A DNA stretch of 64,000 nt, taken from the NCBI GenBank assembly GCA_910574935.1, contig CAJTCU010000001.1, forward strand, positions 1 to 64,000, read 5' to 3'. Under the pieces are notes generated by a model. It had not been told where the DNA came from. It saw only the letters and a program-made list of their open reading frames with translations, and searched no databases. A program made the translations under genes and the position numbers. This DNA is from Oscillospiraceae bacterium. GTDB lineage: Bacteria; Bacillota; Clostridia; Oscillospirales; Acutalibacteraceae. Below are positions 1 through 64,000 of the stretch, in pieces. Position 1 is the first letter of the stretch, and each line of letters begins with the position of its first letter.

Positions 1-61
1 CCTGACTGCGTATCTGCTTGAGCCCTTCTTTTCCCACTTTCCGCAAATCGATATATTCCAT
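1..61 (-). CDS. Possible N-terminal fragment of an IS630-type transposase (runs off the left edge)
   Basis: An ATG at 61 on the minus strand opens a frame that leaves the window after 20 residues, MEYIDLRKVGKEGLKQIRSQ. The pattern of an LRK segment followed by an IR-x-Q/R helix resembles the start of the helix-turn-helix domain in IS630-like transposases. TATAAT lies just upstream (about 69-74), but no good ribosome binding site is visible. With only 20 residues this is a suggestion; a small unrelated protein is equally possible. Confidence 0.3.
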   Translation of the reverse strand, partial: MEYIDLRKVGKEGLKQIRSQ

Positions 62-397
62 ATCCCTATTATATCACTCTTCCTCTCTTTTTCCTAGCTT
101 TTTGAGCGGGAGTAATACAAGCACCCCACCCCAATCGCATTCTGACCAAAGGGATGGTCCGCGGTGTTCCGGCGGAAGAGACGGCAGACGACCCTTTGAC
201 GCGGGAAATACGCTCTCTGGGTAAGCCCGTGGACCGGCTTGCCAGAGGGAAGTCCCTGGTAAAGCTTTCACGAAAACACTAAGCCCGGCATCCTACCCAC
301 CGCGTCGATTCTTGATAGAGAGCGGCGGTACGCCTCCTAATTCACAGCTGTTATCTTGAAAACAGCCGGCCATTCCATATTATTTTAGGAACACGCC
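62..397. other. No recognisable gene; possible local hairpins
   Basis: Only short overlapping frames with no family signature occur here. The stretch has several self-complementary segments, for example around 237-266 (GCTTGCCAGAGGGA pairing with TCCCTGGTAAAGC). It might hold a structured RNA or the flank of an insertion sequence, but I could not match it to an RNA family. Confidence 0.3.
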
Positions 398-835
398 CTA
401 CGACTGCTTTTTCAAACGTTTTTCCTCCTCTTCATCTTGTCTTCGGCACTCTTCAATCATTGCTTCCAGCTTTTGGATCAGTTCTTCCAGCTCTTCCTGT
501 TCTTTCTCCTTGCTCTTTTGTGCCCTTGCCGCGGCTCCCAGCCAAACGATCTTTTTCCTATCAGCCCCATCTTTCCGCGCAATTCCAAGATCATACGCTT
601 CCCTGGTCAAGGTACAACGAAAGCGCCGGGCGTCCTGATTGGCACGTTGTTCAAAGCCGCAGCGCTCAATCAGCCCCTTTTTTTCCAGCGAATGCAATAT
701 TACCCGAGTATAATACCCTCCCCAGAAGGAGTTGCTTAAGAGGTTCCGCACCTCAAAAGCGCTAACCGCCTTATCTTGCTCCCAAAAGAAATTCATTACC
801 TTCTTCTCACTTTTTGATAGACATAATTTTGGCAT
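398..835 (-). CDS. BlaI/MecI-type winged-helix repressor with C-terminal coiled coil
   Basis: 145 residues. Residues 7-57 match the start of the BlaI/MecI/CopY winged helix: LSKSEKKVMNFFWEQ followed by the recognition region RVILHSLEKKGLI. Family members bind DNA as dimers and repress beta-lactamase, copper or cell-wall genes until cleaved by a BlaR-type sensor protease. Here the usual dimerisation domain is replaced or extended by a strongly charged coiled coil (about 105-143). No blaR/mecR gene or beta-lactamase adjoins it, so target and inducer are unknown. A near-consensus promoter lies 83 bases upstream. The helix-turn-helix assignment is firm; the role is open. Confidence 0.8.
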   Translation of the reverse strand: MPKLCLSKSEKKVMNFFWEQDKAVSAFEVRNLLSNSFWGGYYTRVILHSLEKKGLIERCGFEQRANQDARRFRCTLTREAYDLGIARKDGADRKKIVWLGAAARAQKSKEKEQEELEELIQKLEAMIEECRRQDEEEEKRLKKQS

Positions 836-917
836 CCTCCCTCTTGCTCCTTTCCGCTTCCATATTTAAAGTTCAAGCAAATTCGGACTATTTTAGGCCC
901 GCAAAACCATATTTTAT

Positions 918-946
918 ATTATAATTCATATTATTTATCTTGTCAA
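918..946 (-). promoter_or_regulatory. Sigma-A promoter of the BlaI-type gene
   Basis: Read on the minus strand, TTGACA (941-946) and TATAAT (918-923) are separated by exactly 17 bases. Both hexamers are perfect consensus, so expression should be strong unless repressed, which suits an autoregulated repressor. Confidence 0.75.
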
Positions 947-1192
947 TTAAATTTTATACGTCACTTCTTTCTTTTTGTCCTCTATGTGTAAACCAGTTGG
1001 GAATTAAAGAATCTTTCATTTGTTAGAAAGTCTTTTTCGAGCAGAAAACCAGTTCTATATGTGGACTCACTATTTTTTAGCATCCCAAATCCCTTATGCG
1101 CCACTGTGCCAGCCCCTTGGCTAAACGGCTGGCGTACGCCAGCATAACCCCCAGCCCTTTCCATTCCTATCTCTCCCGAACTCATAACAATC
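947..1192. other. Stretch without a convincing gene
   Basis: The only sizeable frame is a 105-residue minus-strand one reaching 1299. It has no recognisable family, no clear ribosome binding site, and runs into the terminator and the repeat that follow. I treat it as non-coding. Confidence 0.4.
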
Positions 1193-1229
1193 AAAAGAGG
1201 CTGTCCATCCATATGGGCAGCCTCTTTTT
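1193..1229. terminator. Bidirectional rho-independent terminator
   Basis: A 14-base stem (1193-1206 with 1215-1228) around AGAGGCTG/CAGCCTCT ends in T5 on the plus strand and is preceded by A4, so it can work in both directions. On the minus strand it would stop transcription coming from spoVAC. Confidence 0.75.
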
Positions 1230-1280
1230 CTATTTCATTTCTTGTTTGCCGGAACCCGCCCAGCTTTCTCTTCAGCCTAT

Positions 1281-1435
1281 TAGGGCTTGTTGGAAACACC
1301 GAAACCGCCGTCTTTTTGCCTATACACGGCCCCTTTCCGCGTCAAACATCCTCGCAAATCCGAAAAGCTGCCTTGCGGTTTTTCCTTGCAATAGACCCCT
1401 TCTGGGCAGTCTCTTCTATTTTCAAACAAGCCCTA
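1281..1435 (+). repeat. Dispersed inverted-terminal repeat, long subfamily, copy A1
   Basis: 155 bp, from TAGGGCTTGTTGGAAAC to TTTCAAACAAGCCCTA. The two ends are inverted repeats of each other. The interior matches copy E (52131-52296), including GCCTTGCGGTTTTTCCTTGC and CCCCTTCTGGGCA. Non-coding. Its final TA is shared with the first bases of copy A2. Confidence 0.85.
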
Positions 1436-1546
1436 GAGTCTGTTTTGAAATCGGAGAAACGCTGGCGCCTTTCCAGGATTTTTGATGCCGAAGCCACCAT
1501 TTTTGAGCAAAGCAGATCCTGTTTCGGAGTTTTTAAACAGACTCTA
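1434..1546 (-). repeat. Dispersed inverted-terminal repeat, short subfamily, copy A2
   Basis: 113 bp bounded by TAGAGTCTGTTTTGAAA and TTTAAACAGACTCTA. Its reverse complement aligns end to end, without gaps at equal length, with copy C (39140-39252) at roughly 80 percent identity. It abuts copy A1 through a shared TA. Its outer TAG (minus strand) is the stop codon of spoVAC. Confidence 0.88.
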
Positions 1547-1987
1547 GATTTGAAACACAAAAATAATGATTCCATACACCACGCTGGCCGTAATGCCAAA
1601 CACCAGCACCGGCCCCGCCACGGTAAAGAGCTTGGCCCCCAGGCCGGTGACAAAGCCCTCGCTCTTAAACTCCATTGCTGGAGAGACCATAGAATTGGCA
1701 AAGCCTGTAATAGGTACCAGCACCCCAGCCCCCGCGTGCTTGGCAATATTGTCGTACCATCCCAGGGCCGTCAGCGTGGCGGAAATGAGAATGAGGCTTA
1801 TGGAAACCGCCATGCGGGCCTGGGGCAGCTCCAGACCTAGATTTTGGTATAGATGGCATAAAAGCTGGCCCAAAGTACACACCGCCCCGCCAAAAACAAA
1901 GGCCAGGGCGCAGTCCTTGACCACTGGGGAAGAAGGGGAGGCATTTTTCACTCTTTGGGCGTATTCCTGCTGGGAAATGGTTTTCAT
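1544..1987 (-). CDS. spoVAC: Stage V sporulation protein AC
   Basis: 147-residue membrane protein matching SpoVAC: GGAVCTLGQ in the first membrane segment, then GAGVLVPITGFANSM and KSEGFVTGLGAKLF. SpoVA proteins form the channel that loads dipicolinic acid into the forespore and releases it at germination. The family is usually encoded with spoVAD and spoVAE; only spoVAC lies here, with nothing else of that locus on either side. An AAAGGAA ribosome site precedes the ATG. The stop codon TAG coincides with the terminal TAG of repeat copy A2, so the last residues or the stop may have been set by insertion of that element. Confidence 0.93.
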   Translation of the reverse strand: MKTISQQEYAQRVKNASPSSPVVKDCALAFVFGGAVCTLGQLLCHLYQNLGLELPQARMAVSISLILISATLTALGWYDNIAKHAGAGVLVPITGFANSMVSPAMEFKSEGFVTGLGAKLFTVAGPVLVFGITASVVYGIIIFVFQI

Positions 1988-2125
1988 GGGGAATTCCTTT
2001 CCTTTCCACTGAATGATCGTAACCTTATCATACGCCGCTTTGCCAGGTTTATGCTTTTCCTCTTATTTTTCTCTGATATTTTTAGGGCGGTCTTTTGCCC
2101 ACAATTTTTCCGGAGCCGGTTCAAC

Positions 2126-2166
2126 AAAAGACCAGGCTCCGGAGCGTCTCCAGAGCCTGGCTTTTT
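2126..2166. terminator. Bidirectional terminator after the LplA-type operon
   Basis: Stem CCAGGCTCCGGA / TCCAGAGCCTGG (2132-2160), flanked by T5 on the plus side and A4G on the other. It lies about 50 bases past the stop of the binding-protein gene and would end that leftward operon. Confidence 0.85.
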
Positions 2167-2211
2167 ATCTCTCTATATGTTTATTCCCCAAAAGAACATA
2201 TTGCCGCGGGC

Positions 2212-3846
2212 TTAGTTCAGCTGCTCCGCCATCCACGCGTTCAGCTTAGAAAGGCCCATGGTCTCGGCCTGCTGGTACAAAGTGTCCAGGGCTGCCTGGC
2301 ATTCCTCCTCGGTCTCGGCGAAAATGGCTTTGTTGACTTCAGAATAGCACATATCGTTCAAAGAGTTCCACAGGTTTTGCATGTCTCCCTCTGTGGGGAT
2401 GCACTTCTTCAGCTCGGACATCACCTTGGTGTGCTTCGACCCGTTGCGCAGGCGCTGGTAGTAGTCGATCTGGTCCGGGTCGGTAGCGGCCGCGTCCATA
2501 AAGGAGTTCTCATCGCCCTGGTCGCCGAAGATCCACACGCCTACGCCGAAATCATTCTGCCGGATCTTGCCGTTGGCCAGGCCGTCCCGGTAAGACTGGG
2601 TGGTCATTACGCCGCCGTCCTCGGTGTATTCCCAGTGTACGCCCTCAATGCCCCAAGAGCCCAGCTTGCGGCCCTCTTCGCCACGGGCCCAGGACATAAA
2701 CCGAATGGCACTCTCGGGATCCTTGCAGTTTTTGGTGATAAAGGTGCCCGCCCAGCCAATGCCGGTATTTACACTGACCAGGGCGTTGTCGCTCAGGTCG
2801 TGGGTCAGCAGCTTCCAGCGGTAGTCGGTGCCGGCTTCCTTGGCCGCCACGTTAGAGGTCATCGCCTCGTCGGCGCTTCGAATCTGAATAAAGGTCTTGC
2901 CGCTGTTACGCACTTCACAGTACTTATCATAGCCATAGGTCATGGACTCGGGGGTGATCAGCCCTTCCCGGTAGAACCGGTTGAGAAGCTTGTAGTAGTC
3001 CTGAATGCCCTCCATGTTCAGGTAGTGGCAGGGCTTGCCGTCCTTGTCATAGCCCAGGCTGCCGCTGCCGTTAAGGCCCATCTGCTCTGCGAAGTACCAC
3101 TGGTTGCCTTCCAGGGGCAGCAGGGGAATTACGTCTGGATACTTCTCTTTGCAGGCCAGCAGGGCTTTTTCCACATCCTCAATGGAATTGAATTCCGGGG
3201 AGCCAATGTCTTCCCAAATATCCAGGCGGTACGCCAGGCTGCGGGCTCCGCCAGAAATATAGGCTTCGCCTTTGTCAATGGATTCCTGGGATGTGTAGGC
3301 GTTCAATAGGGCGTAATAGTTGCCATCCGCCGCGGTGTTGGCCTTAATGACCGTCTCATTGGCATGAATGTCCACACCCGTGCGCTCTACCAACTCGTTG
3401 TAGCTATAGCATACGTCGGGGTCGCTAAGCATCGCCTGGCGGCCTCCGTTCTCTACATAGACCAGGTCTGGCAGGTCGTCGGAATTGATCATCAGGGCAA
3501 TCTCCTGGGGGTCGGTCTCCCGGGTCACGTTAAAGCTCATGTTGGTCAGCTCTGTAATCTTCTGAGAAACCTCGTCGGTGCCCCATTTGTCCAGCCAAAA
3601 CCAGGGAATGTCGATGAATAGGTCCAGGGTAACCGGCTCGTCAAACAGCTTGCCGCCCTCGTTGGCTTCCTTGGGGTCAGATTCCTCGCCGCTCCCCTCA
3701 TCCGCCTTGGAAGAAGGGGTGCTCTCCTCTTTGCTAGGGACAGAACTGCTGGGATCCGAGGAGCTTTTTCCGCTGTCGCTGCCGCAGGCTGCCAGGCAGC
3801 CCAGCATCATGGCCAGTGCCAAAAGCAAGCATATCAGTTTTTTCAT
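2212..3846 (-). CDS. LplA/YtcQ-type sugar-binding lipoprotein of an ABC importer
   Basis: 544 residues. A signal peptide ends in the lipobox LAAC with the lipidated cysteine at 21, followed by a Ser/Glu/Lys-rich tether to about residue 65 and a large periplasmic-binding-type domain. The size (over 500 residues) and sequence style (DLPDLVYVENGG, ANGKIRQNDFG) fit the LplA/YtcQ group, which captures oligosaccharides outside the membrane. It is the last gene of an operon with two permeases, 73 bases after the second. No ATPase is encoded, as is usual for this group, which shares an MsmX-like ATPase. The ligand cannot be read from sequence. Ribosome site AAAGGAC precedes the ATG. Confidence 0.92.
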   Translation of the reverse strand: MKKLICLLLALAMMLGCLAACGSDSGKSSSDPSSSVPSKEESTPSSKADEGSGEESDPKEANEGGKLFDEPVTLDLFIDIPWFWLDKWGTDEVSQKITELTNMSFNVTRETDPQEIALMINSDDLPDLVYVENGGRQAMLSDPDVCYSYNELVERTGVDIHANETVIKANTAADGNYYALLNAYTSQESIDKGEAYISGGARSLAYRLDIWEDIGSPEFNSIEDVEKALLACKEKYPDVIPLLPLEGNQWYFAEQMGLNGSGSLGYDKDGKPCHYLNMEGIQDYYKLLNRFYREGLITPESMTYGYDKYCEVRNSGKTFIQIRSADEAMTSNVAAKEAGTDYRWKLLTHDLSDNALVSVNTGIGWAGTFITKNCKDPESAIRFMSWARGEEGRKLGSWGIEGVHWEYTEDGGVMTTQSYRDGLANGKIRQNDFGVGVWIFGDQGDENSFMDAAATDPDQIDYYQRLRNGSKHTKVMSELKKCIPTEGDMQNLWNSLNDMCYSEVNKAIFAETEEECQAALDTLYQQAETMGLSKLNAWMAEQLN

Positions 3847-3919
3847 TTTAATTTCGTCCTTTCTCTTTACTTTTTAATTGTTATGTGAACCCGGCGCGCC
3901 GCCGGAAAACCACCTAAAT

Positions 3920-4885
3920 TTATCCCTTTACCGAGCCGATCATAACGCCCTTCACAAAGTACTTCTGCAAGAAGGGGTATACCGCCAAGATCGGCGCCAC
4001 GCCCAGCACCATGGCCGCCATTTGCAATGACGTAGTCGTGCTTTCCATCGCCGAGGCCGCGTAACCGGCCGACTGGGCGTTGTCCATGGCGGCGGCGGCG
4101 GAAAATTTGTTGACAATCTGCATCATCATATAGGCCATGGGCCGCAGCTCGTCCTTGGTAACGTAGTACACCGAGTCCATCCAGGAGTTCCACTGCCCCA
4201 CCGCGTAGAACAGCGCCACCGTGGCCAGGCTGGCCTTGGAGAGTGGCAGGGCGATTTGCAAAAACACCCGAATGTCTCCCGCGCCGTCCAGCCAGGCCGA
4301 TTCGTACAGAGACCGGGGGATTGACTGGAAGAAGTTGACCAAAATCAGCATATAATACACCCCCAGCATACCAGGGATCACGTAGACCCAGAAGGTATTG
4401 ATCAGCCCCAGGTTCTTAATGACCGCGTAGAAGGGGATAATGCCGCCCCCAAAGTACATGGTGAAAATATACGCCTTGTAATAAAAGCCCCGGAAAAGGA
4501 TATTTTCAAAGGACAGGGCATAGGCCACCGCACTGGTGACAAACACACCCAAGAAAGTGCCCACCACCGTGCGGGCCACCGAGACAAACAGGGCGCGGCC
4601 CCAGCTGGCGTCGGAAAGCAGGGTGATAAAATTGTCCAAGGTGGGCCGCCGGGGGTAAAAGTACATGCCTCCCAGGGTAGAATCCATGCCGTTATTAAAA
4701 GCCTGTATAATGACATAATAGAAAGGATAAACAGTCACCAGAATGACAAAGAGCATAACCAGGGTCACAATGGTATCCATCACCCAGTCCCCCCGGGTAC
4801 GCCGGTGCCGCCGGCGCTTGCCCAGGGTCCGCCCGGTATTCAAGACATTTTCAGAAGTACCAGAACTGACAGACAGATCAGACAT
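3920..4885 (-). CDS. LplC/YtcP-type sugar ABC permease
   Basis: 321 residues with six predicted membrane segments after an Arg-rich cytoplasmic start (RRRHRR). The EAA loop that docks the ATPase is visible as ESAWLDGAGDIRVFLQIALP near residue 197. The YFGGGIIPFY segment and the C-terminus FVKGVMIGSVKG are typical of the YtcP/LplC half of these importers. I place the start at the ATG 8 bases after GAGGAG rather than at the GTG two codons upstream. It follows the partner permease by 33 bases, so the two are surely co-transcribed. Confidence 0.9.
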   Translation of the reverse strand: MSDLSVSSGTSENVLNTGRTLGKRRRHRRTRGDWVMDTIVTLVMLFVILVTVYPFYYVIIQAFNNGMDSTLGGMYFYPRRPTLDNFITLLSDASWGRALFVSVARTVVGTFLGVFVTSAVAYALSFENILFRGFYYKAYIFTMYFGGGIIPFYAVIKNLGLINTFWVYVIPGMLGVYYMLILVNFFQSIPRSLYESAWLDGAGDIRVFLQIALPLSKASLATVALFYAVGQWNSWMDSVYYVTKDELRPMAYMMMQIVNKFSAAAAMDNAQSAGYAASAMESTTTSLQMAAMVLGVAPILAVYPFLQKYFVKGVMIGSVKG

Positions 4886-4918
4886 ACTCACAACTCCTCT
4901 CGTTGGGATTCATGGGAT

Positions 4919-5860
4919 TTAGTAGATAGAAGCGCCTGTTATCTTACGGCTCAGCGCGTTGGAAGAAAACACCAGTATGATAGAAATCACCGACTGCATC
5001 AGCCCCACCGCCGCGCCATAGTCGAACCGGAAGGAGGCCATGCCCACTTTTAACACATAGGAGTTGATGATCTCCGAATAGTCCCGGTTCAGGGTATTGC
5101 CCAGCATCATGGCCTGGTCCATATTGCCGTTTACCAGCCCCCCCAGAGACAGAATAAACATAATGATAATGGTGCCCTTGATACTGGGCAGGGTTACGTG
5201 CCAAATCCGCCGCAAGCGGCTGGCCCCGTCAATTTCCGCCGCTTCGTACAGGGTCGCGTCTATGCCCGATATGGCCGCTATGTAGATGATGGCATTCCAC
5301 CCCATCTCTTTCCACAGCTCCGTGCCCACGGCCAGGCCCCAGTACTGTTTGCCGTCAAACAGAATACTTAAGGGCTCGCTAATCCACCCGGCCTTTAGCA
5401 GCAGCTCGTTTACCACGCCGTTTACCGAGCTGAACATGGTAAAGCACAGGCCCGAGACGATCACCCAGGAAATAAAGTGCGGCAGATAGCTGCATGTCTG
5501 CACCACGCGCTTGAACTTGCTGGAGCGCACTTCGTTGAGCATAAGGGCAAAAAGGATGGGCGCCGGGAAACAAACCAGCAGCTTCAAAGCCGAGAGCACG
5601 ATGGTATTGCGGATATACATGCCGCTTAGGGGACTGGCGAAGAACTCGGCAAACCACTTAAAGCCCACCCACTCGCTGGTAAAGAAGCCCATCACCCCAG
5701 AGGTAAGCTTATACCTCTTAAAAGCGATGATAATGCCCACCATGGGGATGTAAGCAAAGATCAACAGATAGATCAACCCCAGAATCAAAATCATGTGCAG
5801 GGCCCACTGCCGCTGGAAGCGTATTCCTTTGCTGATAGAACTGGTTTCCCTTGCTTTCAT
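4919..5860 (-). CDS. LplB-type sugar ABC permease, first gene of the operon
   Basis: 313 residues, six membrane segments. The EAA loop reads YEAAEIDGASRLRRIWHVTLP-like at about 205-225. The conserved IPMVGIIIAFKRY near the start and FRFDYGAAVGLMQSVIS near the end are hallmarks of the LplB/YteP group. It pairs with the downstream permease to form the channel. Ribosome site GAGAGG lies 8 bases before the ATG. Its promoter region is shared back-to-back with the sensor kinase at 6282, an arrangement typical of substrate-induced control by the adjacent two-component system. Confidence 0.92.
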   Translation of the reverse strand: MKARETSSISKGIRFQRQWALHMILILGLIYLLIFAYIPMVGIIIAFKRYKLTSGVMGFFTSEWVGFKWFAEFFASPLSGMYIRNTIVLSALKLLVCFPAPILFALMLNEVRSSKFKRVVQTCSYLPHFISWVIVSGLCFTMFSSVNGVVNELLLKAGWISEPLSILFDGKQYWGLAVGTELWKEMGWNAIIYIAAISGIDATLYEAAEIDGASRLRRIWHVTLPSIKGTIIIMFILSLGGLVNGNMDQAMMLGNTLNRDYSEIINSYVLKVGMASFRFDYGAAVGLMQSVISIILVFSSNALSRKITGASIY

Positions 5861-5993
5861 ATTTTCTACCTCTCTTTCCGAATAGGATTCGGTTCACAGC
5901 CACGCCGCGCCCTGTCCTTTGTCTCCCGAACACTTCCGTCCGGCCTCCCCGGGACCAGCGGCGCTTTAGGCGTTCTTGCTTTCCTTTGCTGAT

Positions 5994-5999
5994 ATTATA
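5994..5999 (-). promoter_or_regulatory. -10 box of the LplB-type operon, weak -35
   Basis: TATAAT on the minus strand 134 bases before the permease start, with no good -35 hexamer at 16-18 bases. A strong -10 without a -35 fits a promoter that needs an activator, plausibly the AraC-type regulator encoded divergently. Between this site and 6160 I see no gene. Confidence 0.5.
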
Positions 6000-6160
6000 T
6001 TTCAAACTTACGAGAAAGAAAATGGCGATTTCCGTCAAGATTTATGACAAATATGGACAAGATATGAACTGGTTGTGAAATCAACTGGTTTATTGAACCA
6101 TCCGGCAGAAAAACAGATTCAGTTTTACAGAAAAAAATCGCAAATTTCTTTCACAATCCA

Positions 6161-6190
6161 TTGACAATGATTTTCTTATAATATTATAAT
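6161..6190 (+). promoter_or_regulatory. Promoter of the sensor kinase-regulator operon
   Basis: TTGACA (6161-6166), 18 bases, TATAAT (6185-6190). A second TATAAT at 6179-6184 is too close to serve. The implied leader is about 85 bases. Confidence 0.7.
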
Positions 6191-6281
6191 AAATAAAAGA
6201 AACCGCTCCACCAAATACGTCATCTGTGTGTAACTCACGGAAGCACGGAATGGCCCGGCCCCCTGAAAGGAGCCCCCTCCC

Positions 6282-7994
6282 ATGAAACTGGTCGAATATT
6301 TGCGCTCCCACCTTCTGTGGAAGATGCTCTTTTGGTTTGTGCTTCTCCTTTTGCTGCCCTGTCTTTTGCTAATGGGCGCCTATTTTGCCGTAAACAACTA
6401 CTATTTCGCCCAAGAGACCGCCGAGCTGGAGCGTTCCGCCCTAATACAATGCGCCAATTCCATTGAACAGGACCTGGAAACCTGCGCGGAGGTATTCCAG
6501 GTCATCCAGCGGCACAGCAGCTTTGTGCGCTTTCTAAACGGTAGATATACCACCCCCGCCCTTCAGCTGGCCGCTTATCACAGTGAATTTTTTAACATGT
6601 TTTCCTATGCGAAAAGCTTTTCTCCCTATATTGAGCATATACAGATCTATACCCTGCGTGACGGCCTGATCAGCATAGACAATAACGTATTGCCGGCTTC
6701 TCAGCTAGGGGAGTACGCCCTAGACCGCCATACCACCTATGGCTTTTGGCGCTACCAGCCAGAGGAGGACCGCTTTATCTACCGCAGGCTGTTGAGCAGC
6801 CTGTACGACTCTACCCCCGCAGGTGTGCTGGAGGTTATTTGCCGCCCCACCCTGGCCGGCCACAAGCTTTTGCGGTTTTCAGAATCTGTCTCCCGCCCGG
6901 TATATGCTGTTTACAAGGGAAAAGCCTACCAGGCGAAAGACGAGTCCCTGGTTCCTGCCCCTCTGCCGGCTGCTTCCCAGGAGAGCCTCTGCCTAGAGCT
7001 TACCGCCCTCTCCATAGAGCTGCGGGCCGATCAGCGCGTTCTCCAGCAGGAGGACCAGCACCCGGTAAATCTGCTCACGGTTACAGCCCTGGCAGGGGTG
7101 GGGGCGGTTATTGCCAGCAGCTGCCTTTTCTTCTTTTACATATTCCGGCTCTCCCGGCGCATTGTGCGGTTTTCACGGTACATTTCCATCTCTTTCACCC
7201 AGATTCCCGGGGCCTATACTGACCCCGGCCGGGACGAGCTGAGCCTGGTGGTGAAAAACTTTAACCAAATGCTGGAGCAGAACAGCGACCTAATCAACCA
7301 GATCAAGCTGGAAAAGCTGCTGCAAAACGAAATGGCCTACCGGGTGCTGCAAGCCCAGATTGACCCCCACTTTATCTATAACGCCCTGGAAAGCGTGCGC
7401 ATGATGGCCGAGCTCCACGACGAGCCGGAGATTGCCGACGTAATCTTCTCCTTCAGCAAACTGATGCGCTACAGCTTTTCGGCCAATACCGGCCCCGCTA
7501 CGCTGGAGTATGAGCTGGATATTGTCCGCCAATACCTGCGGGTGCAGAAGCTGCGCCTGGACGACCGGCTGCGGTATGACATCTTCTGCCCCCAGGAGCT
7601 GCTGGGCCTAAGCTGCCCCCAGTTTGTCTTGCAGCCCCTGGTGGAAAACGCCATCAAGTATGGCCGGGACCAGGCGCGCCCAGCCCTTTCCATCACTGTG
7701 CGGCTGAGCAGCGAAAACGGCCTGCTGACCGCCGCTGTGGAAAACGACGGCGCGCCCCTGGACCCGGAAAAGCAGGAAAAGATCAACCAGCGGCTCAAAG
7801 AAGGCCTGGACCTTTCCGGCCTGTCCTCAGGCACTGGGGTGGGGCTGGACAGTATTAACACCCGGATGCGGTACCTCTACCCAGAAAGCTTTTTTATGGA
7901 GCTTCTGCCCGGCCTAAACAACGGCGTGCGGGTGGTTATGACATGGAGACCCCAAAAGGAAGAAGGAGGACACAGTGAAAATTCTGGTAGTTGA
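6282..7994 (+). CDS. YesM-type sensor histidine kinase
   Basis: 570 residues: membrane segment 12-36, an extracellular sensing region to about 262, second membrane segment 263-288, HAMP-like linker, then the HisKA_7TM/His_kinase box QAQIDPHFIYNALESV with phosphoacceptor His363 and a C-terminal ATPase domain (N box LQPLVENAIKYG, G box GTGVGLDSINTR). The usual family motif is NPHFLYNTL; here it is DPHFIYNAL. Such kinases phosphorylate a YesN-type regulator in response to an extracytoplasmic sugar or a loaded binding protein. The gene overlaps the regulator by 20 bases and diverges from the LplB-type operon, so that transporter is the likely target. Confidence 0.93.
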   Translation: MKLVEYLRSHLLWKMLFWFVLLLLLPCLLLMGAYFAVNNYYFAQETAELERSALIQCANSIEQDLETCAEVFQVIQRHSSFVRFLNGRYTTPALQLAAYHSEFFNMFSYAKSFSPYIEHIQIYTLRDGLISIDNNVLPASQLGEYALDRHTTYGFWRYQPEEDRFIYRRLLSSLYDSTPAGVLEVICRPTLAGHKLLRFSESVSRPVYAVYKGKAYQAKDESLVPAPLPAASQESLCLELTALSIELRADQRVLQQEDQHPVNLLTVTALAGVGAVIASSCLFFFYIFRLSRRIVRFSRYISISFTQIPGAYTDPGRDELSLVVKNFNQMLEQNSDLINQIKLEKLLQNEMAYRVLQAQIDPHFIYNALESVRMMAELHDEPEIADVIFSFSKLMRYSFSANTGPATLEYELDIVRQYLRVQKLRLDDRLRYDIFCPQELLGLSCPQFVLQPLVENAIKYGRDQARPALSITVRLSSENGLLTAAVENDGAPLDPEKQEKINQRLKEGLDLSGLSSGTGVGLDSINTRMRYLYPESFFMELLPGLNNGVRVVMTWRPQKEEGGHSENSGS

Positions 7995-9252
7995 CGACGA
8001 GCGGTTGATCGCCCAAGGCGTGGCCCATGTAATCCGCCAGTTCGAAGGCCCCTTTGAGACGGTAGACATCGCCTTTTCTGGCCAAGAGGCCCTGGAAAAG
8101 ATGGAAAAGCTCTCTTATGACTTAGTGATCACAGACGTGGCCATGCCGGGGCTCTCTGGCCTGGACTTGGTCCGTCAGGGAAAAGAGCGGGCTCTGTGCA
8201 ACGATTTCTGCGTTCTCTCCGGCTACTCGGAGTTTGAGTTTGCCCGTACGGCCCTTCAGCTGGGGGTGGAGGACTACCTGCTAAAGCCTGTGGACAAGAC
8301 AAAGCTGCGAAAAATGCTGGGGGATTTTGCCGAAAAGCAGAGCCGCCGGGGCCGTGCCTGCCGCCGGGAACAAGAGCACCTGCTGGCCGACTGTCTTTTC
8401 AGCTATGCCAATTGGGAGGCTGCGCCCTTGGAATCAGGCCCCGTGCTGGTCATTGTGATCGAAAGCCTCTTTCGGGGAACAAAATCCCTCTCCCGCCAAG
8501 AGCTAAAGGGCTGCTTTGGCGCCGGAGAAGCCGCTGTCCGTATGGTCCACCTGCGCCACCTGCCGGCCTTTGCCCTGTTTGGCCCGCCAGAGAGCCCCGG
8601 CCTGTCTGCGAAAAAGCTTTCCACAGCATTCCCCGGGCTGTCTGTGGGCAGTGCCCAAGGCTTGGCGGAAAGCGCCGCCGCCCTGCGCACCCTATACAAA
8701 GACGCCCTGCACGCGGCCCTATCGGCTCGCTGCTTTTTAGACCGCCCGTATCTAGAGGCCGGGGAGTTCCCCAGGCCAAATGCTCTGGAAGAGCTCCCCG
8801 GGGCGCTAAAAGCGCGGTTTGGCGCGGCAGTCCCTGGGGAGCGGGTGCTGCTGTACCAGATCTGCTGGCAGAGCCTGGCCCCGGCAGAGGCCCATACCCC
8901 CCGGGAAAGCGCCGCCAACCCCTATGTGGCCAAAATGGTGGAGCTGGTAGACCAGCGCTTTACCGAGGACCTGACCCTGGCCGGCGCCGCCAAAGACATC
9001 GGCCTAAACCCCGAGTACGCGGGCAAGCTCTTCCGCAGTGAGGAGGGCCAAAGCTTCTCCGAGTATCTAAACCGCTACCGCATTGCCCGCATTCTGGAGT
9101 GTGTGACCCAGGACCCCAGCCTCAGCTTTGAGCAGCTGGCCCCCTGCATGGGCTTTTCGGACCAGCGGAACTTCTACCGGGTGTTCAAGCGCCTGATGCA
9201 GACCACCCCGGGGAAGTACCGCTCGGCCATGCGGCTGGAGCAGGGCGCATAA
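7975..9252 (+). CDS. YesN-type response regulator with AraC DNA-binding domain
   Basis: 425 residues starting at GTG after AGGAGG. The receiver has acidic pair DD (7-8), phosphoacceptor Asp54 in DLVITDVAMPG and a KP pair near 105. The C-terminus (about 320-420) is an AraC-type double helix-turn-helix (ALNPEYAGKLFRSEEG-like, then FSDQRNFYRVFKRLMQTTPGKYR). Translation is coupled to the kinase through the 20-base overlap. It probably activates the divergent importer operon and perhaps nearby glycosidase genes. A hairpin follows directly. Confidence 0.93.
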   Translation: MKILVVDDERLIAQGVAHVIRQFEGPFETVDIAFSGQEALEKMEKLSYDLVITDVAMPGLSGLDLVRQGKERALCNDFCVLSGYSEFEFARTALQLGVEDYLLKPVDKTKLRKMLGDFAEKQSRRGRACRREQEHLLADCLFSYANWEAAPLESGPVLVIVIESLFRGTKSLSRQELKGCFGAGEAAVRMVHLRHLPAFALFGPPESPGLSAKKLSTAFPGLSVGSAQGLAESAAALRTLYKDALHAALSARCFLDRPYLEAGEFPRPNALEELPGALKARFGAAVPGERVLLYQICWQSLAPAEAHTPRESAANPYVAKMVELVDQRFTEDLTLAGAAKDIGLNPEYAGKLFRSEEGQSFSEYLNRYRIARILECVTQDPSLSFEQLAPCMGFSDQRNFYRVFKRLMQTTPGKYRSAMRLEQGA

Positions 9253-9255
9253 AAA

Positions 9256-9283
9256 GACAGGGCCGCACGCTGGCGGTCCTGTC
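9256..9283 (+). terminator. Hairpin terminator after the regulator gene
   Basis: Stem GACAGG-CCGC / GCGG-CCTGTC with an incomplete T tract (GGCTTTGCTT). Just past the stop codon, so probably the operon terminator, though weak. Confidence 0.55.
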
Positions 9284-9335
9284 GGCTTTGCTTATCATGT
9301 GATACAGGCGGTGATAACTCGCTACAAAACCACTA

Positions 9336-9668
9336 TCAATCAGGGATAATCTGTAGGCTAATCATCGCGCTGGTACCATTTTGCGTGTTAATGATATTTT
9401 GGCTGTAAACGCTGGTACGAAACCCCACCCTGGAATAGCTTTTGCCAATATGGCCTTCTATCCCATCTTCTGGGTATGCGTCCTTCATCCAAAATATGTT
9501 TTTCTGTGGCGTTGAATTCATATCAGAGACACCCAAATTGATTTTTGTGCAATTCGAAAGGCGCTGAATCTTCTCGTCAATATTCATTCCCCGGCTGTTC
9601 GATACGGTATGAAAAGGCGTAGTCATAACGCCCTCAACATATTTTGGCACATTTACAGAATATATCAC
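9336..9668 (-). pseudogene. C-terminal part of the exported protein upstream, separated by a frameshift
   Basis: About 110 codons from a GTG with no ribosome binding site. The frame stays open upstream of that GTG (…SANVAYPP then VIYSVNVPKYVEG) into the end of the preceding gene. Restoring one T in the run near 9687 would join EPV to SANVAYPPVIYS and give one exported protein of about 277 residues. The product family is unknown. It is either a real single-base deletion or a sequencing error; I cannot tell them apart. Confidence 0.5.
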
Positions 9669-9679
9669 CGGCGGGTATG

Positions 9680-10168
9680 CTACATTAGCCGAACAGGCTC
9701 AATAATAGCTTCCACAATACCGGCAGTGTCCCCTGGCTCTGCTTCGGGTTCCTCAATTGGGTCCCAGCCGGGGAAAAGTTCGGCAAAAGTAGGCATCTCA
9801 TGCCATTCTTTTCTTCCATCATTCACAGCCACAAGGTAAGTATCTCCATTGTCCACATACCATTCCTTTACACTGTAAGCAACCTGACGGCGGGCGGCTA
9901 GAATTTCTTCTCTCTGCTCCGGGCTGGCTGTCTCGATGTCCGAATAAGCCAGTTCGAATGTTTCCGGGTCAATTTCCGCATCCGAAAGCATTTGCGGAAT
10001 GGACTCGGCAGGCACTTGGGTGTAACCTTGTTGCGCCATTTTTTCCTGAATCCGCTGCTTTGCCTGTTGGCGTTCCAGTGTGTCAGGGGCGGCATCTTGG
10101 GCATATGCTACCACGGATACCACGCTTAACGTAAGAACCGCTGCTAAGAGAGCAACCAATTTCTTCAT
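9680..10168 (-). CDS. Exported protein of unknown function, probably truncated by a frameshift
   Basis: 162 residues with a clear signal peptide (MKKLVALLAAVLTLSVVSVV, cleavage after AYA). The mature part is acidic and Gln/Glu-rich (ERQQAKQRIQEKMAQQGY), followed by a segment with EWYVDNGDTYLVAVNDG that suggests a small beta-rich module. Ribosome site AAGGAGG and a good promoter show it is expressed. It ends abruptly at PVRLM, while the next frame continues as protein-like sequence (see the neighbouring entry). I do not recognise the family. Confidence 0.7.
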   Translation of the reverse strand: MKKLVALLAAVLTLSVVSVVAYAQDAAPDTLERQQAKQRIQEKMAQQGYTQVPAESIPQMLSDAEIDPETFELAYSDIETASPEQREEILAARRQVAYSVKEWYVDNGDTYLVAVNDGRKEWHEMPTFAELFPGWDPIEEPEAEPGDTAGIVEAIIEPVRLM

Positions 10169-10240
10169 AATCGCTGCCTCCTTAACTTTTTCATCACACA
10201 GATCTTTTCACCTGTATCACTTCAGTGGGACGATACAATT

Positions 10241-10268
10241 ATTATACCCTCATTTTTCTAATTGTCAA
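10241..10268 (-). promoter_or_regulatory. Promoter of the exported-protein gene
   Basis: Minus strand: TTGACA (10263-10268), 16 bases, TATAAT (10241-10246), 73 bases before the ATG. Confidence 0.7.
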
Positions 10269-10309
10269 GCACAATTTGGAATTCGCAACCACAATCTTAC
10301 TAGAAAGGC

Positions 10310-12127
10310 ATGGAATCCGTCATGAACTATAGCGTCCCCTGCACCAACCCCACCCTGCACAAACTACAGCCCCAGGGCTATTTGGGCGCGGTCCTGGAGA
10401 AAAATATCCAGCGCTGGGCCCTCTCAGCCCTCTCCCAGAATCCGGGCATTGTGGGCCACCTGCTTCACGCCCCCCACAGGCTGCCCGCCCCCGGCCCCCA
10501 TGAGCGCCCCCTGGTGCCCTGGTACAACGAGTTCCCCGGCAAGCTGCTTACCGGCATGGCTTTCGCCTACCAGGCCGCCCCCTCCCCCGGGCTGCTGGCC
10601 GCCGGCGACGAGCTGGCCGCCGCCCTTTCCGCCGCCCAGGGGCCCGACGGCTACCTGGGGGTGTATGACAAAGAAAACCGCTTTGGCGGCGACGGCGAGA
10701 ACTGGGATCTTTGGGGCCACTACCACAGCGCCTATGGCCTGCTGTGCTGGTACCATGCCACCGGCGGCGTCAACACCCCCGCTTTAGAGACCGCCCGTCA
10801 GGCCCTGGACTGTGTGTACAACCAGTTCAGCGGCGGCGGCCGCAGCTATGACTCTGCCCAAAACCAAACCATGAACCTGGCGGTCAGCCACGGCTTCGCC
10901 CTGTTCTATCAGCAGACCGGCGACCCAAAATACCTGGACGCCGCCCTACAGATTGTGGACCAGGAGTGGCCCCTCTCTGGCGACTGGAAGGGCTTCGCCC
11001 TACGGGGCGGGGAATTCTGGCAGTCTCCCCTGCCCCGCTGGGAGGCCCTGCACACCATTCTGACCCTGGGAACCCTGTACGAAATCACAGGAGAAAAAAA
11101 GTATTTTCAGGCCCTTACCGCCATCTGGAAGAGCATCCGTAAAACCGACCGTCACAATACCGGGGGATTTTCCAGTGGTGAACAGGCCCAGGGCACGCCT
11201 TTTGCCACCGGGGCCATTGAGACCTGCTGTACGGTGGCCTGGATGGCCCTTACCACCGAATACCTGCGGCTCTCGAAAGATCCTCTGGCTGCCGACGAGC
11301 TGGAACTCTCCCTATTAAATGGCTTGCTGGGGGCCATGATGCCAGACGGCCGCGCTGTGTCCTACAACACCCCCATGTGCGGTGAAAGCCGAGACCCCTC
11401 TCAGGTGGAAATCGGCTTTCAACACAACCGGTTCTCTCCTGACTTCAACTGCTGCCAGGCCAACGCCTTACGGGGACTGGCCCAGGTCTCTCAATGGGCT
11501 GCCATGACCGCTGGCGGCAAGGTCTATGTCAACTACTACGGCCCCTGCCGCATGGAGCTGGAAACTCCCAAGGGCCGGCGCTTCACCCTGGCCCAGCATA
11601 CCGCCTACCCGGCCAGGGGACAGGTTCTTCTTACCCTGGAAGAGATGGAGGAAGAGTCCTTTCCCCTCCTGCTGAGAATCCCCCTGTGGGCTGTGGGCAC
11701 GGCTGTCTCTGTCAACGGACAAGCCCTACCAGGAACAGTGCCTGGGCGGTACTTCACCCTAAGCCGCAGTTGGCGGGCAGGGGACCAGATAAAGCTGGAT
11801 CTTGGTATGGCGGTCCATGCCTGGCCGGGCGGCGAAAGCTTTTTGGGCGCAGCCTCGCTCTACTATGGCCCCGTCCTTATGACCGCGCCAGAACCCGCCG
11901 TGTTGAACTTTTCCTACATCCAGGCTAAAGCGGCGGCTGTGGAGGACCTGAGTTCCAGTGGTCAGGGCTGGCTGCGGTTCACTCTCCCCGAGGGCTGTGG
12001 CCCGGCAGTGCTTCGGGACTTTGCTACAGGAAGCCACCAGGGCGGCTACACCAGCTGGCTGCGGTTCCAGGACAGCGGCCGTTTACCCGGCGCTTCCGCT
12101 GGCCACCCGGATTGGTGCGGCGGCTAA
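10310..12127 (+). CDS. GH127 beta-L-arabinofuranosidase-like protein (DUF1680)
   Basis: 605 residues, no signal peptide, so cytoplasmic. The (alpha/alpha)6 barrel carries the family's metal/catalytic set: Glu304 and Cys306 in GAIETCC, and the Cys381-Cys382 pair in DFNCCQAN. In the characterised enzyme HypBA1 these are Glu338, Cys340, Cys417 and Cys418, with the cysteine as nucleophile; the spacing matches closely. The family releases beta-L-arabinofuranose from short oligosaccharides, though many members are untested. The start is uncertain: ATG at 10310 or at 10325. It stands alone on the plus strand and is followed by a terminator. The C-terminal 20 residues look atypical for the family. 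Confidence 0.88.
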   Translation: MESVMNYSVPCTNPTLHKLQPQGYLGAVLEKNIQRWALSALSQNPGIVGHLLHAPHRLPAPGPHERPLVPWYNEFPGKLLTGMAFAYQAAPSPGLLAAGDELAAALSAAQGPDGYLGVYDKENRFGGDGENWDLWGHYHSAYGLLCWYHATGGVNTPALETARQALDCVYNQFSGGGRSYDSAQNQTMNLAVSHGFALFYQQTGDPKYLDAALQIVDQEWPLSGDWKGFALRGGEFWQSPLPRWEALHTILTLGTLYEITGEKKYFQALTAIWKSIRKTDRHNTGGFSSGEQAQGTPFATGAIETCCTVAWMALTTEYLRLSKDPLAADELELSLLNGLLGAMMPDGRAVSYNTPMCGESRDPSQVEIGFQHNRFSPDFNCCQANALRGLAQVSQWAAMTAGGKVYVNYYGPCRMELETPKGRRFTLAQHTAYPARGQVLLTLEEMEEESFPLLLRIPLWAVGTAVSVNGQALPGTVPGRYFTLSRSWRAGDQIKLDLGMAVHAWPGGESFLGAASLYYGPVLMTAPEPAVLNFSYIQAKAAAVEDLSSSGQGWLRFTLPEGCGPAVLRDFATGSHQGGYTSWLRFQDSGRLPGASAGHPDWCGG

Positions 12128-12177
12128 AAGTTCGTAAAACCGATTCCATAAGGCTGCCCCGCAGTCTTTCAATCACA

Positions 12178-12210
12178 AAAAAAGGAGCCCAGCGGGGGAC
12201 TCCTTTTTCT
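12178..12210 (+). terminator. Terminator after the GH127 gene
   Basis: A7 then stem GGAG-CCC / GGG-CTCC and T5 CT5. The flanking A run makes it partly bidirectional. Confidence 0.75.
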
Positions 12211-12600
12211 TTTTACGGATATGGGCGAGCGCCTTCCTGTGTAGTATCGTTCACGCAGTTCAAAAGCGGTGATACCTCTTTTGAACCTGCGGCACGGGTT
12301 TGCCCGCGCCATTCTGCTTAAAAACCACCATCTTCCATTTTCAAGCTAGCGCTATGCCGCTGGCTTAAAAGAAGCTTTTATCTCTTTTAAACTTTGTTAA
12401 CGATACAACAGAAAGCCACCTTTTTTAGGGCAATACCGCAGAATTCTAAGTACCGTATTGCACAGTCAGATTTTTCTTCAGAGGGTACAGATTGAGCGCC
12501 GTCCATCTCACCATTGACCAGCGAAAGCTGTGCTCTATCACGGAAAATCTGCAAGCAAGACGGTGCTTAAGGCGCCACCCGCGAATGGTGCGGGGTTGCC
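12211..12600. other. Intergenic stretch without a gene
   Basis: Holds only short frames. Weak inverted repeats occur, such as GCAATACCG/CGTATTGC (about 12430-12463) and a GC-rich hairpin at 12569-12600 that could end the leftward GH172 gene but lacks a T tract. Confidence 0.4.
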
Positions 12601-13689
12601 TTAGATAATTTCCAGATAGTCCTTATCCGGCAGAGGCGGGAAAGGCGCGGCCGGCAGGGTTTGGTACCAGTACGCCACTGAGGCAATGTCGTCCTGCAAG
12701 GGCAGATACCGTTCGCCCTCTCGCCAACCCAAAGCCTGAATGGTTACCCGCAGATCACTTTGGAAGCGGATGGGGTCCGGAATATGCCAGCGGTACATAC
12801 CAATGCGAGATTGGCTGGAAAACAGCCGGTCCGGCTCAATGACCTGGTGCAGCCCGGCATAGGGGGTCAAGAACTTCTTGTAGCAGTCGTGGGTATATGG
12901 ATGCTCGAAGCCATAGGAGCCGCAAAAATAGTCCTCGGTCCCCGTGCCGCAGATGGTGGGATACTCGCTGTCCCCGTCCATATAAAATTTAATCTCCCCT
13001 TCGCCCCACCAGCAGGCGTTGTTCACTCCCCAGGCCAGGTAGGTTCCCACATAGTGGCCCTGGCCCTTTACACTGTCCAGAATGGTATAGACGGACTTAT
13101 AGGGCAGGGGATTCACCCGGCGGAACTGGGCGTGGAAGTAGGCCGCGTCCTCGGGCACCTGGGTAAGGGCGTAGTCGATCTGATAGAAACACATGACGTT
13201 TTCGGGGCCGATGTCCTCCAGGGTGATACGGCAGCTTTTGCGGAAGGGCATCTGCCAGTAACAATTATAGGCCAGCCCAGGGTTAATGCACACTGCGGCG
13301 GAGGTCAGCTGGGTGGGGTGGTCCCAGGTAGAGCAGAAGAAATCCCCCACCGGGCACTCTACCGAGGGGTTCTCCTCCCCGTCCCAGAAGAACCGGATAA
13401 TCGAGTTCCGCCCCTTGCTGGTGGGCACCATCCAGATATGCTGGATAACTCCCGGCCCCTCAATATTGGCCAGCTCGTAGGTCTCACCCGGGGGAATAAC
13501 CACATAGGGGTTCACCTTCCAGCCCTTGCCCAGGTCCCGGGCGGCGTGGCGGGCGCTGCCGTTTTCCAGCTCACAGCGGGCGCCCATGCCGGGTTCACCG
13601 GTGGGGTTTTCCGCGCTAAGAGACCGGCTGCGGGCGTCAGAGAGGCGGGTCAGGTCGCCCATACTGCCTATGATGCCATTGAAGCTCAT
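12601..13689 (-). CDS. GH172 family protein (DUF2961), furanosidase-like
   Basis: 362 residues without signal peptide. The signature block WWGEGEIKFYMDGD followed by EYPTICGTGTEDYF (about 228-255) is characteristic of DUF2961, now GH172. The family includes a difructose-anhydride-forming alpha-D-fructofuranosidase and exo-alpha-D-arabinofuranosidases; its catalytic residues are glutamates in these two motifs, here Glu230/Glu232 and Glu252. It has its own strong promoter. Together with GH127 and GH42 nearby it points to intracellular breakdown of furanose-containing oligosaccharides. The exact sugar cannot be inferred. Confidence 0.88.
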   Translation of the reverse strand: MSFNGIIGSMGDLTRLSDARSRSLSAENPTGEPGMGARCELENGSARHAARDLGKGWKVNPYVVIPPGETYELANIEGPGVIQHIWMVPTSKGRNSIIRFFWDGEENPSVECPVGDFFCSTWDHPTQLTSAAVCINPGLAYNCYWQMPFRKSCRITLEDIGPENVMCFYQIDYALTQVPEDAAYFHAQFRRVNPLPYKSVYTILDSVKGQGHYVGTYLAWGVNNACWWGEGEIKFYMDGDSEYPTICGTGTEDYFCGSYGFEHPYTHDCYKKFLTPYAGLHQVIEPDRLFSSQSRIGMYRWHIPDPIRFQSDLRVTIQALGWREGERYLPLQDDIASVAYWYQTLPAAPFPPLPDKDYLEII

Positions 13690-13735
13690 TTTTAATCATC
13701 TCTCTTTCTTGATGAAATTTTCTTTCGTTGGCATC

Positions 13736-13764
13736 ATAGTAGCATAGCCAAAAGAAGCTGTCAA
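13736..13764 (-). promoter_or_regulatory. Promoter of the GH172 gene
   Basis: Minus strand TTGACA (13759-13764), 17 bases, TACTAT (13736-13741). It overlaps the very end of the upstream HAD gene. Confidence 0.7.
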
Positions 13765-14453
13765 GGAAAATTTTTCAGGAGGGGCCCCCATGCCGGTGCC
13801 GTTCCTGCCGCCAGCTGAAAGCAGAGTGCCTCCAGCTCTTCCACCGTGGCAGCCAGATACCGGGCGCCAGCCTCTTCCAGCTCGCCAGGGGCGGCATAGC
13901 CATATAAGACCCCAACCGCCTCTAGACCCCATGCCGCCGCCCCAGCTATGTCATAGCTGCGGTCGCCTACCATCACGGCCTCTGCCGGGGCCGGATTTCC
14001 CAGCCGCTCCAAAACTTCGGCAACTACCGCCGCCTTGCTGGGCCGGGAACCATCGTCGCCCACCACTACCTGAAATCGTTCCTCTATGCCCCGCATGGCT
14101 AGAATTCTTCGGGCGCCGCTCTCATTCTTCGAAGTAGCCACACCCAGCACCGCCCCCTGGGAAAGCCTCTTTAGCAGCTGCTCCACACCTGGGTAGAGAG
14201 GACTCTTATAAACGCCCCCTATCACATAATAGCCCCGGTAAATCTGAATGGCCCGGGCGGCCTCCTCTGGGCTCATGCCGCAAAGATTCTGGAAAGACTC
14301 GGCCAGCGGCGGGCCCACAAACCGCCGGAGAAAGGCCTCCTCCCGGGGCGGCAGGCCCAGGTCCGCCAGGGTCTTTTGGATGCATTCCATAATGCCCGGT
14401 CCCGTGTCCGTAAGGGTGCCGTCCAGGTCAAACAGAAAGTACTTTTTCGCCAC
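13761..14453 (-). CDS. HAD-family phosphatase, phosphoglycolate-phosphatase-like
   Basis: 230 residues from a GTG preceded by GGAGG. Motif I is FLFDLDGTLTDTG with the nucleophile Asp, motif II TSKNE, and motif IV VMVGDRSYDI; the helical cap lies between I and II. Members hydrolyse small phosphate monoesters such as phosphoglycolate or sugar phosphates. It overlaps the end of the GH42 gene by 26 bases, so translation is coupled, and a role in dephosphorylating a metabolite of that pathway is possible but unproven. A longer open frame extends 20 codons upstream, but the GTG has the better ribosome site. Confidence 0.88.
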   Translation of the reverse strand: MAKKYFLFDLDGTLTDTGPGIMECIQKTLADLGLPPREEAFLRRFVGPPLAESFQNLCGMSPEEAARAIQIYRGYYVIGGVYKSPLYPGVEQLLKRLSQGAVLGVATSKNESGARRILAMRGIEERFQVVVGDDGSRPSKAAVVAEVLERLGNPAPAEAVMVGDRSYDIAGAAAWGLEAVGVLYGYAAPGELEEAGARYLAATVEELEALCFQLAAGTAPAWGPLLKNFP

Positions 14454-16485
14454 TTTCCGCCTCCTCCCCGCATACCAGCACCCCATAGGCGGGCATCTGA
14501 ACAGGGCCTTCATATGTTTTTCCAGACAGCAGGTCGGTCATAGGGGCCCGGCATACAATGCTTTGGGCTTGGGCCGTGTAGTTTAGCAGGATGTGGTAGG
14601 ACTCCCCCTCCTTTTGCCGCAGGGCGTACTCCACCTCCTGGGGCAGGGTGAAGGTACCGGCGCAGGCCTCGGCCAAACCAAAGTACTCCAGCAGCGCCGC
14701 AGCCATTTCCTCTGAGAATGCCGCCCCCACATACAGCGCCTGCCCCCTGCCCCTGGTTTTGCGCAGCACAGCGGGCTGGCCCGCGTAAAACTGGGACCCA
14801 TACCGAGCGAGCACTTCCCCGTCTTGGGGCTCTAAAATTTCGTTCAGGTTGGGCATGGGCACGGTTCTGCCCAGCAGCTCCACCATGGTGGGCTCGGAAA
14901 CCAGGGTGTAGTCCCGCACCGTGCCCCCCGCCAGACCCGTGGCAGGGCCGGGCGCAGGCCGCATGGGGCAGCGGCCGAACCCATCCTTAAAACCCGTCCG
15001 GGCTCCAAAGACCACCTGGCCCCCCTGCTCCACATACTGTTCCAGCAGGCGGCAGGCCGTTTCAGAGATCAGGGCGATGTGGGGCAGTACCAGCAGCCGG
15101 TAGGGCAGCAGCTCCTCCAGAGTCAGGTCCTCCCGCAGACACAGCAGGTCCATGGGGGTATGGGCCTTTTGGCAGGCCGCGAACCAGCTCCCGGTGGAAA
15201 CGCCCCCCAGGGGCCCGTGGAACACATCCCCCTCGCCGTCCCACTGGCTGGAGTAGTGGTAGCACACTGCCACCTGGGCCGTGTAGCGGCTTCCAGCCAG
15301 GCCCGCCGCCCGGGCGGTCTCGTCCCGCAGAGTACGCAGCTCCTCCAGCTGGCGGCTGTCCCGGTTGTCCCAGGGAAGGATGCCGTTCCAGTAGATCTCC
15401 ATGCCCACCGGGCAGGTGCGCCACCGGAAGAAGCTGACAAAGTCCGCCCCATGGGCAATGGACTGCCAGGCCCACAGGCGCATCTGCCCTGGCTGGGGGC
15501 TGGGCTGGGCCATGCGGGTCTGCCAGCCGCCCCCGCCGGATTGCTGCTCCATAATGCCAAATATCGGAGAGACCGAGCGGGTCAGGGCCAGGTTTAAGCC
15601 GGTGGCCCGGTCCCGCAGGCCCTGGGTATTAGCTCCTAGGGAATAGGCAAAGTTGGGGTAGCTGTCGTAGGTGATAAAGTCCAGGACCTCCCCCACCAGC
15701 TCCTGGTAGTCCAGGTGGCCAAAGAGGCCGTTGGTGGTAATAAAGTCCCCGGGCTTCCGGTACTTTTTCAGGATGTCCGCCTGCATCTTAAAAAAATCCA
15801 CGCTGGCCCGAGAGACAAAGCGCTTCTGCTCCAAAAGCAGGTGGGGATTGGGGGAATGGGCCAGGGTGGGCCTGGCCACGAAGATTTCGTCCCAGCTGGT
15901 GTATTCCTGGTTCCAGAACACCGTGCCCATGGCCTCGTTCAGGGCGTCCAGGGTGCCAAATTTCTCCTTTAGATAGGCCCGAAAGGCCACCGAGTCGCTT
16001 TCAGCGTAGTACATACTGGTCTCACAGTTGATCTCATTGTCAATCTGCCAGCCAATAATGGCCGGGTGGCTTCCGAAATGCTGGGCAATCTCCTCTACCA
16101 CCCGGGCGCAGAGCTTTAAAAACACCGGCGCGGTGTGGTTGCAGTGGCAGCGCATGCCGTGGCGCACCAGGGTTCCGTCCGGGAAAGCGTTCAGGGCCTC
16201 GGGGTATTTCTCTGTCAGCCAGGCGGGAGGTGTGGCGGTGGGTGTGCAGAAGATCACTTTCATGCCCTTTTTTTCTGCCAGGTCCAAAAAGCGGTCAAAG
16301 AAATCAAAGGTAAATACCCCTTCGGTTTTTTCAAACTTGCTCCAAGCGAACTCCGCCACCCGGCAGACCTTCACCCCGGCCTCCAGCATCCGGTCCAGGT
16401 CCTGTTCCCACATGGTTTCAGGCCAGTGCTCTGGGTAGTAGCACACCCCCAGGGTCAGGGCATTTTGATGAATGCAGTTGTCCAT
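14428..16485 (-). CDS. GH42 beta-galactosidase
   Basis: 685 residues, no signal peptide. N-terminal TIM barrel: GVCYYPEHWPETMWEQDL opens it, the acid/base is Glu151 in GWQIDNEIN and the nucleophile Glu313 in FGIMEQQSG. The family cysteine cluster may be partly present (HCNHT). The trimerisation and C-terminal beta domains follow. The enzyme hydrolyses beta-galactosides, often galacto-oligosaccharides or arabinogalacto-oligosaccharides, in the cytoplasm. It is transcribed from its own promoter with the HAD gene downstream. Confidence 0.94.
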   Translation of the reverse strand: MDNCIHQNALTLGVCYYPEHWPETMWEQDLDRMLEAGVKVCRVAEFAWSKFEKTEGVFTFDFFDRFLDLAEKKGMKVIFCTPTATPPAWLTEKYPEALNAFPDGTLVRHGMRCHCNHTAPVFLKLCARVVEEIAQHFGSHPAIIGWQIDNEINCETSMYYAESDSVAFRAYLKEKFGTLDALNEAMGTVFWNQEYTSWDEIFVARPTLAHSPNPHLLLEQKRFVSRASVDFFKMQADILKKYRKPGDFITTNGLFGHLDYQELVGEVLDFITYDSYPNFAYSLGANTQGLRDRATGLNLALTRSVSPIFGIMEQQSGGGGWQTRMAQPSPQPGQMRLWAWQSIAHGADFVSFFRWRTCPVGMEIYWNGILPWDNRDSRQLEELRTLRDETARAAGLAGSRYTAQVAVCYHYSSQWDGEGDVFHGPLGGVSTGSWFAACQKAHTPMDLLCLREDLTLEELLPYRLLVLPHIALISETACRLLEQYVEQGGQVVFGARTGFKDGFGRCPMRPAPGPATGLAGGTVRDYTLVSEPTMVELLGRTVPMPNLNEILEPQDGEVLARYGSQFYAGQPAVLRKTRGRGQALYVGAAFSEEMAAALLEYFGLAEACAGTFTLPQEVEYALRQKEGESYHILLNYTAQAQSIVCRAPMTDLLSGKTYEGPVQMPAYGVLVCGEEAESGEKVLSV

Positions 16486-16518
16486 TTTACGTCATCCCCT
16501 CTATCAAAGTTTTGGATT

Positions 16519-16547
16519 ATCATAAACTTTTTGGGAGGCAATGTCAA
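16519..16547 (-). promoter_or_regulatory. Promoter of the GH42 gene
   Basis: Minus strand TTGACA (16542-16547), 17 bases, TATGAT (16519-16524), 34 bases before the ATG. Confidence 0.7.
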
Positions 16548-16620
16548 GAGAAAGAGTGGCGGGGCGCTGTTTGAGCCGCCTCCGTCCGGGGTCCTCACAA
16601 AATTGCTTTCCGTGCGGGGC

Positions 16621-17658
16621 CTATAGCAGCTTTTGGTAGCCCACCCAGCGCAGGACGCAATCGAAAGCGGTTTTATAGTGGCGGGAAAACACCAGGCGAA
16701 ACTCTCCCGCATAAATGGCCAGCCGTCCGTTGAACCCAGTCTTAAAGTGGTACACCCCATAGTTGGGGTGCTCGGGGTCATACCAATAGGGTACGCCTTG
16801 AAAATCATATACATCGCAGCCGGACTGTGCCGCCCAGCGGATCATCTCCCACTGCATCAGATAGTTGGGCATCACCTCCCGGTGGCTGGCGGTAGAGGCC
16901 CCATACACATAACTGGTTACGCCGCCATACTGCACACAGAGTGCGCCCGAAAGAGCCTGCCCCTGGTATTCACACAGGTATAGCCGGCAGTGGGGCCCCA
17001 GGGCGTCCATCATTCGGGCAAAGTATTCCAGAGAACGCATCTGGAAACCGTCCCGGGTGCGGGTCTCCTCCATCAGCCGGTGAAAATCCCGCAGACGCTC
17101 CTTGCCGTATACCCGGCAGGTCACCCCTTTGCGCTGGGCCAGACGGATATTGTACCGGCATTTGCTCTTAAAGGAGCGCATCAGCTCTTCCTCGCTGCGG
17201 CCGTTTAGCTCTAAAATATAGTTACTCCTGCACTGTATGGTAGCGTCGTCTGGCTGCCAGGGAACAAAAGAACACCCCGCCGCCCGCAGAGAAAAGACCT
17301 TTTCACTTTCCGCCTCCTCAATAGGCGGATCCATTTTGCAGGAGTAGGCCTTGTATTTATGAGAGAGCTCCTCCAGCCCCAGCATCAGGTCCCGAAAGGC
17401 ACGGACGTCTTGAAAGTCCCACACCGGGCCCCTGGGGGCGTAAAGAAAGGACTTGAAGGGAGGCGGAAACTTTTTTATCAAAACCAGGCAGGTGGCGCGT
17501 ATCTTCCCCTCCCTGTCTCGGGAGATCACCGCCTCATGGCGCCATCCCCGCTTCACTCCCGCCCAGCGCACCGACTGCATAAAACTGCCGCCACGGCTTT
17601 GTACAAAGGCCTCGTATTCCTCCACAGCGTCATAATTTGTAAAATCCAGAAATTCCAT
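16621..17658 (-). CDS. FemAB/FmhB-like peptidyltransferase
   Basis: 345 residues of the FemX/GNAT-like double-domain type. Recognisable segments are SFMQSVRWAGVKR near the N-terminus, YAPRGPVWDF, FKSKCRYNIRLAQRKGV (the central family block) and YDFQGVPYW...YGVYHFKTGFNG near the C-terminus. FemAB proteins add amino acids from aminoacyl-tRNA to the lipid II stem peptide at the inner membrane face. The gene stands alone, and its activity on peptidoglycan here is inferred from the family only. A non-peptidoglycan GNAT function is possible. Confidence 0.87.
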   Translation of the reverse strand: MEFLDFTNYDAVEEYEAFVQSRGGSFMQSVRWAGVKRGWRHEAVISRDREGKIRATCLVLIKKFPPPFKSFLYAPRGPVWDFQDVRAFRDLMLGLEELSHKYKAYSCKMDPPIEEAESEKVFSLRAAGCSFVPWQPDDATIQCRSNYILELNGRSEEELMRSFKSKCRYNIRLAQRKGVTCRVYGKERLRDFHRLMEETRTRDGFQMRSLEYFARMMDALGPHCRLYLCEYQGQALSGALCVQYGGVTSYVYGASTASHREVMPNYLMQWEMIRWAAQSGCDVYDFQGVPYWYDPEHPNYGVYHFKTGFNGRLAIYAGEFRLVFSRHYKTAFDCVLRWVGYQKLL

Positions 17659-17819
17659 ACCATTCTCCTTCTTTCAGATGCTTCCACCTATTAGAAGCCC
17701 CAAAAAAAGAAATGGTAACCAAAAAAATGTAATCATTCTGTAAAACTTGATCTGAGAAGAGCCTGCTTGGGCCTGGACCGGGCTATAGTAAGGCATTTTG
17801 CCACGCCTCTCCAAAAGAA

Positions 17820-17849
17820 AAAAGCGGCAGGGGTATCCCGCCGCTTTTT
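17820..17849 (-). terminator. Terminator after the PadR gene
   Basis: Stem AAGCGGC-GGG / CCC-GCCGCTT with A6 on one side and T5 on the other. It lies 13 bases past the padR stop and can also work on the plus strand. Confidence 0.8.
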
Positions 17850-17861
17850 GCGGTTTGGCCG

Positions 17862-18410
17862 CTATCTGCTGGTTACTGTCTCCTTCTTCAGGCTCTCTTT
17901 TATAGCCGTTACCCAGGCGTCCAGGGCACAGGCCAGGGCATATTGCTGCCGCAGCACCGCCATTCCCGCCTGGGGCGTCTGCCACACTCCAGATTTTTGG
18001 TTAAGGTTCTGTTCCAGCTCACCTTTCATTTCCCGAACGCCGCCCCGAATATTTTCCAAATACATGTTCTGTTCCTCTGGCGGGCGGTTTTCCAGGTTCA
18101 CGATAACGGCGTTCAGGTCCAGGAACATCCGCACCGGTTTGCGGGAAATCTCCCCCATCAGCCGGTCCAGAGCCTTTTCCCCTTCCGGCGTAACGGTATA
18201 CACCGCCTTTTCAGGCATTCTTCCCTCTTTCTCGCTGCGGCTGGCAATCAGCCCCTTAGCCTCCAGCTGCAATACTTTTTTGTAGATGGAAGGCGTACTG
18301 ATCTTCACCCATTTAGAGATATTCTGATACTCCACCACCTTTTGGATGTCATAAGCCCCCATGGGCTTATTCTTCAGAATTCCCAGTACTACCAGATCGA
18401 TGGCTGACAT
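17862..18410 (-). CDS. PadR-family transcriptional regulator
   Basis: 182 residues. N-terminal winged helix: LVVLGILKNKPMGAYDIQKVVEY, ending with the wing around KAVYTVTPEGEKALD; the C-terminal half is helical for dimerisation, as in the long PadR (Vir_act_alpha_C) group. Such repressors answer to phenolics, antimicrobials or sugars. The gene is monocistronic with its own consensus promoter and a candidate operator, so it is probably autoregulated. The sugar operon ending at 18714 is transcribed in the same direction just upstream, but nothing in the sequence shows control of it. Confidence 0.87.
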   Translation of the reverse strand: MSAIDLVVLGILKNKPMGAYDIQKVVEYQNISKWVKISTPSIYKKVLQLEAKGLIASRSEKEGRMPEKAVYTVTPEGEKALDRLMGEISRKPVRMFLDLNAVIVNLENRPPEEQNMYLENIRGGVREMKGELEQNLNQKSGVWQTPQAGMAVLRQQYALACALDAWVTAIKESLKKETVTSR

Positions 18411-18472
18411 AATGATCCCTCTCTTTCATTTAGCCCGTGAACCGAATAGAAAGCTACCGCTTTCTTTACAAA

Positions 18473-18502
18473 TACCTAATCGTTTACAGTCTCGTTTAGG
18501 TA
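18473..18502. promoter_or_regulatory. Inverted repeat, candidate PadR operator
   Basis: TACCTAAT and TTTAGGTA form a near-perfect inverted repeat with 14 bases between the arms, lying just downstream of the padR -10 box, where a bound repressor would block transcription. Confidence 0.4.
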
Positions 18503-18522
18503 CAATGTATTTCTTATAACCA

Positions 18523-18551
18523 ATAGTACTGTAATTCTATTGAATTGTCAA
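18523..18551 (-). promoter_or_regulatory. Promoter of the padR gene
   Basis: Minus strand TTGACA (18546-18551), 17 bases, TACTAT (18523-18528). Confidence 0.7.
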
Positions 18552-18667
18552 GAGGATTTAAAAAATTTTTCCTACAAAATCGGAGATTTTTTTTAAAAAA
18601 CTCCTACACCCTCCATTTTTGACGGATATTGTTAGGTATCCCTCGAAAAAAGCAGCAAAAACAAAAA

Positions 18668-18693
18668 GAGGCCCGGCTTCTCCTGGGCCCCTT
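18668..18693 (-). terminator. Terminator of the GH31-Gfo-ThuA operon
   Basis: Minus strand stem AGGGGCCCAGG / CCGGGCCTCT followed by T5GT5, 20 bases past the ThuA-like stop. Confidence 0.85.
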
Positions 18694-18713
18694 CTTGTTC
18701 ATGCCATTTTTTA

Positions 18714-19481
18714 TTACTTCATCTGTTCGTGCATCCCCTGGATGGAATGCTCCAGCTTGGCCTGGGTCTCTACCACGGGCTGGGTGTTGCCAAAGATGGT
18801 CTGCGGCATCTGCCGGGGCGCGGCCCATTTTACCGCGTTGGTAATCACCTTCTGAATCTCCGGCTGATGGTAAATGGGGAACACCTCGTGGCCTGGGCGG
18901 AAATAGAAGATCTTGCCCTTTCCCCTGTGGAAGGTGCAGCCGCTGCGGAACACCTCGCCGCCCTCGAACCAGCTGACAAATACCAGCTCGTCGGGCTGGG
19001 GAATTTCAAAGCGTTCTCCGTACATTTCCTCGTGGGGAATCATGATCTTCTCGTCCAGTCCCTCCACAATGGGATGGGTGGGGTCCATAACCCACAAAAT
19101 CTCCTTTCCGCCATCCTCGCGCCACTTTAGCTTTCCGGTGTCTGTGCCGCAGACCTTGTGGAAAATCTTGGAGCCATGGCCCGAGTGCAGCACAATCAGT
19201 CCCATGCCCTCCTGAATACGCTTATATACCCGGTCCACCACCTCGTCGCTCACCTTGTGGTGGGCCATATGGCCCCACCAAATCAACACCTCGGTGTTGT
19301 CCAGCACCTCTTGGGTCAAGCCGTGCTCGGGCTCGGGCAGGGTGGCTGTGCGCACCTCCATGCCGGCCTCCCGCAGAAAGTCCGCGATGCAGCCGTGGAT
19401 GCCCTTGGGGTAAACCTCGCCCACTTCCTTAAAGGTCACTTCATGATAGTACTCGTTCCATACGGTTACTTTGATTGCCAT
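18714..19481 (-). CDS. ThuA-like protein (trehalose-utilisation domain)
   Basis: 255 residues of the class I glutamine-amidotransferase-like ThuA fold: [34 protein letters not shown] (the position of the nucleophile elbow in related folds), [12 protein letters not shown], and [14 protein letters not shown] near the end. ThuA proteins accompany dehydrogenases acting on disaccharides; in rhizobia ThuA/ThuB convert trehalose-type sugars to 3-keto derivatives. Here it follows a Gfo/Idh/MocA dehydrogenase by 131 bases, the same pairing. Its exact reaction is not established for the family. Confidence 0.88.
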
Positions 19482-19612
19482 TTGTAGATACCCCCAATTT
19501 TAAAATATTGCCGGGCTCCGCCGGGATCTCTATCTATATGAGAGCAAACGCAGGGACGCCAGCGTATACCAGCACTCCTCCAAGACCCCGGGTCCGCCCC
19601 TTTTCGACGTCC

Positions 19613-20680
19613 TTACAGCTCCACCCACCGGCCGTTCTCCGATGAGACCAGCACCGCGTCCACCGCGTGCTGATTCACCTGCCCGTCAAAGATGGTAGCT
19701 GCCAGGCCGTCCTCTTTGCCGTTGATAATATCCGCGAAAGACTGCATCTGGTTCACCTTGTACTTCTCGGGAATCGGCAGCTTGCTGTATACATGGGACT
19801 CCGCGCCCATCTGGCCGGTGCACACCTCAATCTCATCCCCGTTGTCGTGGTTATAGTCCAGTTTATAGACCAGGCCCCCCTGGCTGCCGTAGACCTCCAT
19901 GGTCTGGAAGTTCCCCCGGCCAAAGCCATAGCGGGTAATGCGGAAAGTGGCTGCTATGCCGTCCTCCATCTCCGCCATGTAGTTGGAAAAGTCATCCACG
20001 TCTACCGGGCCCATGGTGCCATCGGGCTTTTTTCTCTCATGGACAAAGGTGCCTGTGTGGCTGACCAGCCGCTTATACTCTTTGCCAGTGACAAACCGCA
20101 CTAGGTCCAGGGCATGGCTGCCTAGGTCCCCCAGAGCGCCGGAGCCAGTAAGCGCTTTCTGGAAGCGCCACACCAGAGGCGTCTCACACAAAGGCAGGCC
20201 CCAGGCCTGGTAATACTGCATATCCACGTGGTACACCTGGCCGATGAGCCCCCGGGCAATCAGGTCCTTGGCATAACGGGCCGCGGCCATAAACCGGTAA
20301 GAGAAGCACACCATGTTCTTTACGCCCTTCTCCTTGGCGGCCTGGGCCAGGGCGTCTGCCTCTTGGCTGTTCAAGGTAATGGGCTTTTCCACAGCAAAGG
20401 GCTTGCCCGCCTCTACCGCGGCCATCGCCACCGGGAAGTGCACGTTGTTAGGGGTGGAGATGTCCACCGCGTCCACGTCCGGGCAGTTGATCAGGTCATG
20501 GTAATCGGTAAAGCAGTGGGCCTGGTCAATGCCGTAGGTCTCCTGGGCATAGCGCAGGGCCGCGGGATCAATGTCGCAGACCGCCGCCAGCTCCAGGTCG
20601 GGGCTGTTCTTGATTCCGGGAAGGTGCACCCCGCGGGAGATCCCGCCAATGCCAACGCTCCCCACACGAATAACTGACAT
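19613..20680 (-). CDS. Gfo/Idh/MocA-family oxidoreductase (ThuB-like)
   Basis: 355 residues. The N-terminal Rossmann domain has GSVGIGGISRGVHLPG for dinucleotide binding, and the catalytic EKP motif is seen in FAVEKPITL. The C-terminal alpha/beta domain carries the DLGSHALDLVRFVTG block typical of sugar dehydrogenases. The start is the ATG 8 bases after GGAGG. Between GH31 and the ThuA-like gene it most likely oxidises a glucoside or its hydrolysis product with NAD(P). The substrate is unknown. Confidence 0.92.
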   Translation of the reverse strand: MSVIRVGSVGIGGISRGVHLPGIKNSPDLELAAVCDIDPAALRYAQETYGIDQAHCFTDYHDLINCPDVDAVDISTPNNVHFPVAMAAVEAGKPFAVEKPITLNSQEADALAQAAKEKGVKNMVCFSYRFMAAARYAKDLIARGLIGQVYHVDMQYYQAWGLPLCETPLVWRFQKALTGSGALGDLGSHALDLVRFVTGKEYKRLVSHTGTFVHERKKPDGTMGPVDVDDFSNYMAEMEDGIAATFRITRYGFGRGNFQTMEVYGSQGGLVYKLDYNHDNGDEIEVCTGQMGAESHVYSKLPIPEKYKVNQMQSFADIINGKEDGLAATIFDGQVNQHAVDAVLVSSENGRWVEL

Positions 20681-20761
20681 AATACTTACCTCCAAACATT
20701 TTGTTTTCCATATTATAAAATCGTTACCTTCCGATAGATCCGGCCCCTGGGGGCTTTGTTC

Positions 20762-22777
20762 TTACCCCAGCTTCAAGAGCTCCCGGTCCAGCCCGCCCCC
20801 TTCTTTTACAAACAGCGGGATGGTATCCAGGGGCGCTTCGCAGCTTATGCTCTGCCCGCCCTCAAAAGCCGCGCCGGTTTCCACCCGCACCCACCGGGCG
20901 CCCTTGGGCAGATACACCTGCCGCTGGGTCTGCCCCGCGTGGGTAACGGGAGACACCAGAATGTCCGGACCAAACAGGTACTGGTCCCGCACCTGCCAGC
21001 AGGCCTCATCTCCAGGATAGTCCACAAATAGGGGCCGCATGGGCGGTACGCCTTTCTGGTGGCAAAGAGCCATCTGCTCCTTGATATAAGGACGGATTCG
21101 TTCGCGCATATGGAGATACTTGGTCAAGATGCCCAGGGCCTCCTCCCCGTAGCTCCACACCTCATTGCCGGCGGGCTGGGGCTCGGCGCTGTATCCCATA
21201 CCCTCCTGCTGGCCGTCCTTCTGCTTCTTCACCCGGGCCCCATGCAGCCGGAACACTGGGCAGAACACCCCATACTGGAACCAGCGGATCAGCAGCTCTC
21301 TAAAGGCCGGGTCGTCCGGGTCGCCAAAGTCAAAGCCTCCAATGTCCGTGGTCCACCAGGGAATGCCCGCCACGGCCATGTGCAGGCCCGCCACCATCTG
21401 GCGGCGCATACTGTGGAAGCTGGACACAATGTCCCCGGACCAAACCAGGGTGCCAATGCTCTGGCTGCCCGCCCAGGCGCTGCGCTCCAGCAGAATGATG
21501 TCCTTCTCTCCCTGGGCCTTCAGGCCGTCATACACGGTCTTTCCGTAGTAGTAGGGGTAGATGTTGCCCACCTCCAGGCTGCTGCCCAGGTGGTAGCGCA
21601 GGTTGTCAAAGTGGTAGGGAATGGTCTCCGGCTCGGCGGCGTCCAGCCAGTAGCATTTGATGCCCCGGTCGTAGTAGCCCTTCTTGATCTTATTCCACAC
21701 AAACTCCCGGGCCCCGGGGTGGGTGGCGTCGTAAAACACCTCGTAGCCGCCGCACTCGATCTGGGTGCGGTTGCCCCGGTCCGTGTGCACCAAATAGCCT
21801 TTTTCCATCATTTCCGGGTAGTTGGGGCTCTGGGGGTCCACCGTGGGCCACACGGAAACCATCAGCTTCACGCCCATTTCCTCCAGCTCCTGGTTCATGG
21901 CAGCGGGGTCGGGCCAGCATTCGGGGTCAAAGTCCCAGACGCCCTGGTTGGGCCAGTGGAAGAAGTCTATGATGATCACCGAGAGGGGCAGGCCCCGGCG
22001 CTTGTACTCTCTGGCCACACTTAGCAGCTCCTCCTGGGTGCGGTAGCGCAGTTTGCACTGCCAAAAACCCGTGGCGAAGTCCGGCATTACGGCCGGCATT
22101 CCGGTGGCTGCCAAATACTGGCTGATGATCTGCTGGGGCCCGTCCCCGGCGGTGATAAAGTAGTCCAACTGGGGAGAGGACTGGGCGTGCCAGTCGGTGC
22201 GGTTGGTGCCAAAGGTGGCCTGGCCAATGGCTGGGTTGTTCCAGAAGAAGCCATAGTTCTTGCTGGAAAGCACAAAGGGCACACTGACCTGGGAGTTCCG
22301 CTGGGCCAGCTCCAGGGTGGCCCCTTTCAGGTTAAAGGTCTCCTGTTGATACTGGCCCATGCCGTACAGCTTTTCGTCAGGGTCAGACTCAAAGTGCACG
22401 GTGATAGACTGGTCGGGGCCGCGCATGGGGGTATACTCCCGGGCGGTAATCATGAAGGGGCTGAAGTTGGTGCCCCGCATACTGCGGTCCCGCTTAAACT
22501 CCTGCAAAAGCGCCTGGCCGTCCTTGCCGTAGAAGGTCAGGCGTCCGTTTTTCTCAATCTTGGCGGAGATTCCGCCGTTTTTCAGCACCAGCGCGCCGTT
22601 TTCTTCCCCAGCGGCCGCGTCCGTGGGTGGGGCGGGCAGCAGGGCCCAGGAGAGGCTTTGGTCGATGTCTCCCATGCGCACCCCCCGCACCCGCAGGCTG
22701 TTTGGGCCCCAGGGCTCCACACAGAGGGTTTCGCCATCATACTGGTAAAGGATCTTCTGTCCGTCGATTTTTAGCAT
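20762..22777 (-). CDS. GH31 alpha-glucosidase/alpha-xylosidase-like enzyme
   Basis: 671 residues starting at the ATG preceded by AAAGGTGG; a longer frame of 40 extra codons has no support. The N-terminal beta domain leads to a TIM barrel with nucleophile Asp379 in YWLDAAEPE and acid/base Asp449 in LVWSGDI. LSVIIIDFFHW and the HGAR segment line the active site. No signal peptide, so it acts on imported oligosaccharides. GH31 covers alpha-glucosidases, alpha-xylosidases and others, and the subtype is not resolved here. It lies in the operon between the six-hairpin glycosidase and the dehydrogenase. Confidence 0.93.
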   Translation of the reverse strand: MLKIDGQKILYQYDGETLCVEPWGPNSLRVRGVRMGDIDQSLSWALLPAPPTDAAAGEENGALVLKNGGISAKIEKNGRLTFYGKDGQALLQEFKRDRSMRGTNFSPFMITAREYTPMRGPDQSITVHFESDPDEKLYGMGQYQQETFNLKGATLELAQRNSQVSVPFVLSSKNYGFFWNNPAIGQATFGTNRTDWHAQSSPQLDYFITAGDGPQQIISQYLAATGMPAVMPDFATGFWQCKLRYRTQEELLSVAREYKRRGLPLSVIIIDFFHWPNQGVWDFDPECWPDPAAMNQELEEMGVKLMVSVWPTVDPQSPNYPEMMEKGYLVHTDRGNRTQIECGGYEVFYDATHPGAREFVWNKIKKGYYDRGIKCYWLDAAEPETIPYHFDNLRYHLGSSLEVGNIYPYYYGKTVYDGLKAQGEKDIILLERSAWAGSQSIGTLVWSGDIVSSFHSMRRQMVAGLHMAVAGIPWWTTDIGGFDFGDPDDPAFRELLIRWFQYGVFCPVFRLHGARVKKQKDGQQEGMGYSAEPQPAGNEVWSYGEEALGILTKYLHMRERIRPYIKEQMALCHQKGVPPMRPLFVDYPGDEACWQVRDQYLFGPDILVSPVTHAGQTQRQVYLPKGARWVRVETGAAFEGGQSISCEAPLDTIPLFVKEGGGLDRELLKLG

Positions 22778-22866
22778 TCCATTGACCACCTTTCGGTTAT
22801 AGTGTTGGGGTATTTTCCGGCAAGGACCCGGGGCGAAGCGTTGGCCATGCCAGCTCTCAGTCCCTG

Positions 22867-22921
22867 CCAGGGGGCAAAGCCCCCTGGACTCCCGCAAGAG
22901 GAACTATCCCCTTGACCCCTT
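22867..22921 (+). repeat. GC-rich double-hairpin repeat, copy i
   Basis: Hairpin CCAGGGGGC/GCCCCCTGG, then a CCCGCAAG linker, a second smaller hairpin and CCTTGACCCCT. The same order recurs at 56542-56587 with different stem sequences. It lies between two genes of the sugar operon. Confidence 0.7.
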
Positions 22922-22922
22922 C

Positions 22923-24077
22923 TTACTGGCGTTCCTTTTTATCGCTTCTTTCCGTTAGCTGGCCGTCCTCCATCAGGCCCTTCCGTACCGGGCCCCTTAC
23001 GTTCACCGCGCTGACCACGTACTCCGGCAGCTTTCGGTACCCAGGCGCTACGCACTCGCAGCAGCCCTCATTCTTAAAATCCGCTGTCACCTCTTCCAGC
23101 AGCTGCTGGGCTCCCTTTGGGTCGGTCTTTCGCAGCACATACCACATCCAACCGCTGGCTGTGGCCCAGTAGGCTCCGTTCTGATACTCCCCAGGGGCCA
23201 CCTCTATCAGCAGCTTCTGCCAGGGGGCTCCGTCCGGCAGATGGCTGGCCTGGCCTTTATAAAGGTACCGGCTCTGGTTCTCCGTCAGCCAGCGGGCCAA
23301 GCCTTGGCCCTTTTCTTCCTCCACAGGGAAGCCGCTATACAGCAGGAACGCGGCCCCCCACACATCCGGCTGGTGGCAATCCAGCTCCGCCGCAAAATAC
23401 AGCCCGGTCTCTGGGTCGTATAGCTGGTCAATGGCCCGTGTTACCCGCTGGGCCCGAGCCTCGTAGTCCGCCGCTTTCGCCTCGTCCTCTCCGCACCGGC
23501 GGATGAGCTCCGCCAGCTGCCGGCAGGCCCGCCAGTACAGCAGCGACTCGTAAAACAGCCGTCCGGTCTTGCAGACGGTGTCTGTAAAGCCGTAGGGCGA
23601 ATGGGGCCGGGCGGGGTCGTTGTATACCAGGCCCTCCGGGCTTAGGGGCACACAGTCCATGCCCCGGGCCAGGGCTTTCACCCACCGGGCCAGCACCTGG
23701 GTTTCCACTGCCGCCAGCTGTAGGGTGCTGTAAACCGCGAACACCAGGAAAGGGGTGTTGTCCAGGTTGGCCTCCCCCACCGGCGACCCCTTGGCCCCAG
23801 CGGCATACACCGGGCAGCCGTCGGCCTCCACCCGGTCGGGGATCCACCCGTCCTCCCGCTGGCCGGAAAGGATGAACTCAACGCAGGCCTCTAGCTGGCC
23901 GGGGGCAAACAGGTCCCCGCAGTATTCAGCCATATAGCCCAGGTCCCGCACCCACAGGGCGTCGTAGTTGGCCACGCCGTCCGGAGTAAACAGGACGGTA
24001 CCGTCCACAGCCGTTTTTTTGCAGCCCTCCAAAAGCTGCCGTGAAAGCTCTGTTAGATATTGATAATATTGGTTCAT
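22923..24077 (-). CDS. Six-hairpin (alpha/alpha)6 glycosidase-like protein
   Basis: 384 residues. The pattern of paired helices and motifs such as NYDALWVRDLGYMAEY, REDGWIPDRV and QNGAYWATASGWMWYVL fit the six-hairpin glycosidase superfamily (GH63/GH37/GH15-like). The Asp in WVRDL and the Glu in APGEYQNGAYW are the likely active-site acids, by position only. No signal peptide. The start is the ATG ten bases after AGAAAGGCG; the frame's upstream 14 codons are discarded. It is co-oriented with the importer genes and probably works on the same imported glycoside. Family assignment below superfamily level is not possible by eye. Confidence 0.72.
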   Translation of the reverse strand: MNQYYQYLTELSRQLLEGCKKTAVDGTVLFTPDGVANYDALWVRDLGYMAEYCGDLFAPGQLEACVEFILSGQREDGWIPDRVEADGCPVYAAGAKGSPVGEANLDNTPFLVFAVYSTLQLAAVETQVLARWVKALARGMDCVPLSPEGLVYNDPARPHSPYGFTDTVCKTGRLFYESLLYWRACRQLAELIRRCGEDEAKAADYEARAQRVTRAIDQLYDPETGLYFAAELDCHQPDVWGAAFLLYSGFPVEEEKGQGLARWLTENQSRYLYKGQASHLPDGAPWQKLLIEVAPGEYQNGAYWATASGWMWYVLRKTDPKGAQQLLEEVTADFKNEGCCECVAPGYRKLPEYVVSAVNVRGPVRKGLMEDGQLTERSDKKERQ

Positions 24078-24316
24078 GGGACGATTACGCCTTTCTATGT
24101 TTGAAATTTTGTAACCCATTATACCGCGTGTTTTCGGGAAAGTAAATAGAAATTTTGAAACAGTTTTTTACTTTTAGGTGATTGGTTTTTACTGTTTATC
24201 AAACCTTCTCTCCTGTATAGCAATACCGCACAAAGAAGCCAAAAAATCTCTTTGTGCGGCACTGTTGCAGCGGTGGCTCGGCTTTTTCTGTCCACGCCCC
24301 GCTTTTGAATCTGTTT

Positions 24317-24496
24317 AGACTGGGACTGGTTTTGAAACATCGAAAGCGCCGTCTTTTCGCCCATTCAGCGGCCATCTTCCCCGTGGGAAATTCTCGTCAA
24401 CCGCCAAGAGCAGCCGGCTACAGCGGCTCTTCTCCCGGAATAATGGCCGCTTTGGGTCAGCATTTCGCCATTTCTTCTGTTTTCCAAACAAGCCCA
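24317..24496 (+). repeat. Dispersed inverted-terminal repeat, degenerate copy B
   Basis: About 180 bp. The right end (TTTTCCAAACAAGCCCA) is close to the family, the left (GACTGGGACTGGTTTTGAAA) is diverged, and AAGCGCCGTCTTTTCGCCC matches the subterminal block of copy A1. It lies 42 bases past the permease stop. A separate 11-base stem (24226-24236 with 24249-24259, CCGCACAAAGA) lies beside it. Confidence 0.65.
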
Positions 24497-24537
24497 AAAT
24501 TTCGCAATAGAAGTTTTTACGCCAACCGTAAAAAAAC

Positions 24538-25398
24538 TTATCCCTTAATGCCACTCATGGCAATGCCCTGCACAAAGTATTTCTGAGCGCACAGGTACGC
24601 CACCAGAATAGGCACCACAGAGAGCACCGAGCCCGCCATCACCAGGTTCCACTGGGTGGTATAGATGCCCCGGAAGAAAGCAATGCCCAGAGTCATGGTA
24701 AACTTTTCGGGAGTGTTCAAATAGATTAGGGGCCCAAGGTAGTCGTTCCAGGTGTTCATCAGGGTAAACACGCCCAGGGTCAGCATGGCCGGCACCACCA
24801 GGGGCAGCATAATGCGCCAGTAGGTGGTAAAGGGGTTGCAGCCGTCTATCTCGGCGGCCTCCTCCAGCTCCTTAGGCAGGGACATAAAGAACTGCCGCAG
24901 CAGGAACACGCCAAAGGCAGAGAAGAAAGCCGGCAGAATCAGCGCCAGGTGGTTGTCTGTAAGGCCCACTTTCGCAAACATCAGGTAGGTGGGAATCATG
25001 GTAACCTGGCCGGGCACCATCAGGGTGGCGATGTAGAAGAAGAACATCACTGTGTTGCCCTTAAACTTGATACGGGCAAAGGAGTAGGCCGCCAGGCTGC
25101 TGAAAAACAGCTGGCCCAGCACCACGAAGATCACGATCTTGATGGTGTTCATCATAAACATGAACATAGGCTGCTCGGTAAAGAGTGTAACATAGTTTAT
25201 CCACTGGGGCTGCGCCGGAATCCACACGGGCGGAATCTTCACCGCCTCATACTGCTCCTTCAAAGAGGTAGACACCATCCAGAAAAACGGAAACAGCATA
25301 ATCAGCGCAATGGCTACCAGCAGCACGTAAAGCAAAGTCCGCTTTGCGTAAAAGGAGGTGGGCTTTTTCTTTCTGATCACTACGGCATTATTCGCCAT
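24538..25398 (-). CDS. CUT1 sugar ABC permease, MalG-like
   Basis: 286 residues, six membrane segments. The EAA loop reads EEAAEIDGCNPFTTYWRIMLP, and LPAFFSAFGVFLLRQFF precedes it, both typical of the MalG-like half. The C-terminus FVQGIAMSGIKG is the usual end. ATG chosen over an upstream GTG. It follows the partner permease by about 40 bases. Copy B of the dispersed repeat follows immediately and separates it from the glycosidase genes. Confidence 0.92.
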   Translation of the reverse strand: MANNAVVIRKKKPTSFYAKRTLLYVLLVAIALIMLFPFFWMVSTSLKEQYEAVKIPPVWIPAQPQWINYVTLFTEQPMFMFMMNTIKIVIFVVLGQLFFSSLAAYSFARIKFKGNTVMFFFYIATLMVPGQVTMIPTYLMFAKVGLTDNHLALILPAFFSAFGVFLLRQFFMSLPKELEEAAEIDGCNPFTTYWRIMLPLVVPAMLTLGVFTLMNTWNDYLGPLIYLNTPEKFTMTLGIAFFRGIYTTQWNLVMAGSVLSVVPILVAYLCAQKYFVQGIAMSGIKG

Positions 25399-25437
25399 GG
25401 AACTCACTTTCCTTTCTTCTATAATAATGACGACCCA

Positions 25438-26334
25438 TTAGGACAGGTCCGCCCACTTCTTGGAGGAAATGTTCTGAATCAGCGATACGATAAACACCAG
25501 GACAAACAGCACATAGGCCGCGGCGCAGGCGTATCCCATCTTGTAGTAAGTAAAGCCGTAGCGGTACAGGTAGAAGCCCAGGGTTTTGGTAGCGTCCACG
25601 GGACCGCCCTGGGTCATGATGTTGATCTGGTCAAAGGTTTGCAAAGAGCCGATGAGGGCCATCAGGGTGACAAAGTAGGTAGTGGGGCCGATCATGGGCA
25701 CAGTGATTTTAAAGAACTTCTGCACCGAGTTTGCCCCGTCGATGGTGGCCGCCTCGTAGATATCCGTGGGCACGCCCTGCAGGCCGGCCAGGAAGATGGT
25801 CATGTTATAGCCCAGACCCTTCCAAACGCTCATGATCGCCACAGAGATCATGGCCACGTTGGTATCCGTCAGCCAGTGTACAGAGGGCAGGCCCAAAGCG
25901 TTTAGGATGATGTTGAACAGGCCGGCATTGTCCTCGTACAGCATGCTCCACACCAGAGAAACCGCCACCATGGAGGTGATGACCGGGATAAACACCGTGG
26001 TACGGAAGAACGCCATGCCCTTTACCGGGCGGTTCAGCAGTACGGCCAGAAGCAGGGCCAAAACAACCCCCGCCGGCACTGTTAGCACCGAGTACCACAG
26101 GGTATTGATCAAGGAAACGATAAACTGGTCGTCTTGGAAAAGGTCCACGTAGTTCTGTATGCCCACAAAGTCCATCTGAGAGATAATATCATAATTCGTC
26201 AGGCTGAAAAACAGGGCCATGACGATAGGGACCAGCATGAAAAGGAGAAAACCTAAGAAGTTGGGCAGGATGAACAGGTATCCCCAAAAGTTCCACCTGC
26301 GCTGCAGGGTTTTGCTTCGTTTGGTCTGTTCCAT
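25438..26334 (-). CDS. CUT1 sugar ABC permease, MalF/UgpA-like
   Basis: 298 residues with six membrane segments. WGYLFILPNFLGFLLFMLVPI opens it, the EAA loop is YEAATIDGANSVQKFFKITVP, and QTFDQINIMTQGGP is the conserved loop of this half. Works with the downstream MalG-like protein and the lipoprotein upstream. No ATPase gene is present in the window for it. Confidence 0.93.
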   Translation of the reverse strand: MEQTKRSKTLQRRWNFWGYLFILPNFLGFLLFMLVPIVMALFFSLTNYDIISQMDFVGIQNYVDLFQDDQFIVSLINTLWYSVLTVPAGVVLALLLAVLLNRPVKGMAFFRTTVFIPVITSMVAVSLVWSMLYEDNAGLFNIILNALGLPSVHWLTDTNVAMISVAIMSVWKGLGYNMTIFLAGLQGVPTDIYEAATIDGANSVQKFFKITVPMIGPTTYFVTLMALIGSLQTFDQINIMTQGGPVDATKTLGFYLYRYGFTYYKMGYACAAAYVLFVLVFIVSLIQNISSKKWADLS

Positions 26335-26476
26335 ATGGGAAACCCCTCTCTTTGAAAATGGAAAGCGGGGGCGCTATCTCTCGCGCCTCGGGAGATAGCC
26401 GCCGCCCGCCCAGAGCCTGCTTAACAGAAGCGGCGGCTCTTCAACTTATCGGTTATGGTGATTTCTTTGAGTAATA

Positions 26477-26572
26477 GAGAGCCTTCGGGCGCACAGTCCG
26501 CACCCTACGGCAAGACCTTGGGGCGCTACCCCAAGCCCCGCAAGGTGCCTAACGCACCTTGACCGCGCTCTC
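26477..26572 (+). repeat. GC-rich double-hairpin repeat, copy ii
   Basis: Bounded by GAGAGC and GCTCTC. Inside are CCTACGGCAAG, hairpin TTGGGGCGCTACCCCAA, the linker CCCCGCAAGG and hairpin AAGGTGCC/GGTGCG-type arms ending CCTTGACCGCG. It lies between the binding-protein and permease genes of the operon. Confidence 0.75.
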
Positions 26573-26622
26573 TGGGTAACTCTCTGCCATTTTGCAAGAA
26601 ATCCAATGTAGATAGGGCCTGG

Positions 26623-27972
26623 TTACTTATTGTCGGCCTCAATCAGCTTGTTCACGGCCTCGGCGGCTTTGTCCAGAGAAGCCTGGGCATCGTCGTTTTT
26701 GTCAAACATGTACGCCTGAATGTTCAGACCCATGGCGTCCTCGATCTGGGGCCAGGACGGGGTGAACGGACGGGTGTGAGAGGTCTCCATCTGGTCGGAG
26801 AACACCTGCAGGTACGCGCCATAGGTGGCGTCGTCCTTATAGAAGTCCGCGTAGTCGGGCTGAGGAGGAACGGTGATCCAGTTGGCCCAGAAGGTCTCCA
26901 CAAAGTCCGTGCAGGTCAGGTGCACCAAATAATCATAGGCTTCCTGGGGGTACTTGGTGCTGCTGAAAATAGAGATGCCTTCGCCGCCTACCACGGTGGC
27001 GCTCTCCTTCTGCTTGGGCAGGGGGGCTACGCCGAACTTATCCTTAAACTCAGGGTCGCTAAGGAAGGTAGACAGGTTCCAGGGGCCGTCAATCACCATA
27101 GCGGTAGCGCCGGAGGTGAAGCGGTTTACGCCAGTGGGGGCCGCGTTCAGGGGCACGCTCTTATCCTCTTGAACCATGGCTTTCCAGAACTCCAGGGCTT
27201 CTACGCCCTCGGCGGTGTTTACCGTGCACTCGGTGCGCTCCTCATTCATAAAGTCGCCGCCGTTCTGCCACAGGAAGGGCAGCCAGGTCCAGCAGTAGCC
27301 GCCGTTATCATTGTAGATGGGCAGGTCCAGGCCGTATACGTTGTTGCTGGTATCGGTCAGGGTCTTGGCCGCGTTGCGCAGGTCATCCCAGGTCCAGTCA
27401 GCGCTGGGCTCTTCCAGGCTGGCGTTCTTAAACAGCTCTTTGTTGTAGAACAGGGCCAGGTTGTTGGCAGTGATCCGCAAGCCATACACGTCGTCCTTGT
27501 ACACCAGGGTGTCCCACACCGAATCATAGAACTTATCCTTGTGCTCTTCCACGCCGTACTCTTTCAGGCCCAGCAGCTTGCCTTTAGCGGCCAGCTGGGT
27601 GCTCTGCACGCCGGCGTCCAGGAAGGTCATGTCCGGGGCGGCGCCGCCAGCCAGGGTGGCCTGGATCTTGGTGCTGAAGGAGTCGGAGGCCACGTCCGTG
27701 CAGGTGATCTTCACGCCGGTCTCCTCTTCCCACTTAATGGCGTCCTCTTTCACCTTGTCGGCACTGGCTTTTTCCCAGCCGTACAGCCAAATTTCCAGGC
27801 TGGCGTCAGACTTCGCGCCCGTATTGCTGGCCTCGCCGCCGGTGGAGCTGGTCTTAGAGCTATCCCCGCCTTTGCTGGCGGTCGAGGAGCCGCTGTCTCC
27901 GCCGCAGCCGGCCAGCGCGCCGATCATCAGTGTGCCCGCCAAAAGCAGGGCCGCTACCTTTTTCGCTTTCAT
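26623..27972 (-). CDS. Sugar-binding lipoprotein of a CUT1 ABC importer
   Basis: 449 residues from the third in-frame Met, the one properly spaced from GGAAAGG. Signal peptide with lipobox ALAGC (Cys23) and a Ser/Gly/Thr-rich tether. The mature part is a type-D solute-binding fold (VKITCTDVASDSFSTKIQATLAGG-type opening split over 64-88; GATAMVIDGPWNL; EDAMGLNIQAYM near the end). It captures an oligosaccharide for the two permeases downstream. It diverges from the second sensor-kinase operon, which probably controls it. Confidence 0.93.
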   Translation of the reverse strand: MKAKKVAALLLAGTLMIGALAGCGGDSGSSTASKGGDSSKTSSTGGEASNTGAKSDASLEIWLYGWEKASADKVKEDAIKWEEETGVKITCTDVASDSFSTKIQATLAGGAAPDMTFLDAGVQSTQLAAKGKLLGLKEYGVEEHKDKFYDSVWDTLVYKDDVYGLRITANNLALFYNKELFKNASLEEPSADWTWDDLRNAAKTLTDTSNNVYGLDLPIYNDNGGYCWTWLPFLWQNGGDFMNEERTECTVNTAEGVEALEFWKAMVQEDKSVPLNAAPTGVNRFTSGATAMVIDGPWNLSTFLSDPEFKDKFGVAPLPKQKESATVVGGEGISIFSSTKYPQEAYDYLVHLTCTDFVETFWANWITVPPQPDYADFYKDDATYGAYLQVFSDQMETSHTRPFTPSWPQIEDAMGLNIQAYMFDKNDDAQASLDKAAEAVNKLIEADNK

Positions 27973-28062
27973 GCTAGTTTTCATCCTTTCCAAAAACTTA
28001 TGTTAGTCAATATAGCCTGACAAAGCTTATGCAATTATTCTAACTCGTATGGGGCATTTTGC

Positions 28063-28100
28063 ACAGTGCATCAATTTCCGGGTTTGGTGCACTGTTTTTT
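28063..28100 (+). terminator. Strong hairpin with T tract in the divergent control region
   Basis: Twelve-base arms ACAGTGCATCAA and TTGGTGCACTGT, 9-base loop, then T6 on the plus strand. It has the form of a rho-independent terminator but no plus-strand gene precedes it. It could attenuate transcription into the kinase gene, or the GTGCAC-containing arms could be an operator. Confidence 0.5.
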
Positions 28101-28249
28101 ACTTTTTCTGTTTTTCCTCTTGCCATTCGGTATTATGTTATGTTTTACTATTGATACAGTCCGTTTTTCTGGGATATTGGTCTGAAAAACCTCTCTCTGC
28201 CAAGGCCGCAAAGGCCCAAAAAATTGCACAAAGGAGAATTCAAAAGCGA

Positions 28250-30043
28250 ATGAAATCTTTTTTTATAAAAGGCAAAAGCTTTTGGAACCGGCTCACCGAC
28301 CGGTTTATTATACAAAAAAAACTGCTGGTTACCCTGGTGCCCGTTACAGTGGTCAGTTTTTTAACCCTGCTCGTAACCACTTACTTTTTCTCTTTTCAGG
28401 AAAGCCAGCGGCTGGTAAACGTGCAGGCGGATATTACCGCAGACCAGCAGATCGGCCTGGTAGACAGCTATCTGCGCAAACTGCGCACCGAAACCGAGGT
28501 ATTTATGTTCAGCGACAACGTACAGGAAAAGCTGAGTATTAGTAAAAGCAGCCTAAACCCCAACCAAGTGGAGAACCTGGAAACAGAATTTCAGCGGCTG
28601 ATATACAATATCCTCATTGACTATGATATGAATATAGAGAGCATCACCATTAAAAACAGCTATGAGGACTACTATGTCTGGCGCATGGACAGCCGCCTGC
28701 GCTTTGGCGACCTTATCGCCCGGCTGAACCGCAACCAGGCCGCGGCCCGGCGGCTGGGCGGTGAAATGTACTTTACCTATGACAAACTTTCCAACGACCT
28801 GGTAACCCTGACCCGGCAGATCAAGGACCCGGTCTCTGACCAAGAGCTGGGCCTGATGATGGTGGACTTCAACCTGGGGGCCCTGCGGCAGGTGTCCTAC
28901 GCCCTTTCCGGCCGGGTGGAAACCGACCCCACCCTGGTGATTGTCAATCCCTTTGGCCAGCCCCTGCTGAACTACTCCACCCTTTCCAACGAGGCCATTG
29001 AGATGCTCTCTCCCCAAGAGCCGGTGCTGTATTTGGACGGCGTAAAGCTGCGGGTGTTCCACACCGTCTCCTCTCTGGGGGACTGGGACCTTTACCTGGT
29101 GCTGAACGAAAGCTTGCTGTACAGAAACGTATATAGTATATTTTATTTTCAGTCCGGCCTCACGCTGCTCTCCGTCCTTTTGGTGGTGCTGTGCATTTAC
29201 CAGGTTTCCCGGGGCATTTCCCAGCAGTTCCACCAGTTCCAGCAAAAGCTGGGCCGGGTGAGCGACCCCAAGGCCAGCGAGCCTATTATCACCCAGACCA
29301 AAGACGAGTTCCGAGACCTGGCGGAGGTCTATAACCAGATGATGGCACGTATTGAAAATCTCATTGATACCGTGTATACTAAAGAACTGCGGCTAAAGGA
29401 GGCGGAGATCAAGGCTTTTCAAGCCCAGATCAACCCCCATTTTCTGTATAATACCCTTGACTGCATCAACGGCCTGGCCGAGGCCCGGCGGCTGGAGGAC
29501 ATCAAACAAACGGTCACCGCCCTGGCGGGCATAATGCGCATGAGTATTAAAGGGCCGGAAATTTTGCGGGTGCGGCAGGACCTGGGGTACCTGGACCAAT
29601 ACATGTACATCCAAAAGCTGCGCCACGGCGAAAAGCTGCTGTATATGGCCGAGCTTCCCCCGGAAATGCTGGACTTCTATATGCCAAAGCTCATCTTGCA
29701 GCCTTTGCTGGAAAACTCCATTCTTCACGGCTTTTCCGATACCCTGGGCAGCTGGATGCTGGGCCTGTTCGGCCAAGTGCAGGAGGACTGCCTGGTGTTC
29801 CAGGTAAAAGACAATGGCCAGGGCTTTCCCAAAGAGGTGGCGCGGGCTGTGAACCACAGCGTCATAATTCGGGAGGACGCGGTCTCTTTCAGCCGGGAGA
29901 GTATGGGCCTGCAAAATATCCAGGCCCGTATTCAGCTAAGCTATGGGGCCCAGTATGGCCTGCACATCACAAATCTGCCCAAAGGCGGCTCCTGCGTCAC
30001 GGTAAAGCTGCCTAAGCTCACCGCCGGGGACCTGGCGCCTTAG
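28250..30043 (+). CDS. YesM-type sensor histidine kinase
   Basis: 597 residues from the ATG following AAAGGAG; the open frame extends 67 codons further up but contains the hairpin above. Membrane segment 25-47, extracellular sensor to about 300, second membrane segment, HAMP, then QAQINPHFLYNTLDCI with phosphoacceptor His397 and the ATPase domain (LILQPLLENSILHGF, SMGLQNIQARIQLSYG). The motif is the canonical NPHFLYNTL. It diverges from the CUT1 binding-protein operon and precedes its regulator, so it probably senses the transported sugar. Confidence 0.93.
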   Translation: MKSFFIKGKSFWNRLTDRFIIQKKLLVTLVPVTVVSFLTLLVTTYFFSFQESQRLVNVQADITADQQIGLVDSYLRKLRTETEVFMFSDNVQEKLSISKSSLNPNQVENLETEFQRLIYNILIDYDMNIESITIKNSYEDYYVWRMDSRLRFGDLIARLNRNQAAARRLGGEMYFTYDKLSNDLVTLTRQIKDPVSDQELGLMMVDFNLGALRQVSYALSGRVETDPTLVIVNPFGQPLLNYSTLSNEAIEMLSPQEPVLYLDGVKLRVFHTVSSLGDWDLYLVLNESLLYRNVYSIFYFQSGLTLLSVLLVVLCIYQVSRGISQQFHQFQQKLGRVSDPKASEPIITQTKDEFRDLAEVYNQMMARIENLIDTVYTKELRLKEAEIKAFQAQINPHFLYNTLDCINGLAEARRLEDIKQTVTALAGIMRMSIKGPEILRVRQDLGYLDQYMYIQKLRHGEKLLYMAELPPEMLDFYMPKLILQPLLENSILHGFSDTLGSWMLGLFGQVQEDCLVFQVKDNGQGFPKEVARAVNHSVIIREDAVSFSRESMGLQNIQARIQLSYGAQYGLHITNLPKGGSCVTVKLPKLTAGDLAP

Positions 30044-30129
30044 GGCGCTGCCCCATCCCCCCTCAAAAAGCCTTTTACGCCGGCCAGCCCCCGCCACAAA
30101 GCCGCGGGCTGGGAAGAAACAGAAAGCAT

Positions 30130-30153
30130 GAAGAACCCCCATGGGGGTTCTTC
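30130..30153. promoter_or_regulatory. Perfect 24-bp palindrome between kinase and regulator genes
   Basis: GAAGAACCCCC mirrored by GGGGGTTCTTC, fully self-complementary, without a T tract. It lies in the 225-base gap between the two genes, where other YesM/YesN pairs are nearly contiguous. It may be an operator or an RNA processing hairpin. Confidence 0.5.
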
Positions 30154-30268
30154 CATGAATACGCGTATTCAAAACTCTTTAAAGCATTTCAAGCAGCGCC
30201 GCGCAGCTTACTTTTGCGCAATCTTTGCGCCGTGCTGTCTAAAAAAACATTCGGGAGATCCCAAATAT

Positions 30269-31852
30269 ATGAAAATTCTCATTGTGGACGACGAAGCCCT
30301 GCTGCGCCAAAACCTGCGCGCCATGCTAAAAGCCTCTTCCCTGGCTATTGACGAGTTCCTAATGGCCGAAAACGCCATAGAGGCCATCACCCTGGTAGAG
30401 GAACGCCAGCCGGACATTGTGCTAAGCGATATTCGCATGCCCGCGAAAAGCGGGCTGGATCTGGCCGCCTATATTTACGAAAACCACCCTGACCTGCCCG
30501 TAATTTTGGTGACCGGCTATTCTGATTTTGGATACGCCCAGGCCGCGGTAAAAAACCGGGTCTTTGACTATATCCTCAAGCCTGTGGAGTCGGACAAGCT
30601 GATTGCCAGCGTGGCCAGGGCCAAACAGAAGCTGGACCTGCACAAAAAGCACGAGCACCTGTACCAGGTGTTTCGGGAATATTTTAACGACAACTTGAAA
30701 GCTGTGCAAAAGCAGTATATCGAAACCCTGCTGTTCCATGGAAGCGCCGTGCCCTACGCCAACCAGCAGCGGGAGGCCTTCCAGCTGGACTTCCGGCGTT
30801 TCCGCCTGGTGGCCGTCAGCTGCGGCACCGCTGTGGGCAACAACCAGCTGGAAAGCCAGTATTACTGCACCTATTTGGTGGACAAGTATATCCGTGAGGT
30901 CTGCCCAGACACCGTGACCTACATTTTCGGCAGCCTTGTGTTCTTTTTGTGGGAGGTAAAAGTCCCCGACCGTTTTGAGGACAACCGCCAGCTGCTGGCC
31001 CTGCTGGGCAGCCTGCTCTCTTTTGCTAGGAATCATTTCGCCGGGGTGCTCTCAGCGGGCATCAGCCAGATCTCGGAAAGCTTTGCCAATATGCCCAACC
31101 TGCGCCGCCAGACCTCGGAATGTTTGGAAATGGCCCGGGAAAAGGGACGGGAAAACTTTCTCTTTTTTGAGGACATCATGGAGCCCAATCAGGAAAGCTG
31201 GGAGATGGAGGACAACGCGCGCACCCTGGCCGCCCTGGTACGCGCCGGCAATGTCTCCGCCGCCCTGGAACGCTTTGACGCCCTGGCGGAAAAGCTGGCG
31301 GATAGTCCTTACTACATCACCGTCTGCCTGCTTACGGTTTCCCAGATCTCCTTTATGCTCCACGAACTGGGCATAGAGGCCGGCCGGGTGGCTGAAATGA
31401 CCGGGCGCATCCTCCCCCACCTAAACGAAAACGACCCCCGGCGCTATACCCAGAAGCTGCGCCAGTGGCTGGGGGACATTGCCCGGCTTATCTCTGGGGA
31501 GCTGCAAGACCGCAGTAACTTTGTGGTCAACGGGGTGAAGGACTTTATTAACGCCCATTACAGCGAGCCCGTGGGCCTGGTAGAGGCGGCCCGCTATGTG
31601 GACCGCAACCCCTCTTATGTAAGCCGCCTGGTCAAGGAGCACACTGGCAAAAACTTCACCCAGCTGCTGACAGACAAGCGCATGGCCGAGGCCAAGCGTC
31701 TGTTAACCGGCACCAACCTGAAGATTACAGAGATCGCCCAGCGGGTGGGGTATGTGAATGTGCGGTACTTCAACCGGGTGTTTAAAGCCGCCACCAATGT
31801 CTCGGCCAATGACTACCGGAACTTCAGCGCGGCCTTTCAGGGAAACGAGTAA
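30269..31852 (+). CDS. YesN-type response regulator with AraC DNA-binding domain
   Basis: 527 residues. The receiver begins MKILIVDDEALLRQNL, has Asp54 in DIVLSDIRMP and the KPVES block near 105. A long central region of unknown fold separates it from the C-terminal AraC domain (FINAHYSEPVGLVEAARYV, then ITEIAQRVGYVNVRYFNRVFK). Start chosen at the ATG 11 bases after GGGAG; 47 upstream codons in frame are unlikely. Expected to activate the divergent importer operon. A weak ribosome site and long gap suggest expression separate from the kinase. Confidence 0.93.
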   Translation: MKILIVDDEALLRQNLRAMLKASSLAIDEFLMAENAIEAITLVEERQPDIVLSDIRMPAKSGLDLAAYIYENHPDLPVILVTGYSDFGYAQAAVKNRVFDYILKPVESDKLIASVARAKQKLDLHKKHEHLYQVFREYFNDNLKAVQKQYIETLLFHGSAVPYANQQREAFQLDFRRFRLVAVSCGTAVGNNQLESQYYCTYLVDKYIREVCPDTVTYIFGSLVFFLWEVKVPDRFEDNRQLLALLGSLLSFARNHFAGVLSAGISQISESFANMPNLRRQTSECLEMAREKGRENFLFFEDIMEPNQESWEMEDNARTLAALVRAGNVSAALERFDALAEKLADSPYYITVCLLTVSQISFMLHELGIEAGRVAEMTGRILPHLNENDPRRYTQKLRQWLGDIARLISGELQDRSNFVVNGVKDFINAHYSEPVGLVEAARYVDRNPSYVSRLVKEHTGKNFTQLLTDKRMAEAKRLLTGTNLKITEIAQRVGYVNVRYFNRVFKAATNVSANDYRNFSAAFQGNE

Positions 31853-31932
31853 GGCGCTTCCTCCCCCCTTGCAAATCCTGGTGTTTTGTGCTATATTGTG
31901 TCCAGCGCTTTTACACGAAGGAGGACCGCTCT

Positions 31933-32847
31933 ATGCAAGCCAGGCTTCTTTCTCAAAACGGCCTTATCGGCGTCTGCTCCCCCAGCCACGTGGCCCGGCA
32001 AGACCACTACCGCTCTATATTCCAAGGGCTTTCCCGCCTGGGCTTTTCCCTGCGGGAGGCCGGGAACCTTTACCGGGACGCCTGGGGCTTTTCCGCCTCG
32101 GACCAAGAGCGTGCTGCGGACTGGAACCAGCTGGCCGCCGACCCGGAGGTAGAGCTGATCTTCTTTGGCGGCGGCGAGGGCAGCAACGAGCTGCTGCCCT
32201 ACCTGGACTTTGACCTGCTGGCCAAACACCCTAAGCGCCTGTTAAGCTACAGCGACGGCACCACCCTGCTGTGCGCCGCCTGGGCCTTGACCGGCCTGGA
32301 GACGTACTATGGCCAGAGCCCGGGCTTTTTTATAGAGCCCACTCCCTATGACCTGCGGCACTTTACCGGGCATATCCTAGACGGCAGCATGACCGCCCAT
32401 GAAAAGGCCTCTCCCTGGCAGACCCCTGTTCCCGGCCAGGCCCAGGGGGTGCTGACGGGGGGCTATACCGTTAACTTCGCCCGGCTGCTGGGCACCCGAT
32501 ACTTCCCCTTTGACCCCCATGAGCCCCACCTGCTATTCTTAGAGGACCACCAAAAATTCAACAGCCCCGCCGCGGTCAGCGCCCTCCTCTCCCACATTGA
32601 GCAGAGCGACTTTATGAAAACCGTAACCGGGCTTTTGTTTGGCCACTATTCTGAAGAACCCCAGCCACAACTCTATGAGCGCCTCCGGCTGCTGGGCCGG
32701 CGCTGGGGCATTCCGGTGGCCTGCTGCGACGACTTTGGCCATGGGGCCTACCACGCAGTGCTGCCCATTGGCCGCTGGGCCCGGCTGGACGCCACAGCCG
32801 GGACTCTGCATTATCTAGAGAGCGCAGAAGGCCCGCCATGCCGCTAA
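31933..32847 (+). CDS. S66 family peptidase (LD-carboxypeptidase/MccF-like)
   Basis: 304 residues after AAGGAGG. Family landmarks: IGVCSPSHV near the N-terminus, FFGGGEGSNELLPYLDF, the nucleophile Ser107 in LLSYSDGTT, Glu in LLFLEDHQ and His in DFGHGAYHAVLPIG. The family cleaves the L,D bond of muropeptide tetrapeptides (LdcA) or inactivates microcin-like adducts (MccF); the sequence does not decide which. No signal peptide, so cytoplasmic, suiting peptidoglycan recycling. The downstream gene overlaps by 10 bases. Confidence 0.9.
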   Translation: MQARLLSQNGLIGVCSPSHVARQDHYRSIFQGLSRLGFSLREAGNLYRDAWGFSASDQERAADWNQLAADPEVELIFFGGGEGSNELLPYLDFDLLAKHPKRLLSYSDGTTLLCAAWALTGLETYYGQSPGFFIEPTPYDLRHFTGHILDGSMTAHEKASPWQTPVPGQAQGVLTGGYTVNFARLLGTRYFPFDPHEPHLLFLEDHQKFNSPAAVSALLSHIEQSDFMKTVTGLLFGHYSEEPQPQLYERLRLLGRRWGIPVACCDDFGHGAYHAVLPIGRWARLDATAGTLHYLESAEGPPCR

Positions 32848-33644
32848 TCCTCTTTCTCGTGTGTCTGGCCGCTTCGGGTGTGGGGTCCATTGCCGGGTAC
32901 GGCGGCGGGGTGATTATTAAGCCCGTGCTGGACGCCCTGCACATTCTGCCCGTGTCCACCATCAGCTTTCTCTCTGGCTGCACCGTGCTGTCCATGTCCA
33001 TCGTCTCCTTGCTGCGCACCCGGGCCAACGGCGTGGCCCTGCGGGTACGCACCACCACGCCCCTGGCCCTGGGGGCGGCGGCAGGGGGGCTGCTGGGCAA
33101 GTGGCTCTTTGAGCTGGTCCGCTCCGGCTCTGACGAAAACCTGCTGGGGCTGGTCCAGTCCCTTCTGCTGCTGGCCACCACAGCGCTGGTTTGGGTCTAC
33201 ACTCTGAAAAAAGACCGGCTGCCCGCCTACCGGCTGGAAAATCTCCCGGTGTGCGGGCTGGCGGGGGTGGTCTTGGGGGTGGTTTCCGCGTTTTTAGGCA
33301 TTGGCGGCGGCCCCCTGAACGTGGCTCTGCTGTTCTTTCTTTTCTCCATGGACGCCCGGGAAGCGGCGAAGAATTCTATCTTTATCATCCTGTTCTCTCA
33401 AACCGCCAGTCTGTTCAGCGCCCTGGTCCAGCAGAACGTGCCCCCCTTTGACTGGGGGCAGCTGGCCCTCATGGCAGCGGGAGGCTGCGCCGGGGCCCTG
33501 CTGGGCGCGGCCATTGGCCAAAAGATGAACAACCGGGCTGTAGAGCGCCTGCTGCTAGGCCTGATGCTGGTGATTATCGGCGTCAATCTCTATAACGTGG
33601 CCGTTTATGGGGCGGCAGCGGCAGGGCTGGCCCCTTTAAAATAG
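32838..33644 (+). CDS. TSUP (TauE/SafE) family membrane permease
   Basis: 268 residues, about eight membrane segments in two repeats: GVGSIAGYGGGVIIKPVL in the first half and FLGIGGGPLNVALLFFLF in the second, the paired TSUP motif. Members move sulfite, sulfoacetate or other sulfur or organic anions out or in. The 10-base overlap with the S66 gene suggests translational coupling, an unusual partnership that gives no substrate clue. Confidence 0.88.
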   Translation: MPLILFLVCLAASGVGSIAGYGGGVIIKPVLDALHILPVSTISFLSGCTVLSMSIVSLLRTRANGVALRVRTTTPLALGAAAGGLLGKWLFELVRSGSDENLLGLVQSLLLLATTALVWVYTLKKDRLPAYRLENLPVCGLAGVVLGVVSAFLGIGGGPLNVALLFFLFSMDAREAAKNSIFIILFSQTASLFSALVQQNVPPFDWGQLALMAAGGCAGALLGAAIGQKMNNRAVERLLLGLMLVIIGVNLYNVAVYGAAAAGLAPLK

Positions 33645-33832
33645 CCCCCGGCCCGCCCAGGACCAGCTGAACATCTTCCCCCAAGAAAGCCGGCAGGCAC
33701 AGCCAGGGGAAGAGTTCTCTGGGCCTGGGGCACATTCCTGCTGAAACGCCCTCATTGCCGCGCATAAGCAGCGGCTGGGGCTGGAAGAATAGAGCATAAA
33801 AACCCAGGATAAAAAGACAAAGGAGATTCACC

Positions 33833-34672
33833 ATGAGCGAAAACGTAGAAAACTGCACCCACGACTGTTCCTCCTGCGGGGTGGACTGCCCCTCCCGCCA
33901 GGCGCCGGAAAGCATGATGGAAAAACTTAACGATCTGAGCCACGTAAAAAAAGTCATCGGCGTGGTCAGCGGCAAAGGAGGCGTAGGCAAATCCCTGGTC
34001 ACCTCTCTGCTGGCCACCACCCTGCGCCGCCGGGAAAATCAGGTAGCTGTGCTGGACGCGGACATTACCGGGCCCAGCATTCCCAAGTGCTTTGGCATAA
34101 AGGGCCGGGCTATGGCGGACGAGAACGGGATGTATCCCATGGAGAGCAAAACCGGCGTGAAGGTAATGAGCATCAACCTGCTGCTGCCTGAAGAGACCGC
34201 TCCCGTGGTGTGGCGCGGGCCTGTAATTGCCGGAGCCATCAAGCAGTTCTGGACCGACGTGGTGTGGGGCGGTGTGGACTACATGTTTGTAGACATGCCC
34301 CCCGGCACCGGCGACGTGCCCCTGACCGTATTCCAGTCCCTGCCCGTGGACGGTATTATTATCGTGACCTCTCCCCAGGAGCTGGTGGGCATGATTGTCT
34401 CTAAGGCCGTGGAAATGGCCAAGCTGATGGAGGTACCTGTGCTGGGCCTGGTGGAGAACATGAGCTATGTCCAGTGCCCAGACTGCGGTAAACGCATCCA
34501 GGTGTTTGGCGAAAGCCACATCGGCGAGGTGGCCGCCAAGTACGCCCTGCCGGTGCTGGGCAGTCTGCCCATGGACCCCACCCTGGCGGCGGCCTGCGAC
34601 CGGGGCGTGGTAGAGCTGTTCCAGGGAGATTGGCTGGAACAGGCCGCGGATGTGATTGAGGGATTGGAGTAG
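33833..34672 (+). CDS. Mrp/NBP35-type P-loop ATPase (Fe-S cluster carrier)
   Basis: 279 residues after AAAGGAG. The deviant Walker A is GKGGVGKS (47-54), switch region DADITGPSIPKCFG, and DMPPGTGD. A CxxC (Cys215, Cys218 in VQCPDCGK) forms the bridging Fe-S site of the dimer. The N-terminus has four cysteines (8, 12, 15, 19) like eukaryotic NBP35, an arrangement found in clostridial members. It assembles or transfers 4Fe-4S clusters. It stands alone between a TSUP gene and a terminator. Confidence 0.92.
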   Translation: MSENVENCTHDCSSCGVDCPSRQAPESMMEKLNDLSHVKKVIGVVSGKGGVGKSLVTSLLATTLRRRENQVAVLDADITGPSIPKCFGIKGRAMADENGMYPMESKTGVKVMSINLLLPEETAPVVWRGPVIAGAIKQFWTDVVWGGVDYMFVDMPPGTGDVPLTVFQSLPVDGIIIVTSPQELVGMIVSKAVEMAKLMEVPVLGLVENMSYVQCPDCGKRIQVFGESHIGEVAAKYALPVLGSLPMDPTLAAACDRGVVELFQGDWLEQAADVIEGLE

Positions 34673-34721
34673 GACTCCCTCAAAATCCCCCGCGATAGAT
34701 CCCCCATTCCTCTGGAGAAAT

Positions 34722-34758
34722 AAAAAAGGAGCGCCTCCCTATGGAAGCGCTCTTTTTT
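34722..34758. terminator. Bidirectional terminator between convergent genes
   Basis: A6 GGAGCGC, loop, GCGCTC T6. It serves the Mrp gene from the left and the ABC exporter operon from the right. Confidence 0.85.
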
Positions 34759-34765
34759 GTCCCGC

Positions 34766-36673
34766 TTATTCCAGCTCAAAGGCCCCGGTGTACAGCTGGT
34801 AGTACTTGCCCTTCTGGGCAATCAGCTCCTCATGGGTGCCCCGCTCAATAATGTGCCCCAGCTCCAACACCAAAATGCTGTCGCTGTTCTGCACGGTAGA
34901 GAGCCGGTGCGCGATTACAAACACCGTACGCCCCCGCATTAGGCCGTCCATGCCCTTCTGCACCAGCCGCTCGGTGCGGGTGTCAATGGAGGAGGTGGCC
35001 TCGTCCAGCACCATCACCGGTGGGTCGGCCACTGCCGCCCGGGCAATGCTTAGCAGCTGCCGCTGGCCCTGAGAGAGGCTGCCCCCATCCCCGGTAAGCA
35101 CGGTGTCGTAGCCCTCGGGCAGGCGGCGGATAAAGCTGTCTGCGTTGGCCAGCTTGGCCGCGGCCTCTATCTCTTCGTCGGTGGCGTCCAACTTGCCGTA
35201 GCGGATATTGTCCCGGACTGTGCCTGTAAACAGGTTGGTCTCTTGCAGCACCACCCCCAGGGAGCGCCGCAGGTCCGGCTTGCGGATTTTGTTAATATTA
35301 ATCCCGTCGTAACGGATCTTGCCGTCCGCAATGTCGTAAAACCGGTTGATCAGGTTGGTAATGGTGGTCTTGCCCGCGCCGGTGGCGCCCACAAAGGCAA
35401 TCTTTTTGCCGGGCTGGGCGTCAATGTCTATATCGTGAAGCACCAGCTTTTCTTCATTATACCCAAAGTCTACCTGGTGCAGCTCCACCCGGCCGGTGAG
35501 CTTGGTGTAGGTCACCGTGCCGTCTCCATGGCGATGCTTCCAGGCCCACATGCCGGTACGGGTCTCGGTCTCGATGATCTGGCCTTCCCGTTCCCGGGCG
35601 TTGACCAGCATTACATAGCCCTCATCCCGCTCGGGCTCTTCATCCATCAGGGTGAAGATGCGCTCCGCGCCCGCCAGAGCCATGACAATGGTGTTGAACT
35701 GCTGGCTGATCTGCCCAATCGGCATGGTAAAGCTGCGGGAAAGCTGCAAGAACGCCGCAATGCCCCCCAGGGTAAGACCGCCTACGCCCCCCAGGGCCAG
35801 GGCCCCGCCCGCTATGGCAATTAGGGCGTATTGCAGGTGGCCCAGGTTGTTCATCACCGGGCCCATAATGTTGGCAAAGGCGTTGGCCTTGGCCGCCTCG
35901 TCCCGCAGGGTGTCGTTCAGCTGGTCAAAGCGCTCCTTGGCCTTTTCCTCGTGGCAGAACACCTTGATCACCTTTTGGCCTGTGACCATCTCTTCAATAT
36001 AGCCATTGATGTCACCCAAAGACCTCTGCTGGCGGACAAAGTATTTGCCGCTGTTTGCGCCGATTTTGCCGGTGAGGAACAGCATAAACGCTACCACCAC
36101 AATGACCAGTACGGTCAGCGGAACACTGGTAGCCACCATGGCGCAGAATACGGCGGTCAAAGTAATCAGCGTATTAAATAGCTGGGGAATGCTCTGGGAA
36201 ATCAGCATCCGCAGGGTGTCGGTATCGTTGGTAAAGCGGCTCATCAGGTCCCCGTGGGTGTGGGTGTCAAAGTACTTGATGGGCAGGCGCTGCATTTTAG
36301 AGAACAAGTCGTCCCGAATGTCCTTGAGAATGCTTTGGGAGATGTCCACCATCAGCCAGTTGTAGAAAAAGGTGGAGCCCGCCCCCAGCAGGTAGATCAG
36401 GCCCATTATGCCAATGGCCCGCAGAAGCCCGGTAAACACTGGGTTCGGGGCAGCCAGCAGGGGGGTAATGTAGTCGTCGATAAGGGTCTCTAAAAACATA
36501 GACCCCGCCACGCCCGCCACGGCACTGACTAAAATACACACCAGCACCACGCCCATGCGGACGCGGTTGGGCAGGCTCATGTAGCTAAGCAGGCGTTTGA
36601 TCACCTTGCCCTGGTCTTTCGCTTTTGGCCGGTCTTTGGCAAAGGCCGCGCCCATTGGTCCTCTAGGAGGCAT
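34766..36673 (-). CDS. Type IV ABC exporter half, catalytic-site subunit
   Basis: 635 residues: six-helix membrane domain (about 40-330) and ATPase domain with Walker A GATGAGKTT, signature SLSQGQRQ and Walker B VMVLDEATSSID, which retains the catalytic Glu. The signature has Gln where Gly is usual (LSQGQ), the typical alteration in one half of heterodimeric exporters. An extra loop (TETRTGMWAWKHRHGDG) splits the junction between domains. The start lies inside the upstream gene, which it overlaps by 11 bases. Substrate unknown; drugs or lipids are common. Confidence 0.92.
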   Translation of the reverse strand: MPPRGPMGAAFAKDRPKAKDQGKVIKRLLSYMSLPNRVRMGVVLVCILVSAVAGVAGSMFLETLIDDYITPLLAAPNPVFTGLLRAIGIMGLIYLLGAGSTFFYNWLMVDISQSILKDIRDDLFSKMQRLPIKYFDTHTHGDLMSRFTNDTDTLRMLISQSIPQLFNTLITLTAVFCAMVATSVPLTVLVIVVVAFMLFLTGKIGANSGKYFVRQQRSLGDINGYIEEMVTGQKVIKVFCHEEKAKERFDQLNDTLRDEAAKANAFANIMGPVMNNLGHLQYALIAIAGGALALGGVGGLTLGGIAAFLQLSRSFTMPIGQISQQFNTIVMALAGAERIFTLMDEEPERDEGYVMLVNAREREGQIIETETRTGMWAWKHRHGDGTVTYTKLTGRVELHQVDFGYNEEKLVLHDIDIDAQPGKKIAFVGATGAGKTTITNLINRFYDIADGKIRYDGININKIRKPDLRRSLGVVLQETNLFTGTVRDNIRYGKLDATDEEIEAAAKLANADSFIRRLPEGYDTVLTGDGGSLSQGQRQLLSIARAAVADPPVMVLDEATSSIDTRTERLVQKGMDGLMRGRTVFVIAHRLSTVQNSDSILVLELGHIIERGTHEELIAQKGKYYQLYTGAFELE

Positions 36674-38396
36674 TCGCGCTCTCTCCCTTCTGCTGCGATT
36701 CAAAAACTTCCCGGTAAATGTCACTGCGTGCCAGCAGCTCCTGGTGGCTGCCTATGTCCGCCACCCGGCCGCCGTCCAGCACGACGATCTGGTCCGCGTC
36801 TTGGACGCTGGCCACCCGCTGGGCAATGATAATTTTGGTGGTGTCTGGAATCTCCTCTTTAAAAGCCTGGCGTATCAGGGCGTCGGTGTGGGTGTCCACC
36901 GCGCTGGTGGAGTCGTCCAGAATCAGGATCTTGGGCTTTTTCAGCAGGGCCCGGGCAATGCACAGCCGCTGCTTCTGCCCGCCGGAAACATTGGTGCCGC
37001 CCTGCTCAATATAGGTGTCGTACCCTTCTGGAAACTGTTGGATAAAGCTGTCGGCCTGGGCCAGGCGGCAGACCCGCTCTATATCTTCATCCGTGGCGTT
37101 CTCGTCGCCCCAGCGCAGATTTTCCTTGATGGTGCCCGAGAACAGCTCGTTCTTTTGCAGCACCATGGCCACCTCTTCCCGCAGGGCCTCTACATTATAG
37201 TCCCGCACGTCCTGGCCCCCTACCAGCACCCGGCCTTTTTGCACATCGTAAAGCCGGGGAATCAGCTGCACCAGGCTGCTTTTTCCGCTGCCGGTGCCCC
37301 CCAGAATTCCCACGGTCTGGCCCGCCGGAATGCGAAGGTCTATCCCGGAAAGGCAGGTGCGCTCGCTCTTTTGGTAGTTAAAGTCCACATCCTCGAACAC
37401 AATGGAGCCATCCGCCACTGTTTGCAGGTTTTCTTTGCCATCGGCAATATCGCTTTTCTCGTCCAGAATTTCCACAATGCGCTGGGCAGAGGCCCTGGAC
37501 ATGGTGGTCATAATAAAAATCATGGTCAGCATCATCAGGCTGCTTAGGGCCTGCATGGCATAGCTCATCATGCTCATCAGCTGGCCGGTGGTCATGGTCT
37601 GGCTCACGATCATCCGGGCGCCAAACCAAGAGATGAGCAGGATCACCCCGTACATGCAAACCTGCATTAGGGGCGAGGTAAAGGCCAAAATCTTTTCCGC
37701 CAGGCTGGAGTCCTTTCGGATCTGTTCCGAGGCCTCTACAAACTTCCCCGTCTCGTAGTCCTCCCGCACAAAGGCTTTCACCACCCGTATTCCCCGCAGG
37801 TTTTCCTGCACCACGGTGTTCATCCGGTCGTAATGCTTGAACATCCGCTCAAAAGCCGGGTATGCCCGGGTAGAGATCAGGGCCATCCCCGCCCCCAGCA
37901 CAGGCATGGCCGCCAAAAAGACCAGCGCGAGCGGGGCGTTTACCATAAAGGCCATGACCATAGAGAATATCAGGGTCATGGGGGCCCGCACGGCAATGCG
38001 GATCATCATCTGAAAAGCGTTCTGCACATTGCTTACGTCTGTGGTCAGCCGGGTAACGATGCTGCCGGTGGAGAACTTGTCAATGTTGGAAAACGAATAT
38101 TTCTGCACCGCGTAATACATGTCCTGGCGCAGGTTGCGGGCAAAGCCCGTAGAGGCCCGGGCCCCATAAAAGCCCGAGAGAACCCCGAACGCCAGAGAGA
38201 TAATGGCACAGCCCACCAGCAGCAGGCCCGTACCCAGGATGACGTCCATATTCCCCTTGTCAATGCCATCGTCAATCAGAGTGGCCATCAGCAGGGGAAT
38301 CAGCACCTCCATCACCACCTCCAGTGTGGCGGTCAGAGGCGTTAGCAGGGTATCTTTTTTGTATTCCCGGATGCACCGGGAAAGCTTTCGTATCAT
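36663..38396 (-). CDS. Type IV ABC exporter half with degenerate Walker B
   Basis: 577 residues: membrane domain (about 15-310), Walker A GGTGSGKSS, canonical signature NVSGGQKQR, and Walker B ILILDDSTSAVD with Asp replacing the catalytic Glu. Paired with the next gene this gives one competent and one degenerate ATP site, as in TM287/288-type heterodimers: the Asp here meets the altered LSQGQ of the partner. The start ATG lies within the end of marR (4-base overlap). Confidence 0.93.
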   Translation of the reverse strand: MIRKLSRCIREYKKDTLLTPLTATLEVVMEVLIPLLMATLIDDGIDKGNMDVILGTGLLLVGCAIISLAFGVLSGFYGARASTGFARNLRQDMYYAVQKYSFSNIDKFSTGSIVTRLTTDVSNVQNAFQMMIRIAVRAPMTLIFSMVMAFMVNAPLALVFLAAMPVLGAGMALISTRAYPAFERMFKHYDRMNTVVQENLRGIRVVKAFVREDYETGKFVEASEQIRKDSSLAEKILAFTSPLMQVCMYGVILLISWFGARMIVSQTMTTGQLMSMMSYAMQALSSLMMLTMIFIMTTMSRASAQRIVEILDEKSDIADGKENLQTVADGSIVFEDVDFNYQKSERTCLSGIDLRIPAGQTVGILGGTGSGKSSLVQLIPRLYDVQKGRVLVGGQDVRDYNVEALREEVAMVLQKNELFSGTIKENLRWGDENATDEDIERVCRLAQADSFIQQFPEGYDTYIEQGGTNVSGGQKQRLCIARALLKKPKILILDDSTSAVDTHTDALIRQAFKEEIPDTTKIIIAQRVASVQDADQIVVLDGGRVADIGSHQELLARSDIYREVFESQQKGESANAS

Positions 38397-38917
38397 TCCA
38401 CTGTCCCTTCTTTCTTCGCTTTATCTTCCGTCTCGCGCTTTTCAATGTGGCTGTACAGCTTTTGGCACAGACGGATAAACAGGGCTTTCTCCTCTGGGGC
38501 CAGCCCGGCGTCCAAAAAAGCCTCGGTGCGGCGGATGCCCTCCTCCACCTTCTGGTGGTGGTCCACAGCCTTGGGAGTAAGGCAAATTTTCTTCAGCCGC
38601 TGGTCCCACTCCACCGGTTCCCGGGTAATCAAACCGTTTTTCTCCATCAGCTGCAAAATGCCGGTCATGGTAGACCTGCCTACAGAAAACTGCTCTTGCA
38701 GGTCCCGCTGGTACAGGTCCCGGTCCTGGTTTACATACAGGTAGCCAATGAGCCAGCCGTGGCCGGCCGGGCTCTCGCTGATCGCGGCGTAGCGGTTCAT
38801 CAGCCGGCGGGTCAGGTGGTGCAGGCGGCTGATTTGAAAACCTATGTCGTCCTGGTGCTCCGGCGGGGGCAGCCTGGGGGGCCTGGGCGGGCGCTTTTCC
38901 TGTTCCCCGTGGTTCAT
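38393..38917 (-). CDS. MarR-family regulator of the ABC exporter operon
   Basis: 174 residues. A Pro-rich N-terminus precedes the winged helix: LYQRDLQEQFSVGRSTMTGILQLMEKNGLI, and the wing DQRLKKICLTPKA. Family members repress efflux genes and release DNA on binding ligand. It overlaps the first exporter gene by 4 bases, so the three genes form one operon. The promoter directly upstream carries three to four 15-bp direct repeats that are good operator candidates. The second in-frame ATG is chosen for spacing from AAGG. Confidence 0.92.
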   Translation of the reverse strand: MNHGEQEKRPPRPPRLPPPEHQDDIGFQISRLHHLTRRLMNRYAAISESPAGHGWLIGYLYVNQDRDLYQRDLQEQFSVGRSTMTGILQLMEKNGLITREPVEWDQRLKKICLTPKAVDHHQKVEEGIRRTEAFLDAGLAPEEKALFIRLCQKLYSHIEKRETEDKAKKEGTVE

Positions 38918-38945
38918 GGTCATCCTTCCTTTTCATTTGCTTCCA

Positions 38946-39005
38946 CAAGCTGTACGTACGCGGACTATTCGCCCTCGTACTGTTCGCTACCGAACTGTTC
39001 ATGTC
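38946..39005. repeat. Three to four 15-bp direct repeats at the marR transcription start
   Basis: The core GAACTGTTC-like motif recurs with exact 15-base spacing: GGACTATTC (from 38962), GTACTGTTC (38977) and GAACTGTTC (38992), with a degenerate fourth at 38946. GAACTGTTC is itself a palindrome about its centre. Located between the -10 box and the marR start codon. Confidence 0.75.
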
Positions 39006-39011
39006 CTAACA

Positions 39012-39040
39012 ATTATATTTCAGCTTGAAAAAAATGTCAA
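39012..39040 (-). promoter_or_regulatory. Promoter of the marR-ABC exporter operon
   Basis: Minus strand TTGACA (39035-39040), 17 bases, TATAAT (39012-39017). Perfect consensus; transcription should begin within the 15-bp repeats. Confidence 0.8.
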
Positions 39041-39139
39041 GAGGGAAAAGAATTTTTTTCAGAAGGGGCTGTCACAGAAAATTCACTTGTTTTTCTTGAT
39101 TTTGCCACATATACCGTTTAAAATAAGTATGGAGTATTC

Positions 39140-39252
39140 TAGAGTCTGTTTGAAAACTTCGAAACACGGTCTGTTTTGCCCAGAAACGGCGGCTTTGGCG
39201 TCAAAAATTCTCGAAAGGCGCCAGCATTTCTCCCATTTTAAAACAGACTCTA
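39140..39252 (+). repeat. Dispersed inverted-terminal repeat, short subfamily, copy C
   Basis: 113 bp, TAGAGTCTGTTTGAAAAC to TTTTAAAACAGACTCTA, same length as copy A2 and similar to it in opposite orientation. It lies between the divergent marR and regulator genes. Confidence 0.88.
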
Positions 39253-39363
39253 GGGAACCACCCACCGGAGTTACCTAGCGCCTGACGGTTTGACACGCCT
39301 CTCGCGCCACCGGAATTAATCCGTGCTTCCTTAACATAAAAAAACACTGGAGAGGTGCAGACC

Positions 39364-40059
39364 ATGGCTTCTGGAAAAATATTAATCGTGGACGACGATA
39401 CCAATATTTGCGAACTTTTACGTCTCTATATCGAAAAAGAGGGCTTTGACGCCGCCCTGGCCCACGATGGCGAGAGCGCCCTTAGGAAGTTCGAGTCCTT
39501 TTTCCCAGACCTGATCTTGCTGGACATTATGCTGCCCGGTTTAGACGGCTGGCAGGTATGCCGGGAAATCCGCAAGCGCTCTTCCTGCCCCATTATTATG
39601 CTCACCGCCAAGGGCGAGGTCTTTGACCGGGTGCTGGGCCTGGAGCTGGGGGCCGACGACTATGTGGTAAAGCCCTTTGAGACCAAAGAGGTCATTGCCC
39701 GCATCAACGCTGTGCTGCGCCGCAGCGGCAAAGCGGCCGACCGGCAAAAGGACCAAAAAGAGGTGGTGTACGAAAACCTGCTTATCAACTTAACCAACTA
39801 TGAGCTAAAGGTAAAGGGCGTGCAGGTGGACACCCCGCCGAAAGAGATGGAGCTGATCTACCACCTGGCCTCTAACCCCAACCGGGTATTTACCCGGGAC
39901 CAGCTTTTGGACGAGGTGTGGGGCTTCGATTACTATGGCGACAGCCGAACTGTCGATGTGCACATTAAGCGCCTGCGGGAAAAGCTGGAGGGAGTCTCAG
40001 AGCAATGGAGCCTAAAGACCGTATGGGGCGTGGGCTATAAGTTCGAGGTCCGGGACTGA
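39364..40059 (+). CDS. OmpR/PhoB-type response regulator
   Basis: 231 residues. Receiver with acidic residues 10-12, Asp54 in LILLDIMLPG, Lys in DDYVVKPFE; C-terminal winged helix ending RTVDVHIKRLREKLE and VWGVGYKFE. The ATG is 6 bases after GAGAGGTG. It precedes its kinase by 11 bases. The third gene of the operon is an HtrA-type protease, so an envelope-stress role like CssRS is a fair inference. Confidence 0.94.
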   Translation: MASGKILIVDDDTNICELLRLYIEKEGFDAALAHDGESALRKFESFFPDLILLDIMLPGLDGWQVCREIRKRSSCPIIMLTAKGEVFDRVLGLELGADDYVVKPFETKEVIARINAVLRRSGKAADRQKDQKEVVYENLLINLTNYELKVKGVQVDTPPKEMELIYHLASNPNRVFTRDQLLDEVWGFDYYGDSRTVDVHIKRLREKLEGVSEQWSLKTVWGVGYKFEVRD

Positions 40060-40070
40060 GGTGCGGGGCT

Positions 40071-41657
40071 ATGCAGAAAAGTCTTTTTAAACGCTACCTG
40101 GGCCAAACCATGCTCATTGTATTCCTCAGCTTCGTCATTTTGGGCGGGGTTATGATGGTGTTTTTCAGCTACTACTGGCGGCAGGAGAAAAAAGAGCTGC
40201 TTACCCAAAACGCCACCTCCATTGCCAATATTGCCAGCCGCTTCCTGACCAAAGAGAGCGCCAGCGTGTATAAGCTGCAAGGAGATGCCCTGCAGGGCTT
40301 TATCGACAGCTTTTCCGCCAGTATTGACGCGGATATATTTATTACCGAGCTAGACGGCACCGTGCGCCTGGGCAACCCTGTGGGCAGCGGCCTGGAGGAC
40401 TTGAAAAAGGTGCCCGCCACCTGCGCGGCCCAGGCCGCCCAGGGCCTGTACGAGGGCCGGGGCAGCTTTGGCGGGCTGTATCAAGAAAGCTATTATATCA
40501 TTGGCGTGCCCATGTACGCCAGCGAGGACGGGCCCTGCGTGGGGGCGGTGTTCGCCGCCACCAGCCCCGCCTCTATGAGCGCCATGCAGCTGGAAGCTTT
40601 CAAGATCTTCCTTTTGGCCGCGGTGGCGGCCTTGGCGGTAACCTTCTGTGTAATGGGCGTTTTCGCCTACCGGCTGGTAAAGCCCCTGCGGCAAATGTCC
40701 CTGGCCGCCCGCAGCTTTGGAGCAGGGGATTTTTCCGTGCGGGTGCCTGTCACCAGCCAGGACGAGCTGGGCCAGCTTTCCCTCTCTTTCAACCATATGG
40801 CGGACTCCCTCTCAAACTCCGAGGGCATGCGCCGCAGTTTTATTGCCAATGTCTCCCACGAGTTAAAAACCCCCATGACCACCATCGCGGGCTTTGTGGA
40901 CGGCATTTTGGACGGTACCATTCCCGCCGCTGAGGAGAGCAAGTACCTGCACATTGTCTCCGACGAGGTAAAGCGCCTGTCCCGGCTGGTGAAGTCCATG
41001 CTGGACCTATCCCGTATTGACAGTGGGGAGATGAAGATACACCCCCGCAGCTTTGACATCACCCATACCAGCGTAGCCACCCTGCTCACTTTTGAGCAAA
41101 AAATTAACGAAAAACAGATTGAAATTCATGGCCTGGAAGAGGCCGCCCCGGTTACTGTGTACGGCGACCAGGACCTTTTGCACCAGGTGGTGTATAATCT
41201 GGTGGAAAACGCGGTAAAATTTACCAACCAGGGGGGCGGTATTACCCTGCGGATTATAGACAGTATTGACCGGGCCACTGTGATGATTGAAAATACCGGC
41301 CCGGGCATTGCCCCCGAGGACCTTCCCATGGTGTTCGACCGCTTTTATAAAGGGGATAAGTCCCGCAGCCGGGACAAAAACGGCATGGGCCTGGGGCTGT
41401 ATCTGGTGCGCACGATCTTGCAGCTGCACGGGGGGAACATCCAGGTAACGTCTGTGCAGGGACAGTTCTGCCGGTTCGAGTTCTACCTGCCCAAGCCCCA
41501 GGAGGCCCCCCGCCTAAAGGAGCCCCAGTCCAAAGAATCTAAAGCGCGGGACACGCGGAACAAAGAGTCCCGGTCCGGCCATCTGCGGCTGAAAAAGCCC
41601 AAGACCGAGCCCAACCAAAAGACGGAACCTGAAAGGAGCAAGGAAGATGATGGATAA
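40071..41657 (+). CDS. Envelope sensor histidine kinase with charged C-terminal tail
   Basis: 528 residues: membrane segments about 13-35 and 178-202 enclosing an extracellular sensor, HAMP (FGAGDFSVRVPV), phosphoacceptor His263 in NVSHELKTPMTT, N box LVENAVKFTN and G boxes GPGIAPEDL and GMGLGLYLVRT. After the kinase core there is a tail of roughly 50 residues made almost entirely of Lys, Arg, Glu, Ser and Pro (KEPQSKESKARDTRNKESRS...), not a normal part of the family. The end overlaps the protease gene by 11 bases. Confidence 0.93.
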   Translation: MQKSLFKRYLGQTMLIVFLSFVILGGVMMVFFSYYWRQEKKELLTQNATSIANIASRFLTKESASVYKLQGDALQGFIDSFSASIDADIFITELDGTVRLGNPVGSGLEDLKKVPATCAAQAAQGLYEGRGSFGGLYQESYYIIGVPMYASEDGPCVGAVFAATSPASMSAMQLEAFKIFLLAAVAALAVTFCVMGVFAYRLVKPLRQMSLAARSFGAGDFSVRVPVTSQDELGQLSLSFNHMADSLSNSEGMRRSFIANVSHELKTPMTTIAGFVDGILDGTIPAAEESKYLHIVSDEVKRLSRLVKSMLDLSRIDSGEMKIHPRSFDITHTSVATLLTFEQKINEKQIEIHGLEEAAPVTVYGDQDLLHQVVYNLVENAVKFTNQGGGITLRIIDSIDRATVMIENTGPGIAPEDLPMVFDRFYKGDKSRSRDKNGMGLGLYLVRTILQLHGGNIQVTSVQGQFCRFEFYLPKPQEAPRLKEPQSKESKARDTRNKESRSGHLRLKKPKTEPNQKTEPERSKEDDG

Positions 41658-43443
41658 TTTGCGAGACCCAAACGGCCAGGAGGAGAGGGAGCCTCTCCAG
41701 CCCGGGGAAGATAGCCAGCCCATGGAGGAAACCCTGGCCCGGGAAGAGGGCTTTGCCCAGCCAGCCGGCCCCGAGACCCCGGAAGAGCTGGAGCCCCTGC
41801 CCCCAGAGGACAGCGCCCCGGCAATGCCTCCCCTAGAGGAGGCCCCTGGAGAGGACCCCGCCAGCCCCCAAGAGGCAGCGGCCGACCCCACGGCCCAGCC
41901 TGCCCAGCAGGAGCCTGCGCCCAGCGCCCCCGCCGGCGCGCCAGCGCCCCCTTACCCAGCACCGGCCGCCAGCGTCTGGCAGTGGCCCGCCCCTGGATAT
42001 GATCCGCGGCAAAATCCAGCTCCGCCGCCCCCCTACCCCCAGCCGCTTCCCCAGGGCTATCCATATCCCTACGCCGGGCAGCCGGGCGCAGCGCCTTATC
42101 CCGCTCCACCTTACGGGCCTGGGGTGCCTCAGCCCTACGCCGGGGCCCAGCCCTCTCAGCAGCCCCCCGCCTCGCCCTATTACTATGCGCCCCAGCCCCC
42201 AGCCCCCCAAAAGCGGAAAAAAATGGGCCTGGGACTAAAGGTTTTTTTGTGGATTATGGGCCTGCTCTCCGCAGGCGCGGTCAGCGGCCTTTGTGTGTAC
42301 CTGGCCATGGCCCAGCCCAGCGGCGGCTCCCAGTATCCGGGATTTGGCTTTGATTTTTCCACTCCGGAAAGCGGCGCCCTGCCCGAGCCCACCCAGCCCC
42401 CTCAAGAACCGGAAGAAGAGGCGGCCCCCACCCCCAATGTGGACGTGACGCCCAATACCGAGGGCATCCACATGAACGAAAAACCCCTAAGCCAGCCCCT
42501 GGACGCTGAGAGCGTCTATAGGCAGGTGGCCCCCTCTACGGTAACTGTGGCGGCGGAACTGACCCGGGAGGGCCAAACCGGCGAGAGCACCGGTACGGGC
42601 ATTATTGCCACCAGCGACGGGTATATTATCACAAACTCCCATGTGGTGCTGAATTCTAAAAGCTCCAGCGTCACGGTGACCACCTACGACGGCCACGAGT
42701 ATGAAGCCGTGGTGGTGGGCGTGGACCGCACCACCGACCTGGCTGTACTGAAAACCAACGACCACGGCTTTACCCCAGCCCAGTTTGGCGACGCGGCCGA
42801 GCTCTCTATGGGCGAGTGGGTGTTGGCCATTGGCAATCCCGGGGGCGCACGGTTTTCCAACTCCCTGACCCGGGGGGTCATCTCCGGCCTGGACCGGGAA
42901 GTGGGCAAATACAGTGAAAACGGCATGACCTATATCCAGACCGACGCGGCCATTAACCCCGGAAACTCCGGCGGCCCTCTGGTGAACATGTACGGCCAGG
43001 TGGTGGGAATCAATTCTTCCAAAATTATCACCGATGGCTACGAGGGGATGGGCTTTGCCATTCCCGTCAGCCGCGCCCAGCCCATTATTAACGAGCTGCT
43101 CTCCGGCGGCTATATCAAGGGCCGCACCCGGCTGGGCATTACCTGCCGGGAGGTAACAAAGACCATCTCCGCCGCCTCCGGCCTGCCCAGAGGCCTACAG
43201 ATTAGCACGATTGACCCCGAAAGCGGCTTTGCGGGTACACAGGCCCAGGAAGGGGACGTTATTACCGCTATAGAAGGCGAAACCGTAGAAAGCCTGCGGG
43301 AAGTTTCCAACCTTCTCCTGCGCTATGCCCCCGGCGACCGGATCAAGGTAACCCTGTACCGCCCTGGCAATAATTTTTCCGGCGGGCAGGAGCTGGAGAT
43401 TGAAATTGTCCTGCTGGAAGATAAAGGCGAGACCCAGAAATAG
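41647..43443 (+). CDS. htrA: Membrane-anchored HtrA/DegP-type serine protease with long Pro-rich N-terminus
   Basis: 598 residues. About 190 cytoplasmic residues rich in Pro, Glu, Ala and Tyr (PPPPYPQPLPQGYPYPYAG) precede a KRKK motif and one membrane anchor (about 195-220). The extracytoplasmic trypsin-like domain has His332 (ITNSHVV), Asp364 (RTTDLAV) and Ser441 (NPGNSGGP), followed by one PDZ domain. The fold degrades or refolds damaged exported proteins. The tyrosine/proline-rich cytoplasmic part is unusual in length and may be a target for protein binding or phosphorylation. Third gene of the two-component operon. Confidence 0.94.
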   Translation: MMDNLRDPNGQEEREPLQPGEDSQPMEETLAREEGFAQPAGPETPEELEPLPPEDSAPAMPPLEEAPGEDPASPQEAAADPTAQPAQQEPAPSAPAGAPAPPYPAPAASVWQWPAPGYDPRQNPAPPPPYPQPLPQGYPYPYAGQPGAAPYPAPPYGPGVPQPYAGAQPSQQPPASPYYYAPQPPAPQKRKKMGLGLKVFLWIMGLLSAGAVSGLCVYLAMAQPSGGSQYPGFGFDFSTPESGALPEPTQPPQEPEEEAAPTPNVDVTPNTEGIHMNEKPLSQPLDAESVYRQVAPSTVTVAAELTREGQTGESTGTGIIATSDGYIITNSHVVLNSKSSSVTVTTYDGHEYEAVVVGVDRTTDLAVLKTNDHGFTPAQFGDAAELSMGEWVLAIGNPGGARFSNSLTRGVISGLDREVGKYSENGMTYIQTDAAINPGNSGGPLVNMYGQVVGINSSKIITDGYEGMGFAIPVSRAQPIINELLSGGYIKGRTRLGITCREVTKTISAASGLPRGLQISTIDPESGFAGTQAQEGDVITAIEGETVESLREVSNLLLRYAPGDRIKVTLYRPGNNFSGGQELEIEIVLLEDKGETQK

Positions 43444-43520
43444 ACGGAAAAAAATTTTTTTGAAAATTTTGAATGGATTCCTCTTCCTCAATCGTATTCA
43501 TGATGAAGTCGGAAACGACT

Positions 43521-43685
43521 CGGCCTTGTTTGAAAATAGAGGAAATGCCGGATTTTTGCTTAAGACGAGACGGTTTCAAGGAGAAAACCGCCAGGAGCAC
43601 TTTTCTATTTCAAGAATTTTCGACACAGAAATCCGCCCGTATGGGGCATAAAGACGGTATTTCCGATTTTTCAAACAAGACCTAA
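43521..43685 (-). repeat. Dispersed inverted-terminal repeat, long subfamily, copy D
   Basis: About 165 bp; its reverse complement aligns along its length with copy F. Ends CCTTGTTTGAAAATAGAGG and TTTTTCAAACAAGACCTAA. It follows the HtrA-type gene by 80 bases and precedes the small secreted protein gene. Confidence 0.8.
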
Positions 43686-43707
43686 CAAAAATCATGGAGG
43701 AATCGTC

Positions 43708-44124
43708 ATGTATCAAGTATTTTTAGGAGCCCTGGCCACATCCATCGCCCTATCTATGGGCGCCACCAGCACGTTGGCCGCTGATTCCACGGCTAAGGTC
43801 TCCCAGTCCTTAGCGCCCGTCTATGCCAATGCGGCCTGCGCCTATGTGGACGCCGACGGCGACGGTATCTGCGACAACTGCGACTTTGCCCATGGCCAGG
43901 GCTGGGGCGGAAACTTTGTGGACCAAGACGGCGACGGCGTCTGCGACAACTTTGCCAACGGCCAGGGCTGCGGCCAGAGCAACGGCTTGGGAGCCGGATG
44001 CGGTGGAAACTTTGTAGACCAGGATAACGACGGCGTCTGCGATAATTTCGGCAGCGGCCAGGGCCGGGGGTATGGCCGGGGCAATGGTCAGGGCAGGGGC
44101 TGCCGGGGTGGACGCTGCTGGTAA
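43708..44124 (+). CDS. Small secreted protein with three Asp-rich calcium-loop-like repeats and a Gly-rich tail
   Basis: 138 residues. Signal peptide to about 24 (cleavage LAA-D). Three repeats DADGDGICDN, DQDGDGVCDN and DQDNDGVCDN at residues 48, 72 and 104 match the DxDxDGxxD loop found in EF-hands, dockerins and thrombospondin type 3 repeats; each carries a Cys right after. The linkers and tail are Gly/Gln/Arg/Asn-rich (GQGRGYGRGNGQGRGCRGG). Nine cysteines imply disulfides. Preceded by ATGGAGGAAT. The next genes encode a sigma factor and an RsgI-like anti-sigma, 20 bases away, suggesting one operon. The family is unknown to me. Confidence 0.8.
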   Translation: MYQVFLGALATSIALSMGATSTLAADSTAKVSQSLAPVYANAACAYVDADGDGICDNCDFAHGQGWGGNFVDQDGDGVCDNFANGQGCGQSNGLGAGCGGNFVDQDNDGVCDNFGSGQGRGYGRGNGQGRGCRGGRCW

Positions 44125-44143
44125 CACTAAGGGAAAAATTTTT

Positions 44144-44626
44144 ATGCGGAGCGAGCAAGAGGTGAACAGGGCCATTGAACAATATTCCGATACGGTTCGG
44201 CGGCTCTGCGTGGTACATCTGAAAAACCCTGCCGATACAGAGGACATATTTCAAACCGTGTTTTTGAAGTATGTCCTTAGCTCTGTTTCCTTTGAAAATG
44301 ACCAGCATGAAAAAGCCTGGTTTATTCGGGTGACCCTTAACGCCTGCAAGGACCTGCTGAAAAGCTTTTTTCGCAGCCGCACCGTAGCTTTGGACCAGGT
44401 GCTGGACCAGCCGGCGGAGATTCCCCCAGACCACCGGGAGGTCTTAGAGGCCGTGCTCTCCCTTCCCCCAAAATATCGAGAGGCCGTCTACCTGCATTAT
44501 TATGAAGGTTATACCGCTCCGCAAATCAGCCAGATTTTAGGCAAAAACGTGAACACTGTGTATACGCTCCTCACTCGTTCCAAACAAATGCTCAGGGAAA
44601 AGCTGGGAGGTGACGCCTATGAGTGA
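44144..44626 (+). CDS. ECF-type RNA polymerase sigma factor
   Basis: 160 residues. Region 2 contains HLKNPADTEDIFQTVFLKYV and HEKAWFIRVTLNACKD; region 4 is LPPKYREAVYLHYYEGYTAPQISQILGKNVNTVYTLL in continuous form (family signature, given in parts: LPPKYREAVYLHYYEGYT, then QISQILGKNVNTVYTLL). Such factors direct polymerase to a small regulon when their anti-sigma is inactivated. Start at the ATG 9 bases after AAGGGA. It overlaps the anti-sigma gene by 8 bases. Confidence 0.92.
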   Translation: MRSEQEVNRAIEQYSDTVRRLCVVHLKNPADTEDIFQTVFLKYVLSSVSFENDQHEKAWFIRVTLNACKDLLKSFFRSRTVALDQVLDQPAEIPPDHREVLEAVLSLPPKYREAVYLHYYEGYTAPQISQILGKNVNTVYTLLTRSKQMLREKLGGDAYE

Positions 44627-45503
44627 CACAATCAAAGAGGCCTTCCAACAAGTGCGGGCTCAGGAAGCGCTAAAAGATAGAACAAAAGCGTTTCTGGCGC
44701 AAAAAACCCAGGAATATACCCAGCCCGCCCGGCCTGCCCGGCGCCTTCTGGGCGTTTATGCCGCCGCCTGTGCCTGTCTGTTATTTTTGGTGGCAGGCGG
44801 AATCTGGTTTTACTTTGCTCCCACTGTGGAGATCAGCATTGACATAAACCCCTCCATAGAACTTTGCGTCAACCGGTTTGACCAGGTGGTTTCGGTGAAT
44901 AGCTATAACCAAGACGGGCGGGACCTCTCGAACAGCCTGGATATAAAATTCAAAAACTATGCCGACGCTGTGGAACAGATCATGAACCACGAGCAGGTCG
45001 CCGCCCTGCTCTCTCGGGATGCGTTAATGATCATTACCGTCATAGGGCCGGACGGAGCCCAGGCCTCTAAAATCTTTTCCGATATGGAGGCCTGTGCCGC
45101 CCAGCGGAAAAACACCCACTGCCATTCCGCCCAGCCGGAAGAGGCGGCCCTGGCTCATCAGTTGGGTTTATCCTGCGGGAAGTACAGGGCCTTTTTAGAG
45201 GTACAGAAGCTGGACCCCAGCGTCTCACCCGAGACTGTTCAAAACATGACCATGCGGGAGATCCGGGAATTGATTATACAGCTGGGGGGCAGTAGCGAAA
45301 GCCTCACCGCTACCTATGGCCACGGGAACAAATCCCAAGATCGGGATAGCTGCCCGAACCCTGGGCAATGTCAAAAACACGGCCAGGAAGAGGCGCTAAG
45401 CCCAAACTCTAGCCTAGCGCAGAACCAAAGCCAAAAGCACCAAGGCGCGGGCCACGGCCAGGGAAAAGGCCAGGGAAAGCACCAGGGGCGGCAGACGCAT
45501 TGA
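44619..45503 (+). CDS. RsgI-like transmembrane anti-sigma factor
   Basis: 294 residues from the ATG after GGGAGG. A short cytoplasmic part (1-43) precedes one membrane segment (about 44-66) and an extracellular segment opening with VEISIDINPSIELCVNRFDQVV, the signature of the RsgI periplasmic (PASIN-like) domain. The C-terminal 60 residues are low complexity, rich in Gln, Gly, His and Lys (GHGQGKGQGKHQGRQ). It presumably sequesters the sigma factor until an extracellular signal arrives. The tail resembles that of the small secreted protein two genes upstream in composition. Confidence 0.87.
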   Translation: MSDTIKEAFQQVRAQEALKDRTKAFLAQKTQEYTQPARPARRLLGVYAAACACLLFLVAGGIWFYFAPTVEISIDINPSIELCVNRFDQVVSVNSYNQDGRDLSNSLDIKFKNYADAVEQIMNHEQVAALLSRDALMIITVIGPDGAQASKIFSDMEACAAQRKNTHCHSAQPEEAALAHQLGLSCGKYRAFLEVQKLDPSVSPETVQNMTMREIRELIIQLGGSSESLTATYGHGNKSQDRDSCPNPGQCQKHGQEEALSPNSSLAQNQSQKHQGAGHGQGKGQGKHQGRQTH

Positions 45504-45563
45504 CAACCTGTCCGGAATGTGCTAAAATTTTTCCATATTAACCGGATTGGAGCGCTTCATCTT

Positions 45564-46640
45564 ATGAAAACCTACAAGATCACTGTTCTAAAGGGTGACG
45601 GCATTGGCCCTGAAATCGTAGACCAAGCCATCAAAGTGCTAAATAAAGCCGCAGAGAAATACCATTTTTCTATAGACTATCAATACGCCCTCCTGGGCGG
45701 CGCGGCCATCGACGCCACCGGCGCCCCCTTGCCCCAGGCCACTGTGGAGGCCTGCCAGGCAGCGGACTCCGTCCTTCTGGGCGCTGTGGGCGGGCCCAAA
45801 TGGGACAGCCAACCTGGGGGCAGCCGGCCTGAAGCCGGCCTTCTGGGGATTCGCAAAGCACTGGGCCTTTATGCCAACCTGCGCCCTGCGGTAATTTTCG
45901 CCCCCCTGCGGGAGGCCTCGCCGCTAAAGCCTGAAATTATCGGCGACAGCCTGGACATTATGGTGGTCCGGGAGCTGACCGGCGGCATCTATTTTGGCGA
46001 CCGGGGCACAGAGGAACAGGACGGAGTCCCCACCGCCTATGACACAGAGCGCTATAGTGTGCCCGAGGTGGAACGCATTGCCCGGGTAGCCTTTGATATG
46101 GCCCAAAAGCGCGGCGGCAGGCTGTGCAGTGTGGACAAGGCCAATGTTCTGGATAGTTCCCGGCTGTGGCGGGGCGTGGTGGACCGGCTGGCCGCAGAGT
46201 ATCCAGCAGTACAGGTCAGCCACATGTACGTGGACAACTGCGCCATGCAGCTGGTGCGCAACCCGGGGCAGTTTGACGTGATACTGACCTCCAACATGTT
46301 TGGCGACATTCTTTCAGACGAGGCCTCTATGATCAGCGGATCCATTGGGATGCTGGCCTCTGCCAGCCTGGGCCAAGGGGGCCTGGGGCTGTACGAACCC
46401 ATCCACGGCTCCGCGCCGGACATTGCCGGCCAGGATGCGGCCAACCCCCTGGCCACCATTCTTTCTGCGGCCATGATGCTGCGGTATTCTCTGGACCAGC
46501 CGGAGGCCGCCGGGGCCATCGAGGCGGCGGTGGCCAAGAGCCTGGAGCTGGCCCGCACCCAAGACATCTATTCCCAGGGCTGTGGGGCAAAGCTGGTGGG
46601 CTGCCAGGAGATGGGCGACACCGTAGCCGGACTGGTGTAA
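45564..46640 (+). CDS. leuB: 3-isopropylmalate dehydrogenase
   Basis: 358 residues. It shows [47 protein letters not shown], the metal-binding [14 protein letters not shown] and [16 protein letters not shown]; the Leu-biosynthesis group is marked by the [15 protein letters not shown] block. Oxidatively decarboxylates 3-isopropylmalate with NAD in leucine synthesis. leuA, leuC and leuD are not in this window, so the gene is displaced or the operon ends elsewhere. Start at the ATG 11 bases after GGAG. A terminator follows. Confidence 0.94.
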
Positions 46641-46664
46641 GATTGGCCCATGTAAACAATGCGG

Positions 46665-46700
46665 AAAGCGTCAGAGTCATGCGCTCTGGCGCTTTTGTGT
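46665..46700 (+). terminator. Terminator after leuB
   Basis: Twelve-base stem AAAGCGTCAGAG / CTCTGGCGCTTT followed by TTTTGTGTG-type sequence. Confidence 0.75.
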
Positions 46701-46766
46701 GGGTATAAATTTTTTCCAGCTTTTCAGCCGTTTCTCATCATTTTACCACTTTTATGGGGGTGCGCT

Positions 46767-48800
46767 ATGCCTTCTCTATTTGATACCGATGTCCGGCGGC
46801 TTAAAGGCGTGGGAGAACGCCGCGCCTCTCTTTTTGCCAAGCTGGGCGTAGAGACCCTGGGCGACCTGCTGCGCCTCTATCCCCATAGTTACCAGGAGTG
46901 GGCCCCGGTCCTCCCCCTTTCCCAGGCCCCGCCCGACGCGCCCTGCGTGGTCCGCGCCGAGATTACCCGCGCCCCCCAGGAGACCCGTATTCGCGGCGGC
47001 CGCCTGCTGTACCGCGCCACCGCCTTTGACGGGGAGAGCAGCTTTCAGCTCACCTTTTTCAACAACCGCTACATCCCCTCTCTGCTCCGGCTGGGCCAGA
47101 CCTACCTCTTCCGGGGCAAGGTGCTTCAGCGTCCCCTGTCCATGGTCTCGCCAGAGTTTCTTCCCCTGGACCGCGCCGCTGGGATTCTTCCCGTCTATCC
47201 CGCCACCCAGGGACTTACCAGCCGCAATATTTCCTCGGTCATGAAAAATGCCCTTGCCCTGTTACCCGAGGTTTTGGAGGACCCCCTGCCCGCCCCCCTG
47301 CGGGACCAATACAAGCTCTGCCACCTGGGGTTTGCCCTAGAGCGCGTCCACTTTCCCCGGGAGCACGCGGACCTGGAAATTGCCCGGCGGCGCTTGGTGT
47401 TCGAGGAATTCCTGGTGCTACAGCTGGGCCTAATGCAGATCAAAAGCGGCCGCCGCCAAGAAAACCCCCACCCCGCCAGCCCCGGCTACCCCGAGGACTT
47501 TGCCGCCCTGCTGCCCTTTCGGCTAACAGGCGCCCAGCAGCGGGCTATCTACCAGGGCGTCCAGGACATGGCTGGGTCCAGCCCCATGAACCGTCTGGTG
47601 CAGGGCGACGTGGGCAGCGGAAAAACCGCTGTGGCCGCCGCCCTGTGCTGGAAAGTGATACAAGCGGGCTGGCAGGCCGCCCTGATGGCGCCCACAGAGA
47701 TTTTGGCCGCCCAGCACTACCAGTCTCTCTCTGCCCTGCTGGAGCCCGCCGGGGTGCGCTGCGCTCTTTTTACCGGGGGAGGCTCCGCCCCTGTCCGCCG
47801 GGAACAGCGCCGGGCCCTGGCTGCGGGAGAGATTCAGCTAGCCATTGGCACCCATGCCCTTCTCAGCGGTCCGGTGGAATTCCGGGAGCTGGCCCTGGTC
47901 ATTATCGACGAACAGCACCGCTTTGGGGTGGAGCAGCGGATGGCCCTTACCCAAAAGGCAGCCAGCCCCCACCTGCTGGTAATGAGCGCTACGCCCATTC
48001 CCCGCACCCTGGCCCTAATGGCCTACGGCGACCTGGACATCTCTGTACTGGACGAGCTGCCCCCAGGACGGCAGAAAATTGAGACCTATCTGGTGGGTCC
48101 AGACAAGCGGGCCCGGGCCTTTCGGTATGTGCAGAAGCATCTGGACCAGGGGCGGCAGGGGTACCTGATCTGCCCCCTCATTGAAGAGGGGGACAGCGGT
48201 GTAATGAGCATTGAGGAATACGCCCATCTGGTGCGGGCAGCCTTTCCCCAAACAGCGGTGGGGGTGCTGCACGGCAAGCTGAAAGCCGCTGAAAAGGAGC
48301 GGGTGATGGAGGACTTCGCCGCGGGCAGACTACAGCTGCTGGTGGCCACCACGGTGGTGGAGGTGGGGGTGGATGTGCCCAACGCGGCCATTATGCTTAT
48401 TGAGAGCGCGGAGCGCTACGGCCTCTCTCAGCTGCACCAGCTGCGGGGGCGCATTGGCCGGGGTGAACATCCCTCCACCTGCATTCTCATCACCGGCAGC
48501 CAGAACCCGGACACCCTGGAGCGGCTGCGGCTCTTTAAAAGCACCAGCGATGGATTTGCCATAGCGGACGCGGACCTGAAGCTGCGGGGCCCTGGAGACT
48601 TCTTTGGCCAGCGCCAGCACGGCCTGCCCCAGCTGAAGATTGCCAATATGCAGATGGACTTAGACGTGCTGCGAGAGGCCCAGAAATGCGCCCGAAAGCT
48701 GTTTCATAGCGGAGCGATGGAACAAGAGGCCTACCAGGCCCTGGGCCAGGAGGTACGCCGTCTTTTTGCGAAAACCGGCGGAGACCGGGTGGCCCTATAG
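46767..48800 (+). CDS. recG: ATP-dependent DNA helicase RecG
   Basis: 677 residues after GGGGGTG. Wedge domain at the N-terminus (LKGVGERRASLFAKLGVETL), helicase core with Walker A GDVGSGKT, the DEQH box IIDEQHRFGVEQR, motif III MSATPIPRTLAL, and TRG motif region near the end (DGFAIADADLKLRGPGDFFG). Remodels stalled replication forks and Holliday junctions. The 36 extra codons upstream in the open frame are rejected. It lies between leuB and csp on its own. Confidence 0.95.
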   Translation: MPSLFDTDVRRLKGVGERRASLFAKLGVETLGDLLRLYPHSYQEWAPVLPLSQAPPDAPCVVRAEITRAPQETRIRGGRLLYRATAFDGESSFQLTFFNNRYIPSLLRLGQTYLFRGKVLQRPLSMVSPEFLPLDRAAGILPVYPATQGLTSRNISSVMKNALALLPEVLEDPLPAPLRDQYKLCHLGFALERVHFPREHADLEIARRRLVFEEFLVLQLGLMQIKSGRRQENPHPASPGYPEDFAALLPFRLTGAQQRAIYQGVQDMAGSSPMNRLVQGDVGSGKTAVAAALCWKVIQAGWQAALMAPTEILAAQHYQSLSALLEPAGVRCALFTGGGSAPVRREQRRALAAGEIQLAIGTHALLSGPVEFRELALVIIDEQHRFGVEQRMALTQKAASPHLLVMSATPIPRTLALMAYGDLDISVLDELPPGRQKIETYLVGPDKRARAFRYVQKHLDQGRQGYLICPLIEEGDSGVMSIEEYAHLVRAAFPQTAVGVLHGKLKAAEKERVMEDFAAGRLQLLVATTVVEVGVDVPNAAIMLIESAERYGLSQLHQLRGRIGRGEHPSTCILITGSQNPDTLERLRLFKSTSDGFAIADADLKLRGPGDFFGQRQHGLPQLKIANMQMDLDVLREAQKCARKLFHSGAMEQEAYQALGQEVRRLFAKTGGDRVAL

Positions 48801-48873
48801 CAAAACGAAGGGCCGCAAAAGAAAATTTCATTCTCAAGCGGCTCTCCCTTTTGCAAAAAATTGACAGTACCCC

Positions 48874-48902
48874 TTGACAAACCGCCCCGCTGGTGGTATA
48901 AT
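48874..48902 (+). promoter_or_regulatory. Consensus promoter of the cold-shock gene
   Basis: TTGACA (48874-48879), 17 bases, TATAAT (48897-48902), both perfect. Confidence 0.85.
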
Positions 48903-48908
48903 CTAACC

Positions 48909-49081
48909 GTATTCTGATAGCACGAAAATGTACTCACAGTTTCTGTAAGTCGTTGGGCGTCTGATGATTTACACAAGCTGTGAGTTCTCTTTAGTCAGGC
49001 AGCACCGTGCACGGGGCACCTGGGCCGGAAAAGTTTTTTCGGCCTGCTAGGCGGATACGAAAAATCTAGGGAGGTGCCGAT
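48909..49081 (+). ncRNA. Long 5' leader of the cold-shock gene, probable RNA thermosensor
   Basis: About 173 bases lie between the promoter and the ATG. A perfect hairpin GGCCGGAAAA/TTTTCGGCC sits at 49023-49044, and the stretch around 49000 (CACCGTGCACGGGGCACC) can pair with the GGGAGGTGC ribosome site region. Long, structured leaders of csp genes refold with temperature; that role here is inferred. Confidence 0.5.
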
Positions 49082-49291
49082 ATGAACGGTACAGTTAAGT
49101 GGTTCAATGCAGAGAAGGGCTATGGATTTATTTCCAACGACGAGGGCGGCGAGGACGTTTTCGTGCATTTCTCCGCCATCCAGTCCGAGGGCTTCAAGAC
49201 CCTGGAAGAGGGCCAGAAGGTGACCTTCGAGACCGAGCCCGACCCCAAGAACAGCGAGAAGCTGCGGGCTGTGAACGTGGTTAAGCTGTAA
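49082..49291 (+). CDS. Cold-shock protein (CspA family)
   Basis: 69 residues, the usual length. RNP1 is KGYGFI and RNP2 VFVHF; it starts [13 protein letters not shown]. Binds single-stranded RNA as a chaperone, cytoplasmic. Ribosome site GGGAGGTG. Own promoter, long leader and terminator make it a single-gene unit. Confidence 0.96.
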
Positions 49292-49306
49292 ATTTTTACG
49301 CCAAGC

Positions 49307-49356
49307 CAAAAAGGCGGCGCGCCGGGGCAGTCCCCTGGGCGTGCCGCTTTTTTGTT
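49307..49356 (+). terminator. Terminator after the cold-shock gene
   Basis: Long stem GGCGGCGCGCC / GGGCGTGCCGC followed by T6GT4. Confidence 0.85.
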
Positions 49357-49365
49357 TTGCCAATA

Positions 49366-49399
49366 AAAAAGCCCCCGGCTGTTTTTCGCGGCCGGGGGC
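49366..49399 (-). terminator. Terminator after the downstream NTR-like gene
   Basis: Minus strand GCCCCCGGC / GCCGGGGGC then T6. Almost identical in sequence to the hairpin at 50351-50380, which follows the paralogous gene. Confidence 0.85.
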
Positions 49400-49404
49400 A
49401 GGGT

Positions 49405-50253
49405 TTATTCTTCTACACGTTCAGGATACTGCTGTAGCTTTGCCAGTATTTCTTCGCTTTCCTCTTTCGTGATAAAGCCGCTTTCCAGGTTGGCCTTCAT
49501 GTTTTCGAGCATTTCTTCCCGCTCCCAGTTATAGTTTACCGGGTACTCCTGGTCCAACTCTTTTATTCTGTTGGAAAAGGTCTGCAAACTGCTCTTAGCT
49601 CCATCATTCTGAAAAACCGCCATGGCAGAACCATCCGCGCTGCTTTCTACCTCATACACGGCCTGGTCGTATACCACCAGCCAATAATATTCCTCTTCAG
49701 TCGCTAGCCCATACCCTGGCATAGGCCGGTAGAGGAACAGGACATATTCCTTTCCCAGTTCAAACGAGGGGCCACCTTCGCAAACAAACTCCATGTTTCC
49801 AACCTGCCCGCCTTCCTCGCTGACCACAACTTGGTCCTTTTCTTTGCCCCGGTAGGTTTCCTTCACATCAAAGGTGTAGTTGGTATAAATCGATCTTCCG
49901 CCGCTCTCCAGGTCTACCCAGGCGGCGGGCGAAACCTCCGTCAACACCCCTCTTACAACCAGGTGGGATTTTTCCAGCAGTTCTTCCGGCGAATGTTCCG
50001 CAATGCATTTGCTGACGAACCAGGTGATTGGTTCCTCTTCTGTTGCTCCGGCAGCGGGAGAACTGGATTCCGGCTCATCGGGCTCCTCTTCCGTCACCCC
50101 GGCAGCGGGAGAAACGGACTCCGGCTCATACGGCTCTTTTCCCTCACTGGCCCGCGCCCAGGCCGAAACGCCCATCCCGCAGGCTGTCAAAACCATCAGG
50201 CAGACAAGCGCCATCAAGCCAAACCGTTTTACGTTCTTTTTTACCGTCATCAT
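49405..50253 (-). CDS. Exported lipoprotein with NTR/TIMP-like domain, downstream paralogue
   Basis: 282 residues. Signal peptide with lipobox VLTAC (Cys25), an acidic linker containing two 17-residue repeats (EPESVSPAAGVTEEEPD and its copy), then a conserved domain (about 94-190): KSHLVVRGVLTEVSPAAW, YTNYTFDVKETYRGKEKDQV, GGPSFELGKEYVLFLYRP. The order of strands and the KSHLVVRG...FDVKETYRG...LGKEYVLFLY pattern resemble netrin/TIMP-like OB folds, an inference by eye. The C-terminal helical end (ENMKANLESGFITKEESEEIL) is nearly identical to the paralogue at 50386. Ribosome site GGAGG. Function unknown. Confidence 0.75.
   Translation of the reverse strand: MMTVKKNVKRFGLMALVCLMVLTACGMGVSAWARASEGKEPYEPESVSPAAGVTEEEPDEPESSSPAAGATEEEPITWFVSKCIAEHSPEELLEKSHLVVRGVLTEVSPAAWVDLESGGRSIYTNYTFDVKETYRGKEKDQVVVSEEGGQVGNMEFVCEGGPSFELGKEYVLFLYRPMPGYGLATEEEYYWLVVYDQAVYEVESSADGSAMAVFQNDGAKSSLQTFSNRIKELDQEYPVNYNWEREEMLENMKANLESGFITKEESEEILAKLQQYPERVEE
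50026..50127 (-). repeat. Two tandem 51-bp units inside the lipoprotein gene
   Basis: Encodes the 17-residue unit EPES(V/S)SPAAG(V/A)TEEEP twice. In frame, and absent from the paralogue, so it arose after the duplication. Confidence 0.8.
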
Positions 50254-50275
50254 GATCCCTCCAAATCATAATAAA

Positions 50276-50332
50276 TTATTTATATATATCTTTCAATACC
50301 TTTTGTTCCGTCGCAGTGACGGAACGCTTTTT
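50276..50332 (-). pseudogene. C-terminal stub of a second metzincin gene
   Basis: Minus-strand codons reading KKRSVTATEQKVLKDIYK then TAA, directly before the ribosome site of the lipoprotein gene. The intact protease upstream ends EKRSITLTEQKVLKDIYK then TAA; 14 of 18 residues agree and the position relative to the NTR-like gene is the same. This is a remnant of a duplicated protease gene, whose rest was lost. No start codon or upstream body remains. Confidence 0.8.
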
Positions 50333-50350
50333 CGTTTTGTTAATAAAGGC

Positions 50351-50380
50351 TCCCCCGGCCGTTTTTTCGCGGCCGGGGGC
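50351..50380 (-). terminator. Hairpin after the upstream NTR-like gene
   Basis: CCCCCGGCC / GGCCGGGGG stem followed on the minus strand by AGCCTTTATT. Weaker T tract than its twin at 49366, so some read-through to the downstream paralogue is likely. Confidence 0.7.
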
Positions 50381-50385
50381 ATGGC

Positions 50386-51186
50386 TTATTCTTCTACTAT
50401 TTTCGCGTACTGGTACAGCTCCGCCAGCATCTGCTCGCTCTCCTCTTTCGTGATAAAGCCGCTTTCCAGGTTGGCCTTCATGTTTTCCATCATTTCTTCG
50501 TACTCCCAGTTATAGTTTACCGGGTACTCCTGGTCCAGGGCCTCTATTTCCTGGGCAAGGGTCTGTAGGCTGGTCTTTTCGCCGCCGTCCTCGGCCACGG
50601 CCATCATGGTTCCGGCGGTTTCTTCTACGGCAAAGACACCCTGGTTGTATCCGACTAGCCAGTAATAATCATCATCTGTTACTAATCCATACCCTGGCAT
50701 AGGCCGATAGAGGTAAAGAACATATTCTTTGCCTAATTCAAATTCTGGACTACCGCAACAAACGGTTCTCCTGTTTCCTACCTGTCCTCCTTCTTGGCTC
50801 AACACCACTTCATCCTTCACTTCACCGCGGTAGGTCTCTTTCACACGAAACACATAATTCGTGTATATTGAATTTCCTCCGTTTTCTGTATCTACCCAAG
50901 CCGCAGGTGAAATTTCCGTTAATTCACCTTTAATGACAAGATGTGATTTTTTAATCATGTCCTCAGTGGAAAGCTCTTGGACCAAAAAATCTAATTCTGT
51001 TACTAAGACAGGTTTATCATTTGCTTCTATAGTTGCTGATTGACTAAATGCTTCCAAGTCCAGCCGTTCCGCATCGTCCGCACTAGCTTGTACTGACATT
51101 GAAAACCAAACCCCGCAAACTGCCAAAACAATGACACCAATCACAACCACAATTGCAAGTCGGTTTATACCTTTTTTACTGATCAT
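50386..51186 (-). CDS. Exported or membrane-anchored protein with NTR/TIMP-like domain, upstream paralogue
   Basis: 266 residues. An N-terminal hydrophobic segment (about 9-34) serves as signal peptide or anchor; LAVC is not a good lipobox, unlike the paralogue. The domain at about 78-175 repeats the same blocks: KSHLVIKGELTEISPAAW, YTNYVFRVKETYRGEVKDEV, SPEFELGKEYVLYLYRPMPG, and the C-terminus NYNWEYEEMMENMKANLESG. It begins 22 bases after the metzincin stop, so it is co-transcribed with that protease. Function unknown; a partner or inhibitor of the protease is proposed in the findings. Confidence 0.78.
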   Translation of the reverse strand: MISKKGINRLAIVVVIGVIVLAVCGVWFSMSVQASADDAERLDLEAFSQSATIEANDKPVLVTELDFLVQELSTEDMIKKSHLVIKGELTEISPAAWVDTENGGNSIYTNYVFRVKETYRGEVKDEVVLSQEGGQVGNRRTVCCGSPEFELGKEYVLYLYRPMPGYGLVTDDDYYWLVGYNQGVFAVEETAGTMMAVAEDGGEKTSLQTLAQEIEALDQEYPVNYNWEYEEMMENMKANLESGFITKEESEQMLAELYQYAKIVEE

Positions 51187-51208
51187 TACTATTCCTCCAA
51201 TCTATATT

Positions 51209-51817
51209 TTATTTATATATATCTTTCAAAACTTTCTGTTCCGTTAGCGTTATCGACCTTTTCTCTGTCCCGGTTGTGATTTGCGCACACATAACAGCCT
51301 GATTATAGGCAACGGGGTCCATATCATTAAAACCAAATATGTGTCCCGCCTCATGTAGGAAAACTGACCACACGTCAACATGGTCTTTTATTCCACTATT
51401 AGCAAATTTGTAGTATGTATTCATACATACATCTGCTTCGAACACAATATTCTTTTCAAAAGGCATACCATCTATAATATAATATACTCTCCGTGTCACA
51501 GCAACCTTGTCATCATATGAACCAAGATTCTGCCGATATATAAGGCTTTTCCCATCATTTTCACTTTCTGCTCTGATATGATAATTTGATAAACTGTGAC
51601 GCAATGTTGGCTCACGCTTTACTCCATGCACCCCACTAGGCAAATACTTGTTCCATTCATACAGTGCATTATTCATATGGGCAATGGTTGTAGCTCCAAA
51701 ATCTTTATGAGGGGTTAACATAAAATCATATGTACCTTTTATTCTCTTGCCACTCTTCCAGCTCTCATAAAGCGCCGAAGCATAGTTCGAAAACGTCCCA
51801 CAGGTAAACAAAGCCAC
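51209..51817 (-). CDS. Secreted metzincin-type zinc protease (start unclear)
   Basis: 202 residues as given from a GTG. Zinc motif HEAGHIFGFND (His155, Glu156, His159, Asp165: HExxHxxGxxD as in snapalysin-like metzincins) and a following Met-turn VMCAQ (Met176). The open frame continues upstream of the GTG with KKLLCATLAVALFTCG, clearly the core of a signal peptide, but no ATG, GTG or TTG precedes it in frame near the AAAGGAG at about 51890. So either translation begins at an unusual codon or the start has been lost by a small indel. AT-richer than its neighbours, which suggests acquisition. Probably first gene of the module. Confidence 0.75.
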   Translation of the reverse strand: MALFTCGTFSNYASALYESWKSGKRIKGTYDFMLTPHKDFGATTIAHMNNALYEWNKYLPSGVHGVKREPTLRHSLSNYHIRAESENDGKSLIYRQNLGSYDDKVAVTRRVYYIIDGMPFEKNIVFEADVCMNTYYKFANSGIKDHVDVWSVFLHEAGHIFGFNDMDPVAYNQAVMCAQITTGTEKRSITLTEQKVLKDIYK

Positions 51818-52130
51818 CGCTAAAGTAGCGCACAGCAGCTTTTTCCATCCTCGTGCTTTGACAAATTTTTTCTTCCTTGTATGGCTCTCCTTTCGTTTTC
51901 AAAACAGCCATGGCATTTTGCTTGATTCTATTATACAACCAAGCAATCAATTTGTCAATATAAACGGTTGTTTTTTTATGGGTCGCAAACCATTTTTTAT
52001 TTAGCGCTATCTTTGCCCCATAGCGACTGCAAAACTCTCCTACCATACTATTTTAATCAGCCTGGATCAGTTCCTGATCCCTTTCCCACCCGGGCCTCTT
52101 CCAGGCGTACCGCCTTTGGTCTTTTTGGGC

Positions 52131-52296
52131 TTAGGGCTTGTTTGAAATATCAAAAACGCTGTTTTTTGCCCAGAAAGGGCCCCCTTTCCGCATCAAAAAT
52201 CCCCGCCAATTGGAAGATTGCCTTGCGGTTTTTCCTTGCAATGGAGGCCCCTTCTGGGCAAAAATTCTCTTTTCCTCTATGTTCAGACAAGCCTTA
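52131..52296 (+). repeat. Dispersed inverted-terminal repeat, long subfamily, copy E
   Basis: 165 bp from TAGGGCTTGTTTGAAATATC to GTTCAGACAAGCCTTA. Subterminal arms TTTTTTGCCCAGAAAGGGCC and GGCCCCTTCTGGGCAAAAA are inverted repeats, so the whole element can fold into one hairpin. Its terminal TTA is the stop codon (TAA) of the Rrf2 gene on the minus strand. Confidence 0.88.
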
Positions 52297-52773
52297 GCTA
52301 CAGCCCGATTCCCCTTGATCTCCTCCACAAGCCCCATCCCGGCAGGTTCTTTCCTTTCCACATCGGCCGGCAGCCGCGGGCTCTTCCCCGCAGATTATGT
52401 CAAAAGTGTAGTTGTCCAGCTCCTGGCGGACGTCCTGCGAAACCTTCTCATAGATGCTGTGCAGGCGGCAGTGCTCCCGGCCGCAGCTGTACTCTTCCTT
52501 TTGGCAGCGGCTTAGCATATAGGGGCCCTCCACGCTTTCGATGACCTGCAGCAGGGTGATCTCCCCCGCGGGCCGGGCCAAACTGTAGCCCCCCTTTGCC
52601 CCTTTAAAAGAGCAGACCATGCCTGCCTGCACCAGGCCCCGCAAAATCTTCAGGCAAAACCGCATGGGCACCTGCATCCCCTCCGAAACGGTTTTGGCGT
52701 CCCAGCGGCCGGGGTTTTTCGTCAAATATTCTACGATGCGCACGGCGTAGTCCGCCTCTAACGTCATTACCAT
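52294..52773 (-). CDS. Rrf2-family regulator with cysteine cluster
   Basis: 159 residues from the ATG 7 bases after GGGAG; a longer frame of 47 codons upstream is rejected. Winged helix: TLEADYAVRIVEYLTKN, ILRGLVQAGMVCSFKGAKGGY. Cys90, Cys97 and Cys102 have nearly the spacing of the Fe-S ligands in IscR/NsrR-type proteins. The last 30 residues add four more cysteines in a Gly-rich tail (RCGKERTCRDGACGG) and the stop codon TAA comes from dispersed repeat copy E, so the tail may have been changed by that insertion. Likely an Fe-S or redox-sensing repressor; no isc or suf genes are near. Confidence 0.88.
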   Translation of the reverse strand: MVMTLEADYAVRIVEYLTKNPGRWDAKTVSEGMQVPMRFCLKILRGLVQAGMVCSFKGAKGGYSLARPAGEITLLQVIESVEGPYMLSRCQKEEYSCGREHCRLHSIYEKVSQDVRQELDNYTFDIICGEEPAAAGRCGKERTCRDGACGGDQGESGCS

Positions 52774-53051
52774 GTTACATCTCCCAGCTGCCCTTAAGGT
52801 CGCGAGACGCTGTCTCGCGCTCTGCAAGCTTTTGAAAAAGCTTGAGCAAAACTTTTTATTCGACTTTTTCCGATTCCGTATGGCAAAGCCCTGCCGCGAT
52901 GCCGTAAGCGACATAAAACTTCAACCCCTTCGGGAAAGGGCCTTTACAGGCCCCACGCGCCCAGCGGGGTGGGCGAAGCTTCGGCAGCACGCTGGTAGCC
53001 CGTTGCCCCACCTAAAAAATCCCCGCTACGGGCAGGGCGGCGCTTGGCTGG
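52774..53051. other. Hairpin-rich spacer between rpoD and the Rrf2 gene
   Basis: No gene. Several perfect short hairpins: GCGAGAC/GTCTCGC (about 52800), AAGCTTTT/AAAAGCTT (about 52828), GGGCCT/AGGCCC (52938-52953). On the minus strand CCCGTAGCGGGGATTTTTTAG just past rpoD is a weak terminator. Confidence 0.5.
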
Positions 53052-54146
53052 TCAGTCCAGAAAATCCTTCAGCTTCTTGCTGCGGCTGGGGTGGCGCAGC
53101 TTGCGCAGGGCCTTGGCCTCAATCTGCCGGATGCGCTCCCGGGTCACGTTGAACTCCTTGCCCACTTCTTCCAGGGTGCGGCTGCGGCCATCCTCCAGGC
53201 CAAAACGCAGGCGCAGTACCTTCTCCTCCCGGGGGGTCAGGGTGTCCAGCACGTTGCCCAGGGTCTCCTTCAGCAGGGTGTGGCTGGCCGCGTCCTGGGG
53301 GGCGGGGGCGTCCGCGTCCTCTATAAAGTCTCCCAGGTGGCTGTCCTCCTCCTCGCCAATGGGCGTCTCCATAGAGACCGGCTCCTGGGCCACCCGCATA
53401 ATCTCCCGCACCTTTTCCACGGGCATTTCCAGCTCTTCGGCCACTTCCTCGGCGCTGGGCTCCCGGCCGTTGACATGCAGCAGCTGGCTGTTGGCTTTTT
53501 TCACCTTGTTGATGGTCTCCACCATATGCACTGGAATGCGGATGGTCCGGGCCTGGTCCGCAATGGCCCGGGTAATCGCCTGACGGATCCACCAGGTGGC
53601 ATAGGTGGAAAACTTAAACCCCTTGGTATAGTCAAACTTTTCCACTGCCTTAATAAGCCCCAGGTTGCCCTCTTGAATCAAGTCCAAAAACTGCATGCCC
53701 CGGCCCAGATACCGCTTGGCAATACTCACCACCAGACGCAGGTTGGCCTCGGAAAGGCGCTTTTTGGCGGCAGAGTCCCCATTTGTAATGCGTACCGCCA
53801 GATCCACCTCTTCCTCTGGGGTCAGCAAGGGCACCCGACCAATCTCCTTCAGGTACACCTTCACGGGATCGTCAATGGCAATCCCTTCCGTGCCACCGCC
53901 GCCCTCCATCTCCGCCGCCTCACCGGCTTTCACCAGTTCCACGTCGTCCAGCTGCATTTCGTCAAAGTCCTCCACAATCTCCACCCCTTGGGTCTCCAGG
54001 GTGTCGTAGAACTTTTCTATGTGTTCAGGGTCAAAATCCAGCTCGCCCAAAGCGTCCAAAATTTCCTTTGTGCTTAGCTGGCCCTTGGCCTTGCCAATTT
54101 CCACCAAATCTTTAATCACTGTTTTTTTATCCGGCTGTGCGCTCAT
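53052..54146 (-). CDS. rpoD: Primary RNA polymerase sigma factor (SigA/RpoD)
   Basis: 364 residues. Region 1.2 [21 protein letters not shown]; region 2 [39 protein letters not shown] with [13 protein letters not shown]; region 3 [12 protein letters not shown]; region 4 [17 protein letters not shown] and [21 protein letters not shown], read in segments. Short region 1.1, as in other Clostridia. Directs housekeeping transcription. Part of the dgt-dnaG-rpoD block, though repeat copy F now lies between dnaG and rpoD. The second in-frame ATG is used as start. Confidence 0.96.
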
Positions 54147-54155
54147 TTTTATTAC

Positions 54156-54314
54156 CATTCCTTTCTATTTCCCTGTGCCGCGTTTTCTATTCCCCGGGTA
54201 AAATCCTTTATAAATTTTCTTTGGGCCTCCAGCGGTTCAAAGCTGGCCCTGCCAGCCCTTGGCGTCCCGTCGGCTAAGACCAGAAGGCCGCCCCGGTTTG
54301 TCCCCTTTTGCCTT
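54156..54314 (-). other. Open stretch upstream of rpoD, possibly a remnant ORF
   Basis: Between copy F and rpoD one minus-strand frame stays open for about 50 codons (…LLVLADGTPRAGRASFEPLE, AQRKFIKDFTRGIENAAQGN) and stops right at the rpoD start. It has no start codon; going upstream it meets a TAA formed by the end of copy F. It could be the tail of a small gene cut by the repeat, or chance. Confidence 0.25.
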
Positions 54315-54479
54315 TAGGGCTTGTTTGAAAAATCGCAAACACCGCCTTTTTGCCCTGTCCGGGCGGATTTGTGTGTGGAAAATCCTCGTAATACGAACAT
54401 ATTCCTTGCGGTTTTCTTCGTCAAACCGCGCCCGCCAGGGCAAAAATCCGGCGCTTTCTCTATTTTCAAACAAGCCCTA
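54315..54479 (+). repeat. Dispersed inverted-terminal repeat, long subfamily, copy F
   Basis: 165 bp, TAGGGCTTGTTTGAAAAATC to ATTTTCAAACAAGCCCTA, the best preserved ends in the window. Inner arms TTTTTGCCCTGTCCGGGCGG and CCGCGCCCGCCAGGGCAAAAA pair as well. Located within the dnaG-rpoD operon. Confidence 0.92.
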
Positions 54480-54502
54480 AAAACGATACCGTTCGTCCCT
54501 TC

Positions 54503-56266
54503 TCACTGCTTATTCCTTTTCAGCTCCTCCATATATTCCTTCATCTCGCCGTCACTGGCGGTTTTCATCCAATCAGCGCCTCCCCGGGCGCTCTCGCCCC
54601 GCAAAATCTTTATATACTCCTTGGCGTCCGCACCGCTGGGGGGCGCCTCCCGGTGTTGGGCCAGCATCCTGCTTAGGTCAGACATCTCTTCTCCCGTCAG
54701 CTCCCCGGCAAGGTCCGCTAGGACGGCCGTGCCATGTATAGTCTTTCCCAATAAGGAAGCATATACTCTGCGGTTCCAGGCCGTCACGAATTTTTCCGGG
54801 GGCAGCAGCTCCTTTAGGGCCCCAGCCTTGTCCTGGTGCAGAAAAAGATAGGCGATGAGCCCCTCCTCGGCCAAAGCGGCCCGCAAGTGGTCCTTTTTCT
54901 CCGGATTGGCTCCGGCTTCCACAGCAGCCACCTCCATCTGGGACCGCACCAGCTGCCTCTGCTCCTTCCGGCGCTCCCGGCCCGCCAGCCGCCCTACAGT
55001 CTCAAGAATACGCCGCTTGTCCACCCCTGTCTCTTGAGAGAGCCGACCCGCGTACACCTCCTGCTCCATAGGGTCCGAAAGCTTTGAGAGCACCTGCTCC
55101 GCCGCCTCCCCCAGATACCGCACCCGGCCCTGGTCTGTGGATAGGTCGAACCGCTCCCGCAGCTTTTCCAGCCGGTACTCCACGTCGCTGCCGCCGCCCT
55201 CCAGCAGCTGTTTAAACCGCAGGGGGCCGTCCTTACCATAGTTGCGCATAAACTCGTCCGGGTCCTTGCCCCCGGGCACGGTGACTACCTTTACCCGCAG
55301 GCCGGCTTTTTTCAAGATAGGGATGGCCCGCTGGGTGGCCTTCTGCCCCGCCTGGTCCGAGTCGTAGCAGATCACCGCCTCGTCGGCATAGCGCTTGATA
55401 ACGCGGGCCTGCTCCTCGGTAAGGGAAGTCCCCAAAGAGGCGATGGCGTTCTCAAAGCCCGCCCGGTGCAGGGCAATGACGTCCATGTACCCCTCTGCCA
55501 AAATCAGCTGGCGGCTGCCCGTGTTCTTTGCCAGGTTCATGGCAAACAGCCCGCCGCTTTTGTGGTACACAGGGGTATCGCTGGTATTGATATACTTGGG
55601 TTTCTCGTCGGTAAGCACCCGGCCCCCAAAGGCCACTACATTGCCCCTAAGGTCGAAAATGGGGAACATGACCCGGCCCCGGTAGCGGTCAAAGGGCTTG
55701 CCCTTTTTCGAGAGCCGCGCTACGTCCGCCTGAACCATCTCGTCCACCGTATAGCCCTTGCTCCGCAGGTGGTTCACCAGGCCATACCAGTCCTCTGGGG
55801 CATAGCCCAGGCCAAAGCGCTTAATGGCAGCCGCATCCAGCCCCCGGCCCCGAAAATAATCCAGCCCCGCCTGGCCCTGTGGGGACATAAGGGTCTTGTA
55901 AAAGAAACGCCCGGCCTCCCGGTTGATCTCCATAATCCGCATCCGCAGCCGGGACATACTGCTGTCCATGCCCTCCTGGGGCAGCTGTAGGCCCGCCCGC
56001 TGGGCCAGCCACTTCACCGCGTCCTGAAAATCCAGGTGCTCGATCTCCATGACAAAGTTGATAACCCCGCCGCCCTTTCCACAGCCGAAGCAGTAGTAGG
56101 AATTATTTCCTGGGTAAAGGTTAAAGGAGGGGGTCTTTTCGTTGTGGAACGGACATAGCCCCAAAAGGTTTTTTCCCCGGCGCTTTAGATTTATATATTT
56201 GCCGGCAATGTCCTCAATGCGGCAGCGGTCCTCAAGCTCCCGGAGGAATTCGGGGGGAAAGGGCAT
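54503..56266 (-). CDS. dnaG: DNA primase
   Basis: 587 residues. Zinc-binding domain with Cys38, His41, Cys59 and Cys62 (CPFH...CFGC), RNA polymerase domain (RVMFPIFDLRGNVVAFGGR), TOPRIM with EGYMDVIALHRAGF and YDSDQAGQKA, and a C-terminal helicase-interaction region. Makes RNA primers for replication. Lies between dgt and rpoD in the usual macromolecular-synthesis order. Long inverted repeats precede it and copy F follows. Confidence 0.96.
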   Translation of the reverse strand: MPFPPEFLRELEDRCRIEDIAGKYINLKRRGKNLLGLCPFHNEKTPSFNLYPGNNSYYCFGCGKGGGVINFVMEIEHLDFQDAVKWLAQRAGLQLPQEGMDSSMSRLRMRIMEINREAGRFFYKTLMSPQGQAGLDYFRGRGLDAAAIKRFGLGYAPEDWYGLVNHLRSKGYTVDEMVQADVARLSKKGKPFDRYRGRVMFPIFDLRGNVVAFGGRVLTDEKPKYINTSDTPVYHKSGGLFAMNLAKNTGSRQLILAEGYMDVIALHRAGFENAIASLGTSLTEEQARVIKRYADEAVICYDSDQAGQKATQRAIPILKKAGLRVKVVTVPGGKDPDEFMRNYGKDGPLRFKQLLEGGGSDVEYRLEKLRERFDLSTDQGRVRYLGEAAEQVLSKLSDPMEQEVYAGRLSQETGVDKRRILETVGRLAGRERRKEQRQLVRSQMEVAAVEAGANPEKKDHLRAALAEEGLIAYLFLHQDKAGALKELLPPEKFVTAWNRRVYASLLGKTIHGTAVLADLAGELTGEEMSDLSRMLAQHREAPPSGADAKEYIKILRGESARGGADWMKTASDGEMKEYMEELKRNKQ

Positions 56267-56319
56267 GGAAGCCGCCTCCTTCGCAATAATTTTCTAGGGC
56301 CCCAGCGAACGACACATAG

Positions 56320-56410
56320 CGCGGTGAAGGGGCGTTAGGCCCCTTCCGACGGGGTGTGGGGGCGAGAAGCCCCCACTACCTTGCCGCAGGGCGCGCCCTT
56401 TGCGCCCGGA
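56320..56410 (-). repeat. GC-rich double-hairpin repeat, copy iv (inverted relative to copy iii)
   Basis: Its reverse complement contains CTGCGGCAAGG, GTGGGGGCTTCTCGCCCCCA, CACCCCGTCGGAAGGGGCC and AACGCCCCTTCACCGCG, the same order as copies ii and iii. Confidence 0.75.
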
Positions 56411-56460
56411 GGCCTTCTAGTGCTTCAGCACATTATGAGCATTTTCTTTGAAAATGCTCA

Positions 56461-56590
56461 TGCGCCCTTCGGGCGTTTTAGTGGGTGAGGGCCTACGGCA
56501 AGGCCGTGGGGGCTCCTCGCCCCCACACCCCGCCAGGGCGCTGCCCTGGACCCGCAAGGGGAAACCAGTTTCCCCTTGACCCCTACCGCG
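56461..56590 (+). repeat. GC-rich double-hairpin repeat, copy iii
   Basis: Opens GCGCCCTTCGGGCG, then CCTACGGCAAGGCC, hairpin GTGGGGGCTCCTCGCCCCCA, hairpin CCAGGGCGCTGCCCTGG, ACCCGCAAGG and hairpin GGGGAAACCAGTTTCCCC, ending TTGACCCCTACCGCG. Between it and copy iv lies a perfect 12-base stem, ATGAGCATTTTC with its complement (56435-56461). Confidence 0.75.
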
Positions 56591-56610
56591 TCCCGCGGCG
56601 TTTTACTCCG

Positions 56611-57627
56611 CTAGTTATTCCACGCCTTGGGGATAAACAGCTCCCGGTACACTGCCACCGCGTAGCGGTCGCTCATGCCTGCCACAAAGTCGCAGGCGGC
56701 GGTGTCCTCCCCCTCCTCTTCGGCAATCCTTCTCATGTACTCCGGCAGATTCTCCGGCTTTCGGTAGTGTTCATAGAGGCTCTCCAGAATATGGGGCACC
56801 TTGCGCTCCTCGCTTTTGGCATACTCGTTGCGGTACACCGCGTCGTACATAAACTGGTGCAGGGCCTGGTAGGCCTCAAAAGAGGCGGCGTCCATGCGCG
56901 GCTGGCCCTCTTGGCTCTCCCGCACCAGGGACATAATCAGCGCGGTAATCCGCCGGGTCTTGTTATCCCCCAGCTGGGCAGTGATTTCCCTGGGGATGTC
57001 CCCCTTGGTAAGCACCCCGGCCCGTATGGCGTCATCTATGTCATGGTTGATGTAGGCAATCCGGTCTGCCCAGCGCACCACCCGGCCCTCGGCGGTGGCG
57101 GCCTCCTGGCCCTCTGTGTGGCAGAGAACGCCGTTTTTCACTTCCCAGCTAAGGTTCAGGCCCTGGCCCTCCTTTTCCAGGCGCTCCACCACCCGCACGC
57201 TCTGGCGGTAGTGGCGGAAGCCTCCAGGGGCCAGCTGGTCCAGGGCCCGCTCCCCCGCGTGGCCAAAGGGCGTGTGCCCCAGGTCGTGGGCCAGGGCAAT
57301 GGCCTCGGTCAGGTCCTCGTTCAGGCGCAGGGCCCGGGCAATGGTCCGGGCAATCTGAGAGACCTCCAGGGTGTGGGTCAGCCGGGTGCGGTAGTGGTCC
57401 CCCTCTGGGGCCAGGAACACCTGGGTTTTGTGCTTCAGCCTGCGAAAGGATTTGCAGTGAATCACCCGGTCCCGGTCCCGCTGAAAGATCGTACGCAGGG
57501 GGCACTCTTCCTCTGGCCGGCCGCGGCCCTTGCTTTGGGCCGAAAGGGCGGCCCAGGGGGCCAGGGTCTGTTCTTCCAGGCGCTGATATTCTTCACGAAC
57601 TGTCACAGCACGCACCTCTCTCCTCAA
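56611..57627 (-). CDS. dgt: dGTP triphosphohydrolase-like HD-domain protein
   Basis: 338 residues. FQRDRDRVIHCKSFRRLKHKTQVF and RTRLTHTLEVSQIARTIA lead into the HD motif HDLGHTPFGHAGE; the group II dGTPase layout. Hydrolyses dNTPs to nucleosides and triphosphate, regulating pools for replication. It comes first in the dgt-dnaG-rpoD block, but 344 bases of repeats separate it from dnaG. Confidence 0.92.
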   Translation of the reverse strand: MRREVRAVTVREEYQRLEEQTLAPWAALSAQSKGRGRPEEECPLRTIFQRDRDRVIHCKSFRRLKHKTQVFLAPEGDHYRTRLTHTLEVSQIARTIARALRLNEDLTEAIALAHDLGHTPFGHAGERALDQLAPGGFRHYRQSVRVVERLEKEGQGLNLSWEVKNGVLCHTEGQEAATAEGRVVRWADRIAYINHDIDDAIRAGVLTKGDIPREITAQLGDNKTRRITALIMSLVRESQEGQPRMDAASFEAYQALHQFMYDAVYRNEYAKSEERKVPHILESLYEHYRKPENLPEYMRRIAEEEGEDTAACDFVAGMSDRYAVAVYRELFIPKAWNN

Positions 57628-57648
57628 TTTTGGAACTTTTGGCCTCGC

Positions 57649-57675
57649 TGGAAAACTTTTTAAAAAAGGTTTCCA
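57649..57675. repeat. Palindromic hairpin upstream of dgt
   Basis: TGGAAAACTTTTT with AAAAAAGGTTTCCA: near-perfect inverted repeat in the gap upstream of dgt. It may be a terminator for read-through from the minus-strand gene to the right. Confidence 0.5.
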
Positions 57676-57800
57676 AAACTTCGTTCATCACCCATTTGGA
57701 TTCTCGCCGGCGGACCGGGGATTTCCGTAGGCTTTCACAAGCTTTCATTTATATATACCCGCCTGGCCGCGAAAATACTTTTCCCCCCTGGAATTTCCCG

Positions 57801-57822
57801 GAAAAAATCCTCGGATTTTTTC
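57801..57822 (-). terminator. Terminator at the end of the YigZ-like gene
   Basis: GAAAAAATCC / GGATTTTTTC, a 10-base stem with a 2-base loop that overlaps the stop codon of the gene; the stem's own T6 ends it. Confidence 0.6.
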
Positions 57823-58444
57823 AAAGGGAATAGGGAAAGTACGCTTCCCCCCGCTCCGCCAAACTTACACGCCCTGCCGTGGCGTCGGCCAGGCGGCGCT
57901 CCAGCCCGGCCCGCCGCTGTGGCTCCAGATGAAAGCACAGGGTCACCCGCTCTAAAAAAACCGTGTCGTCCACCACGCCGCCGCACTCGGGCACAAGCAA
58001 CTGTACCCGGCCGTAGTCCTCATATCCACAAGCGGCCTCCAGCAGCAGGCAGGGCTTCATGCGCACCTTCTCCGCCGCGGCCAGGGCAATGCTGGCGGTG
58101 TGAGAATAGGCCCGTATCAGCCCGCCGCCCCCCAACAGGATTCCCCCAAAGTACCGGGTGGCCACCACCACCGCGTCGGTCACCCCCGCCTTTTTTAGGG
58201 TGTCGATCACTGGAATGCCCGCTGTGCCCTGGGGCTCGCCGTCGTCCGAAAAGCGCTGGACGCCCCCTTCCCGCAAAATATAGGCATACACATTGTGAGA
58301 GGCGTCCCAGTGCTCCGTCTTTTTTTTTGCAATAAAGGCCAGGGCCTCCTCCTCTGTGCTCACCGGGCGGCAGGCCCCCATAAACCGGGACTTTTTTTCC
58401 ACAAACTGGTCCGCGCCCTCTTGGCGCACTGTAATGTACTCCAT
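57821..58444 (-). CDS. yigZ: YigZ/IMPACT family protein
   Basis: 207 residues. EKKSRFMGACRPVSTEEEALAF, HNVYAYILREGG, the signature FSDDGEPQGTAGIPV and VVVATRYFGGILLGGGGLIRAYS mark the family; the C-terminal half is the ferredoxin-like DUF1949 domain. Related to the eukaryotic IMPACT regulator; bacterial function is not settled. Single gene with a terminator at each end. Confidence 0.92.
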   Translation of the reverse strand: MEYITVRQEGADQFVEKKSRFMGACRPVSTEEEALAFIAKKKTEHWDASHNVYAYILREGGVQRFSDDGEPQGTAGIPVIDTLKKAGVTDAVVVATRYFGGILLGGGGLIRAYSHTASIALAAAEKVRMKPCLLLEAACGYEDYGRVQLLVPECGGVVDDTVFLERVTLCFHLEPQRRAGLERRLADATAGRVSLAERGEAYFPYSL

Positions 58445-58618
58445 TGCCGCGCCTCCTTTTTTCCAAAATCTATCCTTCCATCAATCGCGGAATTGGGCGG
58501 CAAAGGCGGCGCACCTCTGCGTTGTCCTTTCACACTCCCGTTTTCTCCGCTGTTTTACGCTTTTCCGGCTTGCCGGTTCCTTCTACAAAGAAGCGGCAAA
58601 CTTATCCGTATGGAAAAA

Positions 58619-58642
58619 AGACGGCGCATTCCACGCCGTCTT
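58619..58642 (-). terminator. Terminator of the rpmE-DUF2087 operon
   Basis: AAGACGGCG / CGCCGTCTT stem followed on the minus strand by T6. Confidence 0.85.
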
Positions 58643-58648
58643 AAATCG

Positions 58649-58933
58649 CTACAAAAAAATTTCTTTTTGGGGCGCGTCCGCCGCCAGCCGGTAGGCCTTT
58701 CCATAGGAGTCCCGGTCCAAAAAGCGCCAGTCGCAAAGCGTCCGCCGCAGGGTGGCCGGGTCGCCAAAGCTGTGCCACTGGTTCAGCAGCCGGTTCACCT
58801 CTTTTTCGGTGTACTCTTGCCCGGTCTGGAACTTTTCCGCCAAATAACAAAGGGCCTCCCACTGCATGGGGCGCTTGGCGGGAAACTTTAACAGCCTGCC
58901 GTTCTCGTCTAAAAAATTTTTCAGCTGCTTCAT
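58649..58933 (-). CDS. DUF2087-domain protein
   Basis: 94 residues: LKNFLDENGRLLKFPAKRPMQ, ALCYLAEKFQTGQEYTEKEV, LLNQWHSFGDPATLRRTLCD and FLDRDSYGKAYRL match DUF2087, often appended to regulators but here free-standing. Starts 6 bases after the rpmE stop, so co-transcribed with it. Function unknown; the domain resembles a winged helix in layout. Confidence 0.85.
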   Translation of the reverse strand: MKQLKNFLDENGRLLKFPAKRPMQWEALCYLAEKFQTGQEYTEKEVNRLLNQWHSFGDPATLRRTLCDWRFLDRDSYGKAYRLAADAPQKEIFL

Positions 58934-58939
58934 CCGTGT

Positions 58940-59140
58940 TTATTTCAGGCCGTAGCGCTTCTTGAACATATCCACGCGGCCGCTGGTGTCCACCAGCTTC
59001 TGCTTGCCCGTAAAGAACGGGTGGCATTTGGAACATATTTCGACTTTGATGTTCTTCCTTGTGGAGCGGGTGTGGATCACATTGCCGCAGGCACAGGTAA
59101 TGGTGGTGTCCTGGTAGTCGGGATGTATATTCTCTTTCAT
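58940..59140 (-). CDS. rpmE: Ribosomal protein bL31
   Basis: 66 residues. [10 protein letters not shown] opening and [21 protein letters not shown] end are typical. Four cysteines at 16, 18, 36 and 39 make it the zinc-binding form (C+). Large ribosomal subunit. Own promoter, with DUF2087 downstream. Confidence 0.96.
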
Positions 59141-59177
59141 CGTTCGCTTTCACCTCTTTGTGGTCAAATATATAGGT

Positions 59178-59206
59178 ATTATACCACGCCGCACCGCAAA
59201 ATGCAA
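59178..59206 (-). promoter_or_regulatory. Promoter of rpmE
   Basis: Minus strand TTGCAT (59201-59206), 17 bases, TATAAT (59178-59183). Confidence 0.7.
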
Positions 59207-59403
59207 GAGAAAATATTCACGGCAGGCCAAGAGGCCGCGGCTCAATTTTTCTGGAAAAGCTATGGAAAAACCAGGCCAGAGATGCTATAATATAAAAATG
59301 AAAAGCTCTTGGCTCCGTACCGCTCTCTATTCGGGCCCAAAGGTCTTATCATCTTCGCCCCTTCATCCACGGCAAAACCCTAACAAAAGGAATGTGATCT
59401 TCT

Positions 59404-60960
59404 ATGCCAACAAAACCCTCATGGCTCACCCGTCAGGCCGGCATTCTGCTGCCGGTGAGCGCCCTGCCCTCCAAATACGGCATGGGCAGCTTTGGCAAAG
59501 CGGCCCGCGAATGGGTAGACTTTCTCTTTGCCGCCCATCAAAGCTGCTGGCAGGTGCTGCCCCTGGGCCCCACCAGCTTTGGCAACAGCCCCTACCAAAG
59601 CTACTCTGCCTTTGCCGGCGACCCCCTCTATATCGACCTGGACCTGCTGTGTAAAGCGGACCTGATCAAAGAAAAACGCTGCAAAAAACCCAGCTGGGGC
59701 CAGGACCCCGCCTGGGTGGACTATGACCTGGTCCGCAAAGAGCGGGAGCCTATTTTGCGCAAGGCCTTTGAGAATTTCAAAAAAGCCAAGGCCCTTACCC
59801 GTTTTCGCAAGCAAAACGCCGCCTGGGTGGAGGACTATGCCCTGTTTATGGCGCTGAAAGCCCAGAATGACGGCCGCCCCTGGTACCAGTGGGACCAGGC
59901 CCTGCGCCTGCGCCGGCCAGAAGCCCTAAAACAGGCCCGCACCCAGCTGAAGGACGACGTTGACTACCATGTGTTTACCCAGTTCCTGTTTTTTGAGCAG
60001 TGGCGGGACCTAAAAAAGTATGCCAACAAGAAGGGCGTCTCCATCATCGGCGACGCGCCCATTTACGTGTCTGGCGACAGTGCCGATGTGTGGGCCAACC
60101 CCGGGCTCTTTCAGCTGGACGAAAACAACCTGCCCACCCAGGTGGCCGGCTGCCCGCCAGACGCCTTTTCCGCCGACGGCCAGCTGTGGGGCAACCCCAT
60201 CTACCGCTGGGACGTGATGGAAGAGAACGGCTTCGCCTGGTGGATCGACCGGATTAAGGCCAACCTGGAGATGTTCGACATGCTGCGCATCGACCACTTC
60301 AGGGGCTTCGAAAGCTACTGGTCCGTGCCCTATGGGGACGAGACCGCCCGGGGCGGCAAATGGGTCAAGGGCCCGGGCTACAAATTTGTGGAGGCTGTCA
60401 ATAAGGCTGTGCCCGGCGCGCCCATCATTGCAGAGGACCTGGGCTTTTTGACCCCCGCTGTGAAAACCCTGCTTAAGCGCAGCGGCTACCCGGGCATGAA
60501 GGTCTTGCAGTTTGCCTTTACCTCTTGGGAGGACAGCAGCTACCTGCCCCACAACTACCCGAACCACTGCGTGGTGTACACCGGCACCCACGACAATGAC
60601 ACCACCCTGGGCTGGCTGCGGGGCGCGCCCCAGGAGGACCGGGAGATGGCCCAGGACTACCTGGGCTTTACCCACGAGCTGGACGGCCTATGGGCCATGA
60701 TCCGGGCGGCTTTGACCAGCGTGGGCAATCTGGCGGTGATTCCCATGCAGGACTATTTGGGGCTGGGCAGCCAGGCCCGCATGAACACGCCCTCTACCGT
60801 GGGGCCCCAGAACTGGAGCTGGCGCATGGAACCGGGCGCCTATGACCAAGGGCTGGCGGCAAAAATCGCCCGGCTCACCGATATTACCGCCCGAACCGCG
60901 GTGGCGCCGGAGACACCCAAGAAGAAAAAGAAGAAAAAAGACGGCGCTTCGGAGAAATGA
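59404..60960 (+). CDS. malQ: 4-alpha-glucanotransferase
   Basis: 518 residues, GH77. [19 protein letters not shown] opens it; catalytic nucleophile Asp in [14 protein letters not shown], acid/base Glu in [11 protein letters not shown], and Asp in GTHDNDTT. The C-terminus has an odd run of Lys ([14 protein letters not shown]). It transfers glucan segments between oligosaccharides, with GlgP releasing glucose-1-phosphate. AAAGGAATG precedes the start; TATAAT at 59286-59291 is a possible -10 box without a clear -35. Forms an operon with glgP, 40 bases downstream. Confidence 0.95.
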
Positions 60961-61000
60961 TGATAAAACTTATATTATTTTACCGAAAGGAATGTTCCCT

Positions 61001-63307
61001 ATGAAAGAAATCCTTGAGCAAAAGCTAAACAACAAGACCCTGGAGGCCGCTACCAACGCCGAAATTTACCAGGCCCTTCTCCAGCTGACCCAAGAACGCC
61101 TGGCTGCCGCGCCCCGCATTACCGGCGACAAAAAGCTGTACTATGTCTCCGCCGAGTTTTTGGTGGGCAAGCTGCTCTCTAACAACCTCATCAACCTGGG
61201 GCTCTTTGATGAGGTTCGGGAGACCCTGAAGGCGGCTGGAAAGGACCTGGGCGAGATTGAGGAAATCGAGCCCGAACCCGCCCTGGGCAACGGCGGCCTG
61301 GGCCGGCTGGCGGCCTGCTACCTGGACTCTGCCGCCACCCTGAACCTTCCCGCCGACGGCGTGGGCCTCTTGTACCACTTCGGTCTGTTCCGCCAGAGTT
61401 TTTGGGAAAACAAGCAGTACGAGAAACCCGACCGCTGGCTGGCAGAAAAAGGCGGGCCCCAGGGCTGGCTGGAAAAGACCGGTGTGGGCTTTTCCGTGCC
61501 CTTCCCGGGCGGGGCGGTGAAGTCCGTGATGTACGACCTGGTGGTCTCTGGCTTTGAGGGCGGCTGCAACCGCCTGCATCTCTTCGACCTGGAGACGGTG
61601 GACGAGAGCCTGGTCAAGGACGGCATTGATTTTGACAAAAAGGACGTGGCCCACAACCTAACCCTGTTCCTATACCCAGACGACAGCGACGACGCGGGCC
61701 GGCTGCTGCGGGTGTATCAGCAGTACTTTATGGTAAGCAACGCCGCCCAGCTGATTATCAAAGAGCTCTCCGCCAAAGGCTATGCCCTGCGGGACCTGTG
61801 GAAGCACGCGGTGATTCAGATTAACGACACCCACCCCTCCATGATCATCCCCGAGCTCATCCGGCTCATGCAAAAGGACGGCATCCACATGGACGAAGCC
61901 ATCTCCATTGTGGAAAAGACCTGCGCCTATACCAACCACACCATCCTGGCCGAAGCCCTGGAGAAGTGGCCCCTGCACTATCTGCAAAAGGCCGTGCCGG
62001 ACCTGGTGCCCATTATTGAGGAGCTGGACCGCCGGGTGCGCAAAAAGTACCCCGCCCCCCAGGGCCTGGCAAAGGATGAAGAAAACCCCAACGAGAACCT
62101 CTATATCATTGACAAAAACGGCCTGGCCCATATGGCCAGCATGGACATCCACTACGGTTTCTCTGTCAACGGCGTGGCCGCCCTGCACACAGACATCTTG
62201 AAAGAGGCCGAGCTGCGGCATTTTGCCAATATTTACCCGGAAAAGTTTAACAACAAGACCAATGGCATTACCTTCCGCCGCTGGCTGATGCACTGCAACC
62301 CCGAGCTAAGCGCCTTTATCACCGAAAAAATCGGCCCGGGCTGGAAAAAGGACGCCGCCGGGCTGGAAAAGCTGCTGGATTTCCAGGACGACCCCGCCAC
62401 CCTGGACCGCCTGCTTTCCATTAAACAAAACAATAAAAAGGCCCTTTGCGAATATGTGGAGCAAAAAAGCGGCGCGGCCCTGGACCAGGACTCCATTTTC
62501 GACATCCAGATTAAGCGCCTGCACGAGTATAAGCGCCAGCAGATGAACGCCCTGTATATCATCTGGAAATATATGCGGATTAAGGCCGGCCGCAAGCCCG
62601 CCCGCAAGCTGACCCTGCTCTTTGGGGCCAAAGCCGCGCCGGCGTATATTATCGCCAAGGACATCATCCATCTGATCCTCTGCCTGCGGGAGTTCATTGC
62701 CAAGGACCCAGAGGTCAGCCCCTGGCTGGAAGTGGTGATGGTGGAGAACTACAACGTCACCTGGGCCGAAAAACTGATTCCCGCCTGCGACATTTCCGAG
62801 CAGATCTCCCTGGCTTCCAAGGAGGCCAGCGGCACCGGCAACATGAAGTTTATGCTAAACGGCGCGGTAACCCTGGGCACCGAAGACGGGGCCAATGTGG
62901 AAATCCACCAGCTGGTGGGGGACGAGAACATCTGTATCTTTGGCAAGAGCAGCGAAGCGGTGATCGACCTGTATCAAGAGGGTCCCGGCCGGTATAACCC
63001 GGCGGAATATTATCCCGCGGATGAGGAGATTGCCCAGCTGATGGACTTTATCATCAGCCCGGCCATGATGCGCCTGGGCGACCCGGAAAACCTGGGCCGG
63101 CTCTATAAGGATATGACCCGCAAAGACTGGTTTATGGCGCTGCTGGACGTGAAAGACTATATCGCGGCCAAAGAGCGGCTGCTGGCGGAGTATGAGGACC
63201 GGCGGGCCTGGGCCAAAAAGATGCTGGTGAACATTGCCAAGGCCGGATTCTTCTCCTCCGACCGGGCCATTGCCCAGTATAACGAGGACGTTTGGCATCT
63301 GCGGTAA
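61001..63307 (+). CDS. glgP: Glycogen/maltodextrin phosphorylase
   Basis: 768 residues, shorter than the 800-plus usual because the N-terminal extension is short. [17 protein letters not shown] and [19 protein letters not shown] near the start, [43 protein letters not shown], and the pyridoxal phosphate site [17 protein letters not shown] with its Lys. Phosphorolysis of alpha-1,4-glucans. Start at the ATG after AAAGGAATG; the frame's 53 earlier codons overlap malQ and are rejected. Followed by a strong terminator. Confidence 0.95.
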
Positions 63308-63323
63308 ATGTTTGTCAAGAGGA

Positions 63324-63356
63324 GGGGCCTTCCCCAGCGGGAAGGCCCCTTTTTTA
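63324..63356 (+). terminator. Terminator of the malQ-glgP operon
   Basis: GGGGCCTTC / GAAGGCCCC stem then T7. Confidence 0.9.
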
Positions 63357-63400
63357 TAAAAGAGGGCTTGGGATTATATCTATCCCCAGCTGTTGGCAAT

Positions 63401-63434
63401 AAAAAAGCCCCTCCCCACCGGGAAGGGCTTTTTC
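63401..63434 (-). terminator. Terminator of the aminotransferase gene
   Basis: Stem AGCCC-TCCC / GGGA-GGGCT flanked by A6 and T5; converges with the glgP terminator. Confidence 0.8.
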
Positions 63435-63442
63435 TTTACGCG

Positions 63443-64000
63443 TCACACCGCCTTGCGGACGGCTTCTTTCAAAATTTCCAGCCCCCGGCGCAGGGTGGCC
63501 TCGTCTATAAGCAGCGCGGGCATAACCTTTACCACCGAGTTGCCCCGGCCCACCCGCTCTACAATCAGGCCGTTCTGAAAGCTCTCGTCCAGCACCTTCT
63601 TGCTGGCGGAGCCAGGGGCCTTCCCGTCGCAGCGGGCCAGGTCCACGCCCCACACAAAGCCGATGCCCCGGGTCTCCACCTTTCCTGGCGCCAGGGCCCG
63701 AATCTCCTCCATATACTGGGCAATGATCCGCTCCTTCTGGCGCACCTGCTCCTCCACCCGCTCTTCCAGCATCAGCTCCAGCCCGGCCTTGGCCGCCACC
63801 ATGGACAGCTGATAGCCCCGGAAAGTGCCGTTATGCTCCCCGGGCTCCCACAGGTCCAGCTCGGGCTTCATAAGCACCAGGGCAAAGGGCATGCCGTAGC
63901 CGCCGATGGACTTGGACTGGGTGACAATATCCGGCACAATGCCCGCCCGCTCAAAGGAGAAGAACCAGCCTGTCCGGGCGCAGCCCACCTGCACGTCGTC
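63443..64000 (-). CDS. EctB-like diaminobutyrate-2-oxoglutarate aminotransferase (C-terminal part)
   Basis: The C-terminal 185 residues, continuing past the right edge. DDVQVGCARTGWFFSFERAG, GIVPDIVTQSKSIGGYG with the pyridoxal phosphate Lys, WEPGEHNGTFRGYQLS and ETRGIGFVWGVDL are the EctB-type signature of class III aminotransferases. These form L-2,4-diaminobutyrate from aspartate semialdehyde for ectoine, siderophores or polyamine routes. No ectA or ectC is visible inside the window, so the pathway cannot be told. Confidence 0.88.
   Translation of the reverse strand, partial: DDVQVGCARTGWFFSFERAGIVPDIVTQSKSIGGYGMPFALVLMKPELDLWEPGEHNGTFRGYQLSMVAAKAGLELMLEERVEEQVRQKERIIAQYMEEIRALAPGKVETRGIGFVWGVDLARCDGKAPGSASKKVLDESFQNGLIVERVGRGNSVVKVMPALLIDEATLRRGLEILKEAVRKAV

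Follow-up and report, generated by a model that had tools for sequence, protein, structure and literature searches.

MITEPsy1 of Pseudomonas syringae pv. phaseolicola is described as an element of about 100 bp that carries no gene, has 18-nt terminal repeats like those of IS5-family insertion sequences (IS), inserts at CTAG or YTAA and has been shown to be mobile in vivo, its partner being thought to be ISPsy2, of the IS5 family (PMC3189936). The repeat family analysed here is alike in the lack of a gene, in its IS5-like ends and in its target, but differs from that account of MITEPsy1 in duplicating TA instead of 4 bp, in having about 100 copies instead of six, and in its sequence and host. 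In Porphyromonas gingivalis, the terminal repeats of MITE464/PgRS and BrickBuilt also match IS5-family elements that the host itself carries, although these MITEs, as described, differ in having 10-20 copies, internal tandem repeats and variable duplications (PMC4596501). MITECca01 of Cardinium, reported at 169 copies and 3.5% of the chromosome, resembles our family in being recent, lineage-specific, mostly intergenic and of high copy number, but its partner is given as an intact element of the IS982 family (PMC9769881), whereas the partner here is damaged or absent. Members of the IS427 group (IS1248, ISPpa2) are described as complete transposons, mostly of 832-865 bp, with two overlapping frames and mostly 2-bp duplications (PMC3281130); three IS elements treated below (L046, L251 and L252) are alike, while the copies themselves carry no gene. 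The target motif of IS5 is given as YTAR (PMC10359306). Given that ERIC is reported to have 711 copies in Photorhabdus luminescens, and the Correia element over 120 in Neisseria gonorrhoeae (PMC10969869), about 100 copies is a high but precedented number.

The window, that is, the whole 64-kb stretch of DNA that was analysed, holds seven copies of the repeat (Table 1). All seven had been recognised in a sequence-only reading, and their coordinates needed only slight correction; they lie, as proposed there, in both orientations, five on the + strand and two on the - strand. The TA outer bases ascribed to them hold for most copies but fail at the right end of the degenerate copy and at the left end of that at 43520-43684. 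The division into a long and a short subfamily stands as far as there are two end types, but end type and length vary separately, since TAGAGTCT ends bound 165-bp copies too and not the 113-bp form alone. The end consensus was matched 16 times in the window with up to 3 mismatches; 100 shuffled versions gave 2.6 matches on average and never more than 9. The final bases of the copy at 1434-1546 form the stop codon (TAG) of a SpoVAC/SpoVAEB-like gene (1544-1987, - strand). In a scan of positions 51900-54700, one weak promoter-like match and one terminator-like match fell inside the 54315 copy, both unremarkable.

Table 1. Copies of the repeat family in the 64-kb window, and an insertion sequence end that lies outside the family
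Feature	Position	Strand	Length	Remarks
IS630-type insertion sequence end, outside the MITE family	1-117	-		At contig edge
MITE copy, TAGGGCTTG end type	1281-1435	+	155 bp	Shares TA 1434-1435 with the adjoining next copy
MITE copy, TAGAGTCTG end type	1434-1546	-	113 bp	
Degenerate MITE copy	~24316-24497	+	~181 bp	No TA at right end; left end ill-defined
MITE copy, TAGAGTCTG end type	39140-39252	+	113 bp	
MITE copy	43520-43684	-	165 bp	TC in place of left TA
MITE copy	52132-52296	+	165 bp	Orthologous site empty in sister genome G013
MITE copy	54315-54479	+	165 bp	Between dnaG (54503-56266, -) and sigma-70 gene (53052-54158, -)

Ends like TAGRGYYTGTTTGAAA were found 246 times in the 4.17-Mb genome with at most one mismatch (125 forward, 121 reverse), against a single match, forward, for the reversed-pattern control. 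A very large genome-wide family, expected from the window alone, was therefore found, but the extrapolation overstates the copy number, since 9 of the 246 end matches fall in the window, a density about 2.4 times the genome-wide mean. Searching with a 165-bp copy gave 53 matching stretches, mostly of the full 165 bp and, besides itself, 72-96% identical, and a sequence model built on 37 copies gave at least 99 matches. Ends could be paired into 67 copies of 80-260 bp in a set made up of the window, 30 loci and 40 fetched stretches (contigs C1-C13), a partial sample among the matches listed. In this set 24 copies measure 165 bp and 14 measure 186 bp (together 38 of the 67 with exactly one or the other length); five measure 113 bp, with the rest in between. 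The 186-bp form has an additional stretch near the middle, and the 113-bp form aligns with a TAGAGTCT-type copy of 165 bp with the middle absent; a few copies (L023, L173, L177) are mixed, with one TAGRGC-type and one TAGAGTCT-type end. Pairwise identity of 57 copies has a median of 73%, and identical copies occur at separate loci (e.g., C1:450969, C11:47653, C11:57557 and C13:7672). Being short, devoid of a transposase gene, bounded by terminal inverted repeats and present in many copies, the repeats are MITEs, and we class them as a new IS5-derived family of an already well-known kind; a literature search covering few subscription papers found no publication on MITEs of this genus.

The insertion sites define the target. 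Of the 67 paired copies, 65 have Y just before the left TA and 63 have R just after the right one, which corresponds to YTAR; the outer bases C...G required for a YTAR duplication of 4 bp occur in just 24. Five neighbouring pairs among these copies have one TA in common. Since the search pattern itself demands TA, such counts cannot prove a duplication, but empty sites can, and two were found in G013, a sister species 95% identical along a 2.1-kb stretch. Opposite the copy at 52132-52296, the empty site TTTTGGGCTTAGCTACAGCC of G013 reads GGGCTTAGCTACAG, with one TA, and is compatible with 2-bp and 4-bp duplications alike. Opposite C1:688255-688712, where three or more elements form a compound, the empty site GCTTTCTCTAAGCGATG reads TTTCTCTAAGCGATG, again with one TA; here the left side is CTAG, the right side CTAA and the target CTAA, which establishes that the duplication is short. 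The paired copies and the G013 sites thus agree with the 2-bp duplication of an IS427-type partner. The remaining three of the five sites comparable with G013 are occupied: 54315, where the G013 contig stops at the copy end and one flank is visible, C1:677150, judged from BLAST pieces, and C1:692801; sites 39140, 43520 and C1:680220 lie outside the coverage of G013. A lack of further copies, or of empty sites, had been named in the sequence-only reading as what would refute its proposal; the whole-genome search and the two sites that keep a single TA answer both points.

The copies avoid long reading frames: of 64 rejoined sites, 20 lie within an open frame of at least 150 codons, whereas 440 of the 631 YTAR sites in the vicinity do so (p=2.6e-9). 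Because YTAR holds TAR and the element starts with G, targeting of stop codons was considered and rejected, as sites outside long frames show no enrichment (6 of 44 for the copies, 21 of 191 for YTAR sites; p=0.60); over all sites, a stop codon is re-made by 15 of 64 copies and 86 of 631 YTAR sites. In the dnaG-rpoD gap of named relatives (22 of 80 loci), no end match with up to 2 mismatches was found within 330 bp of dnaG, at loci too diverged to reveal an exact empty site.

Ends like those of the MITEs also bound full-length IS5-type elements, complete transposons of a sort that the sequence-only reading had lacked. In the genus, two long frames are open in L046 (851 bp) and L066 (873 bp), while L047 (862 bp) and L059 (839 bp) are broken; L251 (867 bp) and L252 (885 bp), from other genera of the family, have both frames open. 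The left end of L251 equals the consensus of 37 MITE copies over 22 bases and the 54315 copy at 21 of the 22. The exact match sits in another genus; L046, an intact IS of this genus, has at most 18 of 22 end bases in common with the copies compared. The frames of L251 match DUF4096 (104.6 bits) and DDE_Tnp_1 (63.7) in Pfam, and score 127.3 and 144.8 against the NCBIfam model NF033580 (IS5 family transposase, cut-off 110), which the frames of L252 exceed as well. The only element of this genome with both ends, L031 (1025 bp, with a 178-bp insert relative to L059), reads TAGAGTCTGTTTTAAA at both, which are the ends of the TAGAGTCT subfamily, and its frame scores 107.3, just below the cut-off. 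Terminal repeats are thus shared with L251, L252, L046, L047 and L031. The body of the MITEs beyond the ends showed no relation to any IS found. Other genera also have MITEs with a matching end subtype (L255, 129 bp; L256, 166 bp; L259, 164 bp; L260, 158 bp). A search for plasmid carriers with the 867-bp IS gave three records, none covering 80%.

The genome itself has six matches to DUF4096 and eight to the second transposase frame, each of the latter interrupted by stops or covering at most 69 of 158 residues; all matches are damaged or partial, and no undamaged IS5-type partner was found in this draft genome, an absence that bears on present activity and not on ancestry. A broken IS5 piece at C1:708689 starts TAGCCCTTGTTTGAAAAAT and adjoins a 113-bp copy, and at C5:218570-219529 an IS5 remnant is joined to the right half of a MITE.

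In the sequence-only reading the copies were taken for MITEs mobilised by an IS630/Tc1-type transposase. The MITE character and the TA duplication have stood, and the latter fits such an origin, for Tc1/IS630 elements duplicate TA; the genome also has six matches to PF13358 (DDE_3). However, the IS630-type loci L037-L042 have no end of the MITE type save one degenerate, chance-like match in L041 (ends were read in L037 and not located in L039 or L040). The piece at the left edge of the window is 100% identical to the end of the full IS630-type copy L037, which carries a DDE_3 match, and 99% identical to that of L038; the ends of L037 read TATTACTCC... and have no resemblance to those of the MITEs, in keeping with the earlier remark that the edge piece shares no visible ends with the repeats. 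An IS630 origin would moreover leave the outer Y/R preference around TA and the end matches with IS5 elements unexplained. Ends, target and transposase all being those of IS5, we regard this origin as extremely improbable.

It is very probable, from the sequences compared, that the copies are MITEs moved in trans by an IS5-family transposase of the two-frame IS427 type, the IS427 group being assigned by element length, the presence of two frames and the 2-bp duplications. The shared ends, the YTAR target, the single TA in two empty sites and the many copies are seen directly, and they point to movement by an IS5 transposase. Against it weigh the lack of an undamaged partner in this draft genome, the copy-rich genomes without a transposase match described below, an exact 22-base end match that sits in another genus, a MITE body unlike any IS found and an RNAalifold consensus limited to the terminal stem. 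Such an enzyme would bind the terminal repeat, whose consensus is TAGGGCTTGTTTGAAA or TAGAGTCTGTTTKAAA, and the element would be inserted at YTAR with duplication of the central TA. A source of the enzyme was probably available only at intervals, for the transposase copies seen in this genome are all damaged or partial.

The distribution among relatives is uneven. Any end match was found in 18 of the 29 genomes of the genus, and at least 14 matches to the sequence model in 10 of them: G013 (at least 100), G000 (at least 99), G009 (86), G001 (53), G011 (45), G016 (37), G006 (27), G007 (21), G019 (21) and G026 (14), counts near 99 being lower bounds, as 99 candidates were scored per genome. Among 250 genomes of the family, 102 have a match, although the reversed control also matches in many, and seven have at least eight, including G174, of another genus, with 58. 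Copies were also found in three predicted viral contigs of IMG/VR, which may contain host DNA; two of them have two 165-bp copies apiece, and the third has a copy 97-99% identical to one in this genome. In five of the 10 copy-rich genomes (G011, G013, G016, G019 and G026, which are 87, 63, 99, 84 and 86% complete, respectively), neither DUF4096 nor the second transposase frame was matched. It could be argued from such genomes, especially G016 with its approximately 50 contigs, that the mover is an unrecognised non-IS5 transposase family with the same ends and target as IS5. Draft assemblies, however, frequently miss multi-copy IS, and three end subtypes (TAGGGC, TAGAGT and TAGGCC) run parallel between the MITEs and the IS5 elements of the family, so that we consider such a mover very unlikely.

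The 165-bp body is a long imperfect palindrome. Single copies form strong hairpins (-35 to -73 kcal/mol, against shuffle means of about -25 to -38), and the interior, with the ends trimmed, self-pairs better than all 20 shuffles in 57 of 67 copies, although in the 113- and 114-bp copies interior pairing is not above the 20 shuffles. The arms of diverged 165-bp copies co-vary. In 13 such copies out of 24, with a single mirror axis for the interior, changes on both sides were counted in 52 cells, against 6-22 when the partners were slid and 20 on average after shuffling (none of 500 shuffles reached 52); 21 pairs had both sides changed, against 5-14 (reached in 3 of 500), and 42 further pair types were seen, against 24-39 (11 of 500), while 33 of 78 pairs vary solely by being lost. 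These figures are to be read with the axis having been set by hand, shifted by one base and picked on the same data, and with related rows inflating the shuffle test; near duplicates were left out, as were the two copies of the TAGAGTCT type (C1:545578, C1:677150). A consensus RNA was tried and rejected, RNAalifold on 27 copies giving a terminal stem alone, of 10 pairs; the interior signal emerged just with the shifted hand-set axis.

These hairpins and their co-varying arms, the location of the copies mostly outside long frames, the three of five comparable sites held in common with G013 and the several genomes without a partner transposase would also suit REP/ERIC-like host repeats, of whatever origin, that are now immobile and kept for a hairpin role in RNA or DNA. 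Against it stand the identical copies at separate places, the two lineage-specific insertions at precise YTAR sites, the nested copies, a copy number that goes from none to about 100 among congeners, the interior of the 113-bp form, and the absence from the window of any known structured RNA family, as judged by Rfam at its gathering thresholds. A host repeat of this kind therefore seems improbable. Since template switching alone can, as reported, yield multibase compensatory changes (PMC8794818), covariation of the arms does not imply function. In our opinion the arms are likelier to change together through arm-to-arm template switching during replication than through selection for a folded form of the RNA or DNA.

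Retaining the IS5-mobilised MITE as the preferred reading, one may speculate that the 165-bp copies are quasi-palindromes that maintain themselves, template switching or hairpin selection preserving the complementarity of the arms as the sequence diverges, and that the family spreads in bursts with a passing IS5 transposase, perhaps delivered by phage or from another genus, and then outlives it. We hold this extension to be possible but rather doubtful. If true, the elements would owe their competence to the hairpin form and not to the sequence, and RNA function could not be read from compensatory changes in repeats of this kind.

A repeat family of about 100 copies in a gut clostridial genus is now tied to a transposon group, a target and a precise footprint, with which annotators are able to mask the repeats and to date insertions. 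The co-varying arms are a warning that covariation by itself is no proof of a functional RNA. Moreover, the related genomes with and without copies, or with and without a partner, provide a test bed for MITEs that outlive their transposase.

In the window, the TAG stop codon of a SpoVAC/SpoVAEB-like gene comes from the end of a 113-bp MITE copy (see table); this is a single case, and no general enrichment of stop codons supplied by MITE copies was found when the copies were compared with YTAR sites.

Positions of the features described (G000, genome carrying the window; L, loci)
Feature	Genome or window	Locus
TAG stop codon	window 1544-1546	
Insertion, ~680 bp	G000:C1:684069-684745	L218:8070-8746
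Repeat, ~108 bp	G000:C1:695400-695507	L218:19401-19508
Repeat, ~60-70 bp	window 52794-52860	
MITE/IS5 mosaic	G000:C5:218570-219529	L293:571-1530
Segment, ~178 bp		L031:1319-1496; L219:900-1077

Two further dispersed repeats were noted. The longer, which is unrelated to the MITE family, has many sites in four genomes of the genus (G006, G013, G026 and G001; 79-92% identity). The shorter gives scattered matches in several genomes of the genus (83-95% identity). An insertion present in G000 and not in its sister genome G013 resembles a decayed transposase gene.

A segment within the 1025-bp IS5-family copy (L031) recurs elsewhere with 93% identity, and is possibly a further small mobile element. 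In the mosaic, the right half of a MITE is joined to an IS5 remnant, which may illustrate how elements of this kind form or break down. MITE copies were also found within IMG/VR predicted viral contigs (L301, L302, L303, L309, L296 and L299), which are possible vehicles between strains.
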